64,000 nt of DNA, taken from NCBI GenBank assembly GCA_902790905.1, contig CADATO010000020.1:1-64000 (forward strand). Reading direction: 5' to 3'. This DNA comes from an uncultured Eubacteriales bacterium (lineage in GTDB: Bacteria > Bacillota > Clostridia > Peptostreptococcales > Anaerovoracaceae). Positions 1 to 64,000 of this stretch are shown here, one piece after another. The translations under genes and the position numbers were made by a program. Position 1 is the first letter of the stretch, and each line of letters starts with the position of its first letter. Under the pieces are notes generated by a model. That model had not been told where the DNA came from. It did no database searches and was given only the letters and a program-made list of their open reading frames with translations.

Positions 1-40
1 CAGGACCCACTTCCAGTTTCCGTCAGCCAATCACCTTCAT

Positions 41-77
41 AATAAAGAAAAGCGAAGGGTGTTCAAAACCCTCGCTT
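41..77 (-). terminator. Rho-independent terminator of the immR-immA operon
   Basis: On the minus strand a stem (AAGCGAGGGT against ACCCTTCGCTT, one bulged base) is followed by TTTCTTTATT. It sits about 50 bases past the stop codon of the minus-strand metallopeptidase gene, so it most likely ends that operon. Confidence 0.7.
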
Positions 78-126
78 ATATATTAAGAATTCCAGTTTAC
101 CTTTCAGGGCAGAACGGGAAGCTTTT

Positions 127-669
127 TCAGTCCTTAAACACATTGGTTTTATGCTCCGGAATCCGGAAGGCATAATCCTTCTGCCGGCATAATGCGGCTA
201 CACGCATAGCAACCAGGTTGCTGTCGGAGTGCATGGCCCGCGCAATCTGCACGTCGTCATAACCTCTGTAGACATATTCAAGAAGTTCGTCTTCCGGAAG
301 GGAAAGCTGTGCGGCGAAGAGATTTGCCTCGTACTCCAGCCGGTCACTGTTCAAGGAGAAGAGCTGGAGCTCTGAGAACGGTTTCTGCGAGGCATATCTG
401 CGGTGCAGCTGGTCATGTCCGATTTCATGCAACAGCACCAGACCCTTTGTAACTGGATCCAGATCTTCTTTCAGGAAGATATAGCGGTTCCGCTTGATAA
501 TCGTGTAGACGCCCTTCTGCCGCTTAAACGGGTGCTCCTGCACGGTAATATTTAATTCGTCTGCCAGCTTCCACGGGTTTCTGGTATGGTACCGCCGGAT
601 TAGGCTGGCTGCCTTTCTGGTGACAGCATCAGGACTGTTGACCTGCAATGTGTTCACCTCCGTTCTCAA
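127..669 (-). CDS. immA: ImmA/IrrE-family metallopeptidase
   Basis: A 180-residue protein with the zinc-protease motif HEIGH near residue 82 and a downstream EANLFAAQL segment, the usual ImmA/IrrE (DUF955) layout. In ICEBs1 and related elements ImmA cleaves the repressor ImmR when induced, switching on excision. Its gene lies directly downstream of an ImmR-like repressor on the same strand, separated by 48 bases, as in those elements, and a terminator follows. Cleavage of the neighbouring repressor is inferred from this pairing. The family assignment is firm; the symbol is by analogy with ICEBs1. Confidence 0.85.
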   Translation of the reverse strand: MRTEVNTLQVNSPDAVTRKAASLIRRYHTRNPWKLADELNITVQEHPFKRQKGVYTIIKRNRYIFLKEDLDPVTKGLVLLHEIGHDQLHRRYASQKPFSELQLFSLNSDRLEYEANLFAAQLSLPEDELLEYVYRGYDDVQIARAMHSDSNLVAMRVAALCRQKDYAFRIPEHKTNVFKD

Positions 670-717
670 TCTATTGCTGCAAAATCATCTGTAAGAATCT
701 TTTTAAAAAATCGGATC

Positions 718-1149
718 TTATTTCGCCTCGGAGCTGCTATCGTCGTTCTGGCGGTACTTCTTCGGGGTGTATTTTTTATTTTTCCTTTTGGCGTCCAGAT
801 AGGCATTCTGCAGTGCAAACATCAGGGCGTCCGCGTCTTCCTCTGCCATATCGCCTCCGGCAAACAGAGTGGCCGCGTCTGCAACAAGCTGTTCAGCGTC
901 TTTTCTTCCGCGATAGCCGTACTGAGCGGCTGTATCCACAATAAATGCTTCATCATCGCTTAGAAGATAATTGAGGGGAACGCCCAGGACCTTTGCCAGT
1001 GTTTCATAGACGGCTCTGGTTCTTGGAAGTGCCGTGTCTGTTTCCCAGGAAGTGATGGTGCGGCGGGAGACAGAGACTGCCTTTGCCAGTTCATCCTGTG
1101 ACATTTTCTTTTCTTTTCTTGCTTTCTTAACCTTCTCTCCGAATGTCAT
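718..1149 (-). CDS. immR: XRE-family (ImmR-like) element repressor
   Basis: The 143-residue protein has an N-terminal XRE/Cro helix-turn-helix at about residues 5-60 (core SQDELAKAVSVSRRTITSWE). A helical C-terminal half ends in a charged K/R-rich tail. The site AGGAG lies 8 bases before the ATG. The order immR-immA on one strand, divergent from the rest of the element, is the arrangement of ICEBs1, where ImmR represses the excision genes. Two palindromes with the same GAGAA-N7-TTCTC core, upstream of this gene and upstream of the excisionase-like gene, are plausible binding sites. Confidence 0.85.
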   Translation of the reverse strand: MTFGEKVKKARKEKKMSQDELAKAVSVSRRTITSWETDTALPRTRAVYETLAKVLGVPLNYLLSDDEAFIVDTAAQYGYRGRKDAEQLVADAATLFAGGDMAEEDADALMFALQNAYLDAKRKNKKYTPKKYRQNDDSSSEAK

Positions 1150-1171
1150 CTGTGTACTCCTGTTCTAGCTA

Positions 1172-1190
1172 TGAGAAGATGAAATTCTCA
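1172..1190. promoter_or_regulatory. Palindromic operator, probable ImmR-like site
   Basis: A perfect inverted repeat TGAGAA-N7-TTCTCA lies between immR and the divergent promoter. A weaker partner, GAGAA-N7-TGCTC, is at 1234-1250 just past the -10 box. The same GAGAA-N7-TTCTC arrangement recurs at 3925-3941 before the excisionase-like gene. Binding by the neighbouring repressor is inferred. Confidence 0.6.
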
Positions 1191-1197
1191 AAATGGA

Positions 1198-1226
1198 TTG
1201 ACATGTAACACTCGACTGCGTATAAT
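1198..1226 (+). promoter_or_regulatory. Sigma-70 promoter reading into the element
   Basis: TTGACA (1198-1203) and TATAAT (1221-1226) are separated by exactly 17 bases, a consensus promoter. The palindrome at 1172-1190 lies just upstream and the imperfect copy at 1234-1250 just downstream, so repression by the ImmR-like protein is likely. About 275 bases separate it from the first supportable gene. That stretch (1227-1501) holds no gene I can defend. Confidence 0.75.
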
Positions 1227-1501
1227 AACAATCGAGAAGCGGAACTGCTCATATTATAGAGCGAACTTCTCAATTCGTCAAGGAATTACTGCATTTCATG
1301 CAATTGAAAGATTCCGGCGGATAGTGATACGAATGAAAAGCAGTCGGCAGGCGGCAGTTTTTTCAGCAGGAGCTGTGCGCGGGTCGGAACCGCCGATGAA
1401 GATCCCGAAGATCTGTTGCTTTTCAGACTTATTTCCTGCAGTTTCTTTCCCTTTGCAGCAGGAAAAACTCATTGTGACGCAGCAAGAAGGGAGCAGGGAG
1501 A

Positions 1502-1870
1502 TTGATCAGCTATGAAAATAAAGGAGAGAGGACAGCAGATGCGTTCTGCCGTCCGGCGAAGAAGGGGTACTTCCGGGAAGGAGATATTGCCTTTATCGTT
1601 GAGAACCATCGTCATGTGAGATCTGTCATCGTTATGGAGCGGTGTGGAGATTTCTACACACTCAGGATCGGAGAAGAAGGCGTGATCTGCCTTCGCGCCG
1701 GAAGACTGTTCCGGACAAAACGGGAGGCAGAACAGAGCAGCCAGATGAGAAAACCTGTGATCCGGCCATCCCGGAGCAGAGCTTTATCTGCGGTGTCTAT
1801 CCCTGAGTGGACCACCTCCCGCCGGTCGCCTTATGACTATGACAACAGCCGTTGCCCTTACGGAATTTGA
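1502..1870 (+). CDS. Small element-borne protein, unknown function
   Basis: A 122-codon frame whose middle (about residues 22-75, GYFREGDIAFIVENHRHV onward) reads like a compact beta-rich domain. It resembles small conserved proteins of clostridial integrative elements as I recall them, including an RSPYDY stretch near the C-terminus. The start is uncertain: the frame opens with TTG at 1502, while the nearest good ribosome site (AAAGGAGAG) leads to an ATG in another frame. A 5' frameshift or remnant is therefore possible. No function can be assigned. Confidence 0.45.
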   Translation: MISYENKGERTADAFCRPAKKGYFREGDIAFIVENHRHVRSVIVMERCGDFYTLRIGEEGVICLRAGRLFRTKREAEQSSQMRKPVIRPSRSRALSAVSIPEWTTSRRSPYDYDNSRCPYGI

Positions 1871-1889
1871 GAAGGGTGGTGGCAGAAGG

Positions 1890-2117
1890 ATGGAGAAAAA
1901 AGGAACATCAGAGGAAGTTGTGACCGTACACTGCAGCTGCGGCTGGCGTCTTTTCGATATGCGGAGAGACACGCAGGGCACCGTGTCAATCAAGTGCCCG
2001 CACTGCAGAGCAGTCGTAGCGGTAACCATGAAAAATCAGGATTACTTATGCAGCGCTGCACCGAAACGGATACAGGCATACGCTGCGAAGGTTTCAGATA
2101 ACCGAAAAATGAGATAA
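1890..2117 (+). CDS. Com-like zinc-ribbon protein
   Basis: I start this 75-residue protein at the ATG at 1890, preceded by GAAGGGTGG, rather than the upstream ATG at 1833 that lacks a ribosome site. It contains VHCSCGWRLF and, 15 residues on, KCPHC: two CxC/CxxC pairs typical of small zinc ribbons. The spacing resembles the Com family of phage and element proteins (Mu Com controls translation of mom). DNA or RNA binding is a family-level inference. It precedes a strong terminator. Confidence 0.6.
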   Translation: MEKKGTSEEVVTVHCSCGWRLFDMRRDTQGTVSIKCPHCRAVVAVTMKNQDYLCSAAPKRIQAYAAKVSDNRKMR

Positions 2118-2170
2118 ATCAGCACGGTAACTACCGAGCCACGGATCCGAATGCGAGATACCAAATTGCC

Positions 2171-2224
2171 GGAGTTATCACGGAACACCCAAAGTGGGTG
2201 CTTCTGTGGTAGCTCCGTTTTTTT
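2171..2224 (+). terminator. Strong rho-independent terminator
   Basis: A long stem starting GGAGTTATCACGGAACACCC pairs with GGGTGCTTCTGTGGTAGCTCC and is followed by GTTTTTTT. It ends the transcript that carries the zinc-ribbon gene. Confidence 0.8.
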
Positions 2225-2509
2225 GTGCTTATTTTTCGGTGCCAACTATGAAGTCTGAATACAGGAGTGTATCTGCAGTAATCACCGGTGTGCGTGTCTC
2301 CCGGCCAGGGACAGAACCCACGCATTCCGGTGAAAAGTGAATAAGGAAACGTCAGCCGATGGGTTTCGGCTGGCCACAAACAATCGAAACGAAGCATTTT
2401 CGTATCGAGTGGTCAGCTGCGCCCATTTATTTATGCCTCTACGGCTGCCGGGCTGAATGAACTGCTTTGCGTGGATCCTTCGTTTCGCAAACAAAACGGA
2501 GGATGAACA
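2225..2509. other. Non-coding leader before the sigma-like gene
   Basis: About 285 bases without a supportable gene. A hairpin CGAAACGAA-gcat-TTTCGTATCG lies at about 2383-2406. A GC-rich stretch ends in ACGGAGG, the ribosome site of the next gene. No confident promoter was found. It may be a structured leader. Confidence 0.4.
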
Positions 2510-2941
2510 ATGCTTTACAAGTACGAACTGGCATGCAGAGAAGCTGGACTGACTGAGGAGAAGACAAAGGAAATCAGGCAGATGTTTGACACGGAATATA
2601 AAAGGCTGAAGCGCAGGAAACAGCGCCAGAAGAAATACGGAATCTCGGCCATTTCCGTGACTGACATGAGCGGAACGGAAAACGAATGTGATTATGAGCT
2701 GGAGGATCCGAATAACAATGTGGAGGAAATCGTACTTCACAAAATGGATCTGAAGGATCTTCAGAGGTATCTTCAGGAGCTTCCGGAAGAGGACAGAGAC
2801 TTTCTGTATGACTATTATTCCTGCGGAGACAAACCGCTGGTGTATATGTCGGAAAAATGCAGTCTGACAAAGAATCAGGTGCGTTACAAAAGAGACCGGC
2901 TGATCATGCTTCTGAGGAACAAGTTTGACGGGAAAGCGTGA
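2510..2941 (+). CDS. Sigma-factor-like (region 4-type) element protein
   Basis: This 143-residue protein has a basic N-terminal helix (YKRLKRRKQRQKKYG), an acidic middle and a C-terminal segment (LPEEDRDFLYDYYSCG ... LTKNQVRYKRDRLIMLL). The C-terminal part resembles region 4 helix-turn-helix segments of small sigma-like proteins in integrative elements. ACGGAGG precedes the ATG. It may direct transcription of element genes. Distant similarity only; no direct evidence of polymerase binding. Confidence 0.55.
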   Translation: MLYKYELACREAGLTEEKTKEIRQMFDTEYKRLKRRKQRQKKYGISAISVTDMSGTENECDYELEDPNNNVEEIVLHKMDLKDLQRYLQELPEEDRDFLYDYYSCGDKPLVYMSEKCSLTKNQVRYKRDRLIMLLRNKFDGKA

Positions 2942-2995
2942 CACAGATCAGAGAGTCTTCTTTGCAAAGAAAAATGAAAAAGAGCCGAACAATGC

Positions 2996-3024
2996 TTGAC
3001 TTGCTGTCATACAGAAAATAAAAT
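2996..3024 (+). promoter_or_regulatory. Promoter of the RHH gene
   Basis: TTGACT (2996-3001), a 17-base spacer and TAAAAT (3019-3024), placed 27 bases before the start codon of the small RHH gene. A nearly identical promoter precedes the decayed copy at 4342-4370. Confidence 0.75.
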
Positions 3025-3050
3025 AGGAATCCGGAGGCAGAGAAGACAGT

Positions 3051-3218
3051 ATGGCACGGACAGGCAGACCCAAATCAGAGAATGCCAAAAAGAAGGTACT
3101 CAGCATTCGTGTGGATGCAGATACGTATAAGCGTCTCTGTGCATATGCGAAAGCGAATAAGATGACCATTACTGATGTTGTCTTGAAAGGATTGGACAAG
3201 GCTTTATCTGATTCTTAA
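3051..3218 (+). CDS. Ribbon-helix-helix (CopG/Arc-type) protein, 55 residues
   Basis: The short frame encodes a basic N-terminus (RTGRPKSENAKKK), a beta-strand segment KVLSIRVDADTY and two helices (KRLCAYAKANKM, TITDVVLKGLDKAL). That is the classic RHH DNA-binding pattern. CCGGAGG lies 12 bases before the ATG and a near-consensus promoter is just upstream. RHH proteins of this size usually act as dimeric repressors or as copy-control or antitoxin-type regulators. No toxin partner is seen. A degenerate paralogue lies at 4402-4563. Confidence 0.75.
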   Translation: MARTGRPKSENAKKKVLSIRVDADTYKRLCAYAKANKMTITDVVLKGLDKALSDS

Positions 3219-3290
3219 GAGACTGGCTCTTCTATGAGCAGGCAAAATGAATCAGCACTTACAGAGTGTTTTGAGGGAAGGAATTGAAAA

Positions 3291-3785
3291 ATGAGCGAAA
3301 CAGCAAATGAGGAATTGAACCAGGTAACGGAAAATGATGCAGACACAACATCGGCTGAGCAGAAGCTGGAAGAAGATGCAAAGGAATTCTTCACACCGAA
3401 CGACAAAATTGATTTTGATGGCGTGACGGTTGAAGATTTTCTGCCGGATCAGGTGGATTTTGATACCTTCTGTAAATCGGATTTCCGCGCGGTGAAGGTT
3501 AAGGCCTGTGAGGCAGTACCGAAGTCCAAGAAACTTCTGAAATTCACACTGGATGACGGAACCGGAGAGGACCGTATCATCTTAAGCGGTATTCATAAAT
3601 ATTATGAACCGGAGGAACTGGTAGGAAAGACACTGGTTGCGATTGTTAATCTGCCGGCAAGAAATATGATGGGAATTGATTCCTGCGGCATGATCATCTC
3701 CGCAGTTAATGAGAGGGACGGCAAGGAAGAACTCCATGTTCTGATGGTTGATAACCATATTCCTGCCGGGGCAAAGCTCTGCTGA
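3291..3785 (+). CDS. Free-standing tRNA-binding domain protein (MetG C-terminal/Trbp111 type)
   Basis: A 164-residue protein: an acidic leader of about 50 residues, then a tRNA_bind OB-fold from about residue 55 (VDFDTFCKSDFRAVKVKACE, LDDGTGEDRIILSGI, NLPARNMMGIDSCGMI). This domain is normally the C-terminal extension of bacterial MetRS or a separate tRNA chaperone. AGGGAAGGAA precedes the ATG. It lies between the RHH gene and the excisionase-like gene inside the element. It closely resembles, without being identical to, the chromosomal fragment at 6017-6445 next to the integrase. I infer it could replace in trans a domain lost through integration. Confidence 0.75.
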   Translation: MSETANEELNQVTENDADTTSAEQKLEEDAKEFFTPNDKIDFDGVTVEDFLPDQVDFDTFCKSDFRAVKVKACEAVPKSKKLLKFTLDDGTGEDRIILSGIHKYYEPEELVGKTLVAIVNLPARNMMGIDSCGMIISAVNERDGKEELHVLMVDNHIPAGAKLC

Positions 3786-3842
3786 AACAAGAAAACGGAA
3801 TATGAATCACAGAGGTCACGAGCCTCTGAATGCTGGAGAGGT

Positions 3843-3879
3843 CCTGCTGAAGCCATAGCGGTTTCGGCAGGGCTTTTTT
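3843..3879 (+). terminator. Terminator after the tRNA-binding domain gene
   Basis: CCTGCTGAAGCC pairs with GGTTTCGGCAGG (two G-U pairs) and is followed by GCTTTTTTG, 57 bases past the stop codon. Confidence 0.75.
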
Positions 3880-3923
3880 GCGCTCCGCACATGCGTTTGC
3901 CCCTGTCCACAGCAAATGATCAG

Positions 3924-3942
3924 GGAGAAGGACAGATTCTCC
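3924..3942. promoter_or_regulatory. Second ImmR-type palindrome, upstream of the excisionase-like gene
   Basis: GGAGAA-N7-TTCTCC, with the same GAGAA-N7-TTCTC core and spacing as the operator at 1172-1190. It lies 112 bases before the excisionase-like gene. In ICEBs1 the repressor controls the excisionase promoter, so this is where a control site would be expected. Confidence 0.55.
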
Positions 3943-4053
3943 TGAATAGTGATGATGAAAGGCAGAAGGACTCTGGTGTGGACAGAGTCTGACGAACCGG
4001 AAATCGGAGCTGTTCTATTCAATGTGTAAAGAGAAAACAGAACGGGGTGACTT

Positions 4054-4257
4054 ATGTATACAAGGAAAGAAGTAGAGAAGACAAAGCGGTATGCGAAGAA
4101 ATTCGTTCGTTATCAGGAAGGCGCGGAACGATACAGTCTGGGCTTAAGCAAATTCCAGGCCTTGGCCAAGGAAGCTGGTGCGATCTATAAGATTGACAAG
4201 GTGGTGCTGGTGAACACGGAAATCTTTGAAAATTATCTGGAATCGTTTCGGGAATAA
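4054..4257 (+). CDS. Excisionase-like small protein (DUF6462 type)
   Basis: A 67-residue protein (YTRKEVEKTKRYAKKFVRYQ, LSKFQALAKEAGAIYKID, VVLVNTEIFENYL) with the winged-helix pattern of small proteins placed just before Tn916-type integrases. ACGGGGTGA precedes the ATG. Location 345 bases upstream of the integrase, with a likely repressor site before it, supports a role in excision directionality. Function is by position and fold resemblance, not shown. Confidence 0.6.
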   Translation: MYTRKEVEKTKRYAKKFVRYQEGAERYSLGLSKFQALAKEAGAIYKIDKVVLVNTEIFENYLESFRE

Positions 4258-4322
4258 CAGAAGCGAATGAGCTTATGAACGAGTAGTTCTTCCAGGAAGA
4301 AGCTTCAAAAAGAAAAAGATGA

Positions 4323-4581
4323 AAGAAGAGCCAGACAATGCTTGACTTACTGTCATACAGAAAATAGAATAGGGATGTAGACGCATAGGATTCAGCATAG
4401 CATGGATGGGCAGACCGAAATCTGAGTAAACAAAAAGAAAGTACTCTCTGTCCATGTGGGTGACGATACACAAGGACATTTTCACACCTATGCAGAAGCG
4501 AGGAATGTGATTGTTAACGGTGCTGCGCTGAAGGAATCTGATGATACGGTGTAGGATTCTTAAGTAGTTCTGGCTCTTCTT
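4323..4581 (+). repeat. Duplicated promoter + RHH unit, copy 2 with 13-base inverted ends
   Basis: AAGAAGAGCCAGA at 4323-4335 is matched by its exact reverse complement TCTGGCTCTTCTT at 4569-4581. Between them are a promoter (TTGACT 4342-4347, 17 bases, TAGAAT 4365-4370) and a decayed RHH gene. It corresponds to 2980-3231. The right inverted end lies just before the ribosome site of the integrase, so the unit's promoter could now read into the integrase gene. Confidence 0.6.
4402..4563 (+). pseudogene. Decayed paralogue of the RHH gene
   Basis: Aligned with the intact gene at 3051-3218, this copy keeps the order of words (GGCAGACC, AAATC, AAAAAGAA.GTACTC) and the same GATTCTTAA end. It carries a TGA where the intact gene has AGA (codon 7 of the frame) and a TAG near the end, and small indels shorten it. 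It is therefore a pseudogene left by duplication. Confidence 0.65.
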
Positions 4582-4601
4582 CCGTGGTTAGGAGGAAAGA
4601 G

Positions 4602-5837
4602 ATGGCAGCAACACGGAAAGATCTGCGGGGGAGGTCCCTGCGGAAAGGAGAGGTGCAGAGAAAGTCGGATAAACGATATGCATATTCATATCGGGATCCG
4701 CTTGGACAGAGAAAATACGTTTACGCAAACGATCTTGTTTCACTTCGTGAGAAGGAAAAGGAATTACTGAAAAATCAGCTGGACGGACTGGACATTTATG
4801 TCAGCGGAAGAGCAACCGTAAATATGGTTTTTGACCGGTATATCAGTCTGAAGACCAATCTCCGGGAAACGACAAAATCGAATTACATTTATATGTATGA
4901 TCGGTTTGTCCGCGACACGTTCGGAAAGAAAAAAATAGCTTCAATCAAGTATTCGGATGTCATGCAGTTTTATAATTATCTGCTGAATGAACGAGAGGTA
5001 CAGATCAGTACAGTAGATACTGTTCACTGCCTTCTTCATCCGACATTTCAGCTGGCTGTCCGGGATGAGATTATTCGTATTAATCCGACGGATGGTGTAA
5101 TGGCTGATCTCAAGAGAAACAGTGGAAGAAAAACAGGTGTCCGTCATGCCCTTACGCTTCCGCAGCAAAGGGCATTTATGGACTACATTGCAGTTCATCC
5201 GGTGTACTATCACTGGTGGCCCCTGTTTACGGTTTTACTTGGGACCGGATGCAGGATTGGAGAAGCCCTGGGACTCCGGTGGGAAGATCTGGATTATGAC
5301 AAACGGACCATCAGCATCAATCATAGTCTGGTGTACTATCCGGTTGGAAATGATCGTAGTACCACGCTTCATATTTCCAAGCCGAAAACAGAGGCTGGGA
5401 TCCGGTTGATTCCAATGCTGGACTCGGTAAAGGATGCATTTGACATGATCCGTGAGGAACAAAAGGAAGAAGGCTGGGAGCAGATTGAGATTGACGGAAT
5501 GACAGGCTTTATTTTTTACAATCGTTTCGGCAATGCCCTCAACCCGGCATGCGTGAATCGTACCATCAAGCGGATCGTATCCAGCTATAATGCCGAGGAA
5601 GAAGTCAATGCAAAAAAGGAGAGACGGGACCCGATTCTTCTGCCGAATTTTTCGGCACATATTCTTCGGCATACGTTTTGTACAAGACTTTGCGAAAATG
5701 AAACAAATCTGAAAGTAATTCAGTCCGTTATGGGGCATAAGGATATTCAGACCACCATGGATATCTATGCGGAAGCGACGGAGGAGAAGAAACAGGAAAC
5801 CTTCGAGCGGCTGGCTTCAAAAATGGACGTATTCTAA
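4602..5837 (+). CDS. int: Tyrosine recombinase/integrase, Tn916 type
   Basis: A 411-residue integrase catalysing excision and insertion of the element. The N-terminal part (RGRSLRKGEVQRKSDKRYAY) fits the Tn916-type arm-binding domain. A SAM-like core-binding domain follows at about 75-170. The catalytic domain shows Arg in GTGCRIGEALGLRWEDL, Lys in KPKTEAG, HxxR in HILRHTFCTRL, GHKDI and the nucleophile Tyr in TMDIYAEAT. I start at the ATG at 4602 after TTAGGAGG rather than the upstream GTG at 4584. It ends beside the junction with chromosomal sequence, as expected for an element terminus. Confidence 0.93.
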   Translation: MAATRKDLRGRSLRKGEVQRKSDKRYAYSYRDPLGQRKYVYANDLVSLREKEKELLKNQLDGLDIYVSGRATVNMVFDRYISLKTNLRETTKSNYIYMYDRFVRDTFGKKKIASIKYSDVMQFYNYLLNEREVQISTVDTVHCLLHPTFQLAVRDEIIRINPTDGVMADLKRNSGRKTGVRHALTLPQQRAFMDYIAVHPVYYHWWPLFTVLLGTGCRIGEALGLRWEDLDYDKRTISINHSLVYYPVGNDRSTTLHISKPKTEAGIRLIPMLDSVKDAFDMIREEQKEEGWEQIEIDGMTGFIFYNRFGNALNPACVNRTIKRIVSSYNAEEEVNAKKERRDPILLPNFSAHILRHTFCTRLCENETNLKVIQSVMGHKDIQTTMDIYAEATEEKKQETFERLASKMDVF

Positions 5838-5861
5838 GAGGGACTTCATCCTTATTTGGTC

Positions 5862-5900
5862 TGACATCAAAAAAGATGTTTTGACATCATTTTGACATCA
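5862..5900. repeat. Three TGACATCA repeats, probable integrase arm sites
   Basis: TGACATCA occurs at 5862-5869, 5882-5889 and 5893-5900, with an inverted GATGT between the first two. The cluster lies between the integrase stop and the element-chromosome junction, where Tn916-type integrases bind arm repeats with their N-terminal domain. Their identity as arm sites is inferred. Confidence 0.55.
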
Positions 5901-5971
5901 AATCCGTCGCTGTAATGCAGAATATCAAGGCATGACAACATGGCGGAAATGCAGTAAGTAAAGGAAAATAA

Positions 5972-6016
5972 GGAATAAAAAGGCTTGATGCTCTATGGGA
6001 GAAACTAATCCCGACC
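5972..6016. other. Probable right junction (attR region) of the integrated element
   Basis: The reading frame of the downstream chromosomal fragment can be traced upstream only to a TAA at 5969-5971, and composition shifts from AT-rich to GC-rich at about 6000. The crossover should lie within or near this stretch. The other end of the element is outside the window, so the core repeat cannot be confirmed. Confidence 0.45.
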
Positions 6017-6445
6017 ATGAAGGAACTCGGCGGCAAGAGCGGCAGCGCTGCGAAAGAGCCGCTCATCCTCGACAAGAGCAAGATCAAGGTCGAGCCGCTC
6101 TTTGAAGACGAAGTCGACTTCGATACCTTCAGCAAGTCTGACTTCCGCGCGGTCAAGATCAAGGACTGCTTCGCCGTACCGAAGAGCACCAAGCTCCTGC
6201 AGTTCACTCTGGATGATGGTTCCGGTGAGGACCGCACCATCCTGTCCGGCATCCATGCGTGGTATGAACCGGAAGAACTCATCGGCAAGACAGCTGTGGC
6301 GATCACCAACCTGCCGCCGCGCAAGATGATGGGTGTGCCGTCCTGCGGCATGCTGCTGTCGATGCTGTTCGAGTATGACGGTGAGGAAATGCTCAACTTC
6401 ATCCTGCTGGATGACAGTATCCCGGCAGGCGCGAAAATTTATTAA
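6017..6445 (+). CDS. tRNA-binding domain, probable 3' fragment of a chromosomal metG-type gene
   Basis: The frame encodes a tRNA_bind OB-fold (VDFDTFSKSDFRAVKIKDC, LDDGSGEDRTILSGI, NLPPRKMMGVPSCGML) of the type fused to the C-terminus of MetRS in many Bacillota. The frame stays open upstream of the listed ATG to 5972 without a usable ribosome site, so the gene looks cut by the integration event. Its 5' part would lie beyond the element's other end, outside the window. A free-standing gene is the alternative. Its GC-rich codons match the chromosome; the homologous domain at 3291-3785 uses AT-richer codons. Confidence 0.65.
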   Translation: MKELGGKSGSAAKEPLILDKSKIKVEPLFEDEVDFDTFSKSDFRAVKIKDCFAVPKSTKLLQFTLDDGSGEDRTILSGIHAWYEPEELIGKTAVAITNLPPRKMMGVPSCGMLLSMLFEYDGEEMLNFILLDDSIPAGAKIY

Positions 6446-6465
6446 GAAGCAGATAAAGAAGACTG

Positions 6466-6498
6466 AAAACCGCCAAACCGCTGGAAACGGCGGTTTTT
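6466..6498 (+). terminator. Terminator of the tRNA-binding domain gene
   Basis: AAAACCGCC pairs with GGCGGTTTT across a short loop and continues into TTTTTTG, 21 bases after the stop codon. Confidence 0.8.
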
Positions 6499-6511
6499 TG
6501 CAGACAGAAAC

Positions 6512-6540
6512 CCCCGCGTTTCACGCGGGGCTCATTTTTT
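6512..6540 (+). terminator. Second GC-rich hairpin with T-run
   Basis: CCCCGCG-TTTCA-CGCGGGG is followed by CTCATTTTTT. It is a second terminator-like element immediately after the first, with no gene between. Confidence 0.6.
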
Positions 6541-6586
6541 CTATACGGCCGTCTGAAAATCCTGTGCACAATTCTGCCTCAGGATT

Positions 6587-6621
6587 ATGCACTATGTCAT
6601 TCATCGATGATCATGCACTAT
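6587..6621 (+). promoter_or_regulatory. Direct repeat ATGCACTAT upstream of gntR
   Basis: ATGCACTAT occurs at 6587-6595 and 6613-6621, 26 bases apart, within 70-100 bases of the GntR-type gene. A 7-base inverted repeat AATCCTG/CAGGATT lies just before. They may be autoregulatory sites; this rests on position only. Confidence 0.3.
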
Positions 6622-6688
6622 TTTATGAACTTGTTGATCAAGTGAATAAGCTGGAGTAAAATGATGGCGTTAAGGAGATGCAATAAAA

Positions 6689-7387
6689 ATGGAAACACTG
6701 CAAAGACGCAACAAAAATCTGCTCTATGAAGATGTTGTGAATGATCTGTATGAACTGATTGACCTGAGCGGGTTAAAGCCCGGTGATAAACTTCCTACCG
6801 AGCGGGAACTGACGGATCAGTTGGGTATTAGCCGCAATGTATTACGTGAAGCGTTTCATGTGTTGGAACGTCGCGGAGTGATCAGTTCGCGGCAAGGAAA
6901 AGGCCGTTTTTTGCGCGTGATACCGCAGGAATCCGAATCTGCCGACCCCTATCAGAGCCTTACACGCGGTATCGAAACATATTCTCTGCGTGATGCTTAT
7001 GAAGTGCGCAAAGTGCTGGAAGTCAAAGCAGTTGAACTGGTCGTGCAAAACGCGGATGACAAGGATTTGGCCGAACTTGATGTTGCATTCGAAAATATGC
7101 AGTTGCGTTTTCATGATACTGGGAAGACAGTCGGCGAATTTGAAATGCACCGCTTATATGCGAGAAAAAGCGGCAGCATGTTTCTTGAGTCGATCCTGGA
7201 TATAGTGATGAGCAGCATTTATGATATGATGCATAGCCGCAGAGTGGATATCCTGACCTCTCATGATCCTGAAAAAGAACTGGATGCGCACAGGCAGATC
7301 CTGGAGGCGATCCGCAAAAGAGATGCGGAAGGCGCGATGCGATGCATGGCGTCTCATTTGCAGGACACGATTGAGATGATTAAATAA
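6689..7387 (+). CDS. GntR-family transcriptional regulator (FadR/FCD subfamily)
   Basis: A 232-residue regulator with an N-terminal winged helix (about residues 10-75; KPGDKLPTERELTDQLGISR, REAFHVLERRGVI) and a C-terminal all-helical FCD effector domain (RDAYEVRKVLEVKAVELV onward). AAGGAGATG precedes the start. FCD regulators usually respond to carboxylates or amino-acid-type ligands, often with a bound metal. It is the only regulator beside the peptidase/ATC operon at 8261-14322, so control of that operon is likely but inferred. Confidence 0.88.
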   Translation: METLQRRNKNLLYEDVVNDLYELIDLSGLKPGDKLPTERELTDQLGISRNVLREAFHVLERRGVISSRQGKGRFLRVIPQESESADPYQSLTRGIETYSLRDAYEVRKVLEVKAVELVVQNADDKDLAELDVAFENMQLRFHDTGKTVGEFEMHRLYARKSGSMFLESILDIVMSSIYDMMHSRRVDILTSHDPEKELDAHRQILEAIRKRDAEGAMRCMASHLQDTIEMIK

Positions 7388-7450
7388 AAATCACTGCTGG
7401 CGCGGGGATTTTTCTTCTCCGTGCTGTATGATCGAAAGGGGATGGCGCTT

Positions 7451-7975
7451 TTATTTCCCAAAATATCCACCAAGATAACTCGTTGTATCCGCCACCATGA
7501 TAAAGGCCGGCGGATCTTTTTCTTTGATCAGATCTTCGAATTGTTTGAGTTGCCTTTTGTCGAATGTAGCGATGATAAGGTATTTGCCATCAGCAAATTC
7601 TGACTCATTGGCATTGAGTACTGTGATAGCAAAACCAGCATCACGCACCGTGTGTAGCAGTGCGTCATTTCGCGTACTTGTGACGACTTGTACGGTGACA
7701 TTGCCGCTGATAAAGCGCCGCGCGATCAGTCCGCCCACAAATGTGCCTGCCGCATAACCGGCAGCGTAGGCAACCGCAATCGCAATGACAGGGCCCGTAC
7801 TAGAGATGGCGTCCTTGACAATCACATACCAGATAAAGACCTCGCAAAAGCCAATCATGGCAGCAAATTTCGTCTTTTCCCGAACGGTCAGTATAGTCCG
7901 CATTGTACCGAATGTAACATCCAGAATGCGGCAACCAAAGATCTTGATGCAGCTAAGAAATAATGCATTTGTCAT
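7451..7975 (-). CDS. UPF0316/DUF2179-type membrane protein
   Basis: I take the start at 7975 (GTGGAGATATCAAT before ATG), giving 174 residues instead of the longer open frame. About three N-terminal membrane segments (FLSCIKIFGCRILDVTFGTM; MIGFCEVFIWYVIVKDAI; a G/A-rich helix) precede a cytosolic DUF2179-like domain (VTVQVVTSTRNDALLHTV onward). Members of this family are uncharacterised. It is divergent to the operon at 8261, and its coding strand faces the GntR gene end-to-end. Confidence 0.75.
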   Translation of the reverse strand: MTNALFLSCIKIFGCRILDVTFGTMRTILTVREKTKFAAMIGFCEVFIWYVIVKDAISSTGPVIAIAVAYAAGYAAGTFVGGLIARRFISGNVTVQVVTSTRNDALLHTVRDAGFAITVLNANESEFADGKYLIIATFDKRQLKQFEDLIKEKDPPAFIMVADTTSYLGGYFGK

Positions 7976-8120
7976 ATTGATATCTCCACCGCTATGAGCG
8001 TACGCGCAAAGCAGATGAGGTACAAGTAAGAAATATGCAAAAATTTCAACGTCCTTGCGCAAAGATTGGGTCGCAAAAATGTGCTTTTTGTGTTTATTCT
8101 CAGAAAGCTTGAAATATGTG

Positions 8121-8149
8121 TTGACACACAAAAGATGTAGGCATAGAAT
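8121..8149 (+). promoter_or_regulatory. Promoter of the peptidase/ATC operon
   Basis: TTGACA (8121-8126), a 17-base spacer and TAGAAT (8144-8149), giving a leader of about 105 bases before the M28 gene. The leader contains the tandem words CAAGTAGAAAGGAA, which include the ribosome site. Confidence 0.75.
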
Positions 8150-8260
8150 CAACTTGTCTAATGGGTGACCAAGAGAGCAATAGAACAACTTGGAGATCGA
8201 GTATTCAAATAAAGAAAAAAATCCAAGTAGAAAGGAACAAGTAGAAAGGAAGAAGCAACT

Positions 8261-10000
8261 ATGACAGAGATTTTATCAAACGTACTCGATCAGGTGGACC
8301 GTGAACAGATGATGGATCGGATCCGCTATATGACGGAGTCATTCCCTTACAGGTTGGCAGGCAGTGAGACCGAATATAAGGCATCCCAATATGTCATGCA
8401 AGTCATGGAAGAGTATGGCATGGAACCGACCAATTTGACGTTCCGCACCTATAACAGTGATCCGCTCACCTCGAGCGTGGAGATCATTGCACCGGAGAGA
8501 TTTTCGATCGACAGTCTGCCTTGCGGGCATATCCACTCAACAGGGGATATACCGGAAGAATATGAGATTGTTTATGTGGGCAATGGATCCTGGGAAGAGT
8601 ACGAAGGGTTGGATGTGGCTGGAAAAATAGTTCTGGTGGAGGTCTCCTACGCCCCCCCGGTTCCCGAGAAAGCGCACATCGCTGCGGTGAAGGGGGCTGT
8701 CGGGATATTATGCATGAACTGGGGCAATGATGAAGAAGTCATCTGTCATAGAGCCATCAAGTCTGTCTGGGGCAATCCGACGCCGGAGTCTATCAAGGAC
8801 ATCCCGGATCTAATCGGTATCGGTATCACAAGGCTGGCCGGCCTGCGCATTAAAGAACTATGTCTCAGCGGCCAAACCGTCAAAGCTCTCGTGTCGGCGA
8901 AGGCAACTCGGCAATGGACAGAGGTCCATCAGCCCTACGGCATCATCCGGGGCAATGGTAAGAGCGATGAGTTCATGCTAGTGGCTTCTCATCTTGACGC
9001 GTGGCAGCCGGGTGTTACCTGTAACGCTACGGGCAATGCGACAACATTAGAGCTGTGCCGTATCCTTTCGGAAAACCGCGACAAACTGGATCGGGATGTG
9101 CACGTCGTGTTCTGGAACGGCCATGAGATCGCGGAAGCGGCAGGTTCTACCTGGTTTGTGGATCATTTCTGGGATCTAATCAACAAAAAATGCATCTGCT
9201 ACATGCACATTGACAGTACAGGTGTAAGGGAGACCAGCAAGTTGGAAATCAAGATCGCTGACGAACTTTACAAATTTGCGCGTGAAAACGTCTCCTATCT
9301 TAAGGACGAGGAACTTCGGATCATGACACTCAAAAAAATCGGCGATCAAAGTTTTATGGGCATCGGTGTTCCGGGAGTGTGCCAGCGCATCTCGTTTACC
9401 GAGGAAGATCTGGAAAAGTCGCATGGAGCAACGCTCGGATGGTGGAACCATACGAGCGAGGATGATGTGGATAAATGTGATCCGGCAATTCTGGAAGAAG
9501 ATACCAGGCTGCATCTCGCGTTTATCTGGAAACTCGTGAACAGTGAGGTTCTCCCATATGACTTCTCCAAAAAGTTCGAGATGATCCGAGCAAATCTGAA
9601 GCCGTTGGCGGAAAAATATAAGCAGCATATGGACTTTACGGACATTCTTGCCAATTATGAGGAAGTGGAATCTCTGGTGCTCGGCCTGCAGGAAAAAAGG
9701 GAATCCCTGATGCCTGAACAGACAGGAATGTTTAACGAATTCCAACTTAGCACATCAAGACTCCTAATGAATATTTTCCAGACCTACGCGTCTAAATATG
9801 ATCAGGACCGGTATGGGCACTCTAATCTTTCCGCGCCTGTGCCGCTGCTGGCGGATCTCAAAAAATTGGAACTACTGGATTCGGCGTCTTTGGAATACGG
9901 CATGATCGAAACAGCGTTGCAGCGCAATATGAACCGGATCACGGACAGCCTGAGCTTCCTCAGCAGACTATGCCGCCTCTACATGTCCTTATTGGCGTGA
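8261..10000 (+). CDS. Divergent M28-family (PA-domain) peptidase
   Basis: A 579-residue cytosolic protein without a signal peptide. A PA-like insert (about 85-215) precedes the M28 metallopeptidase core. Metal-site residues are visible at His244 (SHLDAW), Glu289 (GHEIAEAAGS), Asp318 (MHIDSTG) and His in WWNHTSEDDVDKCD. The usual bridging Asp of the DNASG motif is Cys254 (CNATG), and the usual catalytic Glu of GEE appears as His288. Activity or metal use may therefore differ from classical aminopeptidases. First gene of an operon with a transporter and ATC-pathway enzymes, so it may release or process the operon's substrate. Confidence 0.75.
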   Translation: MTEILSNVLDQVDREQMMDRIRYMTESFPYRLAGSETEYKASQYVMQVMEEYGMEPTNLTFRTYNSDPLTSSVEIIAPERFSIDSLPCGHIHSTGDIPEEYEIVYVGNGSWEEYEGLDVAGKIVLVEVSYAPPVPEKAHIAAVKGAVGILCMNWGNDEEVICHRAIKSVWGNPTPESIKDIPDLIGIGITRLAGLRIKELCLSGQTVKALVSAKATRQWTEVHQPYGIIRGNGKSDEFMLVASHLDAWQPGVTCNATGNATTLELCRILSENRDKLDRDVHVVFWNGHEIAEAAGSTWFVDHFWDLINKKCICYMHIDSTGVRETSKLEIKIADELYKFARENVSYLKDEELRIMTLKKIGDQSFMGIGVPGVCQRISFTEEDLEKSHGATLGWWNHTSEDDVDKCDPAILEEDTRLHLAFIWKLVNSEVLPYDFSKKFEMIRANLKPLAEKYKQHMDFTDILANYEEVESLVLGLQEKRESLMPEQTGMFNEFQLSTSRLLMNIFQTYASKYDQDRYGHSNLSAPVPLLADLKKLELLDSASLEYGMIETALQRNMNRITDSLSFLSRLCRLYMSLLA

Positions 10001-10045
10001 TTGCCACGGGATACTCATTACATTCAATGAAAAGGAGAAAGAACT

Positions 10046-11287
10046 ATGTCAAATGAAGTGAAAACCAGTGGGAACCTGTCTCCTCTCGATCTGCTTAAAC
10101 GCAGCGGCCCTGGCATCATCATGGCAGCAGCGGCAGTCGGCACGGGGACAGTTGCCACATCTGCCAATCTTGGCGCGACATATGGGTATGCTATGGTCTG
10201 GATGGTCATTCTGGCGATGGTCATGAGAGGCATTTACGTCCGAGCGACGTATGTATCTACAGCGGTCCTCAAGATGCCGGTCATCGATTCGATCCGCGCC
10301 TATTACGGGAAAGGACTCAGCATTTTTTGCGGCTTTATCTGTGCGTTCGGTTGTATTGCCTACGAATGCGGCAATTTTTCGGGCACAGGTATGTCATTGT
10401 CACTGCTCCTGCCAATCGACTGGAAGATCGGCGGCATCATCATGAGTCTCTTCTGCGTCTTCCTAATGTTCAGTAAGAATGTTTACAACAAAGTCGAAAA
10501 GTTTATGAAGGCATGCGTCTTCATCATGATTCTTGGATTCTTGATTGCCCTGATCATGACAGGAGGCCCGTCCGCAACTGGATTCGCGAAGGGGATAGTT
10601 CCGTCTCTGCCCGATCAGTCGGCTCTGTTCACAGCGCTTGCTTTTATCGGTTCCTGTGCAGCGATCTCTGGGGTCGTTTACGGCAGCCACCTTTCCAAAG
10701 ATAAGGGGTGGACCGTCGAAGATATCAAAAATAAGACTATCCTTGGCGATACGATCATTGGTGTCGGTTCAATCGCGGTTATCGTTCTGCTGGTACTCTG
10801 CACCGCGGCTGTCACGCTCAACCCACGCGGCATCACCATCGGCGGTATTTCCGATCTTACCGAAATGCTGATCCCGCTGCTTGGAACAGGAGCGAAGTAC
10901 CTGATTGGCATCTGCCTGCTGGCTGCGTCGACTTCGTCCATGCTGGCCAGTGCGACCATGGGCGCAACACTGCTACTTGCGGGCTTTGGTAAAGAGAGCA
11001 AGATGGACGATATGAACACCAAGATTTGGGGCACTGTCGTCATTGCGCTCGGTGCTGTGATCGCTTTCATCTTTGGCTCCGCACCGATGCAGATGATCTT
11101 CGTCTCCAATATCTGCGCGGTCCTCAACGCGCCGATTCTGGCGATCCTGATTATTATGATCGTCAATCGCAAGGAAATGGGTGAATATAAATATACAGTG
11201 AAAGGTAACATTGCCCTGGCCCTTTGCCTGCTCGGGTTGCTTGCTGTGACAGCATACAATATCGCCCGTTATACCGGCATGATTTAA
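10046..11287 (+). CDS. NRAMP-fold transporter lacking metal-binding motifs
   Basis: A 413-residue protein with about 11 membrane segments and NRAMP-like features (GPGIIMAAAAVGTGTVATS in the first helix, ANLGATYGY after it). The DPGN metal-binding motif of helix 1 is GTGT (32-35), and the MPH-type motif of helix 6 is replaced within AAISGVVYGS (205-214). Ion coordination as in MntH is therefore unlikely. I infer transport of an organic substrate, fitting its place between the peptidase and the ATC hydrolase genes. AAAGGAGAAAG precedes the start. Confidence 0.75.
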   Translation: MSNEVKTSGNLSPLDLLKRSGPGIIMAAAAVGTGTVATSANLGATYGYAMVWMVILAMVMRGIYVRATYVSTAVLKMPVIDSIRAYYGKGLSIFCGFICAFGCIAYECGNFSGTGMSLSLLLPIDWKIGGIIMSLFCVFLMFSKNVYNKVEKFMKACVFIMILGFLIALIMTGGPSATGFAKGIVPSLPDQSALFTALAFIGSCAAISGVVYGSHLSKDKGWTVEDIKNKTILGDTIIGVGSIAVIVLLVLCTAAVTLNPRGITIGGISDLTEMLIPLLGTGAKYLIGICLLAASTSSMLASATMGATLLLAGFGKESKMDDMNTKIWGTVVIALGAVIAFIFGSAPMQMIFVSNICAVLNAPILAILIIMIVNRKEMGEYKYTVKGNIALALCLLGLLAVTAYNIARYTGMI

Positions 11288-11362
11288 TGGATGCGCCACT
11301 TTGCGGTGAAATAAAATGGATATTGATCAATTAATCCTAACAATGTAAAAGGAGAAAAGATT

Positions 11363-11857
11363 ATGGCACAGGTAAAAACTATCGGCGAAGCGGTACGCAA
11401 TATGTCCGTGCATATGGCGAATATGTATTACTATTTGACGAAGGCGGTCATCGAGGATTTTGGGGATGAAGCCTGCAAATCCTTCGAACGTGCAATCAGG
11501 GAATTTGGTCACGCAAGAGGGCGCGCGATCCGCGAAGAAGTGCTGGCGGCCGGACTGCCGCTTACTATCGAAAACCTCGACCGTTTTTATGACATCCCGA
11601 TTGCTGAAGGGTGGGATCTGCACCGCAACTATGAGGATGATCACAAGGACAATATTACGGATTCGTGTACTTTCGCGACGGTTTGGAAAGAAAAAGACTG
11701 GGCGGAGGTCGGCCATATCTACTGCATCATCGATATCGCGATCCGCGAAGGATACAGTGACAACGTCGAATTCAGACCAGTCAAGAACATTCTACTCGGC
11801 GATGAACACTGTCAGTCTCTGACGGTCTACCGCGACATCGCCAGGAAGGGGGAATAA
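11363..11857 (+). CDS. L-2-amino-thiazoline-4-carboxylate (ATC) hydrolase family protein
   Basis: The 164-residue protein matches the layout of the ATC hydrolase family (PF14196 type), with the helical EFGHARGRAIREEVLAAG segment and the DNITDSCTFATVWKEKDW and GHIYCIIDIAIREGY stretches. In Pseudomonas the enzyme opens L-ATC to an N-carbamoyl-cysteine intermediate. AAAGGAGAAAAG precedes the ATG. The next two genes encode a racemase and an M20 amidohydrolase, the remaining steps of that route. Substrate is inferred; homologues may act on related thiazolines or hydantoins. Confidence 0.7.
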   Translation: MAQVKTIGEAVRNMSVHMANMYYYLTKAVIEDFGDEACKSFERAIREFGHARGRAIREEVLAAGLPLTIENLDRFYDIPIAEGWDLHRNYEDDHKDNITDSCTFATVWKEKDWAEVGHIYCIIDIAIREGYSDNVEFRPVKNILLGDEHCQSLTVYRDIARKGE

Positions 11858-11860
11858 CAA

Positions 11861-12589
11861 GTGGTCACGATCAAAGTGCTGATACCGAACAGCGGCATGG
11901 ATCGGGCAACATTGGCGGCACGGGAGAGCATGCTTTCCCGTGCTGTTTCAAAAGATGCAAGGATCTTTGCGGACTGTATTCCATGTGGCCCAGATGCGAT
12001 CGAATCCAACACGGATGAGGTGTTGGCGGGACCGGAACTGATCAAAATGGCGATTCGCGCGCAGCAGGAAGGATACGATGCGGTCGTGATCTACTGCTTT
12101 AGCGATTTGGCGATCGATGCAGTGCGTGAAAATGTCCATATTCCCGTTATTGGGCCGGGCGAAGAATCTGTTGGTCTTGCCGGCAAACTGACCAACCGGT
12201 TTTCGGTCATCACAACGACCGCTGCCAATGTGTCGCGCACCTGCAGGCGTCTTATGAGAAACCCGATCTGTCTGGAAAAGATGGCGGATGTGGTCGCGCT
12301 CGATATTCCGGTACTGGCACTGCGGCAAGATGCGGATGCGACAAAGTCATACCTGGAGACGCGCGTCAGGGAACAGATCGAAAACCGCCGTGTGGACGGC
12401 ATCATTCTGGGCTGCCTTGGCATGGCAGAATACGGAGATGAGATCGAACAAAAGTACGGTATCCGGATCATCGATCCGTCGCGTGTGGCAGTCAGCCAGG
12501 CGGAAATCTATGCGAGAAATCATATGACGCATAGCCGCGTCGCTTATCCGCTGTACAGAAAGGGAAAACAGTATGGACTCTTTGATTGA
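11861..12589 (+). CDS. Asp/Glu/hydantoin racemase family protein
   Basis: A 242-residue, cofactor-independent racemase with the two active-site cysteines in VVIYCFSDLAID and ILGCLGMAEYG. That is the hydantoin racemase (HyuE) version of the Asp/Glu racemase fold. It starts with GTG four bases after the preceding stop, with AAGGGGGAA inside the end of that gene. Beside an ATC hydrolase and an M20 amidohydrolase it most likely interconverts the D and L forms of the thiazoline or hydantoin substrate. Confidence 0.8.
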   Translation: MVTIKVLIPNSGMDRATLAARESMLSRAVSKDARIFADCIPCGPDAIESNTDEVLAGPELIKMAIRAQQEGYDAVVIYCFSDLAIDAVRENVHIPVIGPGEESVGLAGKLTNRFSVITTTAANVSRTCRRLMRNPICLEKMADVVALDIPVLALRQDADATKSYLETRVREQIENRRVDGIILGCLGMAEYGDEIEQKYGIRIIDPSRVAVSQAEIYARNHMTHSRVAYPLYRKGKQYGLFD

Positions 12590-13730
12590 ACGGGCATATG
12601 CATTGATGAAGGAACTGATCGCGATCCAAAGCGTTTCTCAAAACGAAAAAGATGCCGCAGTATACCTAGCGCCAGTCCTGGAGAAGATAGGATTTAGTGT
12701 GCAGGTCAAGACGTTGGAAGGATGCAGTACAAATGTTATCGGGATCAAAGAAGGAAGAAGTAGCCGAAAGCTCCTTTTAGGAGGGCACATCGATGTGGTG
12801 GCACCCGGAGAAGGGTGGCATAGCGATCCTTATCGACTGACCGAAAAAAACGGACGTCTTTATGGGCGTGGCGTCCTCGATATGAAGGGCGGTCTTGCCT
12901 GTCAGATCGCTGTGCTGGAGACACTGTATGCAGAAGGTGCCTTAGAGGATATGAACATCGAACTGGTCGGGCTTTGTGATGAGGAGAGATATTCAATCGG
13001 TGCCGCTGACTATTGCGCGGAACTTCTTACTAGCGATAGGAAAAAACCGGATTTTGGCATCTTTGCTGAGCCGCACTTTGATGAGATCGTGATCGGGGCG
13101 ACGGGGAAGGCCCTGCTGAAATTAACGGTAACGGGAAAGACCGGACATGCTGCGCATCCGGAAAGTGGTATCAATGCGGTTGAGAACATGGCGTCTTTTC
13201 TCACCGCCCTCGGTAGCAAGTATATGCGGTTATATGAGACCGGCAGGAGTGGTTCGATGGCAGTACTTCAGGTAGAGAACCCGTATGAAGGATATAGTCT
13301 CAACATCCCAGACCAGTGTTCATGCCTGCTCAGCAAACAACTTTTGCCTAAAGAAAGCGCGGCGCAGTTTGAAGAGGATCTACAGATTGTTTTTGCTGAG
13401 TCGGCGAAGGGGCAGCTTCGAATCGAGAGACAGATCCCATCATATTCTTCATACGTACTTGATAAGAACGATGCGGATATTATATTACTGAAAACGATCG
13501 CTGAGAAGGCACGTGGTCTTAAGATCCGGTGCGCTGTCAACCAAAGTGTCAGTGATGCCAATGTGATGTGGGAGAAGCTCGGTATGCCGGTTGTTTTATA
13601 CGGGCTGAATGGAAAACGACTGCATGAAGCGGATGAATACGTGGAGATAGCTTCGGCTGTGCAGTATATGGCAGACATGAGGGCGTTTGTTATTGCCTTT
13701 TTTGAGGAAAACGGATATGGATGTCTATGA
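12573..13730 (+). CDS. M20-family amidohydrolase (ArgE/DapE type), possible N-carbamoyl-cysteine hydrolase
   Basis: A 385-residue M20 metallohydrolase. Metal and catalytic motifs are GGHIDVV, YGRGVLDMKGGLA, CDEERYSIGA and FAEPH, with a dimerisation lid domain at about 175-290 (GKTGHAAHPESG). The gene overlaps the racemase by 17 bases. In the ATC route the last step is hydrolysis of N-carbamoyl-L-cysteine by an amidohydrolase; this gene is the natural candidate. A plain deacetylase or dipeptidase cannot be excluded. Confidence 0.8.
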   Translation: MDSLIERAYALMKELIAIQSVSQNEKDAAVYLAPVLEKIGFSVQVKTLEGCSTNVIGIKEGRSSRKLLLGGHIDVVAPGEGWHSDPYRLTEKNGRLYGRGVLDMKGGLACQIAVLETLYAEGALEDMNIELVGLCDEERYSIGAADYCAELLTSDRKKPDFGIFAEPHFDEIVIGATGKALLKLTVTGKTGHAAHPESGINAVENMASFLTALGSKYMRLYETGRSGSMAVLQVENPYEGYSLNIPDQCSCLLSKQLLPKESAAQFEEDLQIVFAESAKGQLRIERQIPSYSSYVLDKNDADIILLKTIAEKARGLKIRCAVNQSVSDANVMWEKLGMPVVLYGLNGKRLHEADEYVEIASAVQYMADMRAFVIAFFEENGYGCL

Positions 13731-14322
13731 GGCGATCATGACAAGGCACAGTACGCGCCGATATCTTGAAAAAAAGATTGAAGAATCAGTGTTGCTGACG
13801 ATCATCGAAGCGGGGAGAACGGCGCCGTCCGGATGCAACAACCGGATGACCGAACTGTTTGTTTTGACCGATCCGAAAGAGATCGGGAAGGCGGAAAAAC
13901 TGGTTAGTAATGTGCTGGCCGGGCGGGAACCGGAAGAAATGTCTTACACCTCCTCCTCTATGAATGCGGCGATCCGGCAGGCAAAGGAGGGACGGTATCA
14001 ATTTGCCTACGGCGCGCCCGTGCTCGTTGTTACTGCCAATAAAAAGAGATACGGTAATGCGCTTCCCGACAGCGCCTGCGTCATAGAAAACATGATGTTG
14101 ATGGCACATGCTTTGCAGGTGGGCAGCTGCTGGGTCAATCAGCTGCGATGGCTGCAAGAGGAACCAGCTGTGGCGGCGTGGTTGTATACTCTAGGACTGC
14201 CTGAAGACGAGTTCGTGACTGGCAGCGTTGCATTTGGTTATCCGGCGGTGGTTAAAGAGCCTGTTCGGAAAGTACTTCGGCCATTTGAGAATCCTGTGCA
14301 CATGTTGAAAACAAGGGGTTGA
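13717..14322 (+). CDS. Nitroreductase-family flavoprotein
   Basis: I start at the ATG at 13717 (TTGAGGAAAACGGAT before it), giving 201 residues. It overlaps the M20 gene by 14 bases. FMN-binding signatures are RHSTRRYLEKK, APSGCNN and the C-terminal GYP segment. A VGSCWVNQLRW stretch resembles the small ferredoxin/NAD(P)H nitroreductase-like group. Role in the operon is unknown; reduction of a thiazoline, disulfide or nitro compound is possible. Last gene before the riboswitch. Confidence 0.8.
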   Translation: MDVYEAIMTRHSTRRYLEKKIEESVLLTIIEAGRTAPSGCNNRMTELFVLTDPKEIGKAEKLVSNVLAGREPEEMSYTSSSMNAAIRQAKEGRYQFAYGAPVLVVTANKKRYGNALPDSACVIENMMLMAHALQVGSCWVNQLRWLQEEPAVAAWLYTLGLPEDEFVTGSVAFGYPAVVKEPVRKVLRPFENPVHMLKTRG

Positions 14323-14346
14323 AAGAAAAAACCTATGTAAAATACT
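14319..14346 (+). promoter_or_regulatory. Promoter of cobalamin riboswitch copy 1
   Basis: TTGAAA (14319-14324), a 16-base spacer and AATACT (14341-14346). The matching copy at 21255-21282 reads TTGCAA and TATACT. The -35 box overlaps the stop codon of the nitroreductase gene. Confidence 0.55.
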
Positions 14347-14349
14347 TGT

Positions 14350-14640
14350 TGAGGTTGCGGACAATATGTGTCTGCAGTCGGAATGAATACAATACCTGCA
14401 GGTGCCGGCGGAGCGATTCTCCAAGGAGTGCAGCGCCGGATAATAGGGAAACAGGTGCAAGACCTGTGCGAACTCGTCAGTGTAAGCAGATCGTTACAGC
14501 CACTTTAAGCCACTGGGAAACTGGGAAGGCGGTATGTGACCATGATCTGCAAGCCAGGAAACCTGCCTGCGGAAATGCGGACAGCGCCAGACAATGCTGT
14601 CCCGGCCACGAGTAACTGGCGGGTAAATACTGATTGAAAT
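14350..14640 (+). ncRNA. Cobalamin (B12) riboswitch, copy 1
   Basis: The leader carries the B12-box AGCCAGGAAACCTGCCTGC at about 14549-14567. It also has the conserved AATAGGGAA...GGTGCAAG...CCTGTGCGAACTCGTCAGTGT core at about 14436-14490, as in the adenosylcobalamin aptamer class. A terminator follows at 14664-14698, so it should stop transcription when cobalamin is bound. It is closely similar to the copy at 21290-21580, but here controls only a truncated chelatase gene. Confidence 0.9.
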
Positions 14641-14663
14641 CTGATCTGATCAGACTATTCCAT

Positions 14664-14698
14664 GAGGCCTTTGCTCCGCTTGGAGCAGAGGTCTTTTG
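14664..14698 (+). terminator. Expression-platform terminator of riboswitch copy 1
   Basis: GAGGCCTTTGCTCC pairs with GGAGCAGAGGTC and is followed by TTTTGT, 42 bases before the start codon. The same structure is at 21602-21638. Confidence 0.75.
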
Positions 14699-14739
14699 TA
14701 TTCATAGCAGGTTATTTTTAAGAAAGGGGTTTTACAACG

Positions 14740-14985
14740 ATGAAACATTTCAAGAAAAGCATCCTCATTCTTCTGGCGATGATCTTCGCGATGAGCATGG
14801 TCATGGTCGGTTGCGGTTCCTCCTCCGAGGAAGGTTCTGCAGCAGGCAGCAGCGCAGCTGTTTCTGATGAAGAAGCCGCAGCAGCTGTTGATGAACTGAT
14901 CGCTGCGATCCAGGTCCAGGAGTACACTGAGGACACAGAAGCACAGTGCCTGGCTGCGAAAGAAGCATGGGATGCACTGACTTAA
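14740..14985 (+). pseudogene. Truncated cbiK: lipoprotein signal and helical N-terminus only
   Basis: The 81-residue frame is almost identical to the first 81 residues of the intact CbiK at 21678: signal peptide, lipobox GCG, acidic three-helix-like segment ending AKEAWDALT. Homology stops at 14982, where the sequence switches to the inside of an IS200-type transposase gene and TAA ends the frame. It lacks the whole chelatase domain. Because promoter, riboswitch and ribosome site are intact, a small secreted lipoprotein could still be made. Confidence 0.8.
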
Positions 14986-15326
14986 GAATGCTGTGCGAAA
15001 GAAAAGGCGTCGAGATACTTGAAGCGGAGTGCTGCCCGGATCATGTGCACATGCTGGTAAGAATTCCACCGAAGTATTTAGTTTCGCAAATAGTTGGGTA
15101 TCTGAAAGGGAAAAGTTCTCTTACGATATTCGACCGACATGCGAATTTGAAATACAAGTATGGAAATAGGCATTTCTGGTGCCGCGGTTACTATGTTGAC
15201 ACAGTTGGGAAGAACACAAAAAAGATCGAGGAGTACATACGTACACAACTGCAGGAAGATATAGCAGAAGACCAGCTAAGCCTGAAAGAGTATATCGATC
15301 CGTTCACCGGAACGAAGAGCAAATAG
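14982..15326 (+). pseudogene. tnpA: IS200/IS605-type transposase TnpA, 5'-truncated
   Basis: About 114 residues from LRMLCERKGVEIL to the natural end (EYIDPFTGTKSK). It includes the HUH motif in CPDHVHMLVRIPP and the catalytic Tyr region RGYYVDTVGKN. Full-length proteins carry roughly 40 more N-terminal residues (the NCKYHIVF-type start), absent here. The gene is fused to the truncated cbiK copy, so it is a remnant. Confidence 0.85.
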
Positions 15327-15450
15327 CCCTTTAGGGCTTGTAGAGAAAGAGGTGCGGTTGGCGGATCTTTCGACGCGCCTTTAGGTGCAGCAGGTAGCAG
15401 CCCCTTCTAGGGGCAGAACAAACCACCGGCTGAGCCGGTGGTTATGATTT
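14982..15450 (+). mobile_element. IS200/IS605-family remnant with right end
   Basis: The truncated tnpA is followed by hairpins AGCCCTTTAGGGCT (about 15327-15340) and CCCCTTCTAGGGG (about 15401-15414). The perfect AACCACCGGC-TGA-GCCGGTGGTT follows at 15421-15443, the kind of subterminal imperfect palindromes IS200/IS605 transposases recognise. The left end is missing, replaced by cbiK sequence. Confidence 0.75.
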
Positions 15451-15504
15451 TTCGCGCAATGGATTTTGACTCGAATTCAAAAATTCTTGGATTGAAGTAC
15501 AAAA

Positions 15505-15537
15505 ATATCCCCCGCGTGGGGATATCTGTGCTATACT
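15505..15537 (+). promoter_or_regulatory. Extended -10 promoter with palindromic operator
   Basis: ATATCCCC-CGCGT-GGGGATAT (15505-15525) is a perfect 8-base inverted repeat occupying the -35 position of an extended -10 promoter TGCTATACT (15529-15537). There is no good -35 box. The arrangement suggests control by a dimeric regulator of the isomerase gene 87 bases downstream. Confidence 0.6.
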
Positions 15538-15624
15538 AAATCTGTTAGATATTTAATTAACGAGCCGTGCCTGCCTGGCAGCGGGCAGCGGCATTCAGAA
15601 TGGATGTTTGAAGGAGAGAGCACC

Positions 15625-17037
15625 ATGGCAAATCTGACTGATCGTATTTGCATCATCGGCGGCGGCCCCGCCGGGATTTCGGCTGCAATGTATCTGCAGA
15701 AAAAAGGATATGAGAATTATGAGATCTACGAACGCCTGAACAAGATCGGCGGCAAATGCTACAGCCCGCGGATCGATGTGAACGGGGACAGCCGCACCTA
15801 CGAGACAGGCGCGATCATGGGCGCGATCACTTACCATGCGGTCCATGAAGTCGAAGAGTTCGCCGGCGTCGGTCATGCGGACGGCCCCAACATGCGCCGT
15901 ATGTACCGCGACAAGACCGGCAAGGAGATCTTCCCGTTCGACCCGAAGAAGAATTTCTCGATCGGCAAGATGCTTGGTCTGATGAAGCTAAAGAAGCAGA
16001 TGAAGAAGCTCGTCGAGATCATGGACACCAAGTACAGAGGCTACGACTGCTACTGCCACCGCGGCGTGGCGCAGGGTCGCTACCACGGTCTGTCCAAGGG
16101 GCTGGACGATGCCCTGCAGATGATCGAAGGCGAGAACCCCAACCTGAAAGATCTGGCACTGCCGTTCGATCAGTTCTGCAAACTGAACGGCGTTGAGGAA
16201 GTCATGCGCATCTGGATCGGCCCGTACACCTCCTTCGGTTACGGCTATTTCGATGAGATCCCGGCGGCGTATGTCATGAAGTATCTCGATACGACCACCG
16301 CCATCGAATTCGTCAACATGCGCCTGTGGACCTGGAAAGAAGGCACGCAGTCCATCTACGAGGCGGCGAACAAAAAACTGTACCACCCGGCGCACCTCAA
16401 GACCGAGGTCGTCAAGGTCGAGCGCCCCGCGGAAGGCGAAGAGGGCAAGATCAAAGTCACGATCAAGGACGAGAACGGCGAGCGCGTCGAGGAATTCGAT
16501 CAGCTGATCGTCACGACCCCGCTCGATCACTTTGCGGAATTCGCGGATGCGCGCGACGAGGAGAAAGAACTCTTCGGCAAGATCATCCATGAGAAATATG
16601 TCGACTTCATCGCACGGTTCGGCGAGAAGGCGGGTCCGACCATTTCCGGTTACATCTTTGACAACATGACCGTCGAGCGCCTCGGCCACGCGATGGTCTA
16701 CTACCACAGATGGGAAGACCTGGATGCGGACTGCCCGTGCACGGTCTATGCACTGCGCAACCACATGGGCAGCGAGGATATCCCGTACGACAAGACGATC
16801 GACATGATGATGGACGACATCGCGAAGTGTGGCTTCCCGGCGGAGGAACGCCTGTACGAGCAGGAGTCTTACTACTGCCCGCACGTCAGCCCCGCCGACT
16901 ACGCGGATGGCTGGTACGACAAACTCGAAGACATGCAGGGCAAACAGAACACCTGGTACGCCGGCGAGATCATGAGCTTCGGCGACATGGAAGATACCTG
17001 CGCCGCGTCCAGGGACCTGGTCGACCGCTTCTTCTAA
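15625..17037 (+). CDS. FAD-dependent fatty acid double-bond isomerase-like protein (PAI homologue)
   Basis: A 470-residue flavoprotein starting at 15625 after GAAGGAGAG. The Rossmann motif GGGPAG is at 12-17. Along its length it resembles, as I recall that sequence, the Propionibacterium acnes polyunsaturated fatty acid isomerase (linoleate to t10,c12-CLA). Shared words include IGGKCYSP, YETGAIMG, GYGYFDEIPAAYVMKYLD, WTWKEGTQ, SGYIFDNM, ERLGHAMVYYHRW, HVSPADYADGWY and WYAGEIMSFGD. The usual annotation is amine oxidase/NAD(P)-binding protein. Isomerase activity on linoleate is inferred. The PAI-like overall match is strong, but substrate is untested. Confidence 0.75.
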   Translation: MANLTDRICIIGGGPAGISAAMYLQKKGYENYEIYERLNKIGGKCYSPRIDVNGDSRTYETGAIMGAITYHAVHEVEEFAGVGHADGPNMRRMYRDKTGKEIFPFDPKKNFSIGKMLGLMKLKKQMKKLVEIMDTKYRGYDCYCHRGVAQGRYHGLSKGLDDALQMIEGENPNLKDLALPFDQFCKLNGVEEVMRIWIGPYTSFGYGYFDEIPAAYVMKYLDTTTAIEFVNMRLWTWKEGTQSIYEAANKKLYHPAHLKTEVVKVERPAEGEEGKIKVTIKDENGERVEEFDQLIVTTPLDHFAEFADARDEEKELFGKIIHEKYVDFIARFGEKAGPTISGYIFDNMTVERLGHAMVYYHRWEDLDADCPCTVYALRNHMGSEDIPYDKTIDMMMDDIAKCGFPAEERLYEQESYYCPHVSPADYADGWYDKLEDMQGKQNTWYAGEIMSFGDMEDTCAASRDLVDRFF

Positions 17038-17082
17038 AGACAGAATGCGCCGACTCACGGCCGGCAGGAGTGTATCATTTTA

Positions 17083-17790
17083 ATGAAAGTTATTGAATTA
17101 AAAGAAACCATTACAGCGTCGAACGACAGGGATGCCGAGGTGCTCAGAGAATCGCTCCGGCAGCAGGGCACCCTGCTCATCAACCTGATGGCATCGCCCG
17201 GCGCCGGCAAGACCACCATGCTGGACCGCACGATTCGTGACCTTGGGGGCGCATACCGGATCGGCGTGATGGAGGCGGACATCGACTCCGATGTCGATGC
17301 CGTCAAACTGGCGGCGCTCGGTGTCACGGCGGTCCAGGCGCATACCGATGGCATGTGCCACATGGATGCCGGTATGACCCGCACCGCGCTGGAGGAACTG
17401 GCTGCGGAAGGCGGCCATGATCTGGTGTTCCTCGAGAACGTCGGCAACCTGATCTGTCCGGCGGAGTTCGACACCGGCGCGGGAAAGAACGTCATGATCC
17501 TGAGCGTGCCGGAAGGCGACGACAAACCGCTCAAATACCCGCTCATGTTCACGAAGAGCAATGTGCTGCTCATCAGCAAGACCGATACCATCAGCGTCTT
17601 CGACTTCGATTTTGAAAAGTGCGAGGAGCGCGCCAGAAAGCTCAACCCGGACATCGAGATCTTCCGGGTCTCCGCGAAGACCGGGGACGGGATGGATGCC
17701 TGGGAAGCGTGGCTGAAAGATGCCATAGCGAACTGGAAAGCATCCGGAGCGACAGCTGAAGGAGCGGTGAAGGAGGACAGCCATGCATGA
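17083..17790 (+). CDS. hypB: HypB, GTPase for nickel insertion
   Basis: A 235-residue SIMIBI GTPase with P-loop SPGAGKTT (about 43-50), metal-site GMCHMD and NLICP, and ENVGNLICPAEFDTGAG. HypB with HypA loads nickel into [NiFe]-hydrogenase or other nickel enzymes. The N-terminus lacks the histidine-rich nickel store of some HypBs. The gene overlaps hypA by 8 bases. No hypCDEF or hydrogenase is in the window; the client enzyme is unknown. Confidence 0.92.
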   Translation: MKVIELKETITASNDRDAEVLRESLRQQGTLLINLMASPGAGKTTMLDRTIRDLGGAYRIGVMEADIDSDVDAVKLAALGVTAVQAHTDGMCHMDAGMTRTALEELAAEGGHDLVFLENVGNLICPAEFDTGAGKNVMILSVPEGDDKPLKYPLMFTKSNVLLISKTDTISVFDFDFEKCEERARKLNPDIEIFRVSAKTGDGMDAWEAWLKDAIANWKASGATAEGAVKEDSHA

Positions 17791-18172
17791 GATGGGCATC
17801 GTCATCCACCTCGCGAAAACGCTGGATGAACTCGCCGAGGAGCACCACATCACAAGAATCGGCTCGGTGACGCTGTCGGTAGGGGAAGTCTCCGGGATCG
17901 TGAACGATCTGTTCATCGATGCGTGGGAGTACTTCAAGAAAAAGCACCCCATCCTGAGCGATTCCGAACTCAGGATGGAAGTCATCCCGGCAGTCACGCA
18001 CTGCGACGGCTGCGGGGAAGACTACGAAACAGTTGCCCACGGCAAGATCTGTCCGCACTGCGGCAGCAAGGAGACCTGGCTGATCCAGGGCAACGAGTGC
18101 ATCATCAAGGAAATCGAGGCTGAAACAGCACCGGAGGAAGAGGATCCGGCTGTAGACGGCAGCGATTCCTGA
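17783..18172 (+). CDS. hypA: HypA, nickel metallochaperone
   Basis: A 129-residue protein with N-terminal MHEMG (His2 and the amino terminus bind nickel) and a zinc ribbon CDGCG...CPHCG. This matches HypA/HybF, with an acidic tail longer than usual. It starts inside the 3' end of hypB after AAGGAGGACAG. It delivers nickel to HypB or to the target enzyme. Its final codons contain one of the rare coding copies of GCGATTCC (18162-18169). Confidence 0.92.
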   Translation: MHEMGIVIHLAKTLDELAEEHHITRIGSVTLSVGEVSGIVNDLFIDAWEYFKKKHPILSDSELRMEVIPAVTHCDGCGEDYETVAHGKICPHCGSKETWLIQGNECIIKEIEAETAPEEEDPAVDGSDS

Positions 18173-18213
18173 ACATAGCCCGGTAATGGAGAATTCAAGG
18201 AGAGGAGAAGGCT

Positions 18214-21120
18214 ATGCCCGAAATATATCGGAAGAAAAAAGAAACGATCTCCAAGTATGAAGGAGAACCGCTGCAGAAGAAGTATGCCAAACTGGCAGGC
18301 AAGATCACGGACAACGTGAAGAACAAACTGCGCGGCGTCAAGTCCACGGACCCCGAATACTGGGGGCTGCGCGAGATCCTGACCGAAGATGAGGTCGATG
18401 TCCTGCTCACGCTCAAACTGCGCAAGTGGTACACCGCCGATCAGATTTACGAGAAGAACAAGAAACAGTTCTCCAGAGAGAAGATCGACGAACTGCTGTG
18501 GCAGATGTCGGTCCACGGTATCCTGGAATACGACTACGGCGATCATTACGATGACAACGGCCCGACACAGGAAAAGGATCCGTCCGAGATCCGGTACCGG
18601 CTGTCGTTCTTCGTGCCCGGCAGCGCGGAGCTGTTCAACTCGTCGCAGGACAGAGTCGACGCCAACCCGCCGGTCGCTTCGTTCTTTGAGCGCATGACCT
18701 TCCTGCCGCTGGAGGACATCACCCCGATGGTCCGTCCGGGCGGCGACGGGATCGGCATGCATGTCATCCCGGTCGAGAAGGAAGTCAGCATGCACAGCGA
18801 GGCGCTCAACATCGAGAAGATCTCGTACTGGCTCAAGAAATACGAAGGCCACATCTCCGCCGGCATCTGCTCGTGTCGCTACTCCAGAGCCAAGCTCGGC
18901 GAGGGCTGCACGGATGATGAGAACGACTGGTGCGTCCAGGTCGGCGACATGGCGGACTACACGGTCGAGACCGGTCGTGCGCACTACATCACGACCGAGG
19001 AAGCGCTCGAGATCTTCCGCCGCGCCGAGGAGAACGGTTACGTGCACCAGACGACCAACATCGACGGCGAGGACCACATCTTCGACATCTGCAACTGCAA
19101 CCCGCAGATCTGCAACGCGCTGCGCACCTCGCAGCTGTACAACACGCGCAACCTGTCCAAGAGCGCGTACACGGCAGAGGTCGACAAAGAGAAGTGCGTC
19201 GCCTGCAACCGCTGCGTAGAAGTCTGCCCGGCCGGCGCGATCAAGCTCGGCCAGAAGCTCTGCAAGGCGGATGGCAGCGAAGTCGAATATCCCAAGCAGA
19301 TCCTCCCGGACAAGATCCGCTGGGGCAAGTATGCCTGGGATGAGAACTACAGAGACAACAACAGGGTCAACACCCATAAGACCGGCTCGTCGCCCTGTAA
19401 GGCGGCGTGCCCGGCACATGTCCCGGTCCAGGGTTACCTCAAGATGGCCAAGGAAGGCCGTTACGACGAGGCGCTCGCTCTGATCAAGCGCGAGAATCCG
19501 TTCCCTGCGATCTGCGGCCGCGTCTGCAACAAGAAGTGTGAAGACGCCTGCACCAGAGGCAAGATCGACGCACCGGTCTCGATCGACGAGGTCAAGAAAT
19601 TCCTCGCGGAGCGCGACCTGCACGCGGAGACGCGCTATGTGCCGAAGAAGATCATCAACAACCTCACCGGCGAATGGCCGCAGAAGATCGCCATCATCGG
19701 CGCGGGCCCGGCAGGTCTGTCCTGTGCGTACTACCTCGCATCGCGCGGGTATTCCCCGACGGTCTTCGAAAAGCATGAGAAGCCGGGCGGCATGATGACC
19801 TATGGCATCCCGACCTTCAAACTGGCGAAGGATGTCATCGACGCCGAAATCGACGTGATCCGTCAGCTGGGTGTCGAGATCCGCTGCGGCGTTGAAGTCG
19901 GCAAGGACGTCACCATCGAGCAGCTGAAGGAAGAAGGCTATCAGGCGTTCTACATCGCGATCGGCTGCCAGGGCGGCAGACTCCCCGGCGTTCCGAACGA
20001 AACGGCGGAGGGGACCGACTTCGCGGTGCATTTCCTCAAGGAAGCGCTCAGCGACCCGGACCAGAAATACGACGGCAACGTCGTGATCGTCGGCGGCGGC
20101 AACGTCGCAATCGACTGCGCGAGGACCGCGCACCGGTTCCGCCCGGACAGCGTCAGCATGTACTGCCTGGAATCCAGAGAGACCATGCCGGCGTCCAAAC
20201 AGGAAATCGCCGAGGCAGAGGAAGAAGATATCCGCATCGAGCCCGGCTGGGGGCCGAAGGAAGTCCTCGTCGATGAGAAGGGGCATGTGAACGGCATCGT
20301 CTTCAAGCGCTGTCTGTCCACGATCGATCCGGTGACGGGTGCCTTCTCGCCGAAGTATGATGAAGAGGAAACCATCACCGTGCCGGCGGACCGCATCGTC
20401 TTTGCGATCGGCCAGGCGGTCGAGTGGGGCGGCCTGCTCGAAGGCACGGGTGTCACGTTCTCCCGCGGCACCTGGCCTGCAGCCGACAAGTTCACCTATC
20501 AGACGGAAGATCCGGCGGTCTTCGTGGGCGGCGATGTCTTCACCGGCCCGAAGTTCGTCATCGATGCGATCGGGCAGGGGCATGAGGCGGCAGAATCGCT
20601 GGCCAGATTCGTTTCCGAGAACAATGTCCCGCAGACGATCGGACGCGACAGACGCTTCTTCAAACCGCTCGACACCGACGACATCACAGTTCCGTCCTAC
20701 GACCATGCGGGCAGACAGGAACCGGAGATCGAGCAGATCGAGGATCCGAGCCACTCCTTTTACGATCCACGCAGGATCCTCACCGAGGAGCAGGTAAAGT
20801 GCGAAGCATCCAGATGCCTCAGCTGCGGTATGACCATCGTCGATGAAAACCGCTGCATCGGCTGCGGCCTTTGCACGACGCGGTGTGAATTCGACGCGAT
20901 CCACCTGAAGCGCGACCATCCGGAAATGACCGACTACCGTGCAGCGGAGAAGAAGGTCACCGGCCTGCTCTCGTACGCTGTCCCGCGTGCGGTCAAGATC
21001 GTCCTCAACAGCGGCTCCAAAGACGCGAAGGAAATGCGTGCAAAGCGCAAGGAATTCAAGAAGGATCCGAACAAGCCGCACACCGGCAATGCGATCAATA
21101 CGGAAGATCTGATGAAGTAA
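18214..21120 (+). CDS. Large Fe-S/FAD oxidoreductase (GltD-like, 968 residues)
   Basis: Domain order: winged-helix-like N-terminus (about 55-110); a cysteine-rich region with CSCRYSRAKLGEGC and CNCNPQIC; a 4Fe-4S motif CVACNRCVEVCP (about 330); a GltD-type N-terminal Fe-S domain (CKAACPAHVPVQGYLKMA, CGRVCNKKCEDAC). Then come FAD (IIGAGPAGLSCAYYLASRGY) and NADPH (VVIVGGGNVAIDCA) sites and a C-terminal ferredoxin motif (CIGCGLCTTRCEFDAI). GltB is not nearby, so this is probably an electron-transfer or bifurcating-type oxidoreductase rather than glutamate synthase. AAGGAGAGGAGAAGG precedes the start. A terminator follows. Confidence 0.85.
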   Translation: MPEIYRKKKETISKYEGEPLQKKYAKLAGKITDNVKNKLRGVKSTDPEYWGLREILTEDEVDVLLTLKLRKWYTADQIYEKNKKQFSREKIDELLWQMSVHGILEYDYGDHYDDNGPTQEKDPSEIRYRLSFFVPGSAELFNSSQDRVDANPPVASFFERMTFLPLEDITPMVRPGGDGIGMHVIPVEKEVSMHSEALNIEKISYWLKKYEGHISAGICSCRYSRAKLGEGCTDDENDWCVQVGDMADYTVETGRAHYITTEEALEIFRRAEENGYVHQTTNIDGEDHIFDICNCNPQICNALRTSQLYNTRNLSKSAYTAEVDKEKCVACNRCVEVCPAGAIKLGQKLCKADGSEVEYPKQILPDKIRWGKYAWDENYRDNNRVNTHKTGSSPCKAACPAHVPVQGYLKMAKEGRYDEALALIKRENPFPAICGRVCNKKCEDACTRGKIDAPVSIDEVKKFLAERDLHAETRYVPKKIINNLTGEWPQKIAIIGAGPAGLSCAYYLASRGYSPTVFEKHEKPGGMMTYGIPTFKLAKDVIDAEIDVIRQLGVEIRCGVEVGKDVTIEQLKEEGYQAFYIAIGCQGGRLPGVPNETAEGTDFAVHFLKEALSDPDQKYDGNVVIVGGGNVAIDCARTAHRFRPDSVSMYCLESRETMPASKQEIAEAEEEDIRIEPGWGPKEVLVDEKGHVNGIVFKRCLSTIDPVTGAFSPKYDEEETITVPADRIVFAIGQAVEWGGLLEGTGVTFSRGTWPAADKFTYQTEDPAVFVGGDVFTGPKFVIDAIGQGHEAAESLARFVSENNVPQTIGRDRRFFKPLDTDDITVPSYDHAGRQEPEIEQIEDPSHSFYDPRRILTEEQVKCEASRCLSCGMTIVDENRCIGCGLCTTRCEFDAIHLKRDHPEMTDYRAAEKKVTGLLSYAVPRAVKIVLNSGSKDAKEMRAKRKEFKKDPNKPHTGNAINTEDLMK

Positions 21121-21156
21121 CTGCGCGCTGCAGGTGCAGGTTGGAAAAAGACAAAG

Positions 21157-21182
21157 AGCCCCGCTCCGTGCGGGGCTTTTTC
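21157..21182 (+). terminator. Terminator of the isomerase-hypBA-oxidoreductase unit
   Basis: AGCCCCGC-tccgt-GCGGGGCT followed by TTTTTC, 37 bases after the stop codon. Confidence 0.85.
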
Positions 21183-21254
21183 TGTGCGCGCTGCGTGCGG
21201 CCGGCAGTATGCCTGAAAGCGGGGATATTACTCATATTTTACACTCGGCGGGGG

Positions 21255-21282
21255 TTGCAACTAATAACCTATGTGATATACT
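21255..21282 (+). promoter_or_regulatory. Promoter of cobalamin riboswitch copy 2
   Basis: TTGCAA (21255-21260), a 16-base spacer and TATACT (21277-21282), directly before the aptamer. Confidence 0.65.
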
Positions 21283-21289
21283 TGTTAAG

Positions 21290-21580
21290 GTTGCGGGCAA
21301 CAGGTGTCCGCAACTGCAATGAATACAATATCTGCAGGTGCCGGCGGAGCGATTCCTTAAAGAATCTCAGCGCCGGATAATAGGGAAACAGGTGTAAGGC
21401 CTGTGCGAACTCGTCACTGTATGCAGACCGTTGCAGCCACTTGAGCCACTGGGAAACTGGGAAGGCGGTATGTGACCATGGTCTGTGAGCCAGGAAACCT
21501 GCCTGCGGAAATGTGGACAGCGCCAGACAATGCTGTCCCGGCCACGAGTAACTGGCGGGTAAATACTGATTGAAAACTGA
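21290..21580 (+). ncRNA. Cobalamin (B12) riboswitch, copy 2
   Basis: Same aptamer as copy 1, with B12-box AGCCAGGAAACCTGCCTGC at about 21489-21507 and the AATAGGGAA/GGTGTAAG/CCTGTGCGAACTCGTCACTGT core. A terminator at 21602-21638 precedes the ribosome site of cbiK. High cobalamin should shut off this chelatase gene and possibly the lipoprotein after it. Confidence 0.92.
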
Positions 21581-21601
21581 TCCCTATCAGGCATTTTTCA
21601 T

Positions 21602-21638
21602 GAGGCCTTTGCTCCGCTGAGAGCAGAGGTCTTTTGTA
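21602..21638 (+). terminator. Expression-platform terminator of riboswitch copy 2
   Basis: GAGGCCTTTGCTCC pairs with GAGCAGAGGTC and is followed by TTTTGT, 40 bases before the cbiK start. Confidence 0.75.
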
Positions 21639-21677
21639 TTCAATCAGTTATATTTTCAAGAAAGGGGTTTTACTACA

Positions 21678-22910
21678 ATGAAACATCTCAAGAAAAGTAT
21701 CCTCATTCTGCTGGCGATGATTTTCGCGATGAGCATGGTCATGGTCGGCTGCGGCTCTTCCTCCGAAGAAGCTTCTGCAGCTGGCAGCAGCGCAGCTGTC
21801 TCCGACGAAGAAGCGGCAGCAGCTGTTGACGAACTGATCGCAGCGATCCAGGTCCAGGAGTACACCGAGGACACCGAAGCACAGTGCAAGGCAGCGAAAG
21901 AAGCATGGGATGCACTGACTGACGCACAGAAAGAACTGGTCGAAGAAGGCGACTACTTCGCAAGAGACACCGGTGATGCTTCTGCTGACGATCCGCTCAA
22001 CCAGGATGAGATCGGCGAGAAGGAACTGCTGGTCGTCAGCTTTGGTACTTCCTTCAACGACAGCCGTGTCAACGACATCGGCGGCGTTGAGAAGGCTCTG
22101 CAGGAAGCGTATCCGGACTGGTCCGTCAGAAGAGCGTTCACTGCACAGATCATCATCAATCACATCTGGGCGCGTGACGGCGAAGTCATCGACAACGTTG
22201 ATCAGGCTCTCCAGCGTGCAGTTGACAATGGCGTCAAACAGCTCGTTATCCAGCCGACCCACCTCATGCATGGTGCTGAGTACGACGAACTGATGGAGTC
22301 TGTTGATCAGTACAAAGACAAGTTCGAGTCCGTCGAAGTTGCGGAGCCGCTGCTCGGTGAAGTCGGTGCGGATGCTTCCACCATCAACGCGGACAAGGAA
22401 GCGGCTGCGAAGGCTGTCGTTGCTGAGGCTGCCAAGGTCGCAGGCTTTGACTCCGTCGAAGCGATGGATCAGGATGGCACTGCACTCGTTCTGATGGGCC
22501 ACGGCACTTCCCACGAAGCGAACGTCACCTATGACCAACTGCAGGAACAGATGAAGCAGCTTGGCTACAAGAACGTCTTCATCGGAACTGTTGAAGGCAA
22601 CCCTGCAGACACTGCTCTGCCGGAAGTCAAGAAGGCTGTTGAAGCAGCCGGCTACACCAAGGTCATCATTCGTCCGATGATGGTCGTTGCCGGTGACCAT
22701 GCCAACAACGACATGGCGGCTGACGAAGAAGGTTCCTGGTACTATGGCTTTGTCAACGGCGGCGAATTCGAAGTCGAAGGCGCTGACGAACCGGTTGACA
22801 TCGGTGCCGGCTTTGGTGCTGACAACGTCACCTGCCAGATCGAAGGTCTCGGCCGCATCGCGGACATCCAGAAGATGTACGTTGAGCATGCAGGCGCTGT
22901 CATCAAATAA
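21678..22910 (+). CDS. cbiK: Lipoprotein sirohydrochlorin cobaltochelatase (CbiK type)
   Basis: A 410-residue protein: lipoprotein signal with lipobox Cys25, an acidic helical segment (about 40-110), then a CbiK chelatase domain (LLVVSFGTSFNDSR onward). The metal-site histidines are His275 (LMGHGTSHEAN) and His341 (VVAGDHANNDM). CbiK inserts Co(II) into sirohydrochlorin in the anaerobic B12 pathway. Here it should sit outside the membrane, as known for Desulfovibrio CbiKp, so the substrate may instead be an external tetrapyrrole or nickel/iron handling. The cobalamin riboswitch upstream ties it to B12 status. AAGAAAGGGG precedes the ATG. Confidence 0.88.
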   Translation: MKHLKKSILILLAMIFAMSMVMVGCGSSSEEASAAGSSAAVSDEEAAAAVDELIAAIQVQEYTEDTEAQCKAAKEAWDALTDAQKELVEEGDYFARDTGDASADDPLNQDEIGEKELLVVSFGTSFNDSRVNDIGGVEKALQEAYPDWSVRRAFTAQIIINHIWARDGEVIDNVDQALQRAVDNGVKQLVIQPTHLMHGAEYDELMESVDQYKDKFESVEVAEPLLGEVGADASTINADKEAAAKAVVAEAAKVAGFDSVEAMDQDGTALVLMGHGTSHEANVTYDQLQEQMKQLGYKNVFIGTVEGNPADTALPEVKKAVEAAGYTKVIIRPMMVVAGDHANNDMAADEEGSWYYGFVNGGEFEVEGADEPVDIGAGFGADNVTCQIEGLGRIADIQKMYVEHAGAVIK

Positions 22911-22924
22911 GAGCAGCGTCAAAG

Positions 22925-22993
22925 CTTGTACCTCCATAAAGTACAAGAGAACTTGATAGAGTCTGTGCCCGGCGGTATGATACTGCCGGGCAC
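22925..22993 (+). terminator. Two hairpins after cbiK
   Basis: CTTGTAC-N9-GTACAAG (22925-22947) and a stronger GTGCCCGGC...GCCGGGCAC (22965-22993). Neither is followed by a clear T-run, so they may only reduce read-through into the next gene or protect the upstream transcript. Confidence 0.4.
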
Positions 22994-23092
22994 TGCCTTA
23001 TATGTCCGCAGGCGGTAGGGTCGCGCTGTGCCGGCCGCGGATGCGGGCGCCGAAAACAAATGATGAAAACAGCGCATCATATAGGAAAGTAA

Positions 23093-23980
23093 GTGCGAAA
23101 GATGAAAAACAAAAGACTACTGACAATGATCCTGGCAGTCCTGACGATGGTCATGTTCACGTTCGCGGGCTGCGGCGGCAGCGCGGAAGACAGTGCGGAT
23201 AATGGCAATGCGGCAGCTGCCAACGAATACGGCCTTGAAGACGGTACGTATGTCGTGACATTCACAACGGACAACAACATGTTCCACATCAACGAGGCGT
23301 ACAACGATCAGGCGATCATGACTGTGGAGGGCGGCGAGATGACCGTCCACGTCACCCTGCAGTCCAAGAAGATCGTCAACCTGTTCTACGGACTGGCTGA
23401 GGATGCGCAGAAGGACGGGGCGGAACTGATCGAACCGACGACGGATACCGTCACCTACAGCGACGGCTACACGGATGAAGTTTACGGCTTTGACGTTCCG
23501 GTTCCGGCCATCGATGAAGAGTTCGATCTGGCGCTGCTCGGCACAAAGGGCAAGTGGTATGACCACAAGGTCAAGGTTTCCAACCCGGTGCCCGGTGATG
23601 AGATCCCGGTTGCCGGCGCAGAGAGCGACGGAGATGCAGCCGATGCAGCAGCAGAGCCGGTCGCAGCGGACCTTGCTGACGGCGAGTACAGTGTCAATGT
23701 CGCGATGGAAGGCGGCAGCGGCAAGGCGTCGATCACCAGCCCTGCGAAATACGTCGTGGAGAACGGCAAAGGCACACTGACCGTCGAGTGGTCGAGCGAG
23801 AACTACGACTACATGCTCGTGGACGGGGAGAAGTTCCTGCCGGTCAACACGGAAGGCAACTCTGTCTTCGAGATCCCGGTTGCAACGCCGGATGCACCGT
23901 TCACTGTTGTTGGCGATACGACGGCGATGAGCCAGCCGCACGAGATCGAATACACCCTGACGCTCTCCATGGCGAAGTAG
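23093..23980 (+). CDS. Surface lipoprotein with two NEAT-like beta domains
   Basis: A 295-residue lipoprotein (lipobox FAGC) with two beta-rich repeats: DGTYVVTFTTDNNMFHINEA... (about 44-165) and DGEYSVNVAMEGGSG...VENGKGTLTVEWSSENYDYM (about 200-295). The layout resembles NEAT or related tetrapyrrole-binding surface domains; this is a weak inference. GTG start after ATAGGAAAG. It follows the riboswitch-controlled chelatase by about 180 bases, so binding of a cobalamin, haem or related precursor is plausible. A terminator follows at 24030. Confidence 0.6.
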   Translation: MRKMKNKRLLTMILAVLTMVMFTFAGCGGSAEDSADNGNAAAANEYGLEDGTYVVTFTTDNNMFHINEAYNDQAIMTVEGGEMTVHVTLQSKKIVNLFYGLAEDAQKDGAELIEPTTDTVTYSDGYTDEVYGFDVPVPAIDEEFDLALLGTKGKWYDHKVKVSNPVPGDEIPVAGAESDGDAADAAAEPVAADLADGEYSVNVAMEGGSGKASITSPAKYVVENGKGTLTVEWSSENYDYMLVDGEKFLPVNTEGNSVFEIPVATPDAPFTVVGDTTAMSQPHEIEYTLTLSMAK

Positions 23981-24029
23981 TGTCAGCGGATAAAGAGCAC
24001 AACAAACAGCAAACAATCTACTGCATAGA

Positions 24030-24061
24030 GCCGCCGGCGGAGTGTCCGCCAGCGGTTTTTT
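24030..24061 (+). terminator. Terminator after the NEAT-like lipoprotein gene
   Basis: CCGC-c-GGCGGA-gtg-TCCGCC-a-GCGG followed by TTTTTTG. Confidence 0.8.
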
Positions 24062-24370
24062 GTTTGGCATTTACAGCTGCATCGGCTTTGCTCTTTGATG
24101 GCTTTGGGTGCGTCATACTTGTTTTCATCAACAGCCTAAAATTGTTAAAAATGTGACGGATTTTGTGACGCTTCCGGCGTCAGAATGAGGGCGTGGTAGT
24201 ATAGAGTTTTGTATGTGACGGACACGATCCAGCCCGTCGCATTTTTGCGCCTTTGAAAACAACTAATTGATGTCTCATAAACGCTCGAAAATTGTATAAC
24301 CTGGTAGCAGACAATCATTCAAAGCACAACTTCATGAGTGCTTAAATACCAAAAAATTAGTCGAAGGTAC
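24062..24370. other. Gene-free region with hairpins
   Basis: No supportable gene. GACGC-ttccg-GCGTC lies at about 24168-24182. A terminator-like TGTGACGG...CCGTCGCATTTTT lies at 24214-24247, but no gene obviously feeds it; a small RNA is possible. The rest is AT-rich upstream sequence of the adhesin promoter. Confidence 0.35.
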
Positions 24371-24408
24371 AGATAACAGTTGTTATCTAAAAACCAACAG
24401 TTTATAAT
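24371..24408 (+). promoter_or_regulatory. Adhesin-operon promoter with 18-base palindromic operator
   Basis: AGATAACA-GT-TGTTATCT (24371-24388) is an inverted repeat with 8-base arms. The -35 box TTGTTA (24380-24385) lies inside it, 17 bases before TATAAT (24403-24408). A dimeric regulator bound here would block RNA polymerase. Transcription should begin at about 24415. Confidence 0.7.
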
Positions 24409-24413
24409 ACAAA

Positions 24414-24511
24414 TAACTAAAGGATGTTGATGGTGGATGTTTATACCCTCTGCCAAAAAAGCAGAGTTTTAAATAGTTAGTTATCCTTTTGGTCCAAAGG
24501 AGAGTAAAGAC
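24414..24511 (+). ncRNA. Structured leader with a possible translational switch
   Basis: The start of the transcript (ATAACTAA, 24414-24421) pairs with TTAGTTAT (24477-24484), enclosing CTCTGC-caaaaaa-GCAGAG. Two exclusive pairings follow. ATCCTTT (24483-24489) can pair with AAAGGAT (24419-24425) or, as TCCTTT, with the ribosome-site bases AAAGGA (24496-24501). That is the logic of a riboswitch or thermosensor that hides or frees the ribosome site. I do not recognise it as a known class. Confidence 0.5.
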
Positions 24512-27500
24512 ATGATTGCAAAAGGAATAAGGAGCGATAGGAGGAGAAAACAGAGGCGCAAAGTATTCAGCTGGCTGATGGTACTTTGCATGGTGCTGAC
24601 CATGTTTACACCCCAGTTCGCGAGCGCGGAGGCAGGACAAGTACCCGCGCACAGTAAGACAATTCATGATAACGGCGACGGCACTTACAATCTAGAGCTG
24701 TCCGTCACCGGCGATGCGGATGATGAAACGCAAGAGGCCGGAAAGGTCAACATTGTCGTCATCTACGACACATCGTCGAGTATGACCAGCAATGCGCAGG
24801 GCAGCAACTATACGCGTGCTGACCAGGCTGAGGATGTCGTCCACGACTTCCTGACTAATCTGGCCACTTACCAGAACGATGCCCGCGATAATATCAACGT
24901 CGCGCTGGTCACGTTCGCCAGAACTTCGAACAACCAGGGGTCTGGCTGGACGACCGATGTGACGGGGATCGCGAACCGCTTTGATGATGGCGGGACCGAC
25001 CGCCAGACCAGCAGGAACTACAGCGGGACTGCGGCAAACGGCACCAACTGGGAGTCTGCAATTGACGCAGCTGTCGAGCGGGTCAGATCTGCACCAGGTG
25101 GCGCAGATGTTCCGACCTTCGTCATCATGATGACTGACGGTGCCTGCACAGCTTCCGGCAACGGCAACAATGCAATTAACCCGTCCGGCGCCAGCATCGG
25201 CCAGCTTCGCCCCTTCTACACTGCCGCGACTGACGAAGCTTATGCGCTCGCGCAGGCTTGCGAGGCCACCGGCGGTACTTTCTATGGTATCTACGCATAT
25301 GGGACTGAGGCAGACCTGCTCGACGACCTCATGTACTTTTCCGAGAACAATCAGCATCGCGGTGGCAACATCAACAATGTCGTGGCAGCGACACAAGATG
25401 CGCCGAACTTCTTCCGCGCAGCTGACACCTCTGCGCTTAACACTGCTATCACGGAAATCTTTAACGAGGTCGTCAACTCGCTTGGTATCTCCTCCGTCTC
25501 CATCAGTGACGGCACTACCAATCAAGTCACGACCGGTACTGGTGTTTCAGAACTCCTTGAAGTCGACGGTTCCTCGTACAAGTATTGGATTTCTATTCCT
25601 GTGGTAAATAACCAGTTTACCCGCAAGATGAACGTCGTGGAAGACGGTGTTTCCAGGGTAGAAACGGTAACCTACACGGTCACCGACAACGGGGACGGCA
25701 CTTGCAGAGTCAACTGGACGGAGGGCGGCTCGGCCAAGAGCGTCACGGTTAGCGGCTCTGTTTCCTCCGGTAATTTCAAGTACCAGTGGACAGCGTCGAA
25801 CGATCTGTATAAGTACAATCCCCCTGCCGCCCGCCTCGTTAACGGTTCGGTGGAGTGGAATCTTTCCTCCGTGGGAACCCTGCTTGACGGAGTTACTTAT
25901 TCTGTGACCTTCGACGTGTATCCCAGCCAGGAGACCCTCGACGATGTCGCGGACATCAAGAATAATCCCGGCCCGAACGGCGCATGGAAAGATCTCGATC
26001 CTGCTGTCCAGCAGTACATCGACGTAAACGGCAACCTTAAGACCAACACCACTGCTACACTTACCTATTCCGATACCCGACTTGATAACCCGGGGCCGAA
26101 GACATCTACATATACGAACCCCGATCCTGTTAAGAACAGCGCCGTCGAGCAGATGGCAGTCACGAAGGAATGGGATAACGCACTGACTGAGGAGTGGAAA
26201 AAACCTGACGGCATCGTGCTCAATGTTACGCGCGATGACGACCCGCACTACACGGTAACTCTCACCGACGACAACGATTGGCAGGGATCCGTTTATGTCT
26301 CCATCGGTATCATGGGCGAAGACGGCAAGCCGCTCAAAGGCTCTGAAGGCCACGACTTCACCTTTACTGAGCCGGAGATCCAGGGCGAAGGCTTTAAGTG
26401 GGAAATCGACGCTCCGACCGTGCACCCGATGCTCATCAACAACCAGCCGACGATGCTCATTAAGGTTGATAAGAAACATCCTGCACCGAGTGGCGCAAAG
26501 ACCTACGAGTTCAACGACGCTACTTATTATGTCGGCGATGAGGGGGTAGCCCTTACCGCGACCAACGAGCGCCGTTCCAGCATCAACCTGGTCAAGACCG
26601 TCATCGGTGAGGATGTGCCGGAAGATGCCGTCTTCCCGTTCACACTGAATGTCACAGATCCGCTTGCTCCTGCTACTGCCCCGACACAGACAGAGGATCC
26701 GAATCACGATTCTGACTACTGGATCTGGATCTCGGTCTGGGATAAGGATAAACAGAATGTCACAGATGCTGTGGTCAGCGGTGCTACTTATGCAGGCGGC
26801 AGCTGGTACTACGGCGAGAGCGGCAAGAACATCGTTCTGAACGTCAAAGACGGTTACTCGATCCGTATCAACAATGTACCTGTCGGCACGACCTATACCA
26901 TCACCGAGGGTAATAACCTCCCGACAGGTTTCATATTCGAAGGTGCTGATATCAAGTTTACCGACGGCAGACAGCCCGATCCCGACTGGGCCTTCACCGG
27001 CAACCAGACGTCTACGGGTTCGGTCGATAGCACCAATGCTGTCTATACCATCACATATACCAATAAGTATGAACTGAGAGACATCACTGTCGAAAAGATC
27101 TGGGATGATGCCAGCAACCAGGACGGCGTAAGACCGACAGAACTCGCCCTGACTCTGAACGGGATGCCGGCGGGCATGACTGCTCCCACCCCGATCATTG
27201 AGAAGAACGGCGACATATGGACCTATACCTGGAAAGCGGTTCCCAAATACGATGCTGACGGCGAGGAGATCGCATACACCGTAACAGAGAATACCGTTCC
27301 GGATGACTACACATGCACGGATACGAAAGCACTCGACGGCGAATCGATCACCAATAGCCATACGCCTGAACTCATCGACATCCCGGTCACAAAGGTCTGG
27401 GAGGACAAGGAGAACCAGGATCAAATCAGACCTGACAGTGTTACGGTCGAGCTCCGTGCGAACGGACAGGCGGTCATTGATCCGACCACGGAGGAGGCTC

Positions 27501-30373
27501 TTTCTCTCACGCTCAATGAATCGAACAATTGGACCGGTACATTCGAGGATCAGCCCAAGAATGCGGGCGGCCAGGCGATTACGTACACCGTCATCGAGAA
27601 TACGACCGACGTCATCACAGGTACAGACGGACTCGGGACCTATGCTTTCGAAGTGACCGGAAGCGTGGCCAGCGGGTTCACAGTGACCAACACCCATACT
27701 CCGGCACTGACCAAGTATAAGGTGACAAAGGCCTGGGTGGATGCGAACAACCAGGATGGATACCGTCCTGACAGCGTCACCGTACACCTTATGAATGGTG
27801 ATGAAGTTGTTGATACGCAGACGCTGACAGCAGCGAACAAATGGACCTATGAGTGGACGGAGCTGCCGAAGTTTGACGGCAAGACGGAGATCGATTACAG
27901 CGTCAAAGAGGACCCCATCGAACATTACACAATGACCAGTAATAAAGAGACGAAGACGGATGACGGAGTTGAAGCAGTCATCACCAATACACATGAGACA
28001 GAGAAGACTACCTTCACTGCCACAAAGGTGTGGGTCGATGACAACGACCGCGACGGTCTCCGGCCGGATTCGGTCACTGTGCAGCTGCAGGATAAAGACG
28101 GCAACAAGTACGGTGATCCCGTCGAGCTGAATGCAGCCAATGAATGGACCTACACATGGGAAAACCTTGATGTGTACCCGAAAGTCGATGAGGATCCGGA
28201 TGCTGCTGAGACTGACAGCACCGGACAGGATCAGGACAACTCCGGTACAGAAGGCCAGCCGGCGCAAAGAAGCGTACCTGCTGCAGAGCCTGCTGAGGGA
28301 GACGCGCAGACTGTAGAATCGCCTGCCGAGGATACAGAAGCCGTCACACCTGACGAAGCGGTCGAAGAAACCCCGGTTGACGAGAGTGAGGCAGTTGCCG
28401 AACCGGATGAAGAAGTCATCGAGGGACCGGAAAAGAGAGAGGCTCGGACACGCGACGGGGCAGAAAAGATCGAGTACACCGTTGTAGAGGTCGTAGTTCC
28501 GGACGGTTACAAAGTCTCTTACGAAGAAGTCAAGGATGGTGACACTGTGACCGGCGTTACGGTAACGAACACCCATACTCCTGAGACGATCAACATCGAT
28601 GTTAAAAAAGTCTGGAAGGATGCCGACAACGTGGATGGCATCAGACCGGATGAAATCAAAGTAAACCTGAAGGCGGACGGTACGGTCGTGGGTTCCAAGG
28701 TTCTGGATGAAGACAATAAGTGGGCCGACACGTTCAAGGGTCTGCCTAAGTATAAGGAAGGTGCGAGCGGGGTAGCAATCGAATACACCGTCGAAGAAGT
28801 GACCGACAGTGTCATCACCGGCACGGACGGCTCCGGCACCTACAGCTTCGAAGTGACCGGCAGCGCTGCAAATGGCTTCACAGTCACGAATACGCATACG
28901 CCGGAAGTTATCAACATCCCAGTAACGAAGAAGTGGGAAGATAAGGAGGATATGGACAAGATCCGTCCTGCTTCCGTGACCGTACAGCTTCTGGCGGACG
29001 GTACGGCGGTCGATGGCAAGACACTGCAACTGACTGCAAGCGACAGCTGGACCGGTACATTCGAAGATCTGCCCAAGTATAAAGAAGGCAAGACCGGAAC
29101 AGAAATCGTCTACACAATTGAGGAAGTCAAGGATAACGTAATCACCGGCACCGACGCAAAAGGCACCTACGCGATCGTAGGCGTTTCCGGAAGCGCCAGC
29201 GAGGGCTTCACCGTCACCAACAAACACACACCGCGCACCGATGTCTCGATCACGAAGGTCTGGGACGATGCGGATGATGTCGACAGCTACCGGCCGACAG
29301 CGGATCAGTTCAAAGCATATGTTGAACTGTATGCGAACGGTGTGAAAGTGGATGCCGAGGCGGAAGTCACTGTGGATTCTGACGACAGCAACAAGTTCCT
29401 GGTGAAGTTCAAGGATCTGCCCGCATTCGATGCTAATGGCAATCCCATCACCTATACAGTGAAAGAGCTTATCGGCAAGATCGAAAACTATAATGTAGTC
29501 GGGGCAGATGAGGTGGCAGCTGGCGGTACAATCACAAACAAACACGAACCGGACAAAACGGAAGTCGTAATCACCAAGACTTGGTCTGATATGGACAACA
29601 AATACAAACTGCGTCCGACAACAGAGGAATTTAAAGACAGCATCCATCTGATGGTCGGCGAAGAAGAGGCCAAGGATGCGGAAGGCAAAGCCTATGTACC
29701 GACCGTGACAGTCGGCGAAGACGGCAACACGTATATCGTCACGTACAGCGGCCTTCCGAAGAATGAGTTGGTCGACGGTGAATCTGCCGCAATCGAGTAC
29801 TCCGTCAAGGAAGATGAAATCGCAGGATACACTGCTGAGATCGGTGATATCACGAAAGAGACCGACGAGGAGACCGGAGCCGTCACGTATACCATCGACA
29901 TCGATAACACGATGGAGTTCGGTGACGTCAGGATCACGAAGGAACTTCTCAGCATCGAGAACCTGAGCCTCGGCAATGACGAGAGCAGCGACAAGACATC
30001 GTTCGTGTACAGCGTCAAAGCAACTATGGAAGTCGGCGAGAAGACAGTCACCGTCTACGACGGCTACGTGACACTGGACTTCAGCGGAACGGGCACAGAG
30101 TTCGCGGTCATCGAAAACCTACCGGCCGGCGCGGTGGTAGAGGTCGAAGAGGTCTACAGCGGCGCGTCGTACACCAAGCAGACCGGTCCCGATTGGGATG
30201 CGGAAGATCAGACGGTCGTGGCGGACGAAACGATCAACGTGGACTTCAGCAACGACTACAACAACGGCCTGACGCAGGGCTGCGCGATCCAGAACGAATA
30301 CGTAGCGGAAGGCGGCAGCTGGGTGCATCTCACAGAAGTCATCAACAACAACATGGAACTGCAAGTGCGGTAA
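24512..30373 (+). CDS. Giant VWA/Cna-B surface adhesin (1953 residues)
   Basis: Signal peptide ending FASAEA (about 1-41). A von Willebrand A domain follows at about 78-315, with MIDAS DTSSS (Asp86-Ser88-Ser90) and MMTDGACT. Two degenerate beta domains come next, then at least eight Cna-B repeats from about residue 850 to 1800. Each opens with K-x-W-x-D..N/D..D..RP-x-S-V and most close with VTNTHTP, the Lys/Asn/Glu set that makes isopeptide bonds. One repeat is interrupted by a long acidic Pro/Glu-rich segment (about 1228-1315). A final beta domain precedes the end ELQVR; there is no LPXTG or membrane helix. It heads an operon of TasA-like and anchored surface proteins. Confidence 0.88.
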   Translation: MIAKGIRSDRRRKQRRKVFSWLMVLCMVLTMFTPQFASAEAGQVPAHSKTIHDNGDGTYNLELSVTGDADDETQEAGKVNIVVIYDTSSSMTSNAQGSNYTRADQAEDVVHDFLTNLATYQNDARDNINVALVTFARTSNNQGSGWTTDVTGIANRFDDGGTDRQTSRNYSGTAANGTNWESAIDAAVERVRSAPGGADVPTFVIMMTDGACTASGNGNNAINPSGASIGQLRPFYTAATDEAYALAQACEATGGTFYGIYAYGTEADLLDDLMYFSENNQHRGGNINNVVAATQDAPNFFRAADTSALNTAITEIFNEVVNSLGISSVSISDGTTNQVTTGTGVSELLEVDGSSYKYWISIPVVNNQFTRKMNVVEDGVSRVETVTYTVTDNGDGTCRVNWTEGGSAKSVTVSGSVSSGNFKYQWTASNDLYKYNPPAARLVNGSVEWNLSSVGTLLDGVTYSVTFDVYPSQETLDDVADIKNNPGPNGAWKDLDPAVQQYIDVNGNLKTNTTATLTYSDTRLDNPGPKTSTYTNPDPVKNSAVEQMAVTKEWDNALTEEWKKPDGIVLNVTRDDDPHYTVTLTDDNDWQGSVYVSIGIMGEDGKPLKGSEGHDFTFTEPEIQGEGFKWEIDAPTVHPMLINNQPTMLIKVDKKHPAPSGAKTYEFNDATYYVGDEGVALTATNERRSSINLVKTVIGEDVPEDAVFPFTLNVTDPLAPATAPTQTEDPNHDSDYWIWISVWDKDKQNVTDAVVSGATYAGGSWYYGESGKNIVLNVKDGYSIRINNVPVGTTYTITEGNNLPTGFIFEGADIKFTDGRQPDPDWAFTGNQTSTGSVDSTNAVYTITYTNKYELRDITVEKIWDDASNQDGVRPTELALTLNGMPAGMTAPTPIIEKNGDIWTYTWKAVPKYDADGEEIAYTVTENTVPDDYTCTDTKALDGESITNSHTPELIDIPVTKVWEDKENQDQIRPDSVTVELRANGQAVIDPTTEEALSLTLNESNNWTGTFEDQPKNAGGQAITYTVIENTTDVITGTDGLGTYAFEVTGSVASGFTVTNTHTPALTKYKVTKAWVDANNQDGYRPDSVTVHLMNGDEVVDTQTLTAANKWTYEWTELPKFDGKTEIDYSVKEDPIEHYTMTSNKETKTDDGVEAVITNTHETEKTTFTATKVWVDDNDRDGLRPDSVTVQLQDKDGNKYGDPVELNAANEWTYTWENLDVYPKVDEDPDAAETDSTGQDQDNSGTEGQPAQRSVPAAEPAEGDAQTVESPAEDTEAVTPDEAVEETPVDESEAVAEPDEEVIEGPEKREARTRDGAEKIEYTVVEVVVPDGYKVSYEEVKDGDTVTGVTVTNTHTPETINIDVKKVWKDADNVDGIRPDEIKVNLKADGTVVGSKVLDEDNKWADTFKGLPKYKEGASGVAIEYTVEEVTDSVITGTDGSGTYSFEVTGSAANGFTVTNTHTPEVINIPVTKKWEDKEDMDKIRPASVTVQLLADGTAVDGKTLQLTASDSWTGTFEDLPKYKEGKTGTEIVYTIEEVKDNVITGTDAKGTYAIVGVSGSASEGFTVTNKHTPRTDVSITKVWDDADDVDSYRPTADQFKAYVELYANGVKVDAEAEVTVDSDDSNKFLVKFKDLPAFDANGNPITYTVKELIGKIENYNVVGADEVAAGGTITNKHEPDKTEVVITKTWSDMDNKYKLRPTTEEFKDSIHLMVGEEEAKDAEGKAYVPTVTVGEDGNTYIVTYSGLPKNELVDGESAAIEYSVKEDEIAGYTAEIGDITKETDEETGAVTYTIDIDNTMEFGDVRITKELLSIENLSLGNDESSDKTSFVYSVKATMEVGEKTVTVYDGYVTLDFSGTGTEFAVIENLPAGAVVEVEEVYSGASYTKQTGPDWDAEDQTVVADETINVDFSNDYNNGLTQGCAIQNEYVAEGGSWVHLTEVINNNMELQVR

Positions 30374-30391
30374 CAGAGGGGGTAGAGCAAG

Positions 30392-30892
30392 ATGAAAAGA
30401 AACAAACTTTTACTGACGGCCCTGGCAGTGATCCTGACCCTTGGGCTGATGGTCGCCCCCGCGATGGCGTACTTCACGTCGCATACGGAAGCGGCGGGCG
30501 GCGTGCAGCTGGAGCTCGGGTACAAGACGACGCTGCATGAAGACGTGGACGGGTTCACGAAGACGATCTCGGTCGGCAACGAAGGGCCGGAGAGCTGCTA
30601 CGTGAGAGTGCAGGCGTTCGCGAGCGACGGCATGAAGCTGGATGTGAGCGGCGACTGGACGAAGAGCGGCGACTGGTATTACTACAACGGCATCGTCGAG
30701 GCGGGCGGCACGACAAGTGATCTGGCCGTATCGATCAGCAACGTGCCGGAATCGGCGGTCGACGGGCAGATCATCGACGTGGCGATCGTCTATGAAGCGG
30801 CGAAGGTGATCTTCAACGAAGACGGATCGTATAAGCCGGCAACGGATGCCACCAATTGGGAACTCAAGCCCGCTACTACGGAAGGGGAGTGA
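30392..30892 (+). CDS. TasA/CalY-like fibre protein, short form
   Basis: A 166-residue protein with signal peptide MKRNKLLLTALAVILTLGLM...AMA followed by YFTSHTEA, the SipW-type cleavage context of TasA/camelysin-family proteins. A beta-sandwich follows (VGNEGPESCYVRVQAFAS). A well-placed ribosome site (AGAGGGGGTAGAGC) lies 18 bases after the adhesin stop. TasA-family proteins form extracellular fibres in biofilm matrix. Fibre formation is inferred from family and locus. Confidence 0.65.
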   Translation: MKRNKLLLTALAVILTLGLMVAPAMAYFTSHTEAAGGVQLELGYKTTLHEDVDGFTKTISVGNEGPESCYVRVQAFASDGMKLDVSGDWTKSGDWYYYNGIVEAGGTTSDLAVSISNVPESAVDGQIIDVAIVYEAAKVIFNEDGSYKPATDATNWELKPATTEGE

Positions 30893-30898
30893 TGAACG

Positions 30899-31585
30899 AT
30901 GAAAGCAAAGAATAGAAAACGCTCCCAGATCATCACCGGAGCTCTGCTTGTTCTGGCGGTCGCGGCTCTCATGTTCGGCGGCATCGGCGGCGCAAGAGCA
31001 GTACTGACTCCGTCGGAATCGTATACTGCGGATATCGCTACGCAGAATGCGGCGCTGCAGATCAATGAAAACAAGACACCGGTTGCGGAGGGCAGCGAAC
31101 TGCTCTCCGGCCTGCCGGACAACATTAATGTCGGACAGCTCTACGAAGAGACGATCACTGTGACCAACACTGGTACGATCGATCAGTACGTCCGCGTCAG
31201 CGTCCAGAAATACTGGACAGAAGACGGGAAGCGGACCGACCTTGATCCGGCGCTGATCAAACTCGAAACCGGCGGCGATTGGGCCATCGATGAGGAAGCT
31301 TCCACACCGGAGCGCACCGTTCTGTACTACACCGATGTGCTGCCGGCAGGCGAGACGACCACCCCGGTAGTTACAAAGATCGGCGTAGACGGCAAGGTGG
31401 CGACGATGGCGACGCAGACCTCGGAGGTCTCCGGCGATTACACGACGTTCACGACAACGTATGACTACAACGACCTGAGCTTCAACCTCGAGGTCAGCGC
31501 GGACGGCATCCAGGACCACAACGCAAAGGATGCGGCTATCAGCGCATGGGGTGTCGATGCATCCCAGTTCATTCCAGGTATGTAG
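30899..31585 (+). CDS. TasA/CalY-like fibre protein, long form
   Basis: A 228-residue protein with a signal (ITGALLVLAVAALMFGGIGGARA) followed by a TasA-like mature start, LTPSESYTADIATQNAALQI. The donor strand-type beta-sandwich carries VTNTGTIDQYVRVSVQKYW, the typical TasA N-T-G-x-x-x-Y-V-R motif. It starts 6 bases after the preceding stop, with GGAAGGGGAGTGATGA as ribosome site. Likely main fibre subunit, processed by the SipW-type peptidase at 33391. Confidence 0.7.
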   Translation: MKAKNRKRSQIITGALLVLAVAALMFGGIGGARAVLTPSESYTADIATQNAALQINENKTPVAEGSELLSGLPDNINVGQLYEETITVTNTGTIDQYVRVSVQKYWTEDGKRTDLDPALIKLETGGDWAIDEEASTPERTVLYYTDVLPAGETTTPVVTKIGVDGKVATMATQTSEVSGDYTTFTTTYDYNDLSFNLEVSADGIQDHNAKDAAISAWGVDASQFIPGM

Positions 31586-31601
31586 AGGATAAGGAGGTAC
31601 G

Positions 31602-32285
31602 ATGATGAAAAGAAATATGATGACAGTACTCCTTGTGCTCCTGATGATGGTCTTCCCGGCTACGGTCTTTGCGGATGACGCCGGAACGGTCACATACAAC
31701 GGGACGGATCTGGACGCGGCGTTCAAGTCGATCGATGTCAGCGACCTGCAGCCGGGCGATGAGCAGACCTATGAGATCACGCTCAAGAACGGCAGCGAGG
31801 TCGAGGCGGACTGGTGGCTGAGCAACACCGTCATCAGGTCGCTTGAGGACAGAACGTCCGCGAGCGGCGGCGCGTACACCTACATCCTGCAGTACAACGG
31901 CGAGGATATCTATAACAACACGACGGTCGGCGGCGAGAGCACGAAGGGCGGCAAAGGCCTGCACCAGGCGACCAACGCGATGGAAGAGTTCTTCTTCCTG
32001 GCGACGATGCCTGCCGGCGGGAGCGGCACGATCACGCTGACGGTCGCGCTGGACGGCGAAACGCAGGGCAATGCGTATCAGAATGCGACAGGCGAGATCA
32101 AACTGCAGTTTGCTGTCGAACCGCACACTACTGCCAAACCGGAACCGCCCAAGAAGGTCCAGACAGGCGATACCAGTAACATGATGCCGTATTACATCGC
32201 AGCGATGGCGGCAGGTCTGATGCTCCTGCTGCTGGCGATCGGCCGTATGAGAAGAACACGCAAGGAGGGCAAGGCAGATGAGTAA
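31602..32285 (+). CDS. Membrane-anchored surface protein with sortase-like QTGD tail
   Basis: Signal peptide (MKRNMMTVLLVLLMMVFPATVFA), a beta-rich ectodomain (VSDLQPGDEQTYEITLKNGS), a proline-containing stalk (TAKPEPPKK), then VQTGDTSN, a hydrophobic helix (YYIAAMAAGLMLLLLAIG) and a basic tail RMRRTRK. This copies the LPXTG sorting-signal layout with VQTGD in place of LPXTG. Anchoring by a sortase, or simply a membrane anchor for the fibre, is likely. No sortase gene is in the window. It overlaps the next gene by 8 bases. Confidence 0.7.
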   Translation: MMKRNMMTVLLVLLMMVFPATVFADDAGTVTYNGTDLDAAFKSIDVSDLQPGDEQTYEITLKNGSEVEADWWLSNTVIRSLEDRTSASGGAYTYILQYNGEDIYNNTTVGGESTKGGKGLHQATNAMEEFFFLATMPAGGSGTITLTVALDGETQGNAYQNATGEIKLQFAVEPHTTAKPEPPKKVQTGDTSNMMPYYIAAMAAGLMLLLLAIGRMRRTRKEGKADE

Positions 32286-33219
32286 AAGAAAGATGATCGC
32301 AGGATCACTGCTGACGCTCGTCATGGTGCTTTCCTGCATGATGTTCGGCATGACATCGGTCGCGTTTGCAGACACTGAGTACTATGACTACACCGTCAGA
32401 GTGTTCGGCGGCGAACAGGGTGATGTCGTCGGAGAAACACCGGCAGTCTATAAGGCGGACAGTGACGGCAACTACGGCAGCTGGGATCCGGACAAGTACT
32501 CTGTCACGATGAAGAATGACAAGTATTACTTTAAGAATTGGCACATTGCCGGGCAGGAAAAGGTGGCCACCGGGTTTCCAGTCACAGAAGACGTCGACGT
32601 GGTAGCTTCCTACGGGGTGAAGGGCGATGACATCGTCGCCTACACGGTCACCTTTACGGATGCGAGCGGCGCAGAACTGCGTGCATCCCAGACCTACTAC
32701 GGCAAGATCAATGAGAAGCCGGTGGTATCCTATCTGTACATTGACGGGTATACCCCGCAGGCGCTGGCGCTGACAAAGACGCTGGTCGCTGACGAATCGC
32801 AGAACGTGTTCCCGTTCGTGTATACGGCGGGCAGTGTTGACAACGGCGGCAGCACCACGGGCGGCGAAGGTGCTGCAGCAGGCGGGACAACGGCAGGCGG
32901 CGCAGCAGCTGGTACTACCGGTGGCACGGCAGGTGCAGCCGGTGCCGGGGATGCCGGTGCGACAGGCGGTGCAGGCGCAGATGGTGCAGCTGCCATCGAT
33001 GATGATGCGGCGCCGCAGACACAGCCGGCAGACGTCGTCGACCTCGACGATGACGAAACCCCGCTGGCGCCTGGCGATGCGGACGAGCAGGACGGCGAGA
33101 AGAAGGGCGGTCTCGGGATGGGTCTTTACCTCGGGATCGGCATCGGCATCGCAGCGATCATCGCAGCGATCGCGGCACTGCTGAGAAGACGCGGCAACGA
33201 CGAAGCTGCAGGTGAATAG
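32278..33219 (+). CDS. Surface protein with MucBP-like domain and Gly/Ala/Thr-rich stalk
   Basis: A 313-residue protein: signal peptide (SLLTLVMVLSCMMFGMTSVAFA), two beta segments (DYTVRVFGGEQGDVV; YTVTFTDASGAELRASQTYY, MucBP/Listeria-repeat-like), and a low-complexity Gly/Ala/Thr stalk (about 185-240). An acidic segment DLDDDETPLA and a C-terminal membrane helix (MGLYLGIGIGIAAIIAAIAA) with a basic end follow. The DETPLA-type stretch before the helix is common in anchored surface proteins. It shares the operon and should display or anchor fibres. Confidence 0.7.
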   Translation: MSKRKMIAGSLLTLVMVLSCMMFGMTSVAFADTEYYDYTVRVFGGEQGDVVGETPAVYKADSDGNYGSWDPDKYSVTMKNDKYYFKNWHIAGQEKVATGFPVTEDVDVVASYGVKGDDIVAYTVTFTDASGAELRASQTYYGKINEKPVVSYLYIDGYTPQALALTKTLVADESQNVFPFVYTAGSVDNGGSTTGGEGAAAGGTTAGGAAAGTTGGTAGAAGAGDAGATGGAGADGAAAIDDDAAPQTQPADVVDLDDDETPLAPGDADEQDGEKKGGLGMGLYLGIGIGIAAIIAAIAALLRRRGNDEAAGE

Positions 33220-33238
33220 AATAAGAGTATTGTGAAAG

Positions 33239-33270
33239 AGCGGGTGATCCAGACGGGTCATCCGCTTTTC
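33239..33270 (+). terminator. Terminator of the adhesin/fibre operon
   Basis: AGCGGGTGATCC-agac-GGGTCATCCGCT followed by TTTC. A smaller hairpin TTGCCCGGC-act-GCCGGGAA lies about 25 bases on. Confidence 0.7.
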
Positions 33271-33390
33271 TATTTGGCGCATCAAAAAAAGTTGCCCGGC
33301 ACTGCCGGGAATTTGTAAAACGCGGTCTGTTCCGGCGCGGTTTCGTTTATAATAGGAACATATCTACAAAGAAAAGGAAGAGGTCGTTTT

Positions 33391-33843
33391 ATGGCAGGTG
33401 CTGCAAAGAAAAAGAGAAGCCCGTTCGGGACGTTCCTGCTGGTGCTGAAAGTCACCGGCGGCAATGCTTTTGATATCACGAGCGGCAGCATGGAGCCTGA
33501 GATCCCGGTGGGCAGCCTTGTCATTACAAAAGACGTCAGCCCGGAAACGCTTGTACAGGGAGATGTCATCGCTTTTCAGTCCGGCGGTGCGGTCGTCGTG
33601 CACCGGGTCGCAGAGAACGATGCGGCTGCACAGGAGCTGATCACCAAGGGGGACGCGAACGAGATTGAGGATCTGCGCCCTGTGCCGTACGCGGCGGTGA
33701 TTGGTCTGGTGACGCATCACTGGGACGGTCTAGGCGCCGTGCTGGGCTACATAACCGGGGGCAGCGGGAAGATCATTCTGCTCTGTCTCATCGCCTGCGG
33801 CGTGCTGCTGCAGATGGCCGGCCGGAGCATGAAAGCGGGCTGA
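33391..33843 (+). CDS. SipW-type signal peptidase I (Ser/His)
   Basis: A 150-residue peptidase with catalytic Ser33 in SGSMEPEI and His71 in VVVHRVAEN. It is thus the archaeal/ER-like SipW class with His in place of Lys, and it has a C-terminal membrane helix (IILLCLIACGVLLQM). These enzymes process TasA-type precursors, and the gene follows the TasA-like operon. The N-terminal membrane helix is unusually short (GTFLLVLKV only), so it may be shortened or divergent. A TATAAT at 33348-33353 without a good -35 suggests its own promoter. Confidence 0.78.
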   Translation: MAGAAKKKRSPFGTFLLVLKVTGGNAFDITSGSMEPEIPVGSLVITKDVSPETLVQGDVIAFQSGGAVVVHRVAENDAAAQELITKGDANEIEDLRPVPYAAVIGLVTHHWDGLGAVLGYITGGSGKIILLCLIACGVLLQMAGRSMKAG

Positions 33844-33885
33844 GCGATAACTCGAAAAAAAGTTGGACTTTTTTCCACGGATGTT

Positions 33886-33914
33886 TTGACATTGCACCCG
33901 TAGTAGGATAACAT
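33886..33914 (+). promoter_or_regulatory. Promoter of the guanine riboswitch
   Basis: TTGACA (33886-33891), a 17-base spacer and TAACAT (33909-33914), about 30 bases before the aptamer. Confidence 0.6.
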
Positions 33915-33943
33915 CTGAATATACGTTTATAGAATAAGAAAGA

Positions 33944-34016
33944 ATTCCGATATAACTTTGGATAAATGGCCCAAAGGTCTCTACCGTGACGCCGTGATAG
34001 TCACGACTATTGGAAG
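33944..34016 (+). ncRNA. Purine riboswitch, guanine-type
   Basis: P1 TTCCGA/TTGGAA, then TATAA, P2/L2 CTTTGGATAAATGGCCCAAAG, J2/3 TCTCTACC, P3 GTGAC...GTCAC and J3/1 GACTAT. The C in GACTAT (position 74 of the xpt aptamer) indicates guanine or hypoxanthine rather than adenine. A terminator follows at 34023-34060, so ligand should stop expression of xpt. Confidence 0.92.
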
Positions 34017-34022
34017 CGCAAC

Positions 34023-34060
34023 TGCCGGTTGGAAGTCGCCGCTTCGCCGGCGTTTTTTCT
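34023..34060 (+). terminator. Terminator of the guanine riboswitch
   Basis: GCCGG...CGCCGCTTCGCCGGCG followed by TTTTTTCTTTTT, directly after the aptamer. Confidence 0.75.
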
Positions 34061-34114
34061 TTTTCAGGGGGCCTGTGGAGCAGCAGCAAGGCAAGTTTTA
34101 AAGGGGAATCGCAC

Positions 34115-34646
34115 ATGCGCGCAATGGAAGAAAAGGAATTTCCTCAACCAGCAGATCGACACCGGATTTCTGAAGGAGATCGGCGAGGAAATCGCGCGCC
34201 TTTATAAAGACTGCGGCGTCACCAAGATCCTGACCATCGAGTCCAGCGGTATTGCGATCGCGGCGGTGGCCGGGGTGGCGATGGGCGTCCCTGTTTTGTT
34301 TGCCAAAAAGCACCAGTCCAGCAACGTGGACGGGGAAGTGCTGGCGGCAAAGGTCCACTCCTTCACACACGGCAACGACTACAATGCGGTGGTCAGCAAG
34401 GAGTATCTGAAGGAGGGGGACAAGGTCCTGCTGGTGGATGACTTCCTGGCGAGCGGCAATGCGCTGCACGGGCTGATCGAGCTGTGCGGGCTGGCAGGTG
34501 CGGAAGTCGCCGGGATGGCAGTGGCTATCGAGAAGAGATTCCAGGGCGGCGGAGATGACCTGCGCAAGGCGGGTTACCGCGTCGAATCGCTTGCCTGCAT
34601 CGAGTCCATGAGCGATTCTGATATCAAGTTCTGCCAGCTGAAATAG
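34115..34646 (+). CDS. xpt: Xanthine phosphoribosyltransferase, damaged 5' end
   Basis: The body (FLNQQIDTGFLKEIGEE, TKILTIESSGIAIA, KVLLVDDFLASGNALHG) is clearly Xpt, which makes XMP from xanthine and PRPP. The only ATG with a ribosome site (AAAGGGG, ATG 34115) opens a different frame that meets the Xpt frame after about 8 residues; one extra T near 34139 would explain it. The roughly 25 N-terminal residues normally before FLNxQID are also missing. The open Xpt frame can be extended to an ATG at 34029, but that lies inside the riboswitch terminator. Either a sequencing error plus short N-terminus, or a decaying gene. Confidence 0.8.
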
Positions 34647-34750
34647 TTTGGCCAATTCTGCTCATTATAATGGAAAGCAGCTGCACCTTAAGCAGCGATT
34701 CCATTTTATGAATACGTAACCTATGCACCTATAAAACAAAGGAGCGAACA

Positions 34751-35968
34751 ATGAAAAAGAAAAGTTTGATCGTTTTACTGGCGATCGCCATCGTAGCCAT
34801 GTTCAGCCTCTCCGCGTGCGGCGGCGGCAGTGATGCCGGCAGCGGCGCAGCTGAGGGTGACAGCGACATCATGGTCGGCTTCATCTGCCTGCATGATGAG
34901 AACTCCACCTACGACCTCAACTTCATCAATGCTGCCAAGGCGGCCTGCGATGAGCTGGGCGTTGAGTACCAGATCCGCACCAACATTCCGGAAGGTCAGG
35001 AATGCTACGACGCAGCTGCTGAGCTGGTCGATGCGGGCTGTGACATCATCTTTGCAGATTCGTTCGGTCATGAAGACTACATGATCCAGGCTGCAAAGGA
35101 ATTCCCGGAAGTGCAGTTCTGCCACTCCACCGGTACCAAAGCACATACCGAAGGTCTGGACAACTACCACAATGCGTTCGCTTCCATCTATGAAGGCCGT
35201 TACCTGGCCGGTGTTGCAGCTGGTATGAAGCTCAACGAGATGATCGAAGACGGCACCATCACCGCTGACAAGGCGAAGATGGGTTATGTCGGCGCATTCA
35301 CCTATGCAGAAGTAGTTTCCGGCTACACATCTTTCTACCTCGGCGCGAAGTCCGTCTGCCCGTCCGTCACCATGGACGTCACCTTCACCGGCAGCTGGTA
35401 CGATGAGACCGCTGAAAAGGAAGGCGCTAACAAGCTGATCCAGGGCGGCTGCGTCCTGATCTCCCAGCATGCTGACTCCATGGGTGCTCCGACCGCCTGC
35501 GAGAACGCCGGCGTTCCGGATGTCTCCTACAACGGCTCCACCGTTGATGCATGCCCGAACACCTTCATCGTCAGCTCCCGTATCGACTGGGCACCGTACT
35601 ACAAGTACTGCATCGAAGCTGTCATGAACGGCGAAGCGATTGACACAGACTGGACCGGTACACTGGCAACAGGTTCTGTCCTGCTGACCGAGGTCAATGA
35701 CCAGGCTGCTGCAGAAGGCACCCAGGAAAAACTGGACGAAGTCAAGGCACAGCTCGAGTCCGGCGAGATCCACGTCTTCGATACCGCGAACTTCACAGTT
35801 GACGGCAAGAAGGTTGACAGCTACATGGCTGACGTTGATACCGACGAAGCTTACGAAGGCGACACGGAAGTTATCTCCGACGGTTACTTCCACGAATCCG
35901 AATTCCGTTCGGCGCCGTACTTCGATCTGCAGATCGACGGCATCACACTGCTTGACACAGCATTCTAA
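34751..35968 (+). CDS. BMP-family nucleoside-binding lipoprotein
   Basis: A 405-residue lipoprotein (lipobox LSAC) of the BMP/PnrA family: MVGFICLHDENSTYDLNF, the DIIFADSFGHEDYM region, and GLDNYHNAFASIYEGRYLAG. It binds purine nucleosides for the ABC transporter encoded next. AAAGGAGCGAACA precedes the ATG. It is separated from the transporter genes by a strong intercistronic hairpin, a usual way to keep the binding protein in excess. The riboswitch-xpt gene upstream places it in a purine-salvage locus. Confidence 0.9.
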   Translation: MKKKSLIVLLAIAIVAMFSLSACGGGSDAGSGAAEGDSDIMVGFICLHDENSTYDLNFINAAKAACDELGVEYQIRTNIPEGQECYDAAAELVDAGCDIIFADSFGHEDYMIQAAKEFPEVQFCHSTGTKAHTEGLDNYHNAFASIYEGRYLAGVAAGMKLNEMIEDGTITADKAKMGYVGAFTYAEVVSGYTSFYLGAKSVCPSVTMDVTFTGSWYDETAEKEGANKLIQGGCVLISQHADSMGAPTACENAGVPDVSYNGSTVDACPNTFIVSSRIDWAPYYKYCIEAVMNGEAIDTDWTGTLATGSVLLTEVNDQAAAEGTQEKLDEVKAQLESGEIHVFDTANFTVDGKKVDSYMADVDTDEAYEGDTEVISDGYFHESEFRSAPYFDLQIDGITLLDTAF

Positions 35969-35988
35969 TCATACAGATAAACAGTGCT

Positions 35989-36018
35989 CGGAGAACCCCG
36001 GAATACCGGGGTTCTCCG
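35989..36018 (+). promoter_or_regulatory. Intercistronic hairpin between binding protein and ATPase genes
   Basis: CGGAGAACCCCG-gaata-CCGGGGTTCTCCG, an almost perfect 12-base stem without a T-run. It should stabilise the upstream mRNA or partly end transcription, giving more binding protein than transporter. Confidence 0.6.
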
Positions 36019-36076
36019 ACTTGCTATCTATACCAGGCTGCAGATGCGCAGTCTGCAGCAAAAGGAGTTGATCTAT

Positions 36077-37618
36077 TTGGAGAACAGAGTTGCGGCTGTA
36101 TCGATGCAGGGAATCTCAAAGTCCTTCGGCACGATCCAGGCGAACTACAATGTAGATCTTAATATTTACCGCGGCGAGATCCTGTCACTCCTTGGTGAGA
36201 ACGGCAGCGGCAAGACGACGCTGATGAATATGCTTGCGGGGATTTATTACCCCGACGAAGGGCAGATCTTCATCGACGGCAAACCGGCTGCCATCCACTC
36301 CCCGAAGGAGGCTTTTTCGTATGGCATCGGCATGATCCATCAGCATTTTAAACTGGTGGATGTTTTCACCGCTGCTGAGAACATCGTGCTCGGCACGATT
36401 GCGAAGGGCAAGCTGGATATGGCGAAGGCGACGGCGAAGATCCGCACGATCTGCGAAACGTACGGGTTTGATGTCGATCCCGAGCAGAAGATCTATAACA
36501 TGTCCGTCTCGCAGAAGCAGACGGTTGAGATCGTCAAAGTGCTGTACCGCGGGGCTGATATCCTGATCCTGGATGAGCCGACGGCGGTCCTGACGCCGCA
36601 GGAGACGGACAAACTGTTCGCGGTCCTGCGCAATATGCGCAACGACGGCAAGGCGGTCGTCATCATCACGCACAAACTCCACGAGGTTGAGGCGATCTCG
36701 GACCGCGTGGCGATCCTGCGCAAGGGGCAGTTCATCGGCGAACTCATCACGAAGAACACCGACGCCCAGGAGATGACCAACATGATGGTCGGCCACGAAG
36801 TCAAGCTCAACATCGACCGGCCCGAACCGGTCGACCCGCGTCCGAAGATCGAAGTGGACGGCCTGACCGTCCGCAGCAGCGACGGCATTCTGAAACTGGA
36901 CGATGTTTCCTTCACCGCCAACGCCGGGGAGATCCTCGGTATCGCCGGCATTTCCGGCAGCGGTCAGAAGGAACTGCTCGAGGCGATTGCAGGTCTGCAG
37001 GGCGTGGAGTCCGGCACGATCCGCTATGTCAACGACGACGGCAGCCGCGAGGAACTGGTGGGCAAGGACCCACTGGAGATCGCGGCGATGGGCGTTTCCT
37101 TATCCTTCGTCCCGGAAGACAGACTCGGCATGGGTCTTGTCGGCAGCATGGACCTGACGGACAACATGATGCTCCGTTCGTTCCGGCGCGGCAAATCCCT
37201 GTTCACGGACAGAAAGACCCCGCGCGAGCTGGCGGAGAAGGTCGTTGACGAACTCGAAGTCAGCACCCCGAGCGTCAATACACCGGTGCGGCGTCTGTCC
37301 GGCGGCAACGTCCAGAAAGTCCTGGTCGGCCGTGAGATCGCAAGCGCTCCGACAGTCCTGCTGTCGGCGTACGTTGTGCGCGGCCTCGATATTAACTCTT
37401 CGTATATGATCTATGACCTGATCAACCGGCAGAAGAAGAACGGCGTGGCCGTCATCTATGTCGGTGAAGATCTGGACGTCCTGCTCGAACTGTGCGACCG
37501 GATCCTGGTGCTCTGCGGCGGCAAGGTCAGCGGCGTGCTGGACGGCAAGACGGCAGAGAAGCGGCAGGTCGGTCTGCTTATGACACAGCTGGGAGGAGGT
37601 GAGCCGGTTGAACAATAG
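36077..37618 (+). CDS. Nucleoside ABC transporter, tandem ATPase
   Basis: About 513 residues, two ABC domains as in YufO/NupA. The first is complete: Walker A GENGSGKTT, signature-like NMSVSQKQTVEIVKVL, Walker B ILILDEPT, H-loop ITHK. The second has the usual degenerate Walker A GISGSGQKE and signature LSGGNVQKVLVG. Its Walker B reads VLLSAYVVRGLDI, without the normal Asp/Glu pair. I choose the TTG at 36077, 10 bases after AAAGGAG; an ATG at 36104 lacks a ribosome site. Energises uptake of nucleosides with the two permeases that follow. Confidence 0.9.
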   Translation: MENRVAAVSMQGISKSFGTIQANYNVDLNIYRGEILSLLGENGSGKTTLMNMLAGIYYPDEGQIFIDGKPAAIHSPKEAFSYGIGMIHQHFKLVDVFTAAENIVLGTIAKGKLDMAKATAKIRTICETYGFDVDPEQKIYNMSVSQKQTVEIVKVLYRGADILILDEPTAVLTPQETDKLFAVLRNMRNDGKAVVIITHKLHEVEAISDRVAILRKGQFIGELITKNTDAQEMTNMMVGHEVKLNIDRPEPVDPRPKIEVDGLTVRSSDGILKLDDVSFTANAGEILGIAGISGSGQKELLEAIAGLQGVESGTIRYVNDDGSREELVGKDPLEIAAMGVSLSFVPEDRLGMGLVGSMDLTDNMMLRSFRRGKSLFTDRKTPRELAEKVVDELEVSTPSVNTPVRRLSGGNVQKVLVGREIASAPTVLLSAYVVRGLDINSSYMIYDLINRQKKNGVAVIYVGEDLDVLLELCDRILVLCGGKVSGVLDGKTAEKRQVGLLMTQLGGGEPVEQ

Positions 37619-38717
37619 CATCAAAGAGCCGTTCCTCCACATCACCAAGCGCAAGGAGATGGCCTGGCAGAAGGCATGGGCGATCCGCGGCGGGATGATC
37701 CTGCTGGCGCTCGTCATCTGTGCTGTTATCACGGCAAGTACGACGGAGCTTTCCCCGCTCGCTGTCTACGGCACCATGTTCAAGGGGGCGCTCGGCAGTG
37801 CCCGCAAGGTATGGGTCCTCGGCAAAGAGCTGGCGATCCTGCTGGCGATCGCGCTGGCGCTGACTCCCGCATTCCGTATGAAGTTCTGGAACCTCGGCGG
37901 CGAAGGGCAGGTCCTGGTCGGGGCGCTGGCAACGGCGGCCTGCATGATCTACCTCGGCAAGACGCTTCCCAATGCGATTCTCATCCCTGTGATGTTCATC
38001 GCGGCGGTGGCGGCCGGTGCGCTCTGGGCCATGATCCCGGCGTACTTCAAGGCGAAGTGGAACACCAACGAGACCCTCTTCACGCTGATGATGAACTACG
38101 TGGCGACGCAGCTCGTGGCGTACTACATCATCATCTGGGAATCGCCCAAAGGCTCCGGCAAGGTTGGTATCATCAACCAGAATTCGGAGGCGGGCTGGCT
38201 GCCTGTCATCGGCAACAATAAATATCTGCTGATCATCCTGATCGTGGCAGCGGTGACGATCGCGATGCACATCTACCTCAAATACAGCAAACATGGTTAT
38301 GAACTGACGGTTGTCGGGGAAAGCCAGCAGACGGCGCGCTACGTCGGCATCAAGGTCGACCGCGTCATCATCCGTACACTGTTCCTATCCGGTGCAGTCT
38401 GCGGTCTGACAGGCTGGCTGCTCGTTTCGGGCTCCGACCACACGATCACGACGACGCTCGCGGGAGGCCGCGGCTTCATCGGTGTCATGGTCGCCTGGCT
38501 CGCGCAGTTCAACCCGATCGCCATGGTCGCCAGCAGCCTGCTGCTCGTGTTCATGACGCGCGGGGCGCAGGAGATCTCGACCATCTACGGACTCAACCAG
38601 TCCTTCGGCGATATCCTGACGGGCATCATCCTGTTCTGCATCATCAGCAGTGAATTCTTTATCAACTATCAGATACACGTCCGCAAGGCGGCGGGAAAGG
38701 AGGAAGCAAATGTTTGA
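37608..38717 (+). CDS. Nucleoside ABC transporter permease 1
   Basis: About 369 residues with 8-10 membrane helices, BPD_transp_2 family (LGGEGQVLVGALATAA, RYVGIKVDRVIIRTLFLSGA, GGRGFIGVMVAWLAQFNP). It matches YufP/NupB-type permeases. TTG at 37608 (GGGAGGAGG upstream) or GTG at 37599 are possible starts. It overlaps the ATPase gene by 11 bases and the second permease by 8, showing translational coupling. Confidence 0.9.
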   Translation: MNNSIKEPFLHITKRKEMAWQKAWAIRGGMILLALVICAVITASTTELSPLAVYGTMFKGALGSARKVWVLGKELAILLAIALALTPAFRMKFWNLGGEGQVLVGALATAACMIYLGKTLPNAILIPVMFIAAVAAGALWAMIPAYFKAKWNTNETLFTLMMNYVATQLVAYYIIIWESPKGSGKVGIINQNSEAGWLPVIGNNKYLLIILIVAAVTIAMHIYLKYSKHGYELTVVGESQQTARYVGIKVDRVIIRTLFLSGAVCGLTGWLLVSGSDHTITTTLAGGRGFIGVMVAWLAQFNPIAMVASSLLLVFMTRGAQEISTIYGLNQSFGDILTGIILFCIISSEFFINYQIHVRKAAGKEEANV

Positions 38718-39696
38718 TCTTGTAGGCTTCATCCCGCGTGCGGTTGTACAGAGCATCCCGCTGCTCCTCGGGTGCACCGGTGAAACGATCTCCGAGAAGG
38801 CGGGCAGCCTCAACCTCGGTATTCCCGGCGTCATGTACGTCGGTGCGATCAGCGGCGTCATCGGCTCGTTCCTGTACGAGCAGAGTTGCGGCGGAGAGGT
38901 CAGTACGCTGCCGGCGATCCTGATCCCGCTGTGCTGCTGCCTTCTGGGCTCGCTGCTCATGGGTCTGCTGTTCAGTTTCCTGACGGTCACCCTGCGCGTC
39001 AACCAGAACGTCACCGGCCTTGCGATGACCACCTTCGGCATCGGCTTCGGCAACTTCTTCGGCGGCTCTCTGATCAAGCTGACCGGCTCTGAAGTGCCGT
39101 CCATCGCGCTGTCCGCGACCAGCCGCGTGTTCAGCAAATCGCTGCCTTTTGCAAACGACCTTGGCTGGTTCGGGAAGATCTTTCTCTCGTATGGTTTCCT
39201 GACCTACGTGGCGGTCATCATCGCGATCATCGCGGGCTTTGTGCTCAAGCGCACCCGCACCGGTCTGCATCTGCGTGCGGTCGGTGAGAACCCGGCAACG
39301 GCGGACGCTGCCGGCATCCCGGTCAACAAGTATAAGTACCTGTCGGTCTGCATCGGCTGCATGATCGCAGGGCTCGGCGGTCTCTACTACGTCATGGACT
39401 ACGCCAGCGGCGTCTGGTCCAACGATGCGTTCGGCGACCGCGGATGGCTCGCCATCGCCCTCGTCATCTTCACGATCTGGAGACCGAACGTGGCGATCTT
39501 CGCCTCGATTCTGTTCGGCGGACTGTACATCTTCTATCTGTTCATTCCGTCCAGCAGCATGGCGACCAAGGAGCTGTACAAGATGCTCCCGTACGTCGTC
39601 ACGATCATCGTGCTGGTGCTGACCAGCATGCGCAACAAGCGCGAAAGCCAGCCGCCCGAAGCCTTAGGCTTGCCATACTTCCGAGAGGAACGGTAG
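38710..39696 (+). CDS. Nucleoside ABC transporter permease 2
   Basis: A 328-residue BPD_transp_2 permease (LLLGCTGETISEKAGSLNLG, LRVNQNVTGLAMTTFGIG, LRAVGENPATADAAGIPVNK, DRGWLAIALVIFTIW), the YufQ/NupC-type partner. The start at 38710 follows AAAGGAGG. It completes the purine nucleoside importer. A terminator lies at 39777-39824. Confidence 0.9.
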   Translation: MFDLVGFIPRAVVQSIPLLLGCTGETISEKAGSLNLGIPGVMYVGAISGVIGSFLYEQSCGGEVSTLPAILIPLCCCLLGSLLMGLLFSFLTVTLRVNQNVTGLAMTTFGIGFGNFFGGSLIKLTGSEVPSIALSATSRVFSKSLPFANDLGWFGKIFLSYGFLTYVAVIIAIIAGFVLKRTRTGLHLRAVGENPATADAAGIPVNKYKYLSVCIGCMIAGLGGLYYVMDYASGVWSNDAFGDRGWLAIALVIFTIWRPNVAIFASILFGGLYIFYLFIPSSSMATKELYKMLPYVVTIIVLVLTSMRNKRESQPPEALGLPYFREER

Positions 39697-39703
39697 CGCG
39701 GCG

Positions 39704-39749
39704 ATTCCGCAAACCGCGGCTCAATGCAGCAGAGTTCCGCAACCCGCGG
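39704..39749. repeat. Short direct repeat TTCCGCAA(A/C)CCGCGG
   Basis: Two 16-base words, at 39704-39719 and 39734-39749, differ at two bases and start 30 bases apart. The first overlaps a GCGATTCC word. They lie between the permease gene and its terminator. Confidence 0.45.
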
Positions 39750-39776
39750 TGTGCTAATTGAATAGAAATAGTAACA

Positions 39777-39824
39777 AAAGCCGGATGGCCCTCCTATAGC
39801 CAGCCGGCTTTTTGTATGCCGGTA
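39777..39824 (+). terminator. Terminator of the nucleoside transporter operon
   Basis: AAAGCCGG-a-TGGC...GCCA-g-CCGGCTTT followed by TTGT. Confidence 0.8.
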
Positions 39825-40151
39825 GTTTTTCGCCGGGTGTACAAAATCGCAGCGGAGAAGGAGGCGCTGCAACGGCCTTGATTATGTATATCTCAAGAAA
39901 GTGGCAAAGGATACAAACGCAGTTATGTATAAAACCGGGAAACAGTTGATATACAAATAAACCGTAACCAGAGCAGGAACTCTGCAGCCTATTGGTTTGT
40001 ATATAGAGAGAAATAGAGTTGCTGTACAAAGCGGGTTATGTACAGCGCTGTAGAATTGCGATTCTTACATAATCATGGGTTGCGCCGTGCCCCAGAATCG
40101 CCAAATAAGTGGAAAGTGTTGATCAAAGCAATAGAAAGAGCATTATGGAAA
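39825..40151. other. AT-rich gene-free region
   Basis: No supportable gene. It contains GCGATTCT at 40058-40065 and its reverse complement AGAATCGC at 40094-40101, a potential hairpin with a 28-base loop. A GTACAaagcgggttaTGTAC inverted repeat lies at about 40024-40043. Confidence 0.4.
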
Positions 40152-40179
40152 TTGACAAATAATGGATATTTGGTATGAT
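40152..40179 (+). promoter_or_regulatory. Promoter of the PD-(D/E)XK-like gene
   Basis: TTGACA (40152-40157), a 16-base spacer and TATGAT (40174-40179), about 65 bases before the start codon. Confidence 0.65.
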
Positions 40180-40242
40180 GAATTCGATAAAAGGCAAAAA
40201 ATGGAAATCCCAAATTGATTTAACTGAAAGGATGTTGCTCTT

Positions 40243-41082
40243 TTGAAGAACTTAGAATATCAATGCAGTGTGAAAAGCGTACAGGCAGATCTTGGATACC
40301 AGAAGTCATTAAGGGAGATGTATAAGCAGCAGCTCCATATGTTCGACAGATATAAGAATAATAAACTGGTCCGCACTTCCGTAAGAGGGTACCCGTATTT
40401 CTTTCTTAGAGAATCGAAGCCGGCCACTTCTGCACGGACATATCTGGGCAATGAAGAGCACCCGATGGTAAGTAAGCTGCTGCAGCGAGATTATTACGAG
40501 GCTGCGCTCCGCGACGTCGAGGAAAACATCAAGTGGTTGGAAAAACTATTGCAGCATTACCAAAGCCCAGACCCGAATCTCCGTTTGATGAGTTTGGAAA
40601 AAAAGCATCACTTGAAAAACAAAAGCCGGATCTTTGGTTCTCATTTTTACAGTGATGCGGGGGTGATCGATGTTCATGCTTGGGCGGCTGCAGAATATCC
40701 GCGGAGCAGGAAGCATCCGGAGCACCTCGTTCACCGGACGATGCGAGGGGAGTACGTCAGGTCGAAGTCGGAGGTCATCATTGCGAACGCGCTGTATCAG
40801 GCCGGTATCCCGTACCGGTATGAACAGATCACCGAGTTTGCCGGTATTGTGATTGCAGCAGACTTTATTGTGCTGTCGGTACGGCATCACAAACTGTTCG
40901 TGTGGGAGCACTTTGGAAGAATGAAAGACCCGCAGTACCAGAAGGACTATCTTTGGAAACTGCGGCAGTATACAAAGGCAGGGTTGGTCGTCGGGCTTGA
41001 TCTGCTCACGACGTTTGATGACGTAGATGGCGCAATCGATACGGTCACGGTAAGGAGGTATATCGAAGAGGTAATTCTTTGA
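40243..41082 (+). CDS. PD-(D/E)XK nuclease-like protein, unknown role
   Basis: A 279-residue protein with a charged helical N-terminal half (about 1-120). Its C-terminal part has the order of a PD-(D/E)XK fold: RSKSEVIIANALYQAGIPY (helix with Glu), AADFIVL (Asp on a strand) and FVWEHFGRM (Glu-x-Phe strand). It starts with TTG after GAAAGGATG. Composition is AT-richer than its neighbours, hinting at acquisition. No methylase or partner gene adjoins it. DNA cleavage is only a fold-level inference. Confidence 0.6.
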   Translation: MKNLEYQCSVKSVQADLGYQKSLREMYKQQLHMFDRYKNNKLVRTSVRGYPYFFLRESKPATSARTYLGNEEHPMVSKLLQRDYYEAALRDVEENIKWLEKLLQHYQSPDPNLRLMSLEKKHHLKNKSRIFGSHFYSDAGVIDVHAWAAAEYPRSRKHPEHLVHRTMRGEYVRSKSEVIIANALYQAGIPYRYEQITEFAGIVIAADFIVLSVRHHKLFVWEHFGRMKDPQYQKDYLWKLRQYTKAGLVVGLDLLTTFDDVDGAIDTVTVRRYIEEVIL

Positions 41083-41239
41083 GTAAAAGATGCGGGGATG
41101 ATATAAGAATCGCTTACACCCGGCGCCGCAAAAAAATGGTTTTCAAACGGACGAAACGTATTTAAAACAGAGGGCAGTTGTGGTAGAATAAGTGAAAATG
41201 TGCAAAGGGTGTAACAGCCACTGAAAGGATGACCGCAGG

Positions 41240-41611
41240 ATGCAGAAAATGATCGACAATAAGCAGACCTGGATGACCGCTGACCGCGACCAAGGCAGCA
41301 TCATCGGCAATGCTTCTGTCGGTACTGTTTCCGGGACCAGGGTCATCGGCAATGCAGTCATTGGCGGAATGGCGGCGTGCTGCGAGACGGACGTCAACGC
41401 GGCAGCGGTCAGTTCTTCTGTTGCCGGCGCCGTGTCCGGCGCGGCAGCAAGCCGGCGTATTCCTTCTGCCGGCGGCAGCACAATGATCGGCAACGCATCG
41501 GTTGCAGGCGGCGTTGTCGGCAATGCCGTGATCGGCGGAACAGCCGTTGGCAGTACCATTGCCAGCAGTGATTTGCACCTTACTCCGCTTGTTCCGAAGC
41601 GGATGGAGTGA
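41240..41611 (+). CDS. Small Gly/Ala/Val-repeat protein, unknown function
   Basis: A 123-residue protein with an internal repeat: IIGNASVGTVSGTRVIGNAVIGG near residues 21-43 and MIGNASVAGGVVGNAVIGG near residues 82-100, with glycine-zipper spacing. No signal peptide. TAGAAT at about 41184-41189 and a terminator at 41624-41658 make it a self-contained transcription unit. The repetition could be membrane- or coat-like, or a low-complexity artefact; the ribosome site (GCAGG) is weak. Confidence 0.45.
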   Translation: MQKMIDNKQTWMTADRDQGSIIGNASVGTVSGTRVIGNAVIGGMAACCETDVNAAAVSSSVAGAVSGAAASRRIPSAGGSTMIGNASVAGGVVGNAVIGGTAVGSTIASSDLHLTPLVPKRME

Positions 41612-41623
41612 CCTTTGTTTATC

Positions 41624-41658
41624 AACCGGTTTTTCTCTCTTGAAAAACCGGTTTTTTT
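41624..41658 (+). terminator. Terminator before carB
   Basis: AACCGGTTTTT-ctctcttg-AAAAACCGGTT followed by TTTTT. Confidence 0.8.
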
Positions 41659-41745
41659 AAAGAAATACCGGCAGAGCGATTCCTTACGGGCGACAGCAGA
41701 ACAGCCGGCAGTAATATATCAATATGAAATGGATAGGAGGATCCA

Positions 41746-44700
41746 ATGGCAAAAAGAACAGATGTCAAGAAAGTACTTATCATCGGTTCCGGCCCGATCG
41801 TCATCGGGCAGGCGGCGGAGTTTGACTACGCCGGCACACAGGCATGCCTCGCACTGAAAGAGGAGGGCTACGAAGTCATCCTGTGCAACAGCAACCCGGC
41901 GACCATCATGACCGACACGTCCATCGCGGACAAGGTTTACATGGAGCCGCTCACGCTGGAATATATCGCGAAGATCCTCCGCTACGAAAGACCGGATGCG
42001 ATCGTCCCGGGCATCGGCGGCCAGACCGGCCTCAACCTCGCGATGCAGCTGGAGAAGAAGGGCGTCCTCGAGGAATGCCGCGTCAAGCTTCTGGGCACAC
42101 CGAGCGAAAGCATAGAGCGTGCGGAGGACCGCGAACTCTTCAAGGAAATGTGCGAGTCCATCGGCGAGCCGGTCATCCCTTCGGAGATCACCTACAGCAT
42201 CGAAGAGGCGAAGGAAGCAGCCAAGCACATCGGCTACCCGGTCGTGCTCCGTCCAGCGTTCACACTGGGCGGCACAGGCGGCGGCTTTGCCTACAATGAA
42301 GCGGAACTCGTCGAGATCGCAACGAACGGGTTCAACCTCTCCCCGGTCCACCAGGTGCTCGTCGAAAAGAGCGTCAAGGGCTACAAGGAGATCGAGTTCG
42401 AGGTCATGCGTGACAGCAACGACCATGCGATCACCATCTGCGGCATGGAGAACGTTGACCCGGTCGGCGTTCATACCGGCGACAGCATCGTCGTCGCGCC
42501 GATCCTCTCCCTGAATGACCACGACCTGAAGATGCTGAACGACAGCGCGATCAAGATCATCAAGGAACTCAAGATCGAGGGCGGCTGCAACGTCCAGTTC
42601 GCACTGCATCCCGAGACCAGCGAATACTACCTCATCGAGGTCAACCCGCGCGTATCGCGTTCCTCGGCACTGGCGTCCAAGGCCAGCGGTTACCCGATCG
42701 CCCGCGTCACCGCGAAGATCGCGATGGGCATGTCCCTCGAGGAAATTGAAGTTGCTGGCGGTACCGCAGCGATGGAGCCCAGCCTCGACTACATCGTCGC
42801 GAAGTTCCCGCGCTTCCCGTTCGACAAATTCCCGGATGCCAGCAACGCACTCGGCACACAGATGAAGGCGACCGGCGAAGTCATGGGCATCGGCAGCAAC
42901 CTCGAGGAATGCATCCTGAAATCGCTGCGTTCGCTCGAAATCGGCGTCAACCATCTGTACATGGACAAGTTTGACAGAATGTCCACCGAGGAGATCCTCG
43001 AGTACCTCAAGACATTCCGTGACGATAACTTCTTTGCGATTGCAGAGTCGCTCAGACGCGGCGTTGGCATCGAGCAGCTGCACGAGATTACGATGGTCAC
43101 CGAGCTGTTCCTCGAGTCCGTCAAGAAGATTGTCGATATGGAAAAGAAACTCGCAGAGAACGTCAACAGCATCGATGTGCTGAAGGCGGCGAAGGTCATG
43201 GGCTTCTCCGATGCGTTCATCGCACGGCTGTGGAACTGCGACGAGATCGAGATCTACGAAAAGAGAAAGAAGAACGAGATCGTGCCGGTCTTCCGCATGG
43301 TCGACACCCTGCACACCGGCAAATACATCGCGTACCTGTACTCTTCCTACAGCGGGAAGATGGACAGCCGCCTGACAGATAAAAAGAAGATCGTCGTGCT
43401 CGGTGCGGGCCCGATCCGTATCGGCCAGGGCGTTGAGTTCGACTACTCGACCGTCCACGCAGTGCAGACCATCAAGCGCGCCGGCTACGAAGCCATCATC
43501 ATCAACAACAACCCGGAGACCGTCTCCACCGACTACACCACGGCAGACAAACTGTACTTCGAGCCGCTGACACCGGAAGATGTCATGGCGATCCTCGACT
43601 TCGAGCAGCCGGAAGGCGTCATCGCGTCCCTCGGCGGCCAGACAGCCATCAACCTGGCGCAGCCGCTCGTTGACCGCGGTGTGAAGATCATCGGTACGGA
43701 CTGCGATGCCATCGAGCGTGCGGAGAACAGAGACAGCTTTGAGAAGGTCCTCGAAGAGCTCAAGATCCCGCAGCCGAAGGGCAAGGCTGTCACAAAGATC
43801 GAAGACGGTGTGGCCGCTGCGAAGGAGATTGGCTATCCGGTCCTGGTACGTCCGTCGTTCGTCCTCGGCGGCCGCGCGATGCAGATCGTTGCGAACGAAG
43901 AGCAGCTGCGGCAGTACCTGAAGGAAGCCGTTGAGATCGACGAAGACAAACCGGTCCTGGTCGACAAGTACATCCTGGGCAAGGAACTCGAAGTCGATGC
44001 GATCTGCGACGGTCGCGACGTATTCGTCCCGGGCATCATGGAACTCGTCGAGAGAACGGGCGTCCACTCCGGCGACAGCATCAGCGTCTACCCGACCTTC
44101 AGCGTCAGCGACAAGGTCAAGGGCACCATCCTGCAGTACGCGAAGAAACTCGGCCCGAGCATCGGCATCATCGGCCTCTACAACATCCAGTTCATCGTGG
44201 ATGAGAACGACGACGTCTACATCATCGAGGTCAACCCGCGTTCGTCCCGTACGGTACCGTTCCTCTCCAAGTCGACCGGGTACTCGCTGGCGGACATCGC
44301 GACCGAAGTCATCCTCGGCAAGACGCTGAAAGAGCAGGGCATCTTCGACCTCTATCCGGAAGAAAAAGAACGCCACTACGTCAAGGTACCGGTGTTCTCC
44401 TTCAACAAACTGAAGGGTCTCGACACGTACCTCTCGCCGGAGATGAAGTCGACCGGCGAAGCGATCGGCTACGACAAGAAGCTCAACCGTGCGCTGTACA
44501 AAGCGCTGCAGGCGTCCGGCACCAAGATGCGCAACTACGGCACCGTGTTCGTCACGCTGGCGGGCAACGATAAAGTGGAAGCGCTCCCGCTGGTGCGCCG
44601 GTTCTACAACCTCGGTTTCAACATCGAGGCGACACCGGGCACAGCTGCCTTCCTGAAAGAGCAGGGTATCCGCACCCGCGCGCTGCAGAAGATCAGCGAT

Positions 44701-44922
44701 GGCAGCAATGAGATCCTCGACCGGATCCGCTCCGGCCATATGGCGTACATCATCAACACGCGCAGCCTGGGCGATGATCACCAGGAGTCTGACGGCCATC
44801 AGATCCGCCTGTGCGCAAGCGAGAACAACGTCACCCTGTTCACCTCGCTCGATACCGTCGGCGTCGTGCTGGACGTCCTTGAGGAGACGACCCAGACGAT
44901 CTCGACCATCGACGCACAGTAG
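41746..44922 (+). CDS. carB: Carbamoyl-phosphate synthase large subunit
   Basis: A complete 1058-residue CarB. Two homologous ATP-grasp halves begin at [15 protein letters not shown] and [15 protein letters not shown], with [10 protein letters not shown] and [10 protein letters not shown] in their cores. A C-terminal MGS-type allosteric domain follows (about 930-1058). It makes carbamoyl phosphate from bicarbonate, ammonia and two ATP for arginine and pyrimidines. GGAGGATCCA precedes the start. carA, the glutaminase partner, is not adjacent, which is less common. A terminator follows. Confidence 0.97.
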
Positions 44923-44970
44923 GCAGCCGGCTATGGCCTGGCGCAGTACGCGCTGCATCTAAGAATCGCA

Positions 44971-44999
44971 AAGCCCCGCCGCGAGTCGGCGGGGTTTTC
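44971..44999 (+). terminator. Terminator of carB
   Basis: AAGCCCCGCCG-cgagt-CGGCGGGGTT followed by TTCT. An AGAATCGC word (44962-44969) lies at its left foot. Confidence 0.85.
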
Positions 45000-45128
45000 T
45001 ATTGTCTGGCGGGTTTTCAACGGACCGGCGGAATTGCGGAAAGGCGGTTATTTTTCACGAGCAGCCGCTTGTTGTATAATAAAGGCAGAATGGATAACAG
45101 CCGGCTGCGGTGCCGGCAGGAGGGAACC

Positions 45129-45653
45129 ATGATCAAGGTTGTACAAGGGGATATCACGAAGCTGGATGTGGATGCCATCGTGAACGCGGCGAATAAGACG
45201 CTGCTTGGCGGCGGCGGTGTCGACGGGGCGATCCACCGGGCGGCAGGGCCGAAACTGCTGGAGGAGTGCTATACGCTCCACGGCTGTGAGACCGGAGAAG
45301 CGAAGATCACCAAAGGATATGATCTGCCTGCGAAGTGGGTCATCCATACAGTGGGGCCCATCTGGCACGGCGGCACACATGGTGAAGAGGATCTGCTTGC
45401 TGCCTGCTACTGGAACAGCCTGAAACTGGCCGAAGAAAACGGCTGCCGGAGCATTGCGTTCCCGGCGATCAGCACCGGCGTGTACGGGTATCCCAAAGAA
45501 CGCGCGGCAAAGATCGCGGTCGGGATGATCCGCCGGTATCTGGCGGAACGGAGCAGGAAGGACGATCTGCTGATCATCCTGTGTGCGTTCGCGGCAGAAG
45601 ATGCAAAAATCTATGAGCGCGTGCTCGCGGAAGCCGGGCAGGCAGAGAGATAA
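45129..45653 (+). CDS. Macrodomain protein, ADP-ribose deacylase/hydrolase type
   Basis: A 174-residue protein, MacroD-type: [33 protein letters not shown], and [11 protein letters not shown] all match the ADP-ribose-binding macrodomain with the catalytic loop of O-acetyl-ADP-ribose deacetylases. I start at the ATG at 45129 after GGAGGGAACC, not the upstream frame. It removes ADP-ribose or acetyl-ADP-ribose marks. It lies 33 bases before a second macrodomain gene, with which it is probably co-transcribed. Confidence 0.88.
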
Positions 45654-45686
45654 GAATCGCTGCGTCTTGCGGGAAGGAAGACACGT

Positions 45687-47012
45687 ATGCCTTTTAGGAT
45701 TGTAAGAGACAATATCATCAATGTGAAAGCGGACGCGATCGTCAACACCGCCAATCCGCGGCCGGTGGTCGGGACCGGTGTTGACACCGCCATCTACGAA
45801 GCGGCAGGCAGAGACCTGCTGCTGGCGGAAAGACGGAAGATCGGGAAGATCAGACGGGGCGATGCGGCGGCCACGCCCGCCTTTGCGCTCCCCGCCAAAT
45901 GCATCATCCACACCGTCGGCACGCACTGGCGGGGCGGGCTCTTCGGGGAGCGCAAAATCCTCGCATCCTGCTACCGCCGTTCTCTTAGCGTAGCGAAAGA
46001 GCAGGGATGCGGGAGCATCGCCCTTCCCCTGCTCGCCGCCGGGGTCTACGGGTTTCCCAAAGACGTAGCACTCACCATCGCGCTGGATGAGATCCGCGCC
46101 TTCCTGATGGACAACGACATGGACGTCACGCTGGTCGTTTTCGACCGAGACGCCTACGCACTGTCCTCCAAACTGCTGTTTGACGTACAGGCCTTCATCG
46201 ACGACCAGCAGGTTGCCGAGGCCAACCGCGCGGAATACACATTCAAAGCCAGCCCGGTCAGCGACGCATACGGGCTGTCTGATTTCGGCAACGCGGTCTA
46301 CGGCATGGAACGGGCGGACCGCGGTCTCCCGGAGGAGGCGCGTGCCGGGTATGACGATGCCGACTACAGCATCGGCGCTTACGAAGACGCCGAATACAGC
46401 GAAGCCGCATACGACGAATACGAGGATCGCGTATTAGAGCAGGCGGCTCGCCTTGAGCGGTACCGCCGCTTTGCGGCGGATGAGGAGCTGCGCAGCCCGA
46501 TGCCGCCGGCAGGTGCGGGCGCACCTGCCAAGGCCGCACCGCTGCCGTTTGCCGGGGCGCCGGTGGACAGCGCACCCAGGATGAAAAGCACCGCACCGCC
46601 GGATGAGGCTGATCTGGCCGAGGCCCCGATCGAAACGGTGCTGGAGAAGACGGAACTGCCCGACTTTGAAGTCGGCATGTCCTTCCGGGACAAGTTGTTC
46701 GAGCTGATCGACGCGCGCGGTCTCACGGATCCGGTAGTCTACAAGCGCGCCAACATCGACCGCAAACTCTTCTCCAAGATCCGCAGCAACGAGGACTACA
46801 CACCGAAGAAGAAAACTGCGCTCGCTCTCGCCGTTGCGCTCGAGCTCACACTTGAAGAAACAGAAGACCTGATCGCCCGCGCCGGCTACGCGCTGTCACC
46901 GAGCGATCTGTTTGATACGATCATCAAGTTCTTTATCTCGCGCAGGAATTACGACATCTATCTGATCAATGCGACCTTGTTCTCCTATGATCAGCAGTTG
47001 CTCGGACTGTAG
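45687..47012 (+). CDS. Macrodomain fused to a C-terminal helical/HTH-like domain
   Basis: A 441-residue protein. An N-terminal macrodomain (about 1-165; DNIINVKADAIVNTANP, LLAAGVYGFP) has its ADP-ribose loop altered to VVGTGVDTAI where the neighbour has [10 protein letters not shown] long Asp/Glu/Tyr/Ala-rich linker follows (about 195-310). The helical C-terminal domain (MSFRDKLFELIDARGL, VVYKRANIDRKLFSKIRS, KKTALALAVALELTLEE) reads like an XRE-like fold. Function unknown. The pairing suggests sensing or reversal of ADP-ribosylation coupled to regulation. Confidence 0.7.
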   Translation: MPFRIVRDNIINVKADAIVNTANPRPVVGTGVDTAIYEAAGRDLLLAERRKIGKIRRGDAAATPAFALPAKCIIHTVGTHWRGGLFGERKILASCYRRSLSVAKEQGCGSIALPLLAAGVYGFPKDVALTIALDEIRAFLMDNDMDVTLVVFDRDAYALSSKLLFDVQAFIDDQQVAEANRAEYTFKASPVSDAYGLSDFGNAVYGMERADRGLPEEARAGYDDADYSIGAYEDAEYSEAAYDEYEDRVLEQAARLERYRRFAADEELRSPMPPAGAGAPAKAAPLPFAGAPVDSAPRMKSTAPPDEADLAEAPIETVLEKTELPDFEVGMSFRDKLFELIDARGLTDPVVYKRANIDRKLFSKIRSNEDYTPKKKTALALAVALELTLEETEDLIARAGYALSPSDLFDTIIKFFISRRNYDIYLINATLFSYDQQLLGL

Positions 47013-47022
47013 GAGGGGCACC

Positions 47023-47505
47023 ATGCATTTAGGGTTTTCTTATACAGGTCTGCTCCTGCTGCTGATGTTGTTTGTTCCGAATCTGTATTGGACAAAGAAC
47101 AAACCTGCTGACTACGACCAATACGCCCCGCATGAGAATAAAGTGCTGCTTTGCATGGAACGGGCGGGAGAGGTGCTGGTCACTGGTCTGATTTTGGTAT
47201 TCCGGGATTTCAACATACAGGGATTCGAACCACGGCTGTTATGGCTGGCTGGTGCGTTCGCGCTGATGGTTCTGTACGAGCTGTACTGGATACGGTACTT
47301 TCGCAGCGAAAAAACGATGCCGGATTTTTACAGCAGTTTGCTTGGGATCCCGGTCGCCGGCGCTACGCTGCCGGTGCTGGCAGTCCTGCTGGTCGCGGTT
47401 TACGGCAGGAATCCTTTCCTGTTTGCAGCGGGCATCATACTGGGAATCGGCCACATCGGTATCCATCTTCAGCATGCAAAAGAGGTATCTCTCCGGAATG
47501 GCTGA
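47023..47505 (+). CDS. Small integral membrane protein, unknown function
   Basis: Starts at 47023 after TAGGAGGGGC, 10 bases after the macrodomain-HTH gene. 160 residues with four predicted membrane helices (LLLLLMLFVPNLYW; VLVTGLILVF; LWLAGAFALMVLYELYWI; VAGATLPVLAVLLVAVYG plus a final FAAGIILGIGHIG). The pattern resembles small uncharacterised membrane proteins of Bacillota. No function assigned. Terminator at 47535. Confidence 0.7.
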   Translation: MHLGFSYTGLLLLLMLFVPNLYWTKNKPADYDQYAPHENKVLLCMERAGEVLVTGLILVFRDFNIQGFEPRLLWLAGAFALMVLYELYWIRYFRSEKTMPDFYSSLLGIPVAGATLPVLAVLLVAVYGRNPFLFAAGIILGIGHIGIHLQHAKEVSLRNG

Positions 47506-47534
47506 CGCCGGGACGGAAAGAAGAACGCTCTCAA

Positions 47535-47558
47535 GACCGCCTGCAGGGCGGTTTTTTG
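47535..47558 (+). terminator. Terminator of the macrodomain operon
   Basis: ACCGCC-tgca-GGGCGGT followed by TTTTTG. Confidence 0.8.
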
Positions 47559-47738
47559 TATCCCTGAGATGTCGCCTGCCGGGCGACCACCGCCCGGCTG
47601 TATTGTCGTACACTCACATCAGAAAAGAAAAAGAGCTGCCGGGCAGTGAGATGCCGCCGGAAAGGCAGGCAGCGGAGGCTGCACAGACATCCATCCGGCA
47701 GATAGCAAAAACCGCATGAAATGTGAGGAGGTACGACA

Positions 47739-48446
47739 ATGAAAACCAACAAAGAAAAAGCAAGAAAGACCGCGGCAGAAGAGAAGAACACCACTGCAGC
47801 AAACCTGACCGAGATGGTCTTCATCCTGGACCGCAGCGGCAGCATGCACGGGCTGGAGGAGGACACGATCGGGGGCTTCAACTCCATGATCGACAAGCAG
47901 AAAAAAGAAGAGGGCACAGCCTTTGTCTCCACCGTCCTGTTCTGCGACGAGTCGCGGGTCATCCACGACAGGGTTGAGATCGGCAAGATCGAGCCGCTGA
48001 CAGACCGAGACTACTACACCTGCGGGTGCACGGCGCTGCTGGATGCCATCGGGGATGCGATTCATCACATCGGCAACGTTCACAAATACGCACGCAAGGA
48101 GGACCGGCCGGACAAAACCGTCTTCGTCATCATCACGGACGGGATGGAGAACGCGAGCCGCCGGTACACCTACGAGAAGGTGCGCGGCCTGATCGAACGG
48201 CGCAAAGAGAAATACGGCTGGGAGTTCCTGTTCCTCGGGGCTAACATCGATGCCGTTGCAGTGGCCAGCCGGGTCGGCATCAGCGCAGATCGCGCGGTCG
48301 AGTACAACTGCGATGACATCGGGGTGGAACTCAACTACAGCACGGTCAGCGAGGCGGTTTCCTGCATGCGCACTGCCGGTTCCATCCAGCCGGACTGGGC
48401 GGCGCCGATCGCAAGAGACAGAAAGACCCGCAAACAGAAGAGATAG
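47739..48446 (+). CDS. Cytosolic von Willebrand A-domain protein
   Basis: A 235-residue VWA protein without a signal peptide: MIDAS DRSGSM (about 31-36), T in CGCTALLDAIGDAI and D in IITDGMENAS complete the metal site. Stand-alone cytosolic VWA proteins often scaffold AAA ATPases or stress responses; no MoxR/AAA partner is adjacent. GTGAGGAGG precedes the start. It ends at a convergent terminator built from the GCGATTCC word. Confidence 0.85.
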   Translation: MKTNKEKARKTAAEEKNTTAANLTEMVFILDRSGSMHGLEEDTIGGFNSMIDKQKKEEGTAFVSTVLFCDESRVIHDRVEIGKIEPLTDRDYYTCGCTALLDAIGDAIHHIGNVHKYARKEDRPDKTVFVIITDGMENASRRYTYEKVRGLIERRKEKYGWEFLFLGANIDAVAVASRVGISADRAVEYNCDDIGVELNYSTVSEAVSCMRTAGSIQPDWAAPIARDRKTRKQKR

Positions 48447-48453
48447 GACCACG

Positions 48454-48488
48454 AAAAAGAGCGATTCCGCAAATGGAATCGCTCTTTT
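48454..48488. terminator. Bidirectional terminator built from GCGATTCC inverted pair
   Basis: AAAAAGAGCGATTCC-gcaaat-GGAATCGCTCTTTT forms a perfect stem with A- and T-runs on both sides. It serves the convergent VWA and CoA-transferase genes. The stem is the recurrent 8-base word in both orientations. Confidence 0.9.
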
Positions 48489-48509
48489 GATACATCTGAT
48501 CTGCGCTCT

Positions 48510-49697
48510 TTATTTTCCCAGCACGCCTTGTTCGATGAGCGCCTGCTCTTCTTCCGGGGAGAGCCCGAGGACGTCGCGGTTGTTCTGTCCGAGGAGCGGG
48601 GCAGGTGCATCGACGCTGCCGGGGGTCTTCGACAGTTTGACCACACAGCCCGGCACATCCACTCTGCCAAGCAGCGGATGTTCGGTCGGGACCATCATAT
48701 CCCGCGCTGCGATCTGCGGATTTTCCATCGCCTCTTTCATGTTCATGACAGGGCTGCAGGGAATGCCGGCCTCGTCCATGAGGTGTTCGATCTCGGCTTT
48801 GGTGTGCTGTGCGCACCAGGCCGCGATCGCGTTCTTAAGGTCGGGCGTATAGTTGACCGTGCGGTCCCAGTTCGTCGTGAACCGCGGGTCTTCCAGCAGT
48901 TCCTCAAGACCGGCTGTTTTGCAGAAGGTTTCCCACAGGGCGTCGTTGCCGATGCCGATCACCAGGAAGCCGTCCTTGCAGCGGTAGCAGTCGAACGGCG
49001 TGATCGACGGATCCGCACAGCCGCGCCGCTGCGGCACGCCATGACCGCGGGCGACATAGGTGGGCATGTTTTCCGTGATGCTGAATGCGCTGTCCAGCAT
49101 GGCGACGTCGATGTACTGCCCTTCGCCGGTGACATCCCTGTGGTGGAGCGCCATGAGGATGCCGATGACCAGATACAGTCCGGTGGTGTGGTCGATGATG
49201 CACGGGCCGACCTTGACGGGGTCCTGATCCGGATAGCCGGTGAGATCGAGGATCCCGCTCATGGCCTGCGCGACGATATCGTAGCAGGGACGGTGGGAGA
49301 GCGGGCCGGTCTGTCCGAATCCGCTCGCAGATGCGTAGAGGATCGACGGATTGTGTGCCCGTACCGCCTCGTAATCAATGCCCAGTTTCTTTGTGACGCC
49401 CGGCTTGAAGTTCTCGACGAGGAGGTCGGCATCCTGCAGGAGCTCGAAGAGCATCGCCTTGCCGGCGGGGTCCTTCAGGTTGATGCTGACGCTCTTTTTG
49501 TCCCGGTTGAAGATCGCGAAGTACTCGCTTTCGCCGGTTGCCTCGTCCAGCGGTCCCCAGGTCCTCGCCTGATCACCTGCCGGCGGCTCGACTTTGATCA
49601 CGTCCGCACCGTAATCCGCCAGGATCATCGTGCAGAACGGGCCGCTCATGGCGGATGTCAGGTCGATCACTTTCAGTCCATCAAGTGGTTTTGCCAT
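48510..49697 (-). CDS. CaiB/BaiF-family (class III) CoA-transferase
   Basis: A 395-residue family III CoA-transferase (start 49697 after AGAAGGAGACAAATCT). Hallmarks: LDGLKVIDLTSAMSGPFC near the N-terminus, GADVIKVEPP, NRDKKSVSINLK, the catalytic Asp in the AMLDSAFSI/GQYIDVAMLDS segment, and a C-terminal LGQNNRDVLG. It moves CoA between carboxylic acids, such as carnitine, oxalate/formate, bile acid or aromatic acids; the substrate cannot be told. Single-gene unit, divergent from prsW. Confidence 0.9.
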   Translation of the reverse strand: MAKPLDGLKVIDLTSAMSGPFCTMILADYGADVIKVEPPAGDQARTWGPLDEATGESEYFAIFNRDKKSVSINLKDPAGKAMLFELLQDADLLVENFKPGVTKKLGIDYEAVRAHNPSILYASASGFGQTGPLSHRPCYDIVAQAMSGILDLTGYPDQDPVKVGPCIIDHTTGLYLVIGILMALHHRDVTGEGQYIDVAMLDSAFSITENMPTYVARGHGVPQRRGCADPSITPFDCYRCKDGFLVIGIGNDALWETFCKTAGLEELLEDPRFTTNWDRTVNYTPDLKNAIAAWCAQHTKAEIEHLMDEAGIPCSPVMNMKEAMENPQIAARDMMVPTEHPLLGRVDVPGCVVKLSKTPGSVDAPAPLLGQNNRDVLGLSPEEEQALIEQGVLGK

Positions 49698-49892
49698 AGA
49701 TTTGTCTCCTTCTGTATTCTGCAGCGCTGCTGTCCGCGCTGGGGTGTTCAGCCTGTCTATTGTCTCATATGGAGCGGGGGAAAGCAAGGAAGGCGGCGGT
49801 GTGCGCTTCTTGTGCGCGGCAGGCAGGTAGTTTATAATATGAGCAGGCTGGGTCTGCCGGCCGTGTGACTTAATAAGAAAGAGGAATCGCTT

Positions 49893-50765
49893 ATGACCAT
49901 TCTTTTACTTGCAGCTTTGCTGCCGCCCATCGTCCTGCTGGTCTGGATCTATAAAATGGATAAGATTGAGTCGGAACCTCCGCGGCTGATTCTCAAACTG
50001 CTGCTCTTCGGGGCACTGTCGTGCATCCCGGCGGCGCTCATCGAGAGTTTTGCAGGCGGGCTGGTCGACCGCATCATCTCACCGTACCAGTACGGCACGC
50101 TGTACCAGTTTATCTACATGTTCCTGGTCGTCGCATGGACGGAAGAGGGCGTGAAACACTTCGCGCTCAAACACGGTTCCTGGAAAAATCCGGCCTTCAA
50201 CTACCGGTTTGACGCGATCGTATATGCAGCGGCTGCAGCACTGGGTTTTGCGGCTTTGGAGAATGTGATGTACGTGTTCCAGTATGGGTTCCAGACGGCT
50301 CTGCTGCGCGCGGTCACGGCGATCCCCGGCCACTGCATCTTCGGCATCTACATGGGGTACTACTACGGACAGGCCAAGCATTGCCAGCAGATCGGGGACA
50401 CCGGAAAGCAGCATATGTACCAGTTCCTCAGCATCTTCATGCCGGTCATGCTGCATGGATTCTATGACTTCTGCGCGACGCTCGAATACGCGCCGATGAC
50501 GATCGTGTTCCTGGTGTACATCGTGATTCTGGACATCTTCGCGATCCGCTCCATCAAGCGGTTTGCGCGTGAGGACGAGCACATCCCCGGCACAGCGGAG
50601 GAGGGAGACCCCGGGTATGGCAACGGCGACCCCTACAAGGACTACCGCAGCGGCACCTATGGCGGCTACGGAGACACGACCTTCACGGGCTGGCAGAACA
50701 GCCAGCATGACGGACAGCAGGGCGGCGATGATGACCCGTTCGGCATCGGACCGCTCAGCCACTGA
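49893..50765 (+). CDS. PrsW-family intramembrane metalloprotease
   Basis: A 290-residue membrane protein with PrsW motifs in order: EEGVKHFAL (Glu-Glu-x-x-Lys), FAALENVMYVF, PGHCIFGIYMGYYYG and HGFYDF, spread over about seven helices. The C-terminal 60 residues are a hydrophilic Gly/Tyr/Asp-rich tail. PrsW cleaves anti-sigma factors at site 1 in Bacillus; targets here are unknown. GAAAGAGGAATCGCTT before the ATG contains a GGAATCGC word inside the ribosome-site spacer. Confidence 0.88.
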   Translation: MTILLLAALLPPIVLLVWIYKMDKIESEPPRLILKLLLFGALSCIPAALIESFAGGLVDRIISPYQYGTLYQFIYMFLVVAWTEEGVKHFALKHGSWKNPAFNYRFDAIVYAAAAALGFAALENVMYVFQYGFQTALLRAVTAIPGHCIFGIYMGYYYGQAKHCQQIGDTGKQHMYQFLSIFMPVMLHGFYDFCATLEYAPMTIVFLVYIVILDIFAIRSIKRFAREDEHIPGTAEEGDPGYGNGDPYKDYRSGTYGGYGDTTFTGWQNSQHDGQQGGDDDPFGIGPLSH

Positions 50766-50814
50766 GCGCTTCATTCCGCACAGGTACGGACAGTTCAGAC
50801 ACAGGCATATATCA

Positions 50815-51975
50815 ATGGAAATGGAAAGTAAGGTGTTCCGCCGGCGGCGTCCCGTCCCGGCGGAACTTGAGAAATACGGTTTTACAAAGACGCCGGAGGG
50901 GTGGGTCTATGAAACGGACCTGCTCGCCGGTGCTTTTCGTGCGCAGGTCATGGTCGGACAGCAGGAAGACGGCAGCGTGCAGGGCGATGTCATCGACGCC
51001 GAAACCGGCGAACCGTACGCGCCGCTCCGCGTGGAGCGGGGCGTGGGCAAATTCGCCGCGGAGGTGCGGCTGGCGTATCTGGATCTTCTGGAGGACATCG
51101 CCGGGAAATGCTTTCAGCAGCAGCGATTCCTCTGGGCGCAGACGGAGCGGATCGCGTCGGCGATCGCAGACAGATTCGGAGATGCGCCGGAGTCCATCTT
51201 TGAGAAGTACCCCGAGATCACGACATTCCGCATCCCGCGCACGCACAAGTGGTACGGCATCACCATGGAAGTGCAGGCGGGCAGCCTGCGTGCCAAATCG
51301 GCGGCCGGCACAGGAAAGCAGGCGGACGCACAGCCGCAGAAAAGCGGCGTGGCCGGCAGACGTGCGGCGGATCCGCTGGACCGCTACACGGACAAGCAGA
51401 CCGTCGAGATCATGAATGTCAAACTCCCGGCGGACCAGGTGGAAGCGCAGCAGAAAGTGCCCGGCATCTACCAGGCCTATCATATGAATAAAAAGCACTG
51501 GGTGACGATCCTGCTCGACGGGACTGTCCCGGACAAGGATATCCTCGCGCTCGTGGAGACCAGCCACGCGATCGTGGCGCGCGGCGGCGGCAAGACGGGC
51601 GGCACGCCGCTTCATGACCACACCTGGGTGATCCCGTACGCCTACGACTTTTTCAATGTGGCGGCAGCGTTCGAGGAAAGCCCCGATCTGGAGTGGCAGC
51701 AGGCGGCCAGAATGCAGGTAGGCGATACGGTCTATATGTACTGCGGCGCGCCGATTAAGGCGATCCGCTACCGGTGCACGGTCAAAGAGACCGATATCCC
51801 CAATCATTCCGGCTACCGCGAAGACAGGTATCCGTATCTGGTCCTGCTGCACCTCGAAGAAAGCTACGCGGACGATGTGATGCCCCTGGCAAAGATGAGG
51901 GAACTCGGGCTGACGGGCGTGCGCGGGGCGCGCCGCGTGCCTGAGAAACTGGCGGACTATATGCGCGGACTCTGA
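50815..51975 (+). CDS. Tandem YjbR/MmcQ-like protein with C-terminal EVE/PUA-like domain
   Basis: A 386-residue protein. The N-terminal YjbR/MmcQ-like part is at about 1-150 (KYGFTKTPEGWVYETDLLAG ... TTFRIPRTHKWYGITM). The second MmcQ-type segment is at about 195-260 (QKVPGIYQAYHMNKKHWVTI). A C-terminal segment (WVIPYAYDFFNVAAAFEES, MQVGDTVYMYCGAPIKAIRY, TVKETDIPN) reads as an EVE/PUA-like domain. YjbR folds resemble CyaY; EVE domains bind modified bases. No ribosome site is obvious before 50815. It may depend on coupling with prsW, whose stop is 49 bases upstream. Confidence 0.65.
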   Translation: MEMESKVFRRRRPVPAELEKYGFTKTPEGWVYETDLLAGAFRAQVMVGQQEDGSVQGDVIDAETGEPYAPLRVERGVGKFAAEVRLAYLDLLEDIAGKCFQQQRFLWAQTERIASAIADRFGDAPESIFEKYPEITTFRIPRTHKWYGITMEVQAGSLRAKSAAGTGKQADAQPQKSGVAGRRAADPLDRYTDKQTVEIMNVKLPADQVEAQQKVPGIYQAYHMNKKHWVTILLDGTVPDKDILALVETSHAIVARGGGKTGGTPLHDHTWVIPYAYDFFNVAAAFEESPDLEWQQAARMQVGDTVYMYCGAPIKAIRYRCTVKETDIPNHSGYREDRYPYLVLLHLEESYADDVMPLAKMRELGLTGVRGARRVPEKLADYMRGL

Positions 51976-52212
51976 TTCATTGCCGGCAGGAGGCCATTTC
52001 TCCTTGAATTAGTATAAAACGGAACTGTTAAGAATTTATTTTTCCAGAAATCGGCTGATTAGAGCAGTCGATTTCTTTTTTGTACTATGTTAAGAAAAGG
52101 AATAAAAAGTAAAATATATAAGATATATTATCGAAATTTACTGTATCTTAACATTATTGGATATTCGACTGGCCTTAAAGAGACTGCAGAGAAAGGCGCA
52201 CAGGAGGATGGT

Positions 52213-52602
52213 ATGCAGGCATTAATGGGAATGAGCGTAGATAAGATGGTCATCGTGCTCCCGTCCGCACTGATCGGGATGTACCTGATCATTCTGCTGC
52301 AGAAGACGCTGAGCGAGCGGCAGAACCCGTACGCCGGGCTGATCATCCCGGTGCTTTGTTTTGTTGCCGCCACGTTCCTGGCTGTACGCCCTCTGTTTGT
52401 TGCAGAGCCTGGCCAGTATGAAGGGTTGGGTGTTTTTTGCCTGCGCATGTGGCTGACCTTCAACATCCCGACGATCGTGTTCATGTTCCCGTATATCCGG
52501 CAGAGAAAACTCATGAAGGCCATCGCAGAGGAGATGACGCAACAGGAATCGCAGGAGCCCGCCGCGGGCAGCAGCGCGGATATAGGCGCGGCCGCGGACT
52601 GA
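52213..52602 (+). CDS. Small membrane protein, unknown function
   Basis: 129 residues from the ATG at 52213 (CAGGAGGATGGT before it). Three membrane helices (MVIVLPSALIGMYLIILL; YAGLIIPVLCFVAATFLAV; FNIPTIVFMFPYI) and a charged Ala/Glu-rich tail. The open frame extends upstream to 52087 through very AT-rich sequence that looks like promoter rather than coding. No family recognised. Confidence 0.6.
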   Translation: MQALMGMSVDKMVIVLPSALIGMYLIILLQKTLSERQNPYAGLIIPVLCFVAATFLAVRPLFVAEPGQYEGLGVFCLRMWLTFNIPTIVFMFPYIRQRKLMKAIAEEMTQQESQEPAAGSSADIGAAAD

Positions 52603-52713
52603 GCGGGGCGGCATGGAGGCTGCCTGTTTGGAGGCGATTCCTTAAATACGTTTATATATAGGTTCTATATATAAAAATAGTTCTTATTAGTTTCTTTATA
52701 AAGGAGGTTCTTT

Positions 52714-54273
52714 ATGGAAAAGAACAATGCGCAATCCCAATCGCTGAAACGTGCATTGGGGCTGGCGGAATGCGTTACCATTACCGCCGGCGCGGTCATC
52801 GGCGTAGGGCTCTTCACCGTAGGGTCCCAGATCGTTGGCCTGATGGGCGGCACCGTTATCGTCGCATCGCTCATCTCCTTCGTGCTCATCCTGTTCCCGT
52901 GCGCGATGTACGGTGAGATGGGCGCGGCGCTTCCTCTGGCAGGCGGTACATACTCGTTTGCGAAGAGGGCGATCAACTACCCGGTCGCTGTATTTGAGAG
53001 CTGGAACTACACGCTGGCTCAGATCGGTATCGGCGCATCCGAGGCGATGGCATTCTCGAACTACTTCGTTCGTCTGCTCAGAGCGTTCGGCGCGAACATT
53101 CCGATCGATGACAACGACTATTCACTCATCGACTTTTTCAACGGCAACGCGGATCCGGCTATTTTCTGGTGGAAGACCATTCCGGCGATCGCGCTGTTCC
53201 TGCTCTTCACCTTCATTTCCTACCGCGGCGTAGAAATGAACGGCAAGACGCAAAACTTCTTCATGTTCTTCTTCTGGGCGTGCTCCCTCGTCTGGTTCGC
53301 GACCGTTCTGTCCAAGGCGGACTTCTCCGGCGTGACCGAAATGGTCGCCGGCGTCGGTATCCCGCACGGTGTCAACGCGTTCGCACAGGCAGTCCTGCTC
53401 GTCCTCTGGTGCTTCTTCGGATTTGAGACCATCGTCGGCATGGGTTCCGAAGTCAAGTTCCCGAAGATCACGCTTCCGAGAGCGCTGCTGATCAGCCCGT
53501 TCTGCGTCCTCGCAGTCAACCTGCTGTTCCAGTGGTTCCTCTGCGCGCTGACTCCGGCAGAACACATCCCGGACCTCTACACCGCAGCTGCACCGTATGC
53601 ATCGGCCATGGAATACGCCGGCATCGTCGGCCTCCCGCTGATCATCCTCTGCCTGGGCATCACGCTCGGCGGTGACTTCTCCACCATGAACCCCTGCATC
53701 GCGGGTCCTGCCCGTTACATGTACATCATGGCGGAGGACGGCAACTTCCCGAAATACTTCGGTAAGGTCCATCCGGTCCACAAGAGCCCGCACAGAGCGG
53801 TCGTTCTCTGCGGCGTCCTCGGCATCTTCTTCATCCTTTCCGGATCCATCAAGATCGTCGCTATGATGTGCGCGTACAACCAGATCCAGTGCTACATCAT
53901 CGGCTACATCTCCTTCCTGATGCTCCGCAAAAAGGAGCCGGATCTCGAAAGACCGTGGAAGTGCCCGGCAGGTACCTTCGGTGCATGGTTCTCCATCATC
54001 GCATTCGGCATCCTGCTGATCCTGGCCTACGATCCGGTCGCGATCTGGTACAACGTGGCATGGGATGCACTGGCGATCATCTACTACCTCGTCTATGTCC
54101 GCAAACGTCCGATCCCGCAGGAAGCGCTGGATGTCGAAGCCATCGCACTTGCTGCTGCAGATCCGACACCGGAAGAAAAGGCGAAACTGGACAAGGAATA
54201 CAAGCTCTGGAGAATCATCTCCTACAGCTTCTCCGCGCTCGCTGTCCTGCTGTTCGTGGTCTCCTGGCTCTAA
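52714..54273 (+). CDS. APC-family amino acid/polyamine permease
   Basis: A 519-residue permease with 12 predicted helices. APC signature in helix 1 (TITAGAVIGVGLFTVGSQ), SWNYTLAQIGIG, LLVLWCFFGFETIVGMGSEV and PRYMYIMAEDGNFPKYFG-like loops are present. Substrate is probably an amino acid or amine exchanged across the membrane; none can be specified. TAAAGGAGG precedes the start. The gene is followed 35 bases on by a 44-codon membrane-protein gene, likely a companion. Confidence 0.88.
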   Translation: MEKNNAQSQSLKRALGLAECVTITAGAVIGVGLFTVGSQIVGLMGGTVIVASLISFVLILFPCAMYGEMGAALPLAGGTYSFAKRAINYPVAVFESWNYTLAQIGIGASEAMAFSNYFVRLLRAFGANIPIDDNDYSLIDFFNGNADPAIFWWKTIPAIALFLLFTFISYRGVEMNGKTQNFFMFFFWACSLVWFATVLSKADFSGVTEMVAGVGIPHGVNAFAQAVLLVLWCFFGFETIVGMGSEVKFPKITLPRALLISPFCVLAVNLLFQWFLCALTPAEHIPDLYTAAAPYASAMEYAGIVGLPLIILCLGITLGGDFSTMNPCIAGPARYMYIMAEDGNFPKYFGKVHPVHKSPHRAVVLCGVLGIFFILSGSIKIVAMMCAYNQIQCYIIGYISFLMLRKKEPDLERPWKCPAGTFGAWFSIIAFGILLILAYDPVAIWYNVAWDALAIIYYLVYVRKRPIPQEALDVEAIALAAADPTPEEKAKLDKEYKLWRIISYSFSALAVLLFVVSWL

Positions 54274-54308
54274 GCCGGATACGGACCGTTACCTAAGGAG
54301 ACATTGCT

Positions 54309-54443
54309 ATGGGTAAATGGGCAAGCAGACTGGTATTCGCATTCCTGATCATCCTGGCGACGCTCGGGATGGCAGCTTATGTGATGCAGAATGCGCTGCA
54401 GGAACCTATCACGTTCAAGGAATTCTTTGAAAGATTCTTCTGA
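54309..54443 (+). CDS. 44-residue single-helix membrane protein, companion of the permease
   Basis: A short frame, MGKWASRLVFAFLIILATLG onward, with one helix (about 8-27) and an amphipathic acidic C-terminus (EPITFKEFFERFF). CTAAGGAGACATTGCT provides a good ribosome site. It sits between the APC permease stop (35 bases upstream) and a terminator 8 bases downstream, so it belongs to the permease transcript. Small helices of this type stabilise some transporters (for example MetS with MetP). That role here is inferred. Confidence 0.7.
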   Translation: MGKWASRLVFAFLIILATLGMAAYVMQNALQEPITFKEFFERFF

Positions 54444-54450
54444 GAACAGA

Positions 54451-54486
54451 CCCCGGTGTCTTGCATGAGGCACCGGGGCTTCTTTT
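54451..54486 (+). terminator. Terminator of the permease operon
   Basis: CCCCGGTG-N12-CACCGGGG followed by CTTCTTTTG. Confidence 0.85.
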
Positions 54487-54521
54487 GCATGGAATCGCTT
54501 ATAAATAGGAAAAAACGGAAT

Positions 54522-54550
54522 TTGTACGCACATCCAGCAAGTGATAATAT
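54522..54550 (+). promoter_or_regulatory. Promoter of the AraC/glycerol kinase operon
   Basis: TTGTAC (54522-54527), a 17-base spacer and TAATAT (54545-54550). A GGAATCGC word lies at 54491-54498 upstream. Confidence 0.6.
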
Positions 54551-54598
54551 TAGTTGTAAGTAATATTATTCCGATTTGTATTAGTATGAGGACTTCGT

Positions 54599-55507
54599 AT
54601 GGGGTATTATGTCAGCGACAGACAGGTGCTGGCGTCCGCGATGGAGCGTTCGCTGTACCGGCCGCTGCGCATCGAAATAGAAGGCTGCAGGAGGACCGAT
54701 GAGATCCTCGCGCCGGGGCATCCGCTGTATCTGTCGCTTTGTACCGTCTGCACACTGGAGAATGTGACAGAGCATCCGGTCACCTACCCGGTCTTCCCGA
54801 CGGGCTGCATGACGCTCGCCTTCAGGGAACGGAACGGGGAGCAGCAGAACTGGCTGTGCGGACCCGCGGATGAGATCAGAAAGACGGTGCTTCTGCCGGG
54901 GGATCAGCTGCTGGTGCTGGAGTTCATGCCGGGCAGCAACACGGCGTTCCTGCGCTGTGCGGTCTCCGATCTGACCAACCGCTGCGCGGATATCACACAG
55001 ATGATCCGCAACGGCAGCCGGCTTAAGAAGATCGCGGAACGCGATATTCCGGTCAGTCTGAAGGCGCTGCTGATGTCGCGCGTGCTGCGCGTCGAGTCAT
55101 TCGAAAGAGAGAGCGATTACCTGATCCACTTCTGCACGGAGGAGATCCTCCGCGCCGGCGGGGCGATCAAGATCAGCGAACTCGCAAAGAAAGCCGGGTT
55201 CACCGAGCGGTATATCAGCCAGATCTTCGGCAGGCACATCGGCCTGTCGCCGAAAACCTACGCCGAGATCATCCGGCTGCAGACATCGCTTGGCAATGTG
55301 CTCGCAGCAGACGGGCAGAAAGGGCAGGCGGCGAAGAAGTCGCTGCTGGAAATCGCAGTCGAAAACGGCTATTTCGACCACGCCCACATGAACCGCGCGT
55401 ACCAGCGCTTTCTGCATTGCTCGTCCGGTGTGCTGCGCAGGAAGGGCCTGGCGGCGATCGACATGGATGATGTGAAAGAAATACTGGAACAGGGAAAGGA
55501 AAGTTAG
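54599..55507 (+). CDS. AraC-family transcriptional regulator
   Basis: A 302-residue regulator. The N-terminal cupin-like sensor is at about 1-150 (LSLCTVCTLENVTEHPVTYP, LLPGDQLLVLEF). The C-terminal double helix-turn-helix has ISELAKKAGFTERYISQIFG and LLEIAVENGYFDHAHMNRAY. The second motif is separated by an unusual linker (ADGQKGQAAKKS). The gene ends two bases before glpK, so it very likely regulates the glycerol kinase gene; the ligand is unknown. Confidence 0.85.
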   Translation: MGYYVSDRQVLASAMERSLYRPLRIEIEGCRRTDEILAPGHPLYLSLCTVCTLENVTEHPVTYPVFPTGCMTLAFRERNGEQQNWLCGPADEIRKTVLLPGDQLLVLEFMPGSNTAFLRCAVSDLTNRCADITQMIRNGSRLKKIAERDIPVSLKALLMSRVLRVESFERESDYLIHFCTEEILRAGGAIKISELAKKAGFTERYISQIFGRHIGLSPKTYAEIIRLQTSLGNVLAADGQKGQAAKKSLLEIAVENGYFDHAHMNRAYQRFLHCSSGVLRRKGLAAIDMDDVKEILEQGKES

Positions 55508-55508
55508 T

Positions 55509-57005
55509 ATGGCAGGCAAATACTATCTGGGACTGGACAACGGAACGACCGGGACAACGGCCCTGATCCTGGACGAAAAATGGAACAGCGTGGGACGCGG
55601 GTACAAAGAGCTGACGCAGCACTACCCGAAGCCCGGCTGGGTCGAACACGATGCGATCGAGATCTGGGACAGCATTCTGTATGCCGTCTCGGCCGCCTGC
55701 AAAGAGGCGGGGATCGAGCCGACGCAGCTCGCCTGCATCGGCATCGACAACCAGGGCGAGACAGTCGTGCTCTGGGACAAGACGACCGGCGTGCCGGTCT
55801 ACAATGCAATCGTCTGGCAGGACCGCCGGGCGGCCAAATACGCGGACAGCATCACGGAAGAGTACGGCGCGATGGTGCGGGAGAAGACCGGCCTGATGAT
55901 CGACTCGTACTTCTCGGCGACGAAGATCAAATGGATCCTCGACAACGTCGAAGGCGTCCGCGAAGGGGTGGAAAACGGCCGCATTCTCGCCGGCACGCTG
56001 GATACCTGGATCATATGGAAAATGACGCACGGGCGGACGTTCGTCACGGACGTGACGACAGCGAGCCGCACGATGTTGTTCAATATTCACACAAAGCAGT
56101 GGGACCAGGATATCCTGGACGTGCTCGGCATCAACAGAAAGATGCTGGCGGAGATCAACGACAGCTCGCACGTTTACGGCTACACGGACCCGCTGGACTT
56201 CTTCGGCGCGCGCGTTGCGATCGCGGGCTCTGCTGTTGACCAGCAGGCGGCGCTGTTCGGACAGGGCTGCTATGCGCCGGGGGATATCAAGTGCACGTAC
56301 GGCACCGGCTGCTTCATGCTCATGAACACCGGCGAAAAGCCGATCTATTCGCGCAACGGCATCCTGACCACGGTTGCATGGGGGATTGACGGCAAGATGA
56401 CTTTCGCGCTCGACGGCGGTGTCTACATCACCGGCGCTGCGACGCAGTGGCTGCGCGACAAGCTGCAGATCATCGACAACGCGGCGCAGACCGAGCAGAT
56501 GGCGATCGACGCAGGCGATAACGGCGACGTTTACTTCGTGCCGGCGTTCACCGGTCTGGCGGCGCCGCACTGGGACAGCTACGCGCGCGGCATGATCATC
56601 GGCATCACCGGCGGCACGAGCCGGGAGCACATCGTCCGCGCCACGCTGGAGTCCACGGCCTATCAGGTGAAAGACAACCTCGATGTCATGCGCATGGATG
56701 CCAACATCCCGATCAACCGCATGCGCGTCGACGGCGGTGCGGTCGCGAACAACTTCCTGATGCAGTTCCAGGCGGACCTGCTGGGCTTCCCGATCGACGT
56801 GCCGAAGATCCACGACACGACGCCGCTCGGGGCGGCGTACCTCGCGGCGCTCGGCATCGGCGACTTCAAGACGCTGGACGAGATCACCGAGATGTGGCAG
56901 CTCGAAAAGACCTTTGAGCCAAAGATGGGGGACGATGAAAGAGAAACGCTCCTCTACAAGTGGCACAAAGCGGTCGAGCGCTCCAAGAACTGGGTCGAAG
57001 AATAA
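55509..57005 (+). CDS. glpK: Glycerol kinase (FGGY family)
   Basis: A 498-residue FGGY kinase with the GlpK order of motifs: DNGTTGTTA at the N-terminus (DQGTTS in most GlpKs), VWQDRRAAKYAD, the DQQAALFGQGCYAPGDIK and TYGTGCFMLMNTGEKP pair, and the C-terminal VDGGAVANNFLMQFQADLLG. It phosphorylates glycerol to glycerol-3-phosphate. The first motif and SAVDQQ (AGDQQ usually) differ slightly, so another polyol is possible. GGGAAAGGAAAG precedes the ATG and overlaps the regulator's end. Confidence 0.88.
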   Translation: MAGKYYLGLDNGTTGTTALILDEKWNSVGRGYKELTQHYPKPGWVEHDAIEIWDSILYAVSAACKEAGIEPTQLACIGIDNQGETVVLWDKTTGVPVYNAIVWQDRRAAKYADSITEEYGAMVREKTGLMIDSYFSATKIKWILDNVEGVREGVENGRILAGTLDTWIIWKMTHGRTFVTDVTTASRTMLFNIHTKQWDQDILDVLGINRKMLAEINDSSHVYGYTDPLDFFGARVAIAGSAVDQQAALFGQGCYAPGDIKCTYGTGCFMLMNTGEKPIYSRNGILTTVAWGIDGKMTFALDGGVYITGAATQWLRDKLQIIDNAAQTEQMAIDAGDNGDVYFVPAFTGLAAPHWDSYARGMIIGITGGTSREHIVRATLESTAYQVKDNLDVMRMDANIPINRMRVDGGAVANNFLMQFQADLLGFPIDVPKIHDTTPLGAAYLAALGIGDFKTLDEITEMWQLEKTFEPKMGDDERETLLYKWHKAVERSKNWVEE

Positions 57006-57089
57006 CAGCGGGACCGGCATGAGCGATTCCGCGGCATCATAAATCACTACCTTTACCTATTACTTCTGTATCTTGAAAGGAGCAAAATA

Positions 57090-58175
57090 ATGAGTAAACA
57101 AATGCTGTTCAGCCCCGGCCCGGTCATGACGCGCCAGAACGTCAGAGAGTCTCTGATGCACTACGACATCTGCCACCGCAGCAAGGAATTCGAGGCGATG
57201 TATGCAGGCCTCTGCAAGAAGATCAACCGGATCTTCAACGCGGATGACACCTACCGCTCGGTCGTGATCTCCGGCTCCGGCACCTCCGCGAACGAGACCG
57301 TCATTTCGTCCGTTCTGAACGACGGCGACAAGGTGCTGCTGCTGCGCAACGGCGAATTCGGTGACCGTCTGAAGCAGCTGTACGACCAGTACAAGATCGA
57401 GTATGTAGACTGTTCCTTTGAGTGGGGCACGATGATGGATGTCGACGATGTTGAGGCAGCCCTGCGTGCCAACCCCGAAGTGAAGATGATCAGCATGGTT
57501 TTCCATGAGACGAGCTCCTCGATGATCAACCCCGTACCGGCAGTCGGTGCGCTCGCCGACAAGTACGGCAAGTGGTTCCATGTGGACTGCGTCAGCGCGG
57601 CGGCCGGCCAGCACATCGACGTTGCGGACAACCACATCACCTTCGCGACCAGCGTCGGCGGCAAGTGTGTGGGCGCATACCCGGGCTCCGCGTACGTCTG
57701 CGCGAAGATCGACGTCCTCGAGACACTGACCCCGGAGATGGGCCGCAATGTCTACCTCAATCTGGCCCGCCACTACCAGAAGGCGAAGTCCAATGAGCAG
57801 ACTCCGAACACCCCGAACGTCACGCTGTTCTGGGCGCTCGATACGGCGCTTGACAACATCCTGAGCGAAGGACTGGATGCACAGATCGCCCGTTATCAGG
57901 AATGCGCGAAGATCCTGCGCGACGGCATGCGCGAGCTTGGCCTCAAGATGCTGCTGCCCGATGAGCAGATGGCGAACACCGTCACAAGCGTCTTCCTGCC
58001 GGCCGGCATGGACCTCGAGGCGTTCCTCTCCGATATGGAAGCGCACGGCTACACGGTCTACGCAGGCAAGGGCGTCTTCTACGATCAGAACATGTTCCAG
58101 GTCGCGAACATGGGCGAGATCTATCCGGAAGACTGCCATAAGTTCCTCGGCGTCCTCAAGGAGTGCATCGCCTAG
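57090..58175 (+). CDS. Class V PLP aminotransferase (PhnW/alanine-glyoxylate type)
   Basis: A 361-residue PLP enzyme: N-terminal LFSPGPVMTRQNVRESL, SGSGTSANETVISS, the Asp of FHVDCVSAAAGQ and the PLP Lys in SVGGKCVGAYPG. Closest in layout to 2-aminoethylphosphonate-pyruvate, alanine-glyoxylate or serine-pyruvate aminotransferases. No phosphonate genes adjoin it, so the substrate is open. TGAAAGGAGC precedes the start; a GCGATTCC word lies at 57023-57030 upstream. Confidence 0.85.
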   Translation: MSKQMLFSPGPVMTRQNVRESLMHYDICHRSKEFEAMYAGLCKKINRIFNADDTYRSVVISGSGTSANETVISSVLNDGDKVLLLRNGEFGDRLKQLYDQYKIEYVDCSFEWGTMMDVDDVEAALRANPEVKMISMVFHETSSSMINPVPAVGALADKYGKWFHVDCVSAAAGQHIDVADNHITFATSVGGKCVGAYPGSAYVCAKIDVLETLTPEMGRNVYLNLARHYQKAKSNEQTPNTPNVTLFWALDTALDNILSEGLDAQIARYQECAKILRDGMRELGLKMLLPDEQMANTVTSVFLPAGMDLEAFLSDMEAHGYTVYAGKGVFYDQNMFQVANMGEIYPEDCHKFLGVLKECIA

Positions 58176-58220
58176 CAGGCGGCAAGGTGCTGCGGCACGC
58201 GAAAAATCAATGCGAAACCT

Positions 58221-58250
58221 GACCGGCTCTTAAACGGGCCGGTCTTTTAT
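58221..58250 (+). terminator. Terminator of the aminotransferase gene
   Basis: GACCGGC-tcttaaacg-GGCCGGTC followed by TTTTAT. A TATAAT box (58253-58258) for the next gene begins 3 bases later, although no good -35 is visible. Confidence 0.75.
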
Positions 58251-58358
58251 GGTATAATCTACTATGTATAATTGGATGCATATGGGCATTTCTCCGGACA
58301 GGCCGTAAGAGGCGGTGTCTGCGGGGAACATGCATGGAATAAGAAAAGGAGGATCACG

Positions 58359-60053
58359 ATGTTAAGAGACGGACGGGTCTGGATCGCAGTCAACGGAAAA
58401 GGCGAACCGGTCAGCATCATTCCGAAGATGGCCAACCGCCACGGCCTGGTCGCAGGCGCAACGGGCACCGGCAAGACCGTGACCCTGAAAGTCATGGCGG
58501 AGAGCTTCAGCGAGATGGGCGTACCGGTGTTCATCGCGGACGTCAAAGGCGATGTAGCCGGCATGATGGCCCCCGGTGCGGACAGCGAAGACATGCAGAA
58601 GCGCATCGCGAAGTTCGGCCTTGCAGAATACGGATTTGAATACAAAGGCTGCCCGGTGACCCTGTGGGATATCTACGGGCAGAAGGGCATCCAGCTGCGC
58701 ACGACGATCTCCGAGATGGGACCGCTGCTTCTGGGACGCGTGCTCGATCTCAACGATCTGCAGAGCGACATCCTGAGCGTGGTCTTCAAGATCGCCGACG
58801 ACAACGGCTGGCTGCTGTTCGACACCAAGGATCTCAAGTCGATGCTCAACTACGTGGATGAGCATGCGGAAGAATACCAGGCGGACTACGGCAAGATCAG
58901 CAGTGCCAGCATCGGCGTCATCATCCGTGCGGTCGTCGCCTTAGAATCGCAGGGTGCCGACATCTTCTTCGGAGAGCCGGCCCTCAACATCACGGACTGG
59001 CTCGCACAGGACATGGGGCGCGGGGTGATCAACATCCTCGACAGTTCCAGCCTGATCAACCAGCCGCGGCTGTACTCGGCCTTCCTGCTGTGGATGCTGT
59101 CCGAACTGTTCGAGACGCTGCCGGAGGTGGGTGACCTCGAGAAACCGAAGATGGTCTTCTTCTTCGACGAAGCGCATCTGCTCTTCAACGATGCCCCGAA
59201 GGCGCTGCTCGAGAAGGTCGAGCAGGTCGTCAAGCTGATCCGCTCCAAGGGCGTCGGCGTTTACTTCTGCACGCAGAACCCGCGCGACATCCCGGACGGC
59301 GTGCTGGCGCAGCTCGGCAACAAAGTGCAGCACGGTCTGCGCGCGTATACCCCGACCGATCAGAAAGCGGTCAAGGCTGCTGCGGATTCGTTCCGCGAAA
59401 ACCCGGACTTCGACACTTACGACACGATCCTCAACCTCGGCACCGGCGAAGCGGTGATTTCCTTCCTCGACGAGAAGGGCATCCCCGGCGTGGCGGAGAA
59501 CTGCAAGGTCCTGCCGCCGCGCTGCCTGATGGCGGGCGTGTCGGATGAGGCCAGAGACCAGAAGATGAAGGAAAGCCTCCTGTACAGCAAGTACGCGCAG
59601 GCGGTGGATAATTTCTCGGCGTATGAACTGCTGCAGCGCCTGGGTGTGGAAGAGGCCGAGGCAAAGGCGGCCATCGCCGAACAGGAAGCGGCGGAGAAGG
59701 AAGCCGCCAGACTGGCGAAGGAAGAGGAGAAGGAGCAGGCGCGCCTCGAAAAGGAACGCATCAAGGCGGAAGAGAAAGAAGCCAGAGAGCTCCAGAAGAA
59801 ATACGAACAGATGGAGAAAGAAGCTGCCAAAGCGGAAGAAAAGCGGCAGAAAGAACTCCTGAAGGAATACGAAAAGAAAGAGAAGGAACGGCAGCGCGCG
59901 ATCAAGAGCATCACGAACTCCGTGGCGGGCTCTGTAGGCCGCGAAGTCGGCAAGAATGTCGGCAAATCGTTCGGCAAGGCCGGCAGATCCGTCGGCGGCA
60001 GCGTCGGCGCCAGCATCGCCCGCAACATCTTCGGTACGCTTCTGAAGTTCTAG
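58359..60053 (+). CDS. HerA-like ATPase (DUF853)
   Basis: A 564-residue ATPase starting at 58359 after AAAAGGAGGA. Walker A GATGTGKT (33-40), Walker B MVFFFDEAHLLF (about 265-276), the arginine-rich sensor stretch FCTQNPRDIPDG, and SLLYSKYAQAVDN match the DUF853 bipolar helicase-like family. A long Glu/Lys/Arg/Ala coiled coil (about 430-520) and a Gly/Ser-rich tail follow. Related to HerA/FtsK pumps; the physiological DNA or protein substrate is unknown. Confidence 0.9.
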   Translation: MLRDGRVWIAVNGKGEPVSIIPKMANRHGLVAGATGTGKTVTLKVMAESFSEMGVPVFIADVKGDVAGMMAPGADSEDMQKRIAKFGLAEYGFEYKGCPVTLWDIYGQKGIQLRTTISEMGPLLLGRVLDLNDLQSDILSVVFKIADDNGWLLFDTKDLKSMLNYVDEHAEEYQADYGKISSASIGVIIRAVVALESQGADIFFGEPALNITDWLAQDMGRGVINILDSSSLINQPRLYSAFLLWMLSELFETLPEVGDLEKPKMVFFFDEAHLLFNDAPKALLEKVEQVVKLIRSKGVGVYFCTQNPRDIPDGVLAQLGNKVQHGLRAYTPTDQKAVKAAADSFRENPDFDTYDTILNLGTGEAVISFLDEKGIPGVAENCKVLPPRCLMAGVSDEARDQKMKESLLYSKYAQAVDNFSAYELLQRLGVEEAEAKAAIAEQEAAEKEAARLAKEEEKEQARLEKERIKAEEKEARELQKKYEQMEKEAAKAEEKRQKELLKEYEKKEKERQRAIKSITNSVAGSVGREVGKNVGKSFGKAGRSVGGSVGASIARNIFGTLLKF

Positions 60054-60060
60054 GACAGGT

Positions 60061-60936
60061 ATGAGACAGCAAAAGAGCACGCGGACAACATACGGGCATG
60101 CAGTGCCGGACGCCTGCAGGAAAGGCCGGACCGGCGGTACGGTGCGGCGCTCTGCTGTGTGGCTGCTGAGCGGGCTGCTCCTGCTCATGACGCTCGCAGG
60201 CTGCGGCGGGGAAACGTCCCCGGGCGGCTCCGCCGATGCGGCAACTCCTCTGGTGCAGAAGGCGGCGCAGCTGGCGCTTGCCGGAAAAGAAGCGCACGAC
60301 GAGGCGCAGCGGCAGGCGGAGGCAGAGGCGGCTGCAAAGAAGGAGCAGGAAGAAGCGGCGCAGCGGCTGGAAGAAGCACAGGCTGCCCTGCAGCTTTCGG
60401 AGGACTACCGGGACAGCTTCGTCCACGGGGAAAAAGGCGCCGACTATCAGAAGTACATCGTCCTGCATGACACCGAGGGAGACGGCCCGGCAGAGGGCGT
60501 CATCGACGGCTGGGATGCGAGCGGCGCGGGTGTGGCGTCACACTTCATTGTCAACAAAGACGGCACGATCGTGCAATGCGTCCCCCTGGACAAGATCGCC
60601 CACCATGCCGGGTACGGCGATACCGGGCACAACGAGGCGTTCGGCGTCACGGACGAGTCGCGGGATGATATGGTGGGAACGGTATCCATCGGGCCGGATC
60701 ACGCGGACTACGGGATGAACTCCTATTCGGTCGGCATTGAGATGGTGCACGCGGGCGGCGGGTACCCGGAAGCGCAGCTCGAAGCGCTGGATGCACTCAT
60801 CGCCTATATCGATGCCTATTACGGATTTGAGAGTACGATCATCGACCACAAAGCATGGCGGCTCGGGAACTCCGACACATCTCCCGAGTTCAGCAACTAT
60901 CTGTACAATTATCAGGATCACCGGACACATGATTGA
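60061..60936 (+). CDS. Lipoprotein N-acetylmuramoyl-L-alanine amidase (amidase_2)
   Basis: A 291-residue lipoprotein: a basic N-terminal stretch (1-30), signal helix with lipobox LAGC, an acidic Ala/Glu-rich helical spacer (about 60-115), then an amidase_2 domain. Zinc and catalytic residues are in YIVLHDTEG, IAHHAGYG and IIDHKAWR. It should cleave the peptide from glycan in peptidoglycan at the outer face of the membrane. It starts 7 bases after the ATPase stop and overlaps none. Probably co-transcribed with it. Confidence 0.85.
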   Translation: MRQQKSTRTTYGHAVPDACRKGRTGGTVRRSAVWLLSGLLLLMTLAGCGGETSPGGSADAATPLVQKAAQLALAGKEAHDEAQRQAEAEAAAKKEQEEAAQRLEEAQAALQLSEDYRDSFVHGEKGADYQKYIVLHDTEGDGPAEGVIDGWDASGAGVASHFIVNKDGTIVQCVPLDKIAHHAGYGDTGHNEAFGVTDESRDDMVGTVSIGPDHADYGMNSYSVGIEMVHAGGGYPEAQLEALDALIAYIDAYYGFESTIIDHKAWRLGNSDTSPEFSNYLYNYQDHRTHD

Positions 60937-60950
60937 GAAAGGGGTCAGAG

Positions 60951-62231
60951 ATGAGCGATAAACTTTACTGTACATACTGCGGAGCGCTCAACGAGGCGGG
61001 CGCCATCTTCTGCGAGCGGTGCGGCCACGAACTGGAGCCAATCGATGTCCCTGCGAAAGACACCGAGCCGGCTGCGGAGCAGGATGACCTGCTGACTGTG
61101 CTGATGGAAGAGCCGGTCACACAGATCCCGGACGAGCCGGCAGCGCCGGTGAAGAAGGCGGCAGCGGCTGCAGACACCGGCAGGGCGGATGCAGATGTCC
61201 TCAATGAGAATACGCAGCTGTTCTCCCGCACAGAGCTCAATGCGGCCATCGCGGCCAGCGAGGCGCAGAAAGGCACCGCCGCGGCGCAGAAGGAAGCCGA
61301 ACTTGCGCGGCAGAAGGAGCGCCTGATCGAGGAATCGATCCGCTACTATGAAGATGAAAAACGCGACCGCGAGGAACAGCGCATCGCCAAATCACGCCGA
61401 CAGCAGGAAGACGCCCTGTACGCCGATTTTGAAAAGCAGAAAGACGCCGGATACGGCGGCAAGGCGGCGGGCTACACAGCGGGTTATGGGGCAGCACCGA
61501 AGAAGAAAAAGACCTGGATTCCCATTCTGGTCATTGTGCTGCTGGCGCTGGCGGCAGGAGGATTCTTCGGCTGGAAGTTTTTCTTCGACAAGACCACCGT
61601 GGACCTGACCCGCAATATCAGCTCGCAGGACATCTATCTGGAGGGTGATAATGAAGAGGCGTCTGTGATCATCGATGATGAAACACTACGCGCCAGAGCG
61701 GATTATCCGCGCGGCAACGAGAAGGCGGAGCAGTTCATGCAGACGGTTTCCTACACGGCGGAGCCGGCGACAGGGCTTTCCAACGGCGACACGGTCGTCA
61801 TCCGGGCGATTTACTCCGAAGAGACAGCCAAGTCGCTGCATATCAACGTGAAGGGCGAAGAGAAGAAGTTTGAAGTCAGCGGGCTGGAGGAAAAAGCCAC
61901 GATCAACTGGGATCCGCTCGGCCTGTTTGACGGCAAGGATAAAACAGATGATACGGCGCAGCCTGCGGACACCCTGATCCCCGAGATCGATACCCGCTAC
62001 TATACCGACAAGGATGTACAGGGCAAATCAAAGGATGACGTGCAGGCGATGCTCAACGAACTCTATGCCCGCCACGGATACATCTTCCAGGATGCAACGC
62101 TCAAGAGCCAGTACGAGAAGCAGAGCTGGTACAAGGGCACGGAGAGCGATATGTCCAAGGTGGAACAGAGCTTCAATACCTACGAAAAGAAGAACCTCGA
62201 GTATCTGACCGAGGTGCGCAGCAAACTGTGA
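60951..62231 (+). CDS. Zinc-ribbon membrane protein with C-terminal YARHG domain
   Basis: A 426-residue protein from the ATG at 60951 (GAAAGGGGTCAGAG before it). N-terminal zinc ribbon CTYCGALNEAGAIFCERCG; a long charged Ala/Glu linker; a membrane helix (IPILVIVLLALAAGGFFGW, about 185-205); a beta-rich extracellular part; and a C-terminal YARHG domain (LNELYARHGYIFQ...SWYKG). Such proteins are common in Bacillota. They are thought to act at the cell surface or in envelope sensing, but function is not established. Last of the ATPase-amidase group. Confidence 0.85.
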   Translation: MSDKLYCTYCGALNEAGAIFCERCGHELEPIDVPAKDTEPAAEQDDLLTVLMEEPVTQIPDEPAAPVKKAAAAADTGRADADVLNENTQLFSRTELNAAIAASEAQKGTAAAQKEAELARQKERLIEESIRYYEDEKRDREEQRIAKSRRQQEDALYADFEKQKDAGYGGKAAGYTAGYGAAPKKKKTWIPILVIVLLALAAGGFFGWKFFFDKTTVDLTRNISSQDIYLEGDNEEASVIIDDETLRARADYPRGNEKAEQFMQTVSYTAEPATGLSNGDTVVIRAIYSEETAKSLHINVKGEEKKFEVSGLEEKATINWDPLGLFDGKDKTDDTAQPADTLIPEIDTRYYTDKDVQGKSKDDVQAMLNELYARHGYIFQDATLKSQYEKQSWYKGTESDMSKVEQSFNTYEKKNLEYLTEVRSKL

Positions 62232-62250
62232 TAAGAAAGGAGACAATGCA

Positions 62251-62628
62251 ATGGCAAAGGTTGTAGCAACAGACAAAGCGCCCGCAGCGGTCGGTGCGTA
62301 TTCCCAGGCAATGGTGACAGGCAATCTGGTCTTCACATCCGGACAGCTCGGACTGATCCCGGAGACCGGTGAACTGCAGGAAGGCGTGGCCGCGCAGGCG
62401 AAACAGGCAATGGACAATCTCGGGGCTGTGCTGGAGGAAGCCGGTGCCGGGTTTGACAGCGTTGTCAAAACGGTGATCTATCTCGCAGACATTGCGGATT
62501 TCGGTGTGGTCAACGAGATCTACGCGGGGTATTTTGAAAAAGACCCGCCGGCCAGATGCTGCTTCGAGGTGGCGGCGCTGCCCAAGGGCGGCCTGCTCGA
62601 GATCGAGTGCATCGCAGAAATCAAATAA
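62251..62628 (+). CDS. ridA: RidA-family enamine/imine deaminase
   Basis: A 125-residue protein: PAAVGAYSQAMVTGNLVFTS, the Arg in PPARCCFEVAALPKGGLLEIE (Arg near 105 binds the carboxylate) and Glu near 120 are the RidA active-site set. It hydrolyses reactive enamine or imine intermediates released by PLP enzymes. AAGGAGACA precedes the start, 19 bases after the previous stop. Confidence 0.93.
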   Translation: MAKVVATDKAPAAVGAYSQAMVTGNLVFTSGQLGLIPETGELQEGVAAQAKQAMDNLGAVLEEAGAGFDSVVKTVIYLADIADFGVVNEIYAGYFEKDPPARCCFEVAALPKGGLLEIECIAEIK

Positions 62629-62655
62629 TGGCTGGATATAAAGACAGACAGAGGG

Positions 62656-62661
62656 TATAAT
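62656..62661 (+). promoter_or_regulatory. Probable -10 box of asnS
   Basis: TATAAT at 62656-62661, 78 bases before the asnS start codon. A poor TGGATA lies 16 bases upstream. The leader contains GCCGGCGGTGCCGGC and a GCGATTAC variant of the recurrent word. Confidence 0.4.
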
Positions 62662-62738
62662 GAAGATTGCCTGTGCGCCGGCGGTGCCGGCAGGGCGATT
62701 ACATAAGAAAAAACAACCAGAAAGGAAACACAACACAC

Positions 62739-64000
62739 ATGGCACAGGACGTAAAAGTCAGGGAACTGTTCCGGCAGAGCGAGGCCTTTAAAGACAGCGA
62801 GGTCTGCGTGCAGGGATGGATCCGCAACAACCGCGGCAACAACAAGTTCGGGTTTATCGAACTCAACGACGGGACCTTCTTCAAACCGGTCCAGATCGTA
62901 CTGGAGGCAGAGGCGCTCCCGAACTATCAGGAGATCACCAAGGCGCCGATCGCAACAGCGCTCAAGGTCACGGGTGATTTTGTCCTGACACCGGACGCGC
63001 CGCAGCCCTTCGAGGTCAAGGCGAAGACGGTCGAGATCGTTGCAACGTCTGCTTCGGATTATCCGCTGCAGAACAAGCGCCACAGCATGGAGTTCTTGCG
63101 TGAGATCGCGCATCTGCGTCCCCGCAGCAACACGTTCAGCGCTGTGTTCCGTGTGCGTTCTCTTGTCGCGCATGCGATCCACTGCTTCTTCCAGGACCGC
63201 GGGTTTGTCTATGTGCATACCCCGCTGATCACGGGCAGTGACGCAGAAGGTGCCGGCGAGATGTTCCAGGTCACCACGCTCGACCTCGACAATCCGCCGC
63301 GTACGGAAGACGGCAAGATCGACTACAGCCAGGATTTCTTCGGCAAGATGACCAACCTGACCGTCAGCGGACAGCTCGAAGGCGAGATCTTTGCGCTGGC
63401 ATTCCACGACATCTACACGTTCGGACCGACGTTCCGCGCGGAGAATTCCTTCACGCCGCGTCACGCATCCGAGTTCTGGATGATCGAGCCCGAGATGGCG
63501 TTCTGCGATCTCGAAGGCAACATGCAGGTCGCGGAGGCGATGATCAAGTACATCATCAACTACGTGCTCGAGAATGCGCCGGAGGAGATGGAGTTCTTCA
63601 ACAAGTTCATCGATAAGGGGCTGCTCGACCGTCTGCATGCCATCGTGGCGGCGGACTTCGGCCGTGTGACCTACACCGAGGCGATCGACATCCTCAAGAA
63701 GTCCGGCAAGAAGTTCGACTATCCGGTCGAATGGGGCATTGACCTGCAGACCGAGCACGAAAGATATCTGACGGAGGAAGTCTTCAAAAAGCCGATCTTC
63801 GTCACCGACTATCCGAAAGACATCAAGGCGTTCTACATGCGCCTGAACGACGACAACAAGACCGTCGCAGCGTGCGACCTGCTCGTCCCCGGCGTCGGCG
63901 AGATCATCGGCGGCAGCCAGAGAGAAGAACGGTACGATGTCCTGGCCTCCCGCATGAGAGAGATGGGCATGGATCCGGAAGGGGAAGCGTACTGGTGGTA
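62739..64000 (+). CDS. asnS: Asparaginyl-tRNA synthetase, 3' end beyond window
   Basis: The open frame of at least 420 residues runs off the window. An N-terminal anticodon-binding OB-fold is at about 1-110 ([18 protein letters not shown]). The class II core has motif 2 [25 protein letters not shown] residues (split by H/A) and the [12 protein letters not shown] segment characteristic of AsnRS rather than AspRS. It charges tRNA-Asn. AGAAAGGAAAC precedes the start at 62739. Confidence 0.95.

Follow-up and report, generated by a model that had tools for sequence, protein, structure and literature searches.

A strand-neutral octamer dispersed through an Anaerovoracaceae genome as a probable DNA uptake word

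The DNA uptake words documented so far belong to two unrelated Gram-negative families. Eight dialects of the DUS and the receptor ComP are described for the Neisseriaceae (PMC3630211), and ComN has been proposed as a further receptor for such words. The uptake signal sequence (USS) of the Pasteurellaceae (excerpts of PMC1852404 and PMC12616744) reaches 1,471 copies in H. influenzae, with some members of the family showing few close pairs (both from a table in PMC1852404). Transformation of Micrococcus luteus depends on a Flp/Tad pilus, and an uptake word is not described there in the excerpt concerned (PMC6370729); PMC4322843 is listed for the same system. Lineages of the kind considered here are said, in a passage of PMC12153270, to take up DNA without sequence specificity. 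No report of uptake words in this group stood among the matches listed by a thin search of open-licence PMC papers, for which partly broad terms were used.

The octamer GCGATTCY (GCGATTCC or GCGATTCT) was analysed in a 64-kb window (the whole stretch of DNA under study) and in its source genome, G000, of 2.0 Mb, the host lineage of which we take to be monoderm and presumably Gram-positive. Relatives of its TadA and pilin indicate the Anaerovoracaceae as its family, the matches listed for genus g1 including proteins 69-80% identical. The window contains 28 exact matches against 8.6 expected (sd 3.0, largest 17; 100 dinucleotide shuffles), as listed in Table 1, and the genome carries 1,093 (566 forward, 527 reverse), whereas the reversed control reaches 36 (19 and 17). 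The best 9-mer, AGCGATTCC, which reads GGAATCGCT on the opposite strand, occurs 453 times in G000 (246/207; reversed control 1/4). The next highest count of GCGATTCY in a sample of 291 genomes of the class was 411 in 2.8 Mb, and AGCGATTC, present 650 times in G000, reached at most 212 elsewhere (in 4.9 Mb) in a sample of 197 genomes of the family; the reversed control is not neutral, being exceeded in many genomes (e.g., 411 versus 43 in G256). The core is fairly sharp, since of the 18 single-base changes to GCGATT 15 are enriched less than 2-fold, and the end positions are tolerated; GCGATTCA and GCGATTCG stay close to the expectation from synonymous shuffles.

GCGATTCY is a genome-wide word, probably acting as a DNA uptake sequence. 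This reading, already raised by the first-pass annotation of the window, draws its support at the level of sequence from the number of copies, their presence on both strands, the coding excess over synonymous shuffles, the fairly sharp core, an integrated stretch devoid of the word and the presence of other words in relatives. All 17 positions listed in that annotation carry the word in one orientation or the other and are mostly non-coding as it claimed, although 34105 and 45653 touch predicted genes, the former because the caller picked an upstream TTG start; the 11 further sites, about which it made no claim, all lie within predicted genes. Its expectation of one copy per 16 kb was too low, the shuffles giving one per 7.4 kb and the reversed word about one per 56 kb genome-wide, and the one-base variant GCGATTAC placed at 62694 starts at 62695.

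Table 1. Copies of GCGATTCY in the 64-kb window and the stretch lacking them; genes are predictions of a simple purpose-made caller.
Feature	Position	Strand	Context
Lower-GC stretch with Tn916-type integrase (4602-5834)	1..14412		0 word copies
GCGATTCT	14413..14420	+	within cobalamin riboswitch
GCGATTCT	17148..17155	-	gene 17083-17790
GCGATTCC	17958..17965	+	gene 17783-18172
GCGATTCC	18162..18169	+	gene 17783-18172
GCGATTCT	20592..20599	-	gene 18214-21120
GCGATTCC	21349..21356	+	within second cobalamin riboswitch, homologous to that at 14413
GCGATTCT	28315..28322	-	long gene 24578-30373
GCGATTCC	34105..34112	-	immediately upstream of ATG; in gene if TTG start used
GCGATTCT	34612..34619	+	gene 34029-34646
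GCGATTCC	34695..34702	+	intergenic, between tandem genes
GCGATTCT	37974..37981	+	gene 37608-38717
GCGATTCC	38138..38145	-	gene 37608-38717
GCGATTCC	39701..39708	+	stop codon 4 nt before
GCGATTCT	40058..40065	+	left arm, loose inverted pair with 40094
GCGATTCT	40094..40101	-	right arm, loose inverted pair with 40058
GCGATTCT	41106..41113	-	intergenic
GCGATTCC	41676..41683	+	intergenic
GCGATTCT	44962..44969	-	adjoins terminator-like hairpin 44970-44998
GCGATTCT	45653..45660	-	shares one base with stop codon (its last)
GCGATTCC	48461..48468	+	left arm, perfect inverted repeat between convergent genes
GCGATTCC	48475..48482	-	right arm, perfect inverted repeat with 48461
GCGATTCC	49883..49890	-	2 nt upstream of start of 49893-50765
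GCGATTCC	51123..51130	+	gene 50815-51975
GCGATTCC	52545..52552	-	gene 52213-52602
GCGATTCC	52634..52641	+	intergenic
GCGATTCC	54491..54498	-	intergenic
GCGATTCC	57023..57030	+	stop codon 17 nt before
GCGATTCT	58943..58950	-	gene 58359-60053

Like the Neisseriaceae DUS, GCGATTCY is a short non-palindromic word found on both strands, its copies numbering from hundreds to thousands and lying both within and outside genes, with apparent genus dialects, those of genera g2, g4, g5 and g6 sharing a short stretch. It differs in the word itself, in its few inverted terminator pairs, in its Clostridia host, and in that the only clear pilus of G000 is of the Tad rather than the type IVa kind. The copy number is similar to that of the USS (1,093 versus 1,471 in H. 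influenzae), whereas the word is unrelated and the host presumed Gram-positive; as to A/T-rich extensions, the comparison covered 6 flanking bases.

The emphasis initially placed on intergenic sites holds for density (1.40 per kb between genes versus 0.39 within them, a ratio of 3.6) but not for number, since 177 of the 253 sampled sites lie within genes. In a 464-kb sample, GCGATTCY was the most over-represented intergenic word, with GCGATTCC found 49 times in gaps against 1.6 expected, a frequency far above expectation. Within genes of the same sample, GCGATTCC was counted 58 times sense and 64 times antisense, where 60 synonymous shuffles gave 8.4 and 13.6, a 5- to 7-fold excess over synonymous-codon choice in both orientations. 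Dispersed REP/MITE-like repeats, or one terminator family spread through gaps, would fit the higher intergenic density and the two near-perfect hairpins among the 253 sites; they are nevertheless very improbable, given that most sampled copies are genic with an excess in synonymous choice, that in the flanks compared the conserved bases span only some 10-11 nt and then end, with long shared flanks missing, and that inverted pairs are rare (four within 10 nt among the 253 sites, 1.4 being expected in all orientations). REP-like words of E. coli, put through the same test as a control, were mostly intergenic. Both readings are contradicted by an excess within genes that holds for sense and antisense copies alike, and the terminator family was rejected on this excess and on the placement of the sites, which do not form one such family. 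Neither of the two outcomes named by the first-pass annotation as refuting its motif was therefore observed, while its remark that the words are often paired in terminators is borne out only weakly. The sites at 48461 and 48475 form a perfect inverted repeat flanked by A/T runs; this pair was absent from the hits of a generic terminator scan over 39500-58000.

Two copies in the window adjoin start codons and two lie in riboswitches, as might be expected of a leader or operator of a large regulon; the sites at 14413 and 21349 may be non-independent, because the homologous cobalamin riboswitches share flanks. Against such a leader, and equally against a chromosome-organising site, stand the 1,093 copies, mostly genic where sampled, the similar density across gap types (1.38 per kb in tandem, 1.95 in divergent and 1.25 in convergent gaps), the random-like spacing (CV 0.87) and the absence of strand bias, and we consider both scarcely credible. 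The regulon-wide leader, which had been offered as the other possible meaning of the motif, is unsupported and was rejected in view of the coding excess and the placement of the sites. In tandem gaps, GCGATTCY is oriented with the genes at 32 of 47 sites, a mild bias.

A Chi-type recombination word, recognised by a nuclease resembling AddAB or RecBCD in the repair of double-strand breaks, would likewise be short, genome-wide, over-represented in ordinary chromosomal DNA and scarce in foreign DNA, and known Chi words differ among genera. In agreement with this, GCGATTCY is dense in ordinary chromosomal DNA and absent from 1..14412, where about 7 copies would be expected at the sampled density. 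Chi, however, is read in one direction and is strand-skewed (42 sense and 10 antisense in E. coli by the same test), whereas GCGATTCY is divided 95/82 relative to genes (P 0.37), and 61/75 (P 0.26) in those pieces where a single strand carries 75% or more of the gene length; the words of four relatives likewise show no significant skew (32/18, P 0.065; 57/56; 52/59; 77/85). The Chi-like reading is therefore disfavoured by symmetry, with E. coli as the control, and we regard it as unlikely. Poorly adapted DNA in G000 is poorer in sites, with 0.22 per kb in the lowest decile of bins and 0.64 in the top fifth; the words of G097 and G250 were not depleted in such DNA.

Symmetry alone is no proof of an uptake word, because E. 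coli has a symmetric word, CGCTGGCG, 3-fold enriched in both coding orientations (11 versus 1.1 intergenic), and words of such strength can therefore occur without known uptake specificity. A word tied to methylation or restriction, its copies maintained through use by a methyltransferase or other DNA-binding protein, or else a compositional habit, might be entertained, being compatible also with a core of tolerated ends and with a strand-neutral spread throughout the genome; HIP1 of cyanobacteria is a comparable genome-wide word. On the other hand, GCGATTCY is not palindromic, its fold enrichment and intergenic excess are well above those of CGCTGGCG, and each sister genus would require an enriched word of its own, which makes such an origin improbable.

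If GCGATTCY does serve as an uptake sequence, the import machinery would favour DNA of its own kind, tagged by the word. A surface DNA receptor, possibly a Tad minor pilin, would bind the word, the DNA bearing it would be taken up via ComEA and ComEC and then recombined, and the word would accumulate because alleles carrying it would be taken up and fixed more often. G000 has a ComEC match above cut-off, a ComEA-like match (E 6e-32) below the family cut-off, as were the ComEA matches in all genomes searched, and one Tad pilus locus as its sole clear pilus. ComEC was found in 12 of 12, ComEA-like proteins in 12 of 12 and DUF5702 in 13 of 13 genomes searched, those without words included. A type IVa pilus, the uptake pilus of the known DUS and USS families, was not found in G000, nor was a ComGA/PilB-type ATPase, the T2SSE cut-off being passed by the CpaF/TadA-type ATPase only. 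The set of ComEA, ComEC and a Tad/Flp locus resembles that of M. luteus, from which it differs in that the Tad locus of G000 includes a TadE-like pilin (L065:13752-14507) with two His-Cys/CxxC motifs, common to 53 aligned sequences. No PDB sequence match to this pilin was obtained at E 10, and its C-terminal half had no informative match among those listed by Foldseek and VIA-align (mostly residues 25-134). Because of this, and because the word-less G041 has a gene of the same kind, the pilin as the receptor for the word stays a guess.

Related genera have words of their own, strong in g2 (GGCTTTGCT) and g4 (GGTTTTGAT) and weaker in g6 (TATTTTGTT) and g5 (CTTTGATA), with a coding excess in both orientations. 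Whole-genome counts of GGCTTTGCT were 294 in G001, against 7 for the reversed word, and at most 62 in 28 other genomes, one of the four g2 genomes having the word as its own; GGTTTTGAT was found 381 versus 9 times in G097 and 264 versus 4 in its congener G414, with at most 103 in 27 others. In three of the four g6 genomes, TATTTTGTT outnumbered its reversed form (522 versus 48, 440 versus 43 and 226 versus 28). The words of G232 and G250 are 3.3- to 4.6-fold enriched in genes, similar to CGCTGGCG of E. coli, and the margin is thin, the coding word CTGGAAAA of G415 scoring 8.9 versus 10.1 for G232. G415 and G377, with strong words in gaps only, were left out of the dialect count. Null results for word-less relatives come from 60-108 kb per genome, at which weak words would escape.

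On the uptake reading, the differing words of sister genera would be dialects restricting exchange between them. Tentatively, and with slightly less than even confidence, the Anaerovoracaceae, as Gram-positive Clostridia, may practise sequence-specific uptake via Tad pili, with as many as five genera each having a separate dialect; uptake words would then have arisen also beyond the two Gram-negative families known for them, and for the first time in monoderms. Such a convergent case in Clostridia would mean that isolation by a DNA word is possible with another type of pilus and cell envelope; natural transformation would be expected in a group for which we found no reports of it, and the case would provide a testable set of several dialects, genera with and without words, and candidate receptors. 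In the rpoB tree (built without G041, in which there was no rpoB match), G000 is placed apart from the other word-bearing genomes, and its word bears only a loose resemblance to theirs, being like that of G001 (P 0.03) and unlike that of G097 (P 0.60). The words of g2, g4, g5 and g6, genera that form one clade (80/95), are alike (P 0.0002). A P of 0.00005 for 9-mers in hand-picked frames was not relied on; with blind 9-mers the similarity gave P 0.0009, and with blind 8-mers a weaker P 0.008.

The window contains 28 copies of the word GCGATTCY (Y = C/T), where 8.6 would be expected; all 17 positions listed by the first-pass annotation proved correct on re-count, the remaining 11 matches lying inside predicted genes. 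Throughout G000, the genome from which the window comes (2.0 Mb, 57 contigs), 566 forward and 527 reverse copies were counted, against 19 and 17 for the reversed word (the same letters read backwards), a loose control that many genomes exceed for reasons of their own (411 vs 43 in G256). The 9-mer AGCGATTCC was present 246 and 207 times, against 1 and 4 for its control. Across 291 sampled genomes of the class, the runner-up, G256, had 411 copies of GCGATTCY in 2.8 Mb, compared with the 1,093 of G000 in 2.0 Mb, and across 197 of the family the next highest had 212 copies of AGCGATTC in 4.9 Mb, compared with 650 in G000; no other member of G000's genus was found among these class and family genomes.

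At positions 2 to 7 of AGCGATTCC, 15 of the 18 single changes were enriched less than 2-fold. Position 4 G to C gave 5 copies against 2.0 expected, and position 5 gave 44 against 15.6 for A to C and 13 against 6.6 for A to T. At position 1, T and G are tolerated and C is not; at position 9, T is tolerated, and A to a lesser degree. The C to A change at position 8 reached 3.5-fold. Within six bases on each side, the clearest preferences beyond the core were for a purine 5' and for any base other than G 3' of GAATCGC.

Using a simple codon-usage gene caller written for this analysis, the comparison of intergenic with coding DNA proposed in the first-pass annotation yielded 1.40 sites per kb between genes and 0.39 within them (464-kb sample, the window plus 400 kb). 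Between genes in this sample, GCGATTCC (49 vs 1.6 expected) and the overlapping AGCGATTC (40 vs 1.2) had the two highest over-representation ratios of any 8-mer. Within genes, GCGATTCC was found 58 times in sense and 64 times in antisense orientation, where synonymous-codon shuffles (n=60) gave 8.4 and 13.6; the corresponding counts were 17 and 22 against 4.5 and 11.6 for GCGATTCT, 4 and 6 against 2.0 and 4.3 for GCGATTCA, and 9 and 10 against 5.8 and 8.0 for GCGATTCG. Since the coding excess over synonymous shuffles holds in both orientations, codons are chosen to make the word on either reading strand. In a 504-kb sample, 177 of the 253 sites lay in genes, and the orientation test, likewise proposed earlier, gave 95 sense and 82 antisense (P 0.37). 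Tandem gaps had 1.38 sites per kb, divergent gaps 1.95 and convergent gaps 1.25; of the 47 sites in tandem gaps, 32 read as GCGATTCY in the gene direction and 30 lay closer to the stop codon. Spacing between sites looked random (CV 0.87).

Applied to 200 kb of E. coli K-12, the identical procedure returned three word behaviours. Mainly intergenic words, which we take to be REP, numbered 18 against 0.4 between genes, and 1 and 5 against 0.8 and 3.8 within them, while Chi was strongly skewed in genes (42 sense and 10 antisense vs 17.2 and 2.7). The third, CGCTGGCG (pieces L278-L281), was symmetric: 46 and 23 in genes against 14.9 and 7.6 (about 3-fold) and 11 against 1.1 between them (10-fold), with a score of 18.3; in this test, 264 kb drawn from the sample of G000 scored 50.2. 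E. coli is not known for uptake words; moderate symmetric words therefore arise in such a species.

Thirteen relatives were sampled besides G000 (11 belonging to the family, two to the order), four more deeply. Judging by the names of TadA and pilin relatives, the family is probably Anaerovoracaceae (Family XIII). In four of the 13, the top word was over-represented between genes and, inside genes, in sense as well as antisense orientation (table below; scores from 240-320 kb each), those of G232 and G250 being weaker cases because their folds approach that of CGCTGGCG. No comparable symmetric word was found in the other nine (top symmetric-word scores up to 8.9). Against the reversed word, whole-genome counts were 294 vs 7 for the g2 word in G001, its only bearer among four g2 genomes; 381 vs 9 (G097) and 264 vs 4 (G414) for the g4 word, against 42 in G449 and 65 in G477; and 522 vs 48 (G250), 440 vs 43 (G454), 226 vs 28 (G481) and, weakly, 96 vs 41 (G420) for the g6 word.

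Table. Located features, and symmetric words of four related genomes.
Feature or genome	Location or genus	Word	8-mer score	In-gene folds (about)
Tn916-type integrase	window 4602-5834
Cobalamin riboswitch, homologous to the next; word near 5' end of aptamer match	window 14383-14584	GCGATTCY
Cobalamin riboswitch; word near 5' end of aptamer match	window 21319-21520	GCGATTCY
Purine riboswitch aptamer	window 33928-34029
TadE-like Tad pilin	L065:13752-14507
G001	g2	GGCTTTGCT	45.9	3.8 and 6.6
G097	g4	GTTTTGAT within GGTTTTGATA	62.0	6.2 and 5.2
G232	g5	CTTTGATA	33.9	4.6 and 3.7
G250	g6	TATTTTGT	44.1	3.6 and 3.3

Intergenic-only words were also observed, those of G415 and G377 being strong. In G415 (L093-L096) the word is GAGCAGTAGAA: between genes, 80 kb contained GAGCAGTA 16 times where 0.3 was expected, and coding DNA showed no excess; GAGCAGTAGAA is a dispersed intergenic element of a kind other than GCGATTCY. 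G377 (L082-L084) carries GGGTGCGAAA, its 60 kb containing GGGTGCGA 7 times where 0.2 was expected, and G097 (L028-L031, L193-L203) carries TTGGTACTGG and AATGTGCCA beside its main word.

An rpoB tree covering 28 genomes placed g2, g4, g5 and g6 within one clade of 16 (support 80/95), with G000 branching earlier; G351 and G415, adjoining that clade, had no symmetric word of the bearers' strength. Four g258 genomes gave low counts, figures that cover only the three words searched. G041, rated 100% complete, gave no match in the search for rpoB. The g2, g4, g5 and g6 words resemble one another more closely than words with shuffled letters do (P 0.0002), and so do all five with that of G000 included (P 0.0009); the G000 word is close only to that of G001 (P 0.03) and not to that of G097 (P 0.60). 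This pattern, with G000 standing apart, therefore suggests either a single ancestral system for all or a separate origin in G000.

Taken together, the number of copies, strand neutrality, synonymous-choice excess and genus-specific words suggest that GCGATTCY resembles an uptake word in how it works, by analogy with those described in excerpts of PMC3630211, PMC1852404 and PMC5031613; a putative receptor would read it. It is not classed with the uptake words of Neisseriaceae (DUS) or Pasteurellaceae (USS) because their pilus type differs from G000's and uptake is putative. The scarcity of hairpins at its sites counts against an uptake-like role, as does the symmetric CGCTGGCG of E. coli.

G000 encodes ComEC (contig 34) and, on contig 1, a match to ComEA (E 6e-32). 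This match falls below the family's cut-off, as did the ComEA matches in every one of the 12 genomes searched. Contig 5 carries a single Tad pilus locus comprising TadA, two T2SSF proteins, Flp1, TadE, DUF5702 and a TadE-like protein whose match is weak; no further pilus ATPase exceeded the family cut-off. Transformation by Flp/Tad pili with ComEA and ComEC is described for Micrococcus luteus in an excerpt of PMC6370729. The same machinery genes also occur in genomes without a word, and this want of a link between machinery and word likewise counts against the uptake-like reading. The tabulated TadE-like pilin carries two repeated His-Cys/CxxC motifs, invariant in 53 aligned sequences; its motif-bearing half has no Pfam domain, and a PDB sequence search of the protein gave no match.

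The first 14.4 kb of the window, lower in GC and bearing the integrase, holds no copy of GCGATTCY, about 7 being expected at 253 per 504 kb. Site density in G000 was 0.22 per kb in the least-adapted decile of bins and 0.64 in the most-adapted fifth; G250 showed no such trend, and in G097 it was the opposite.
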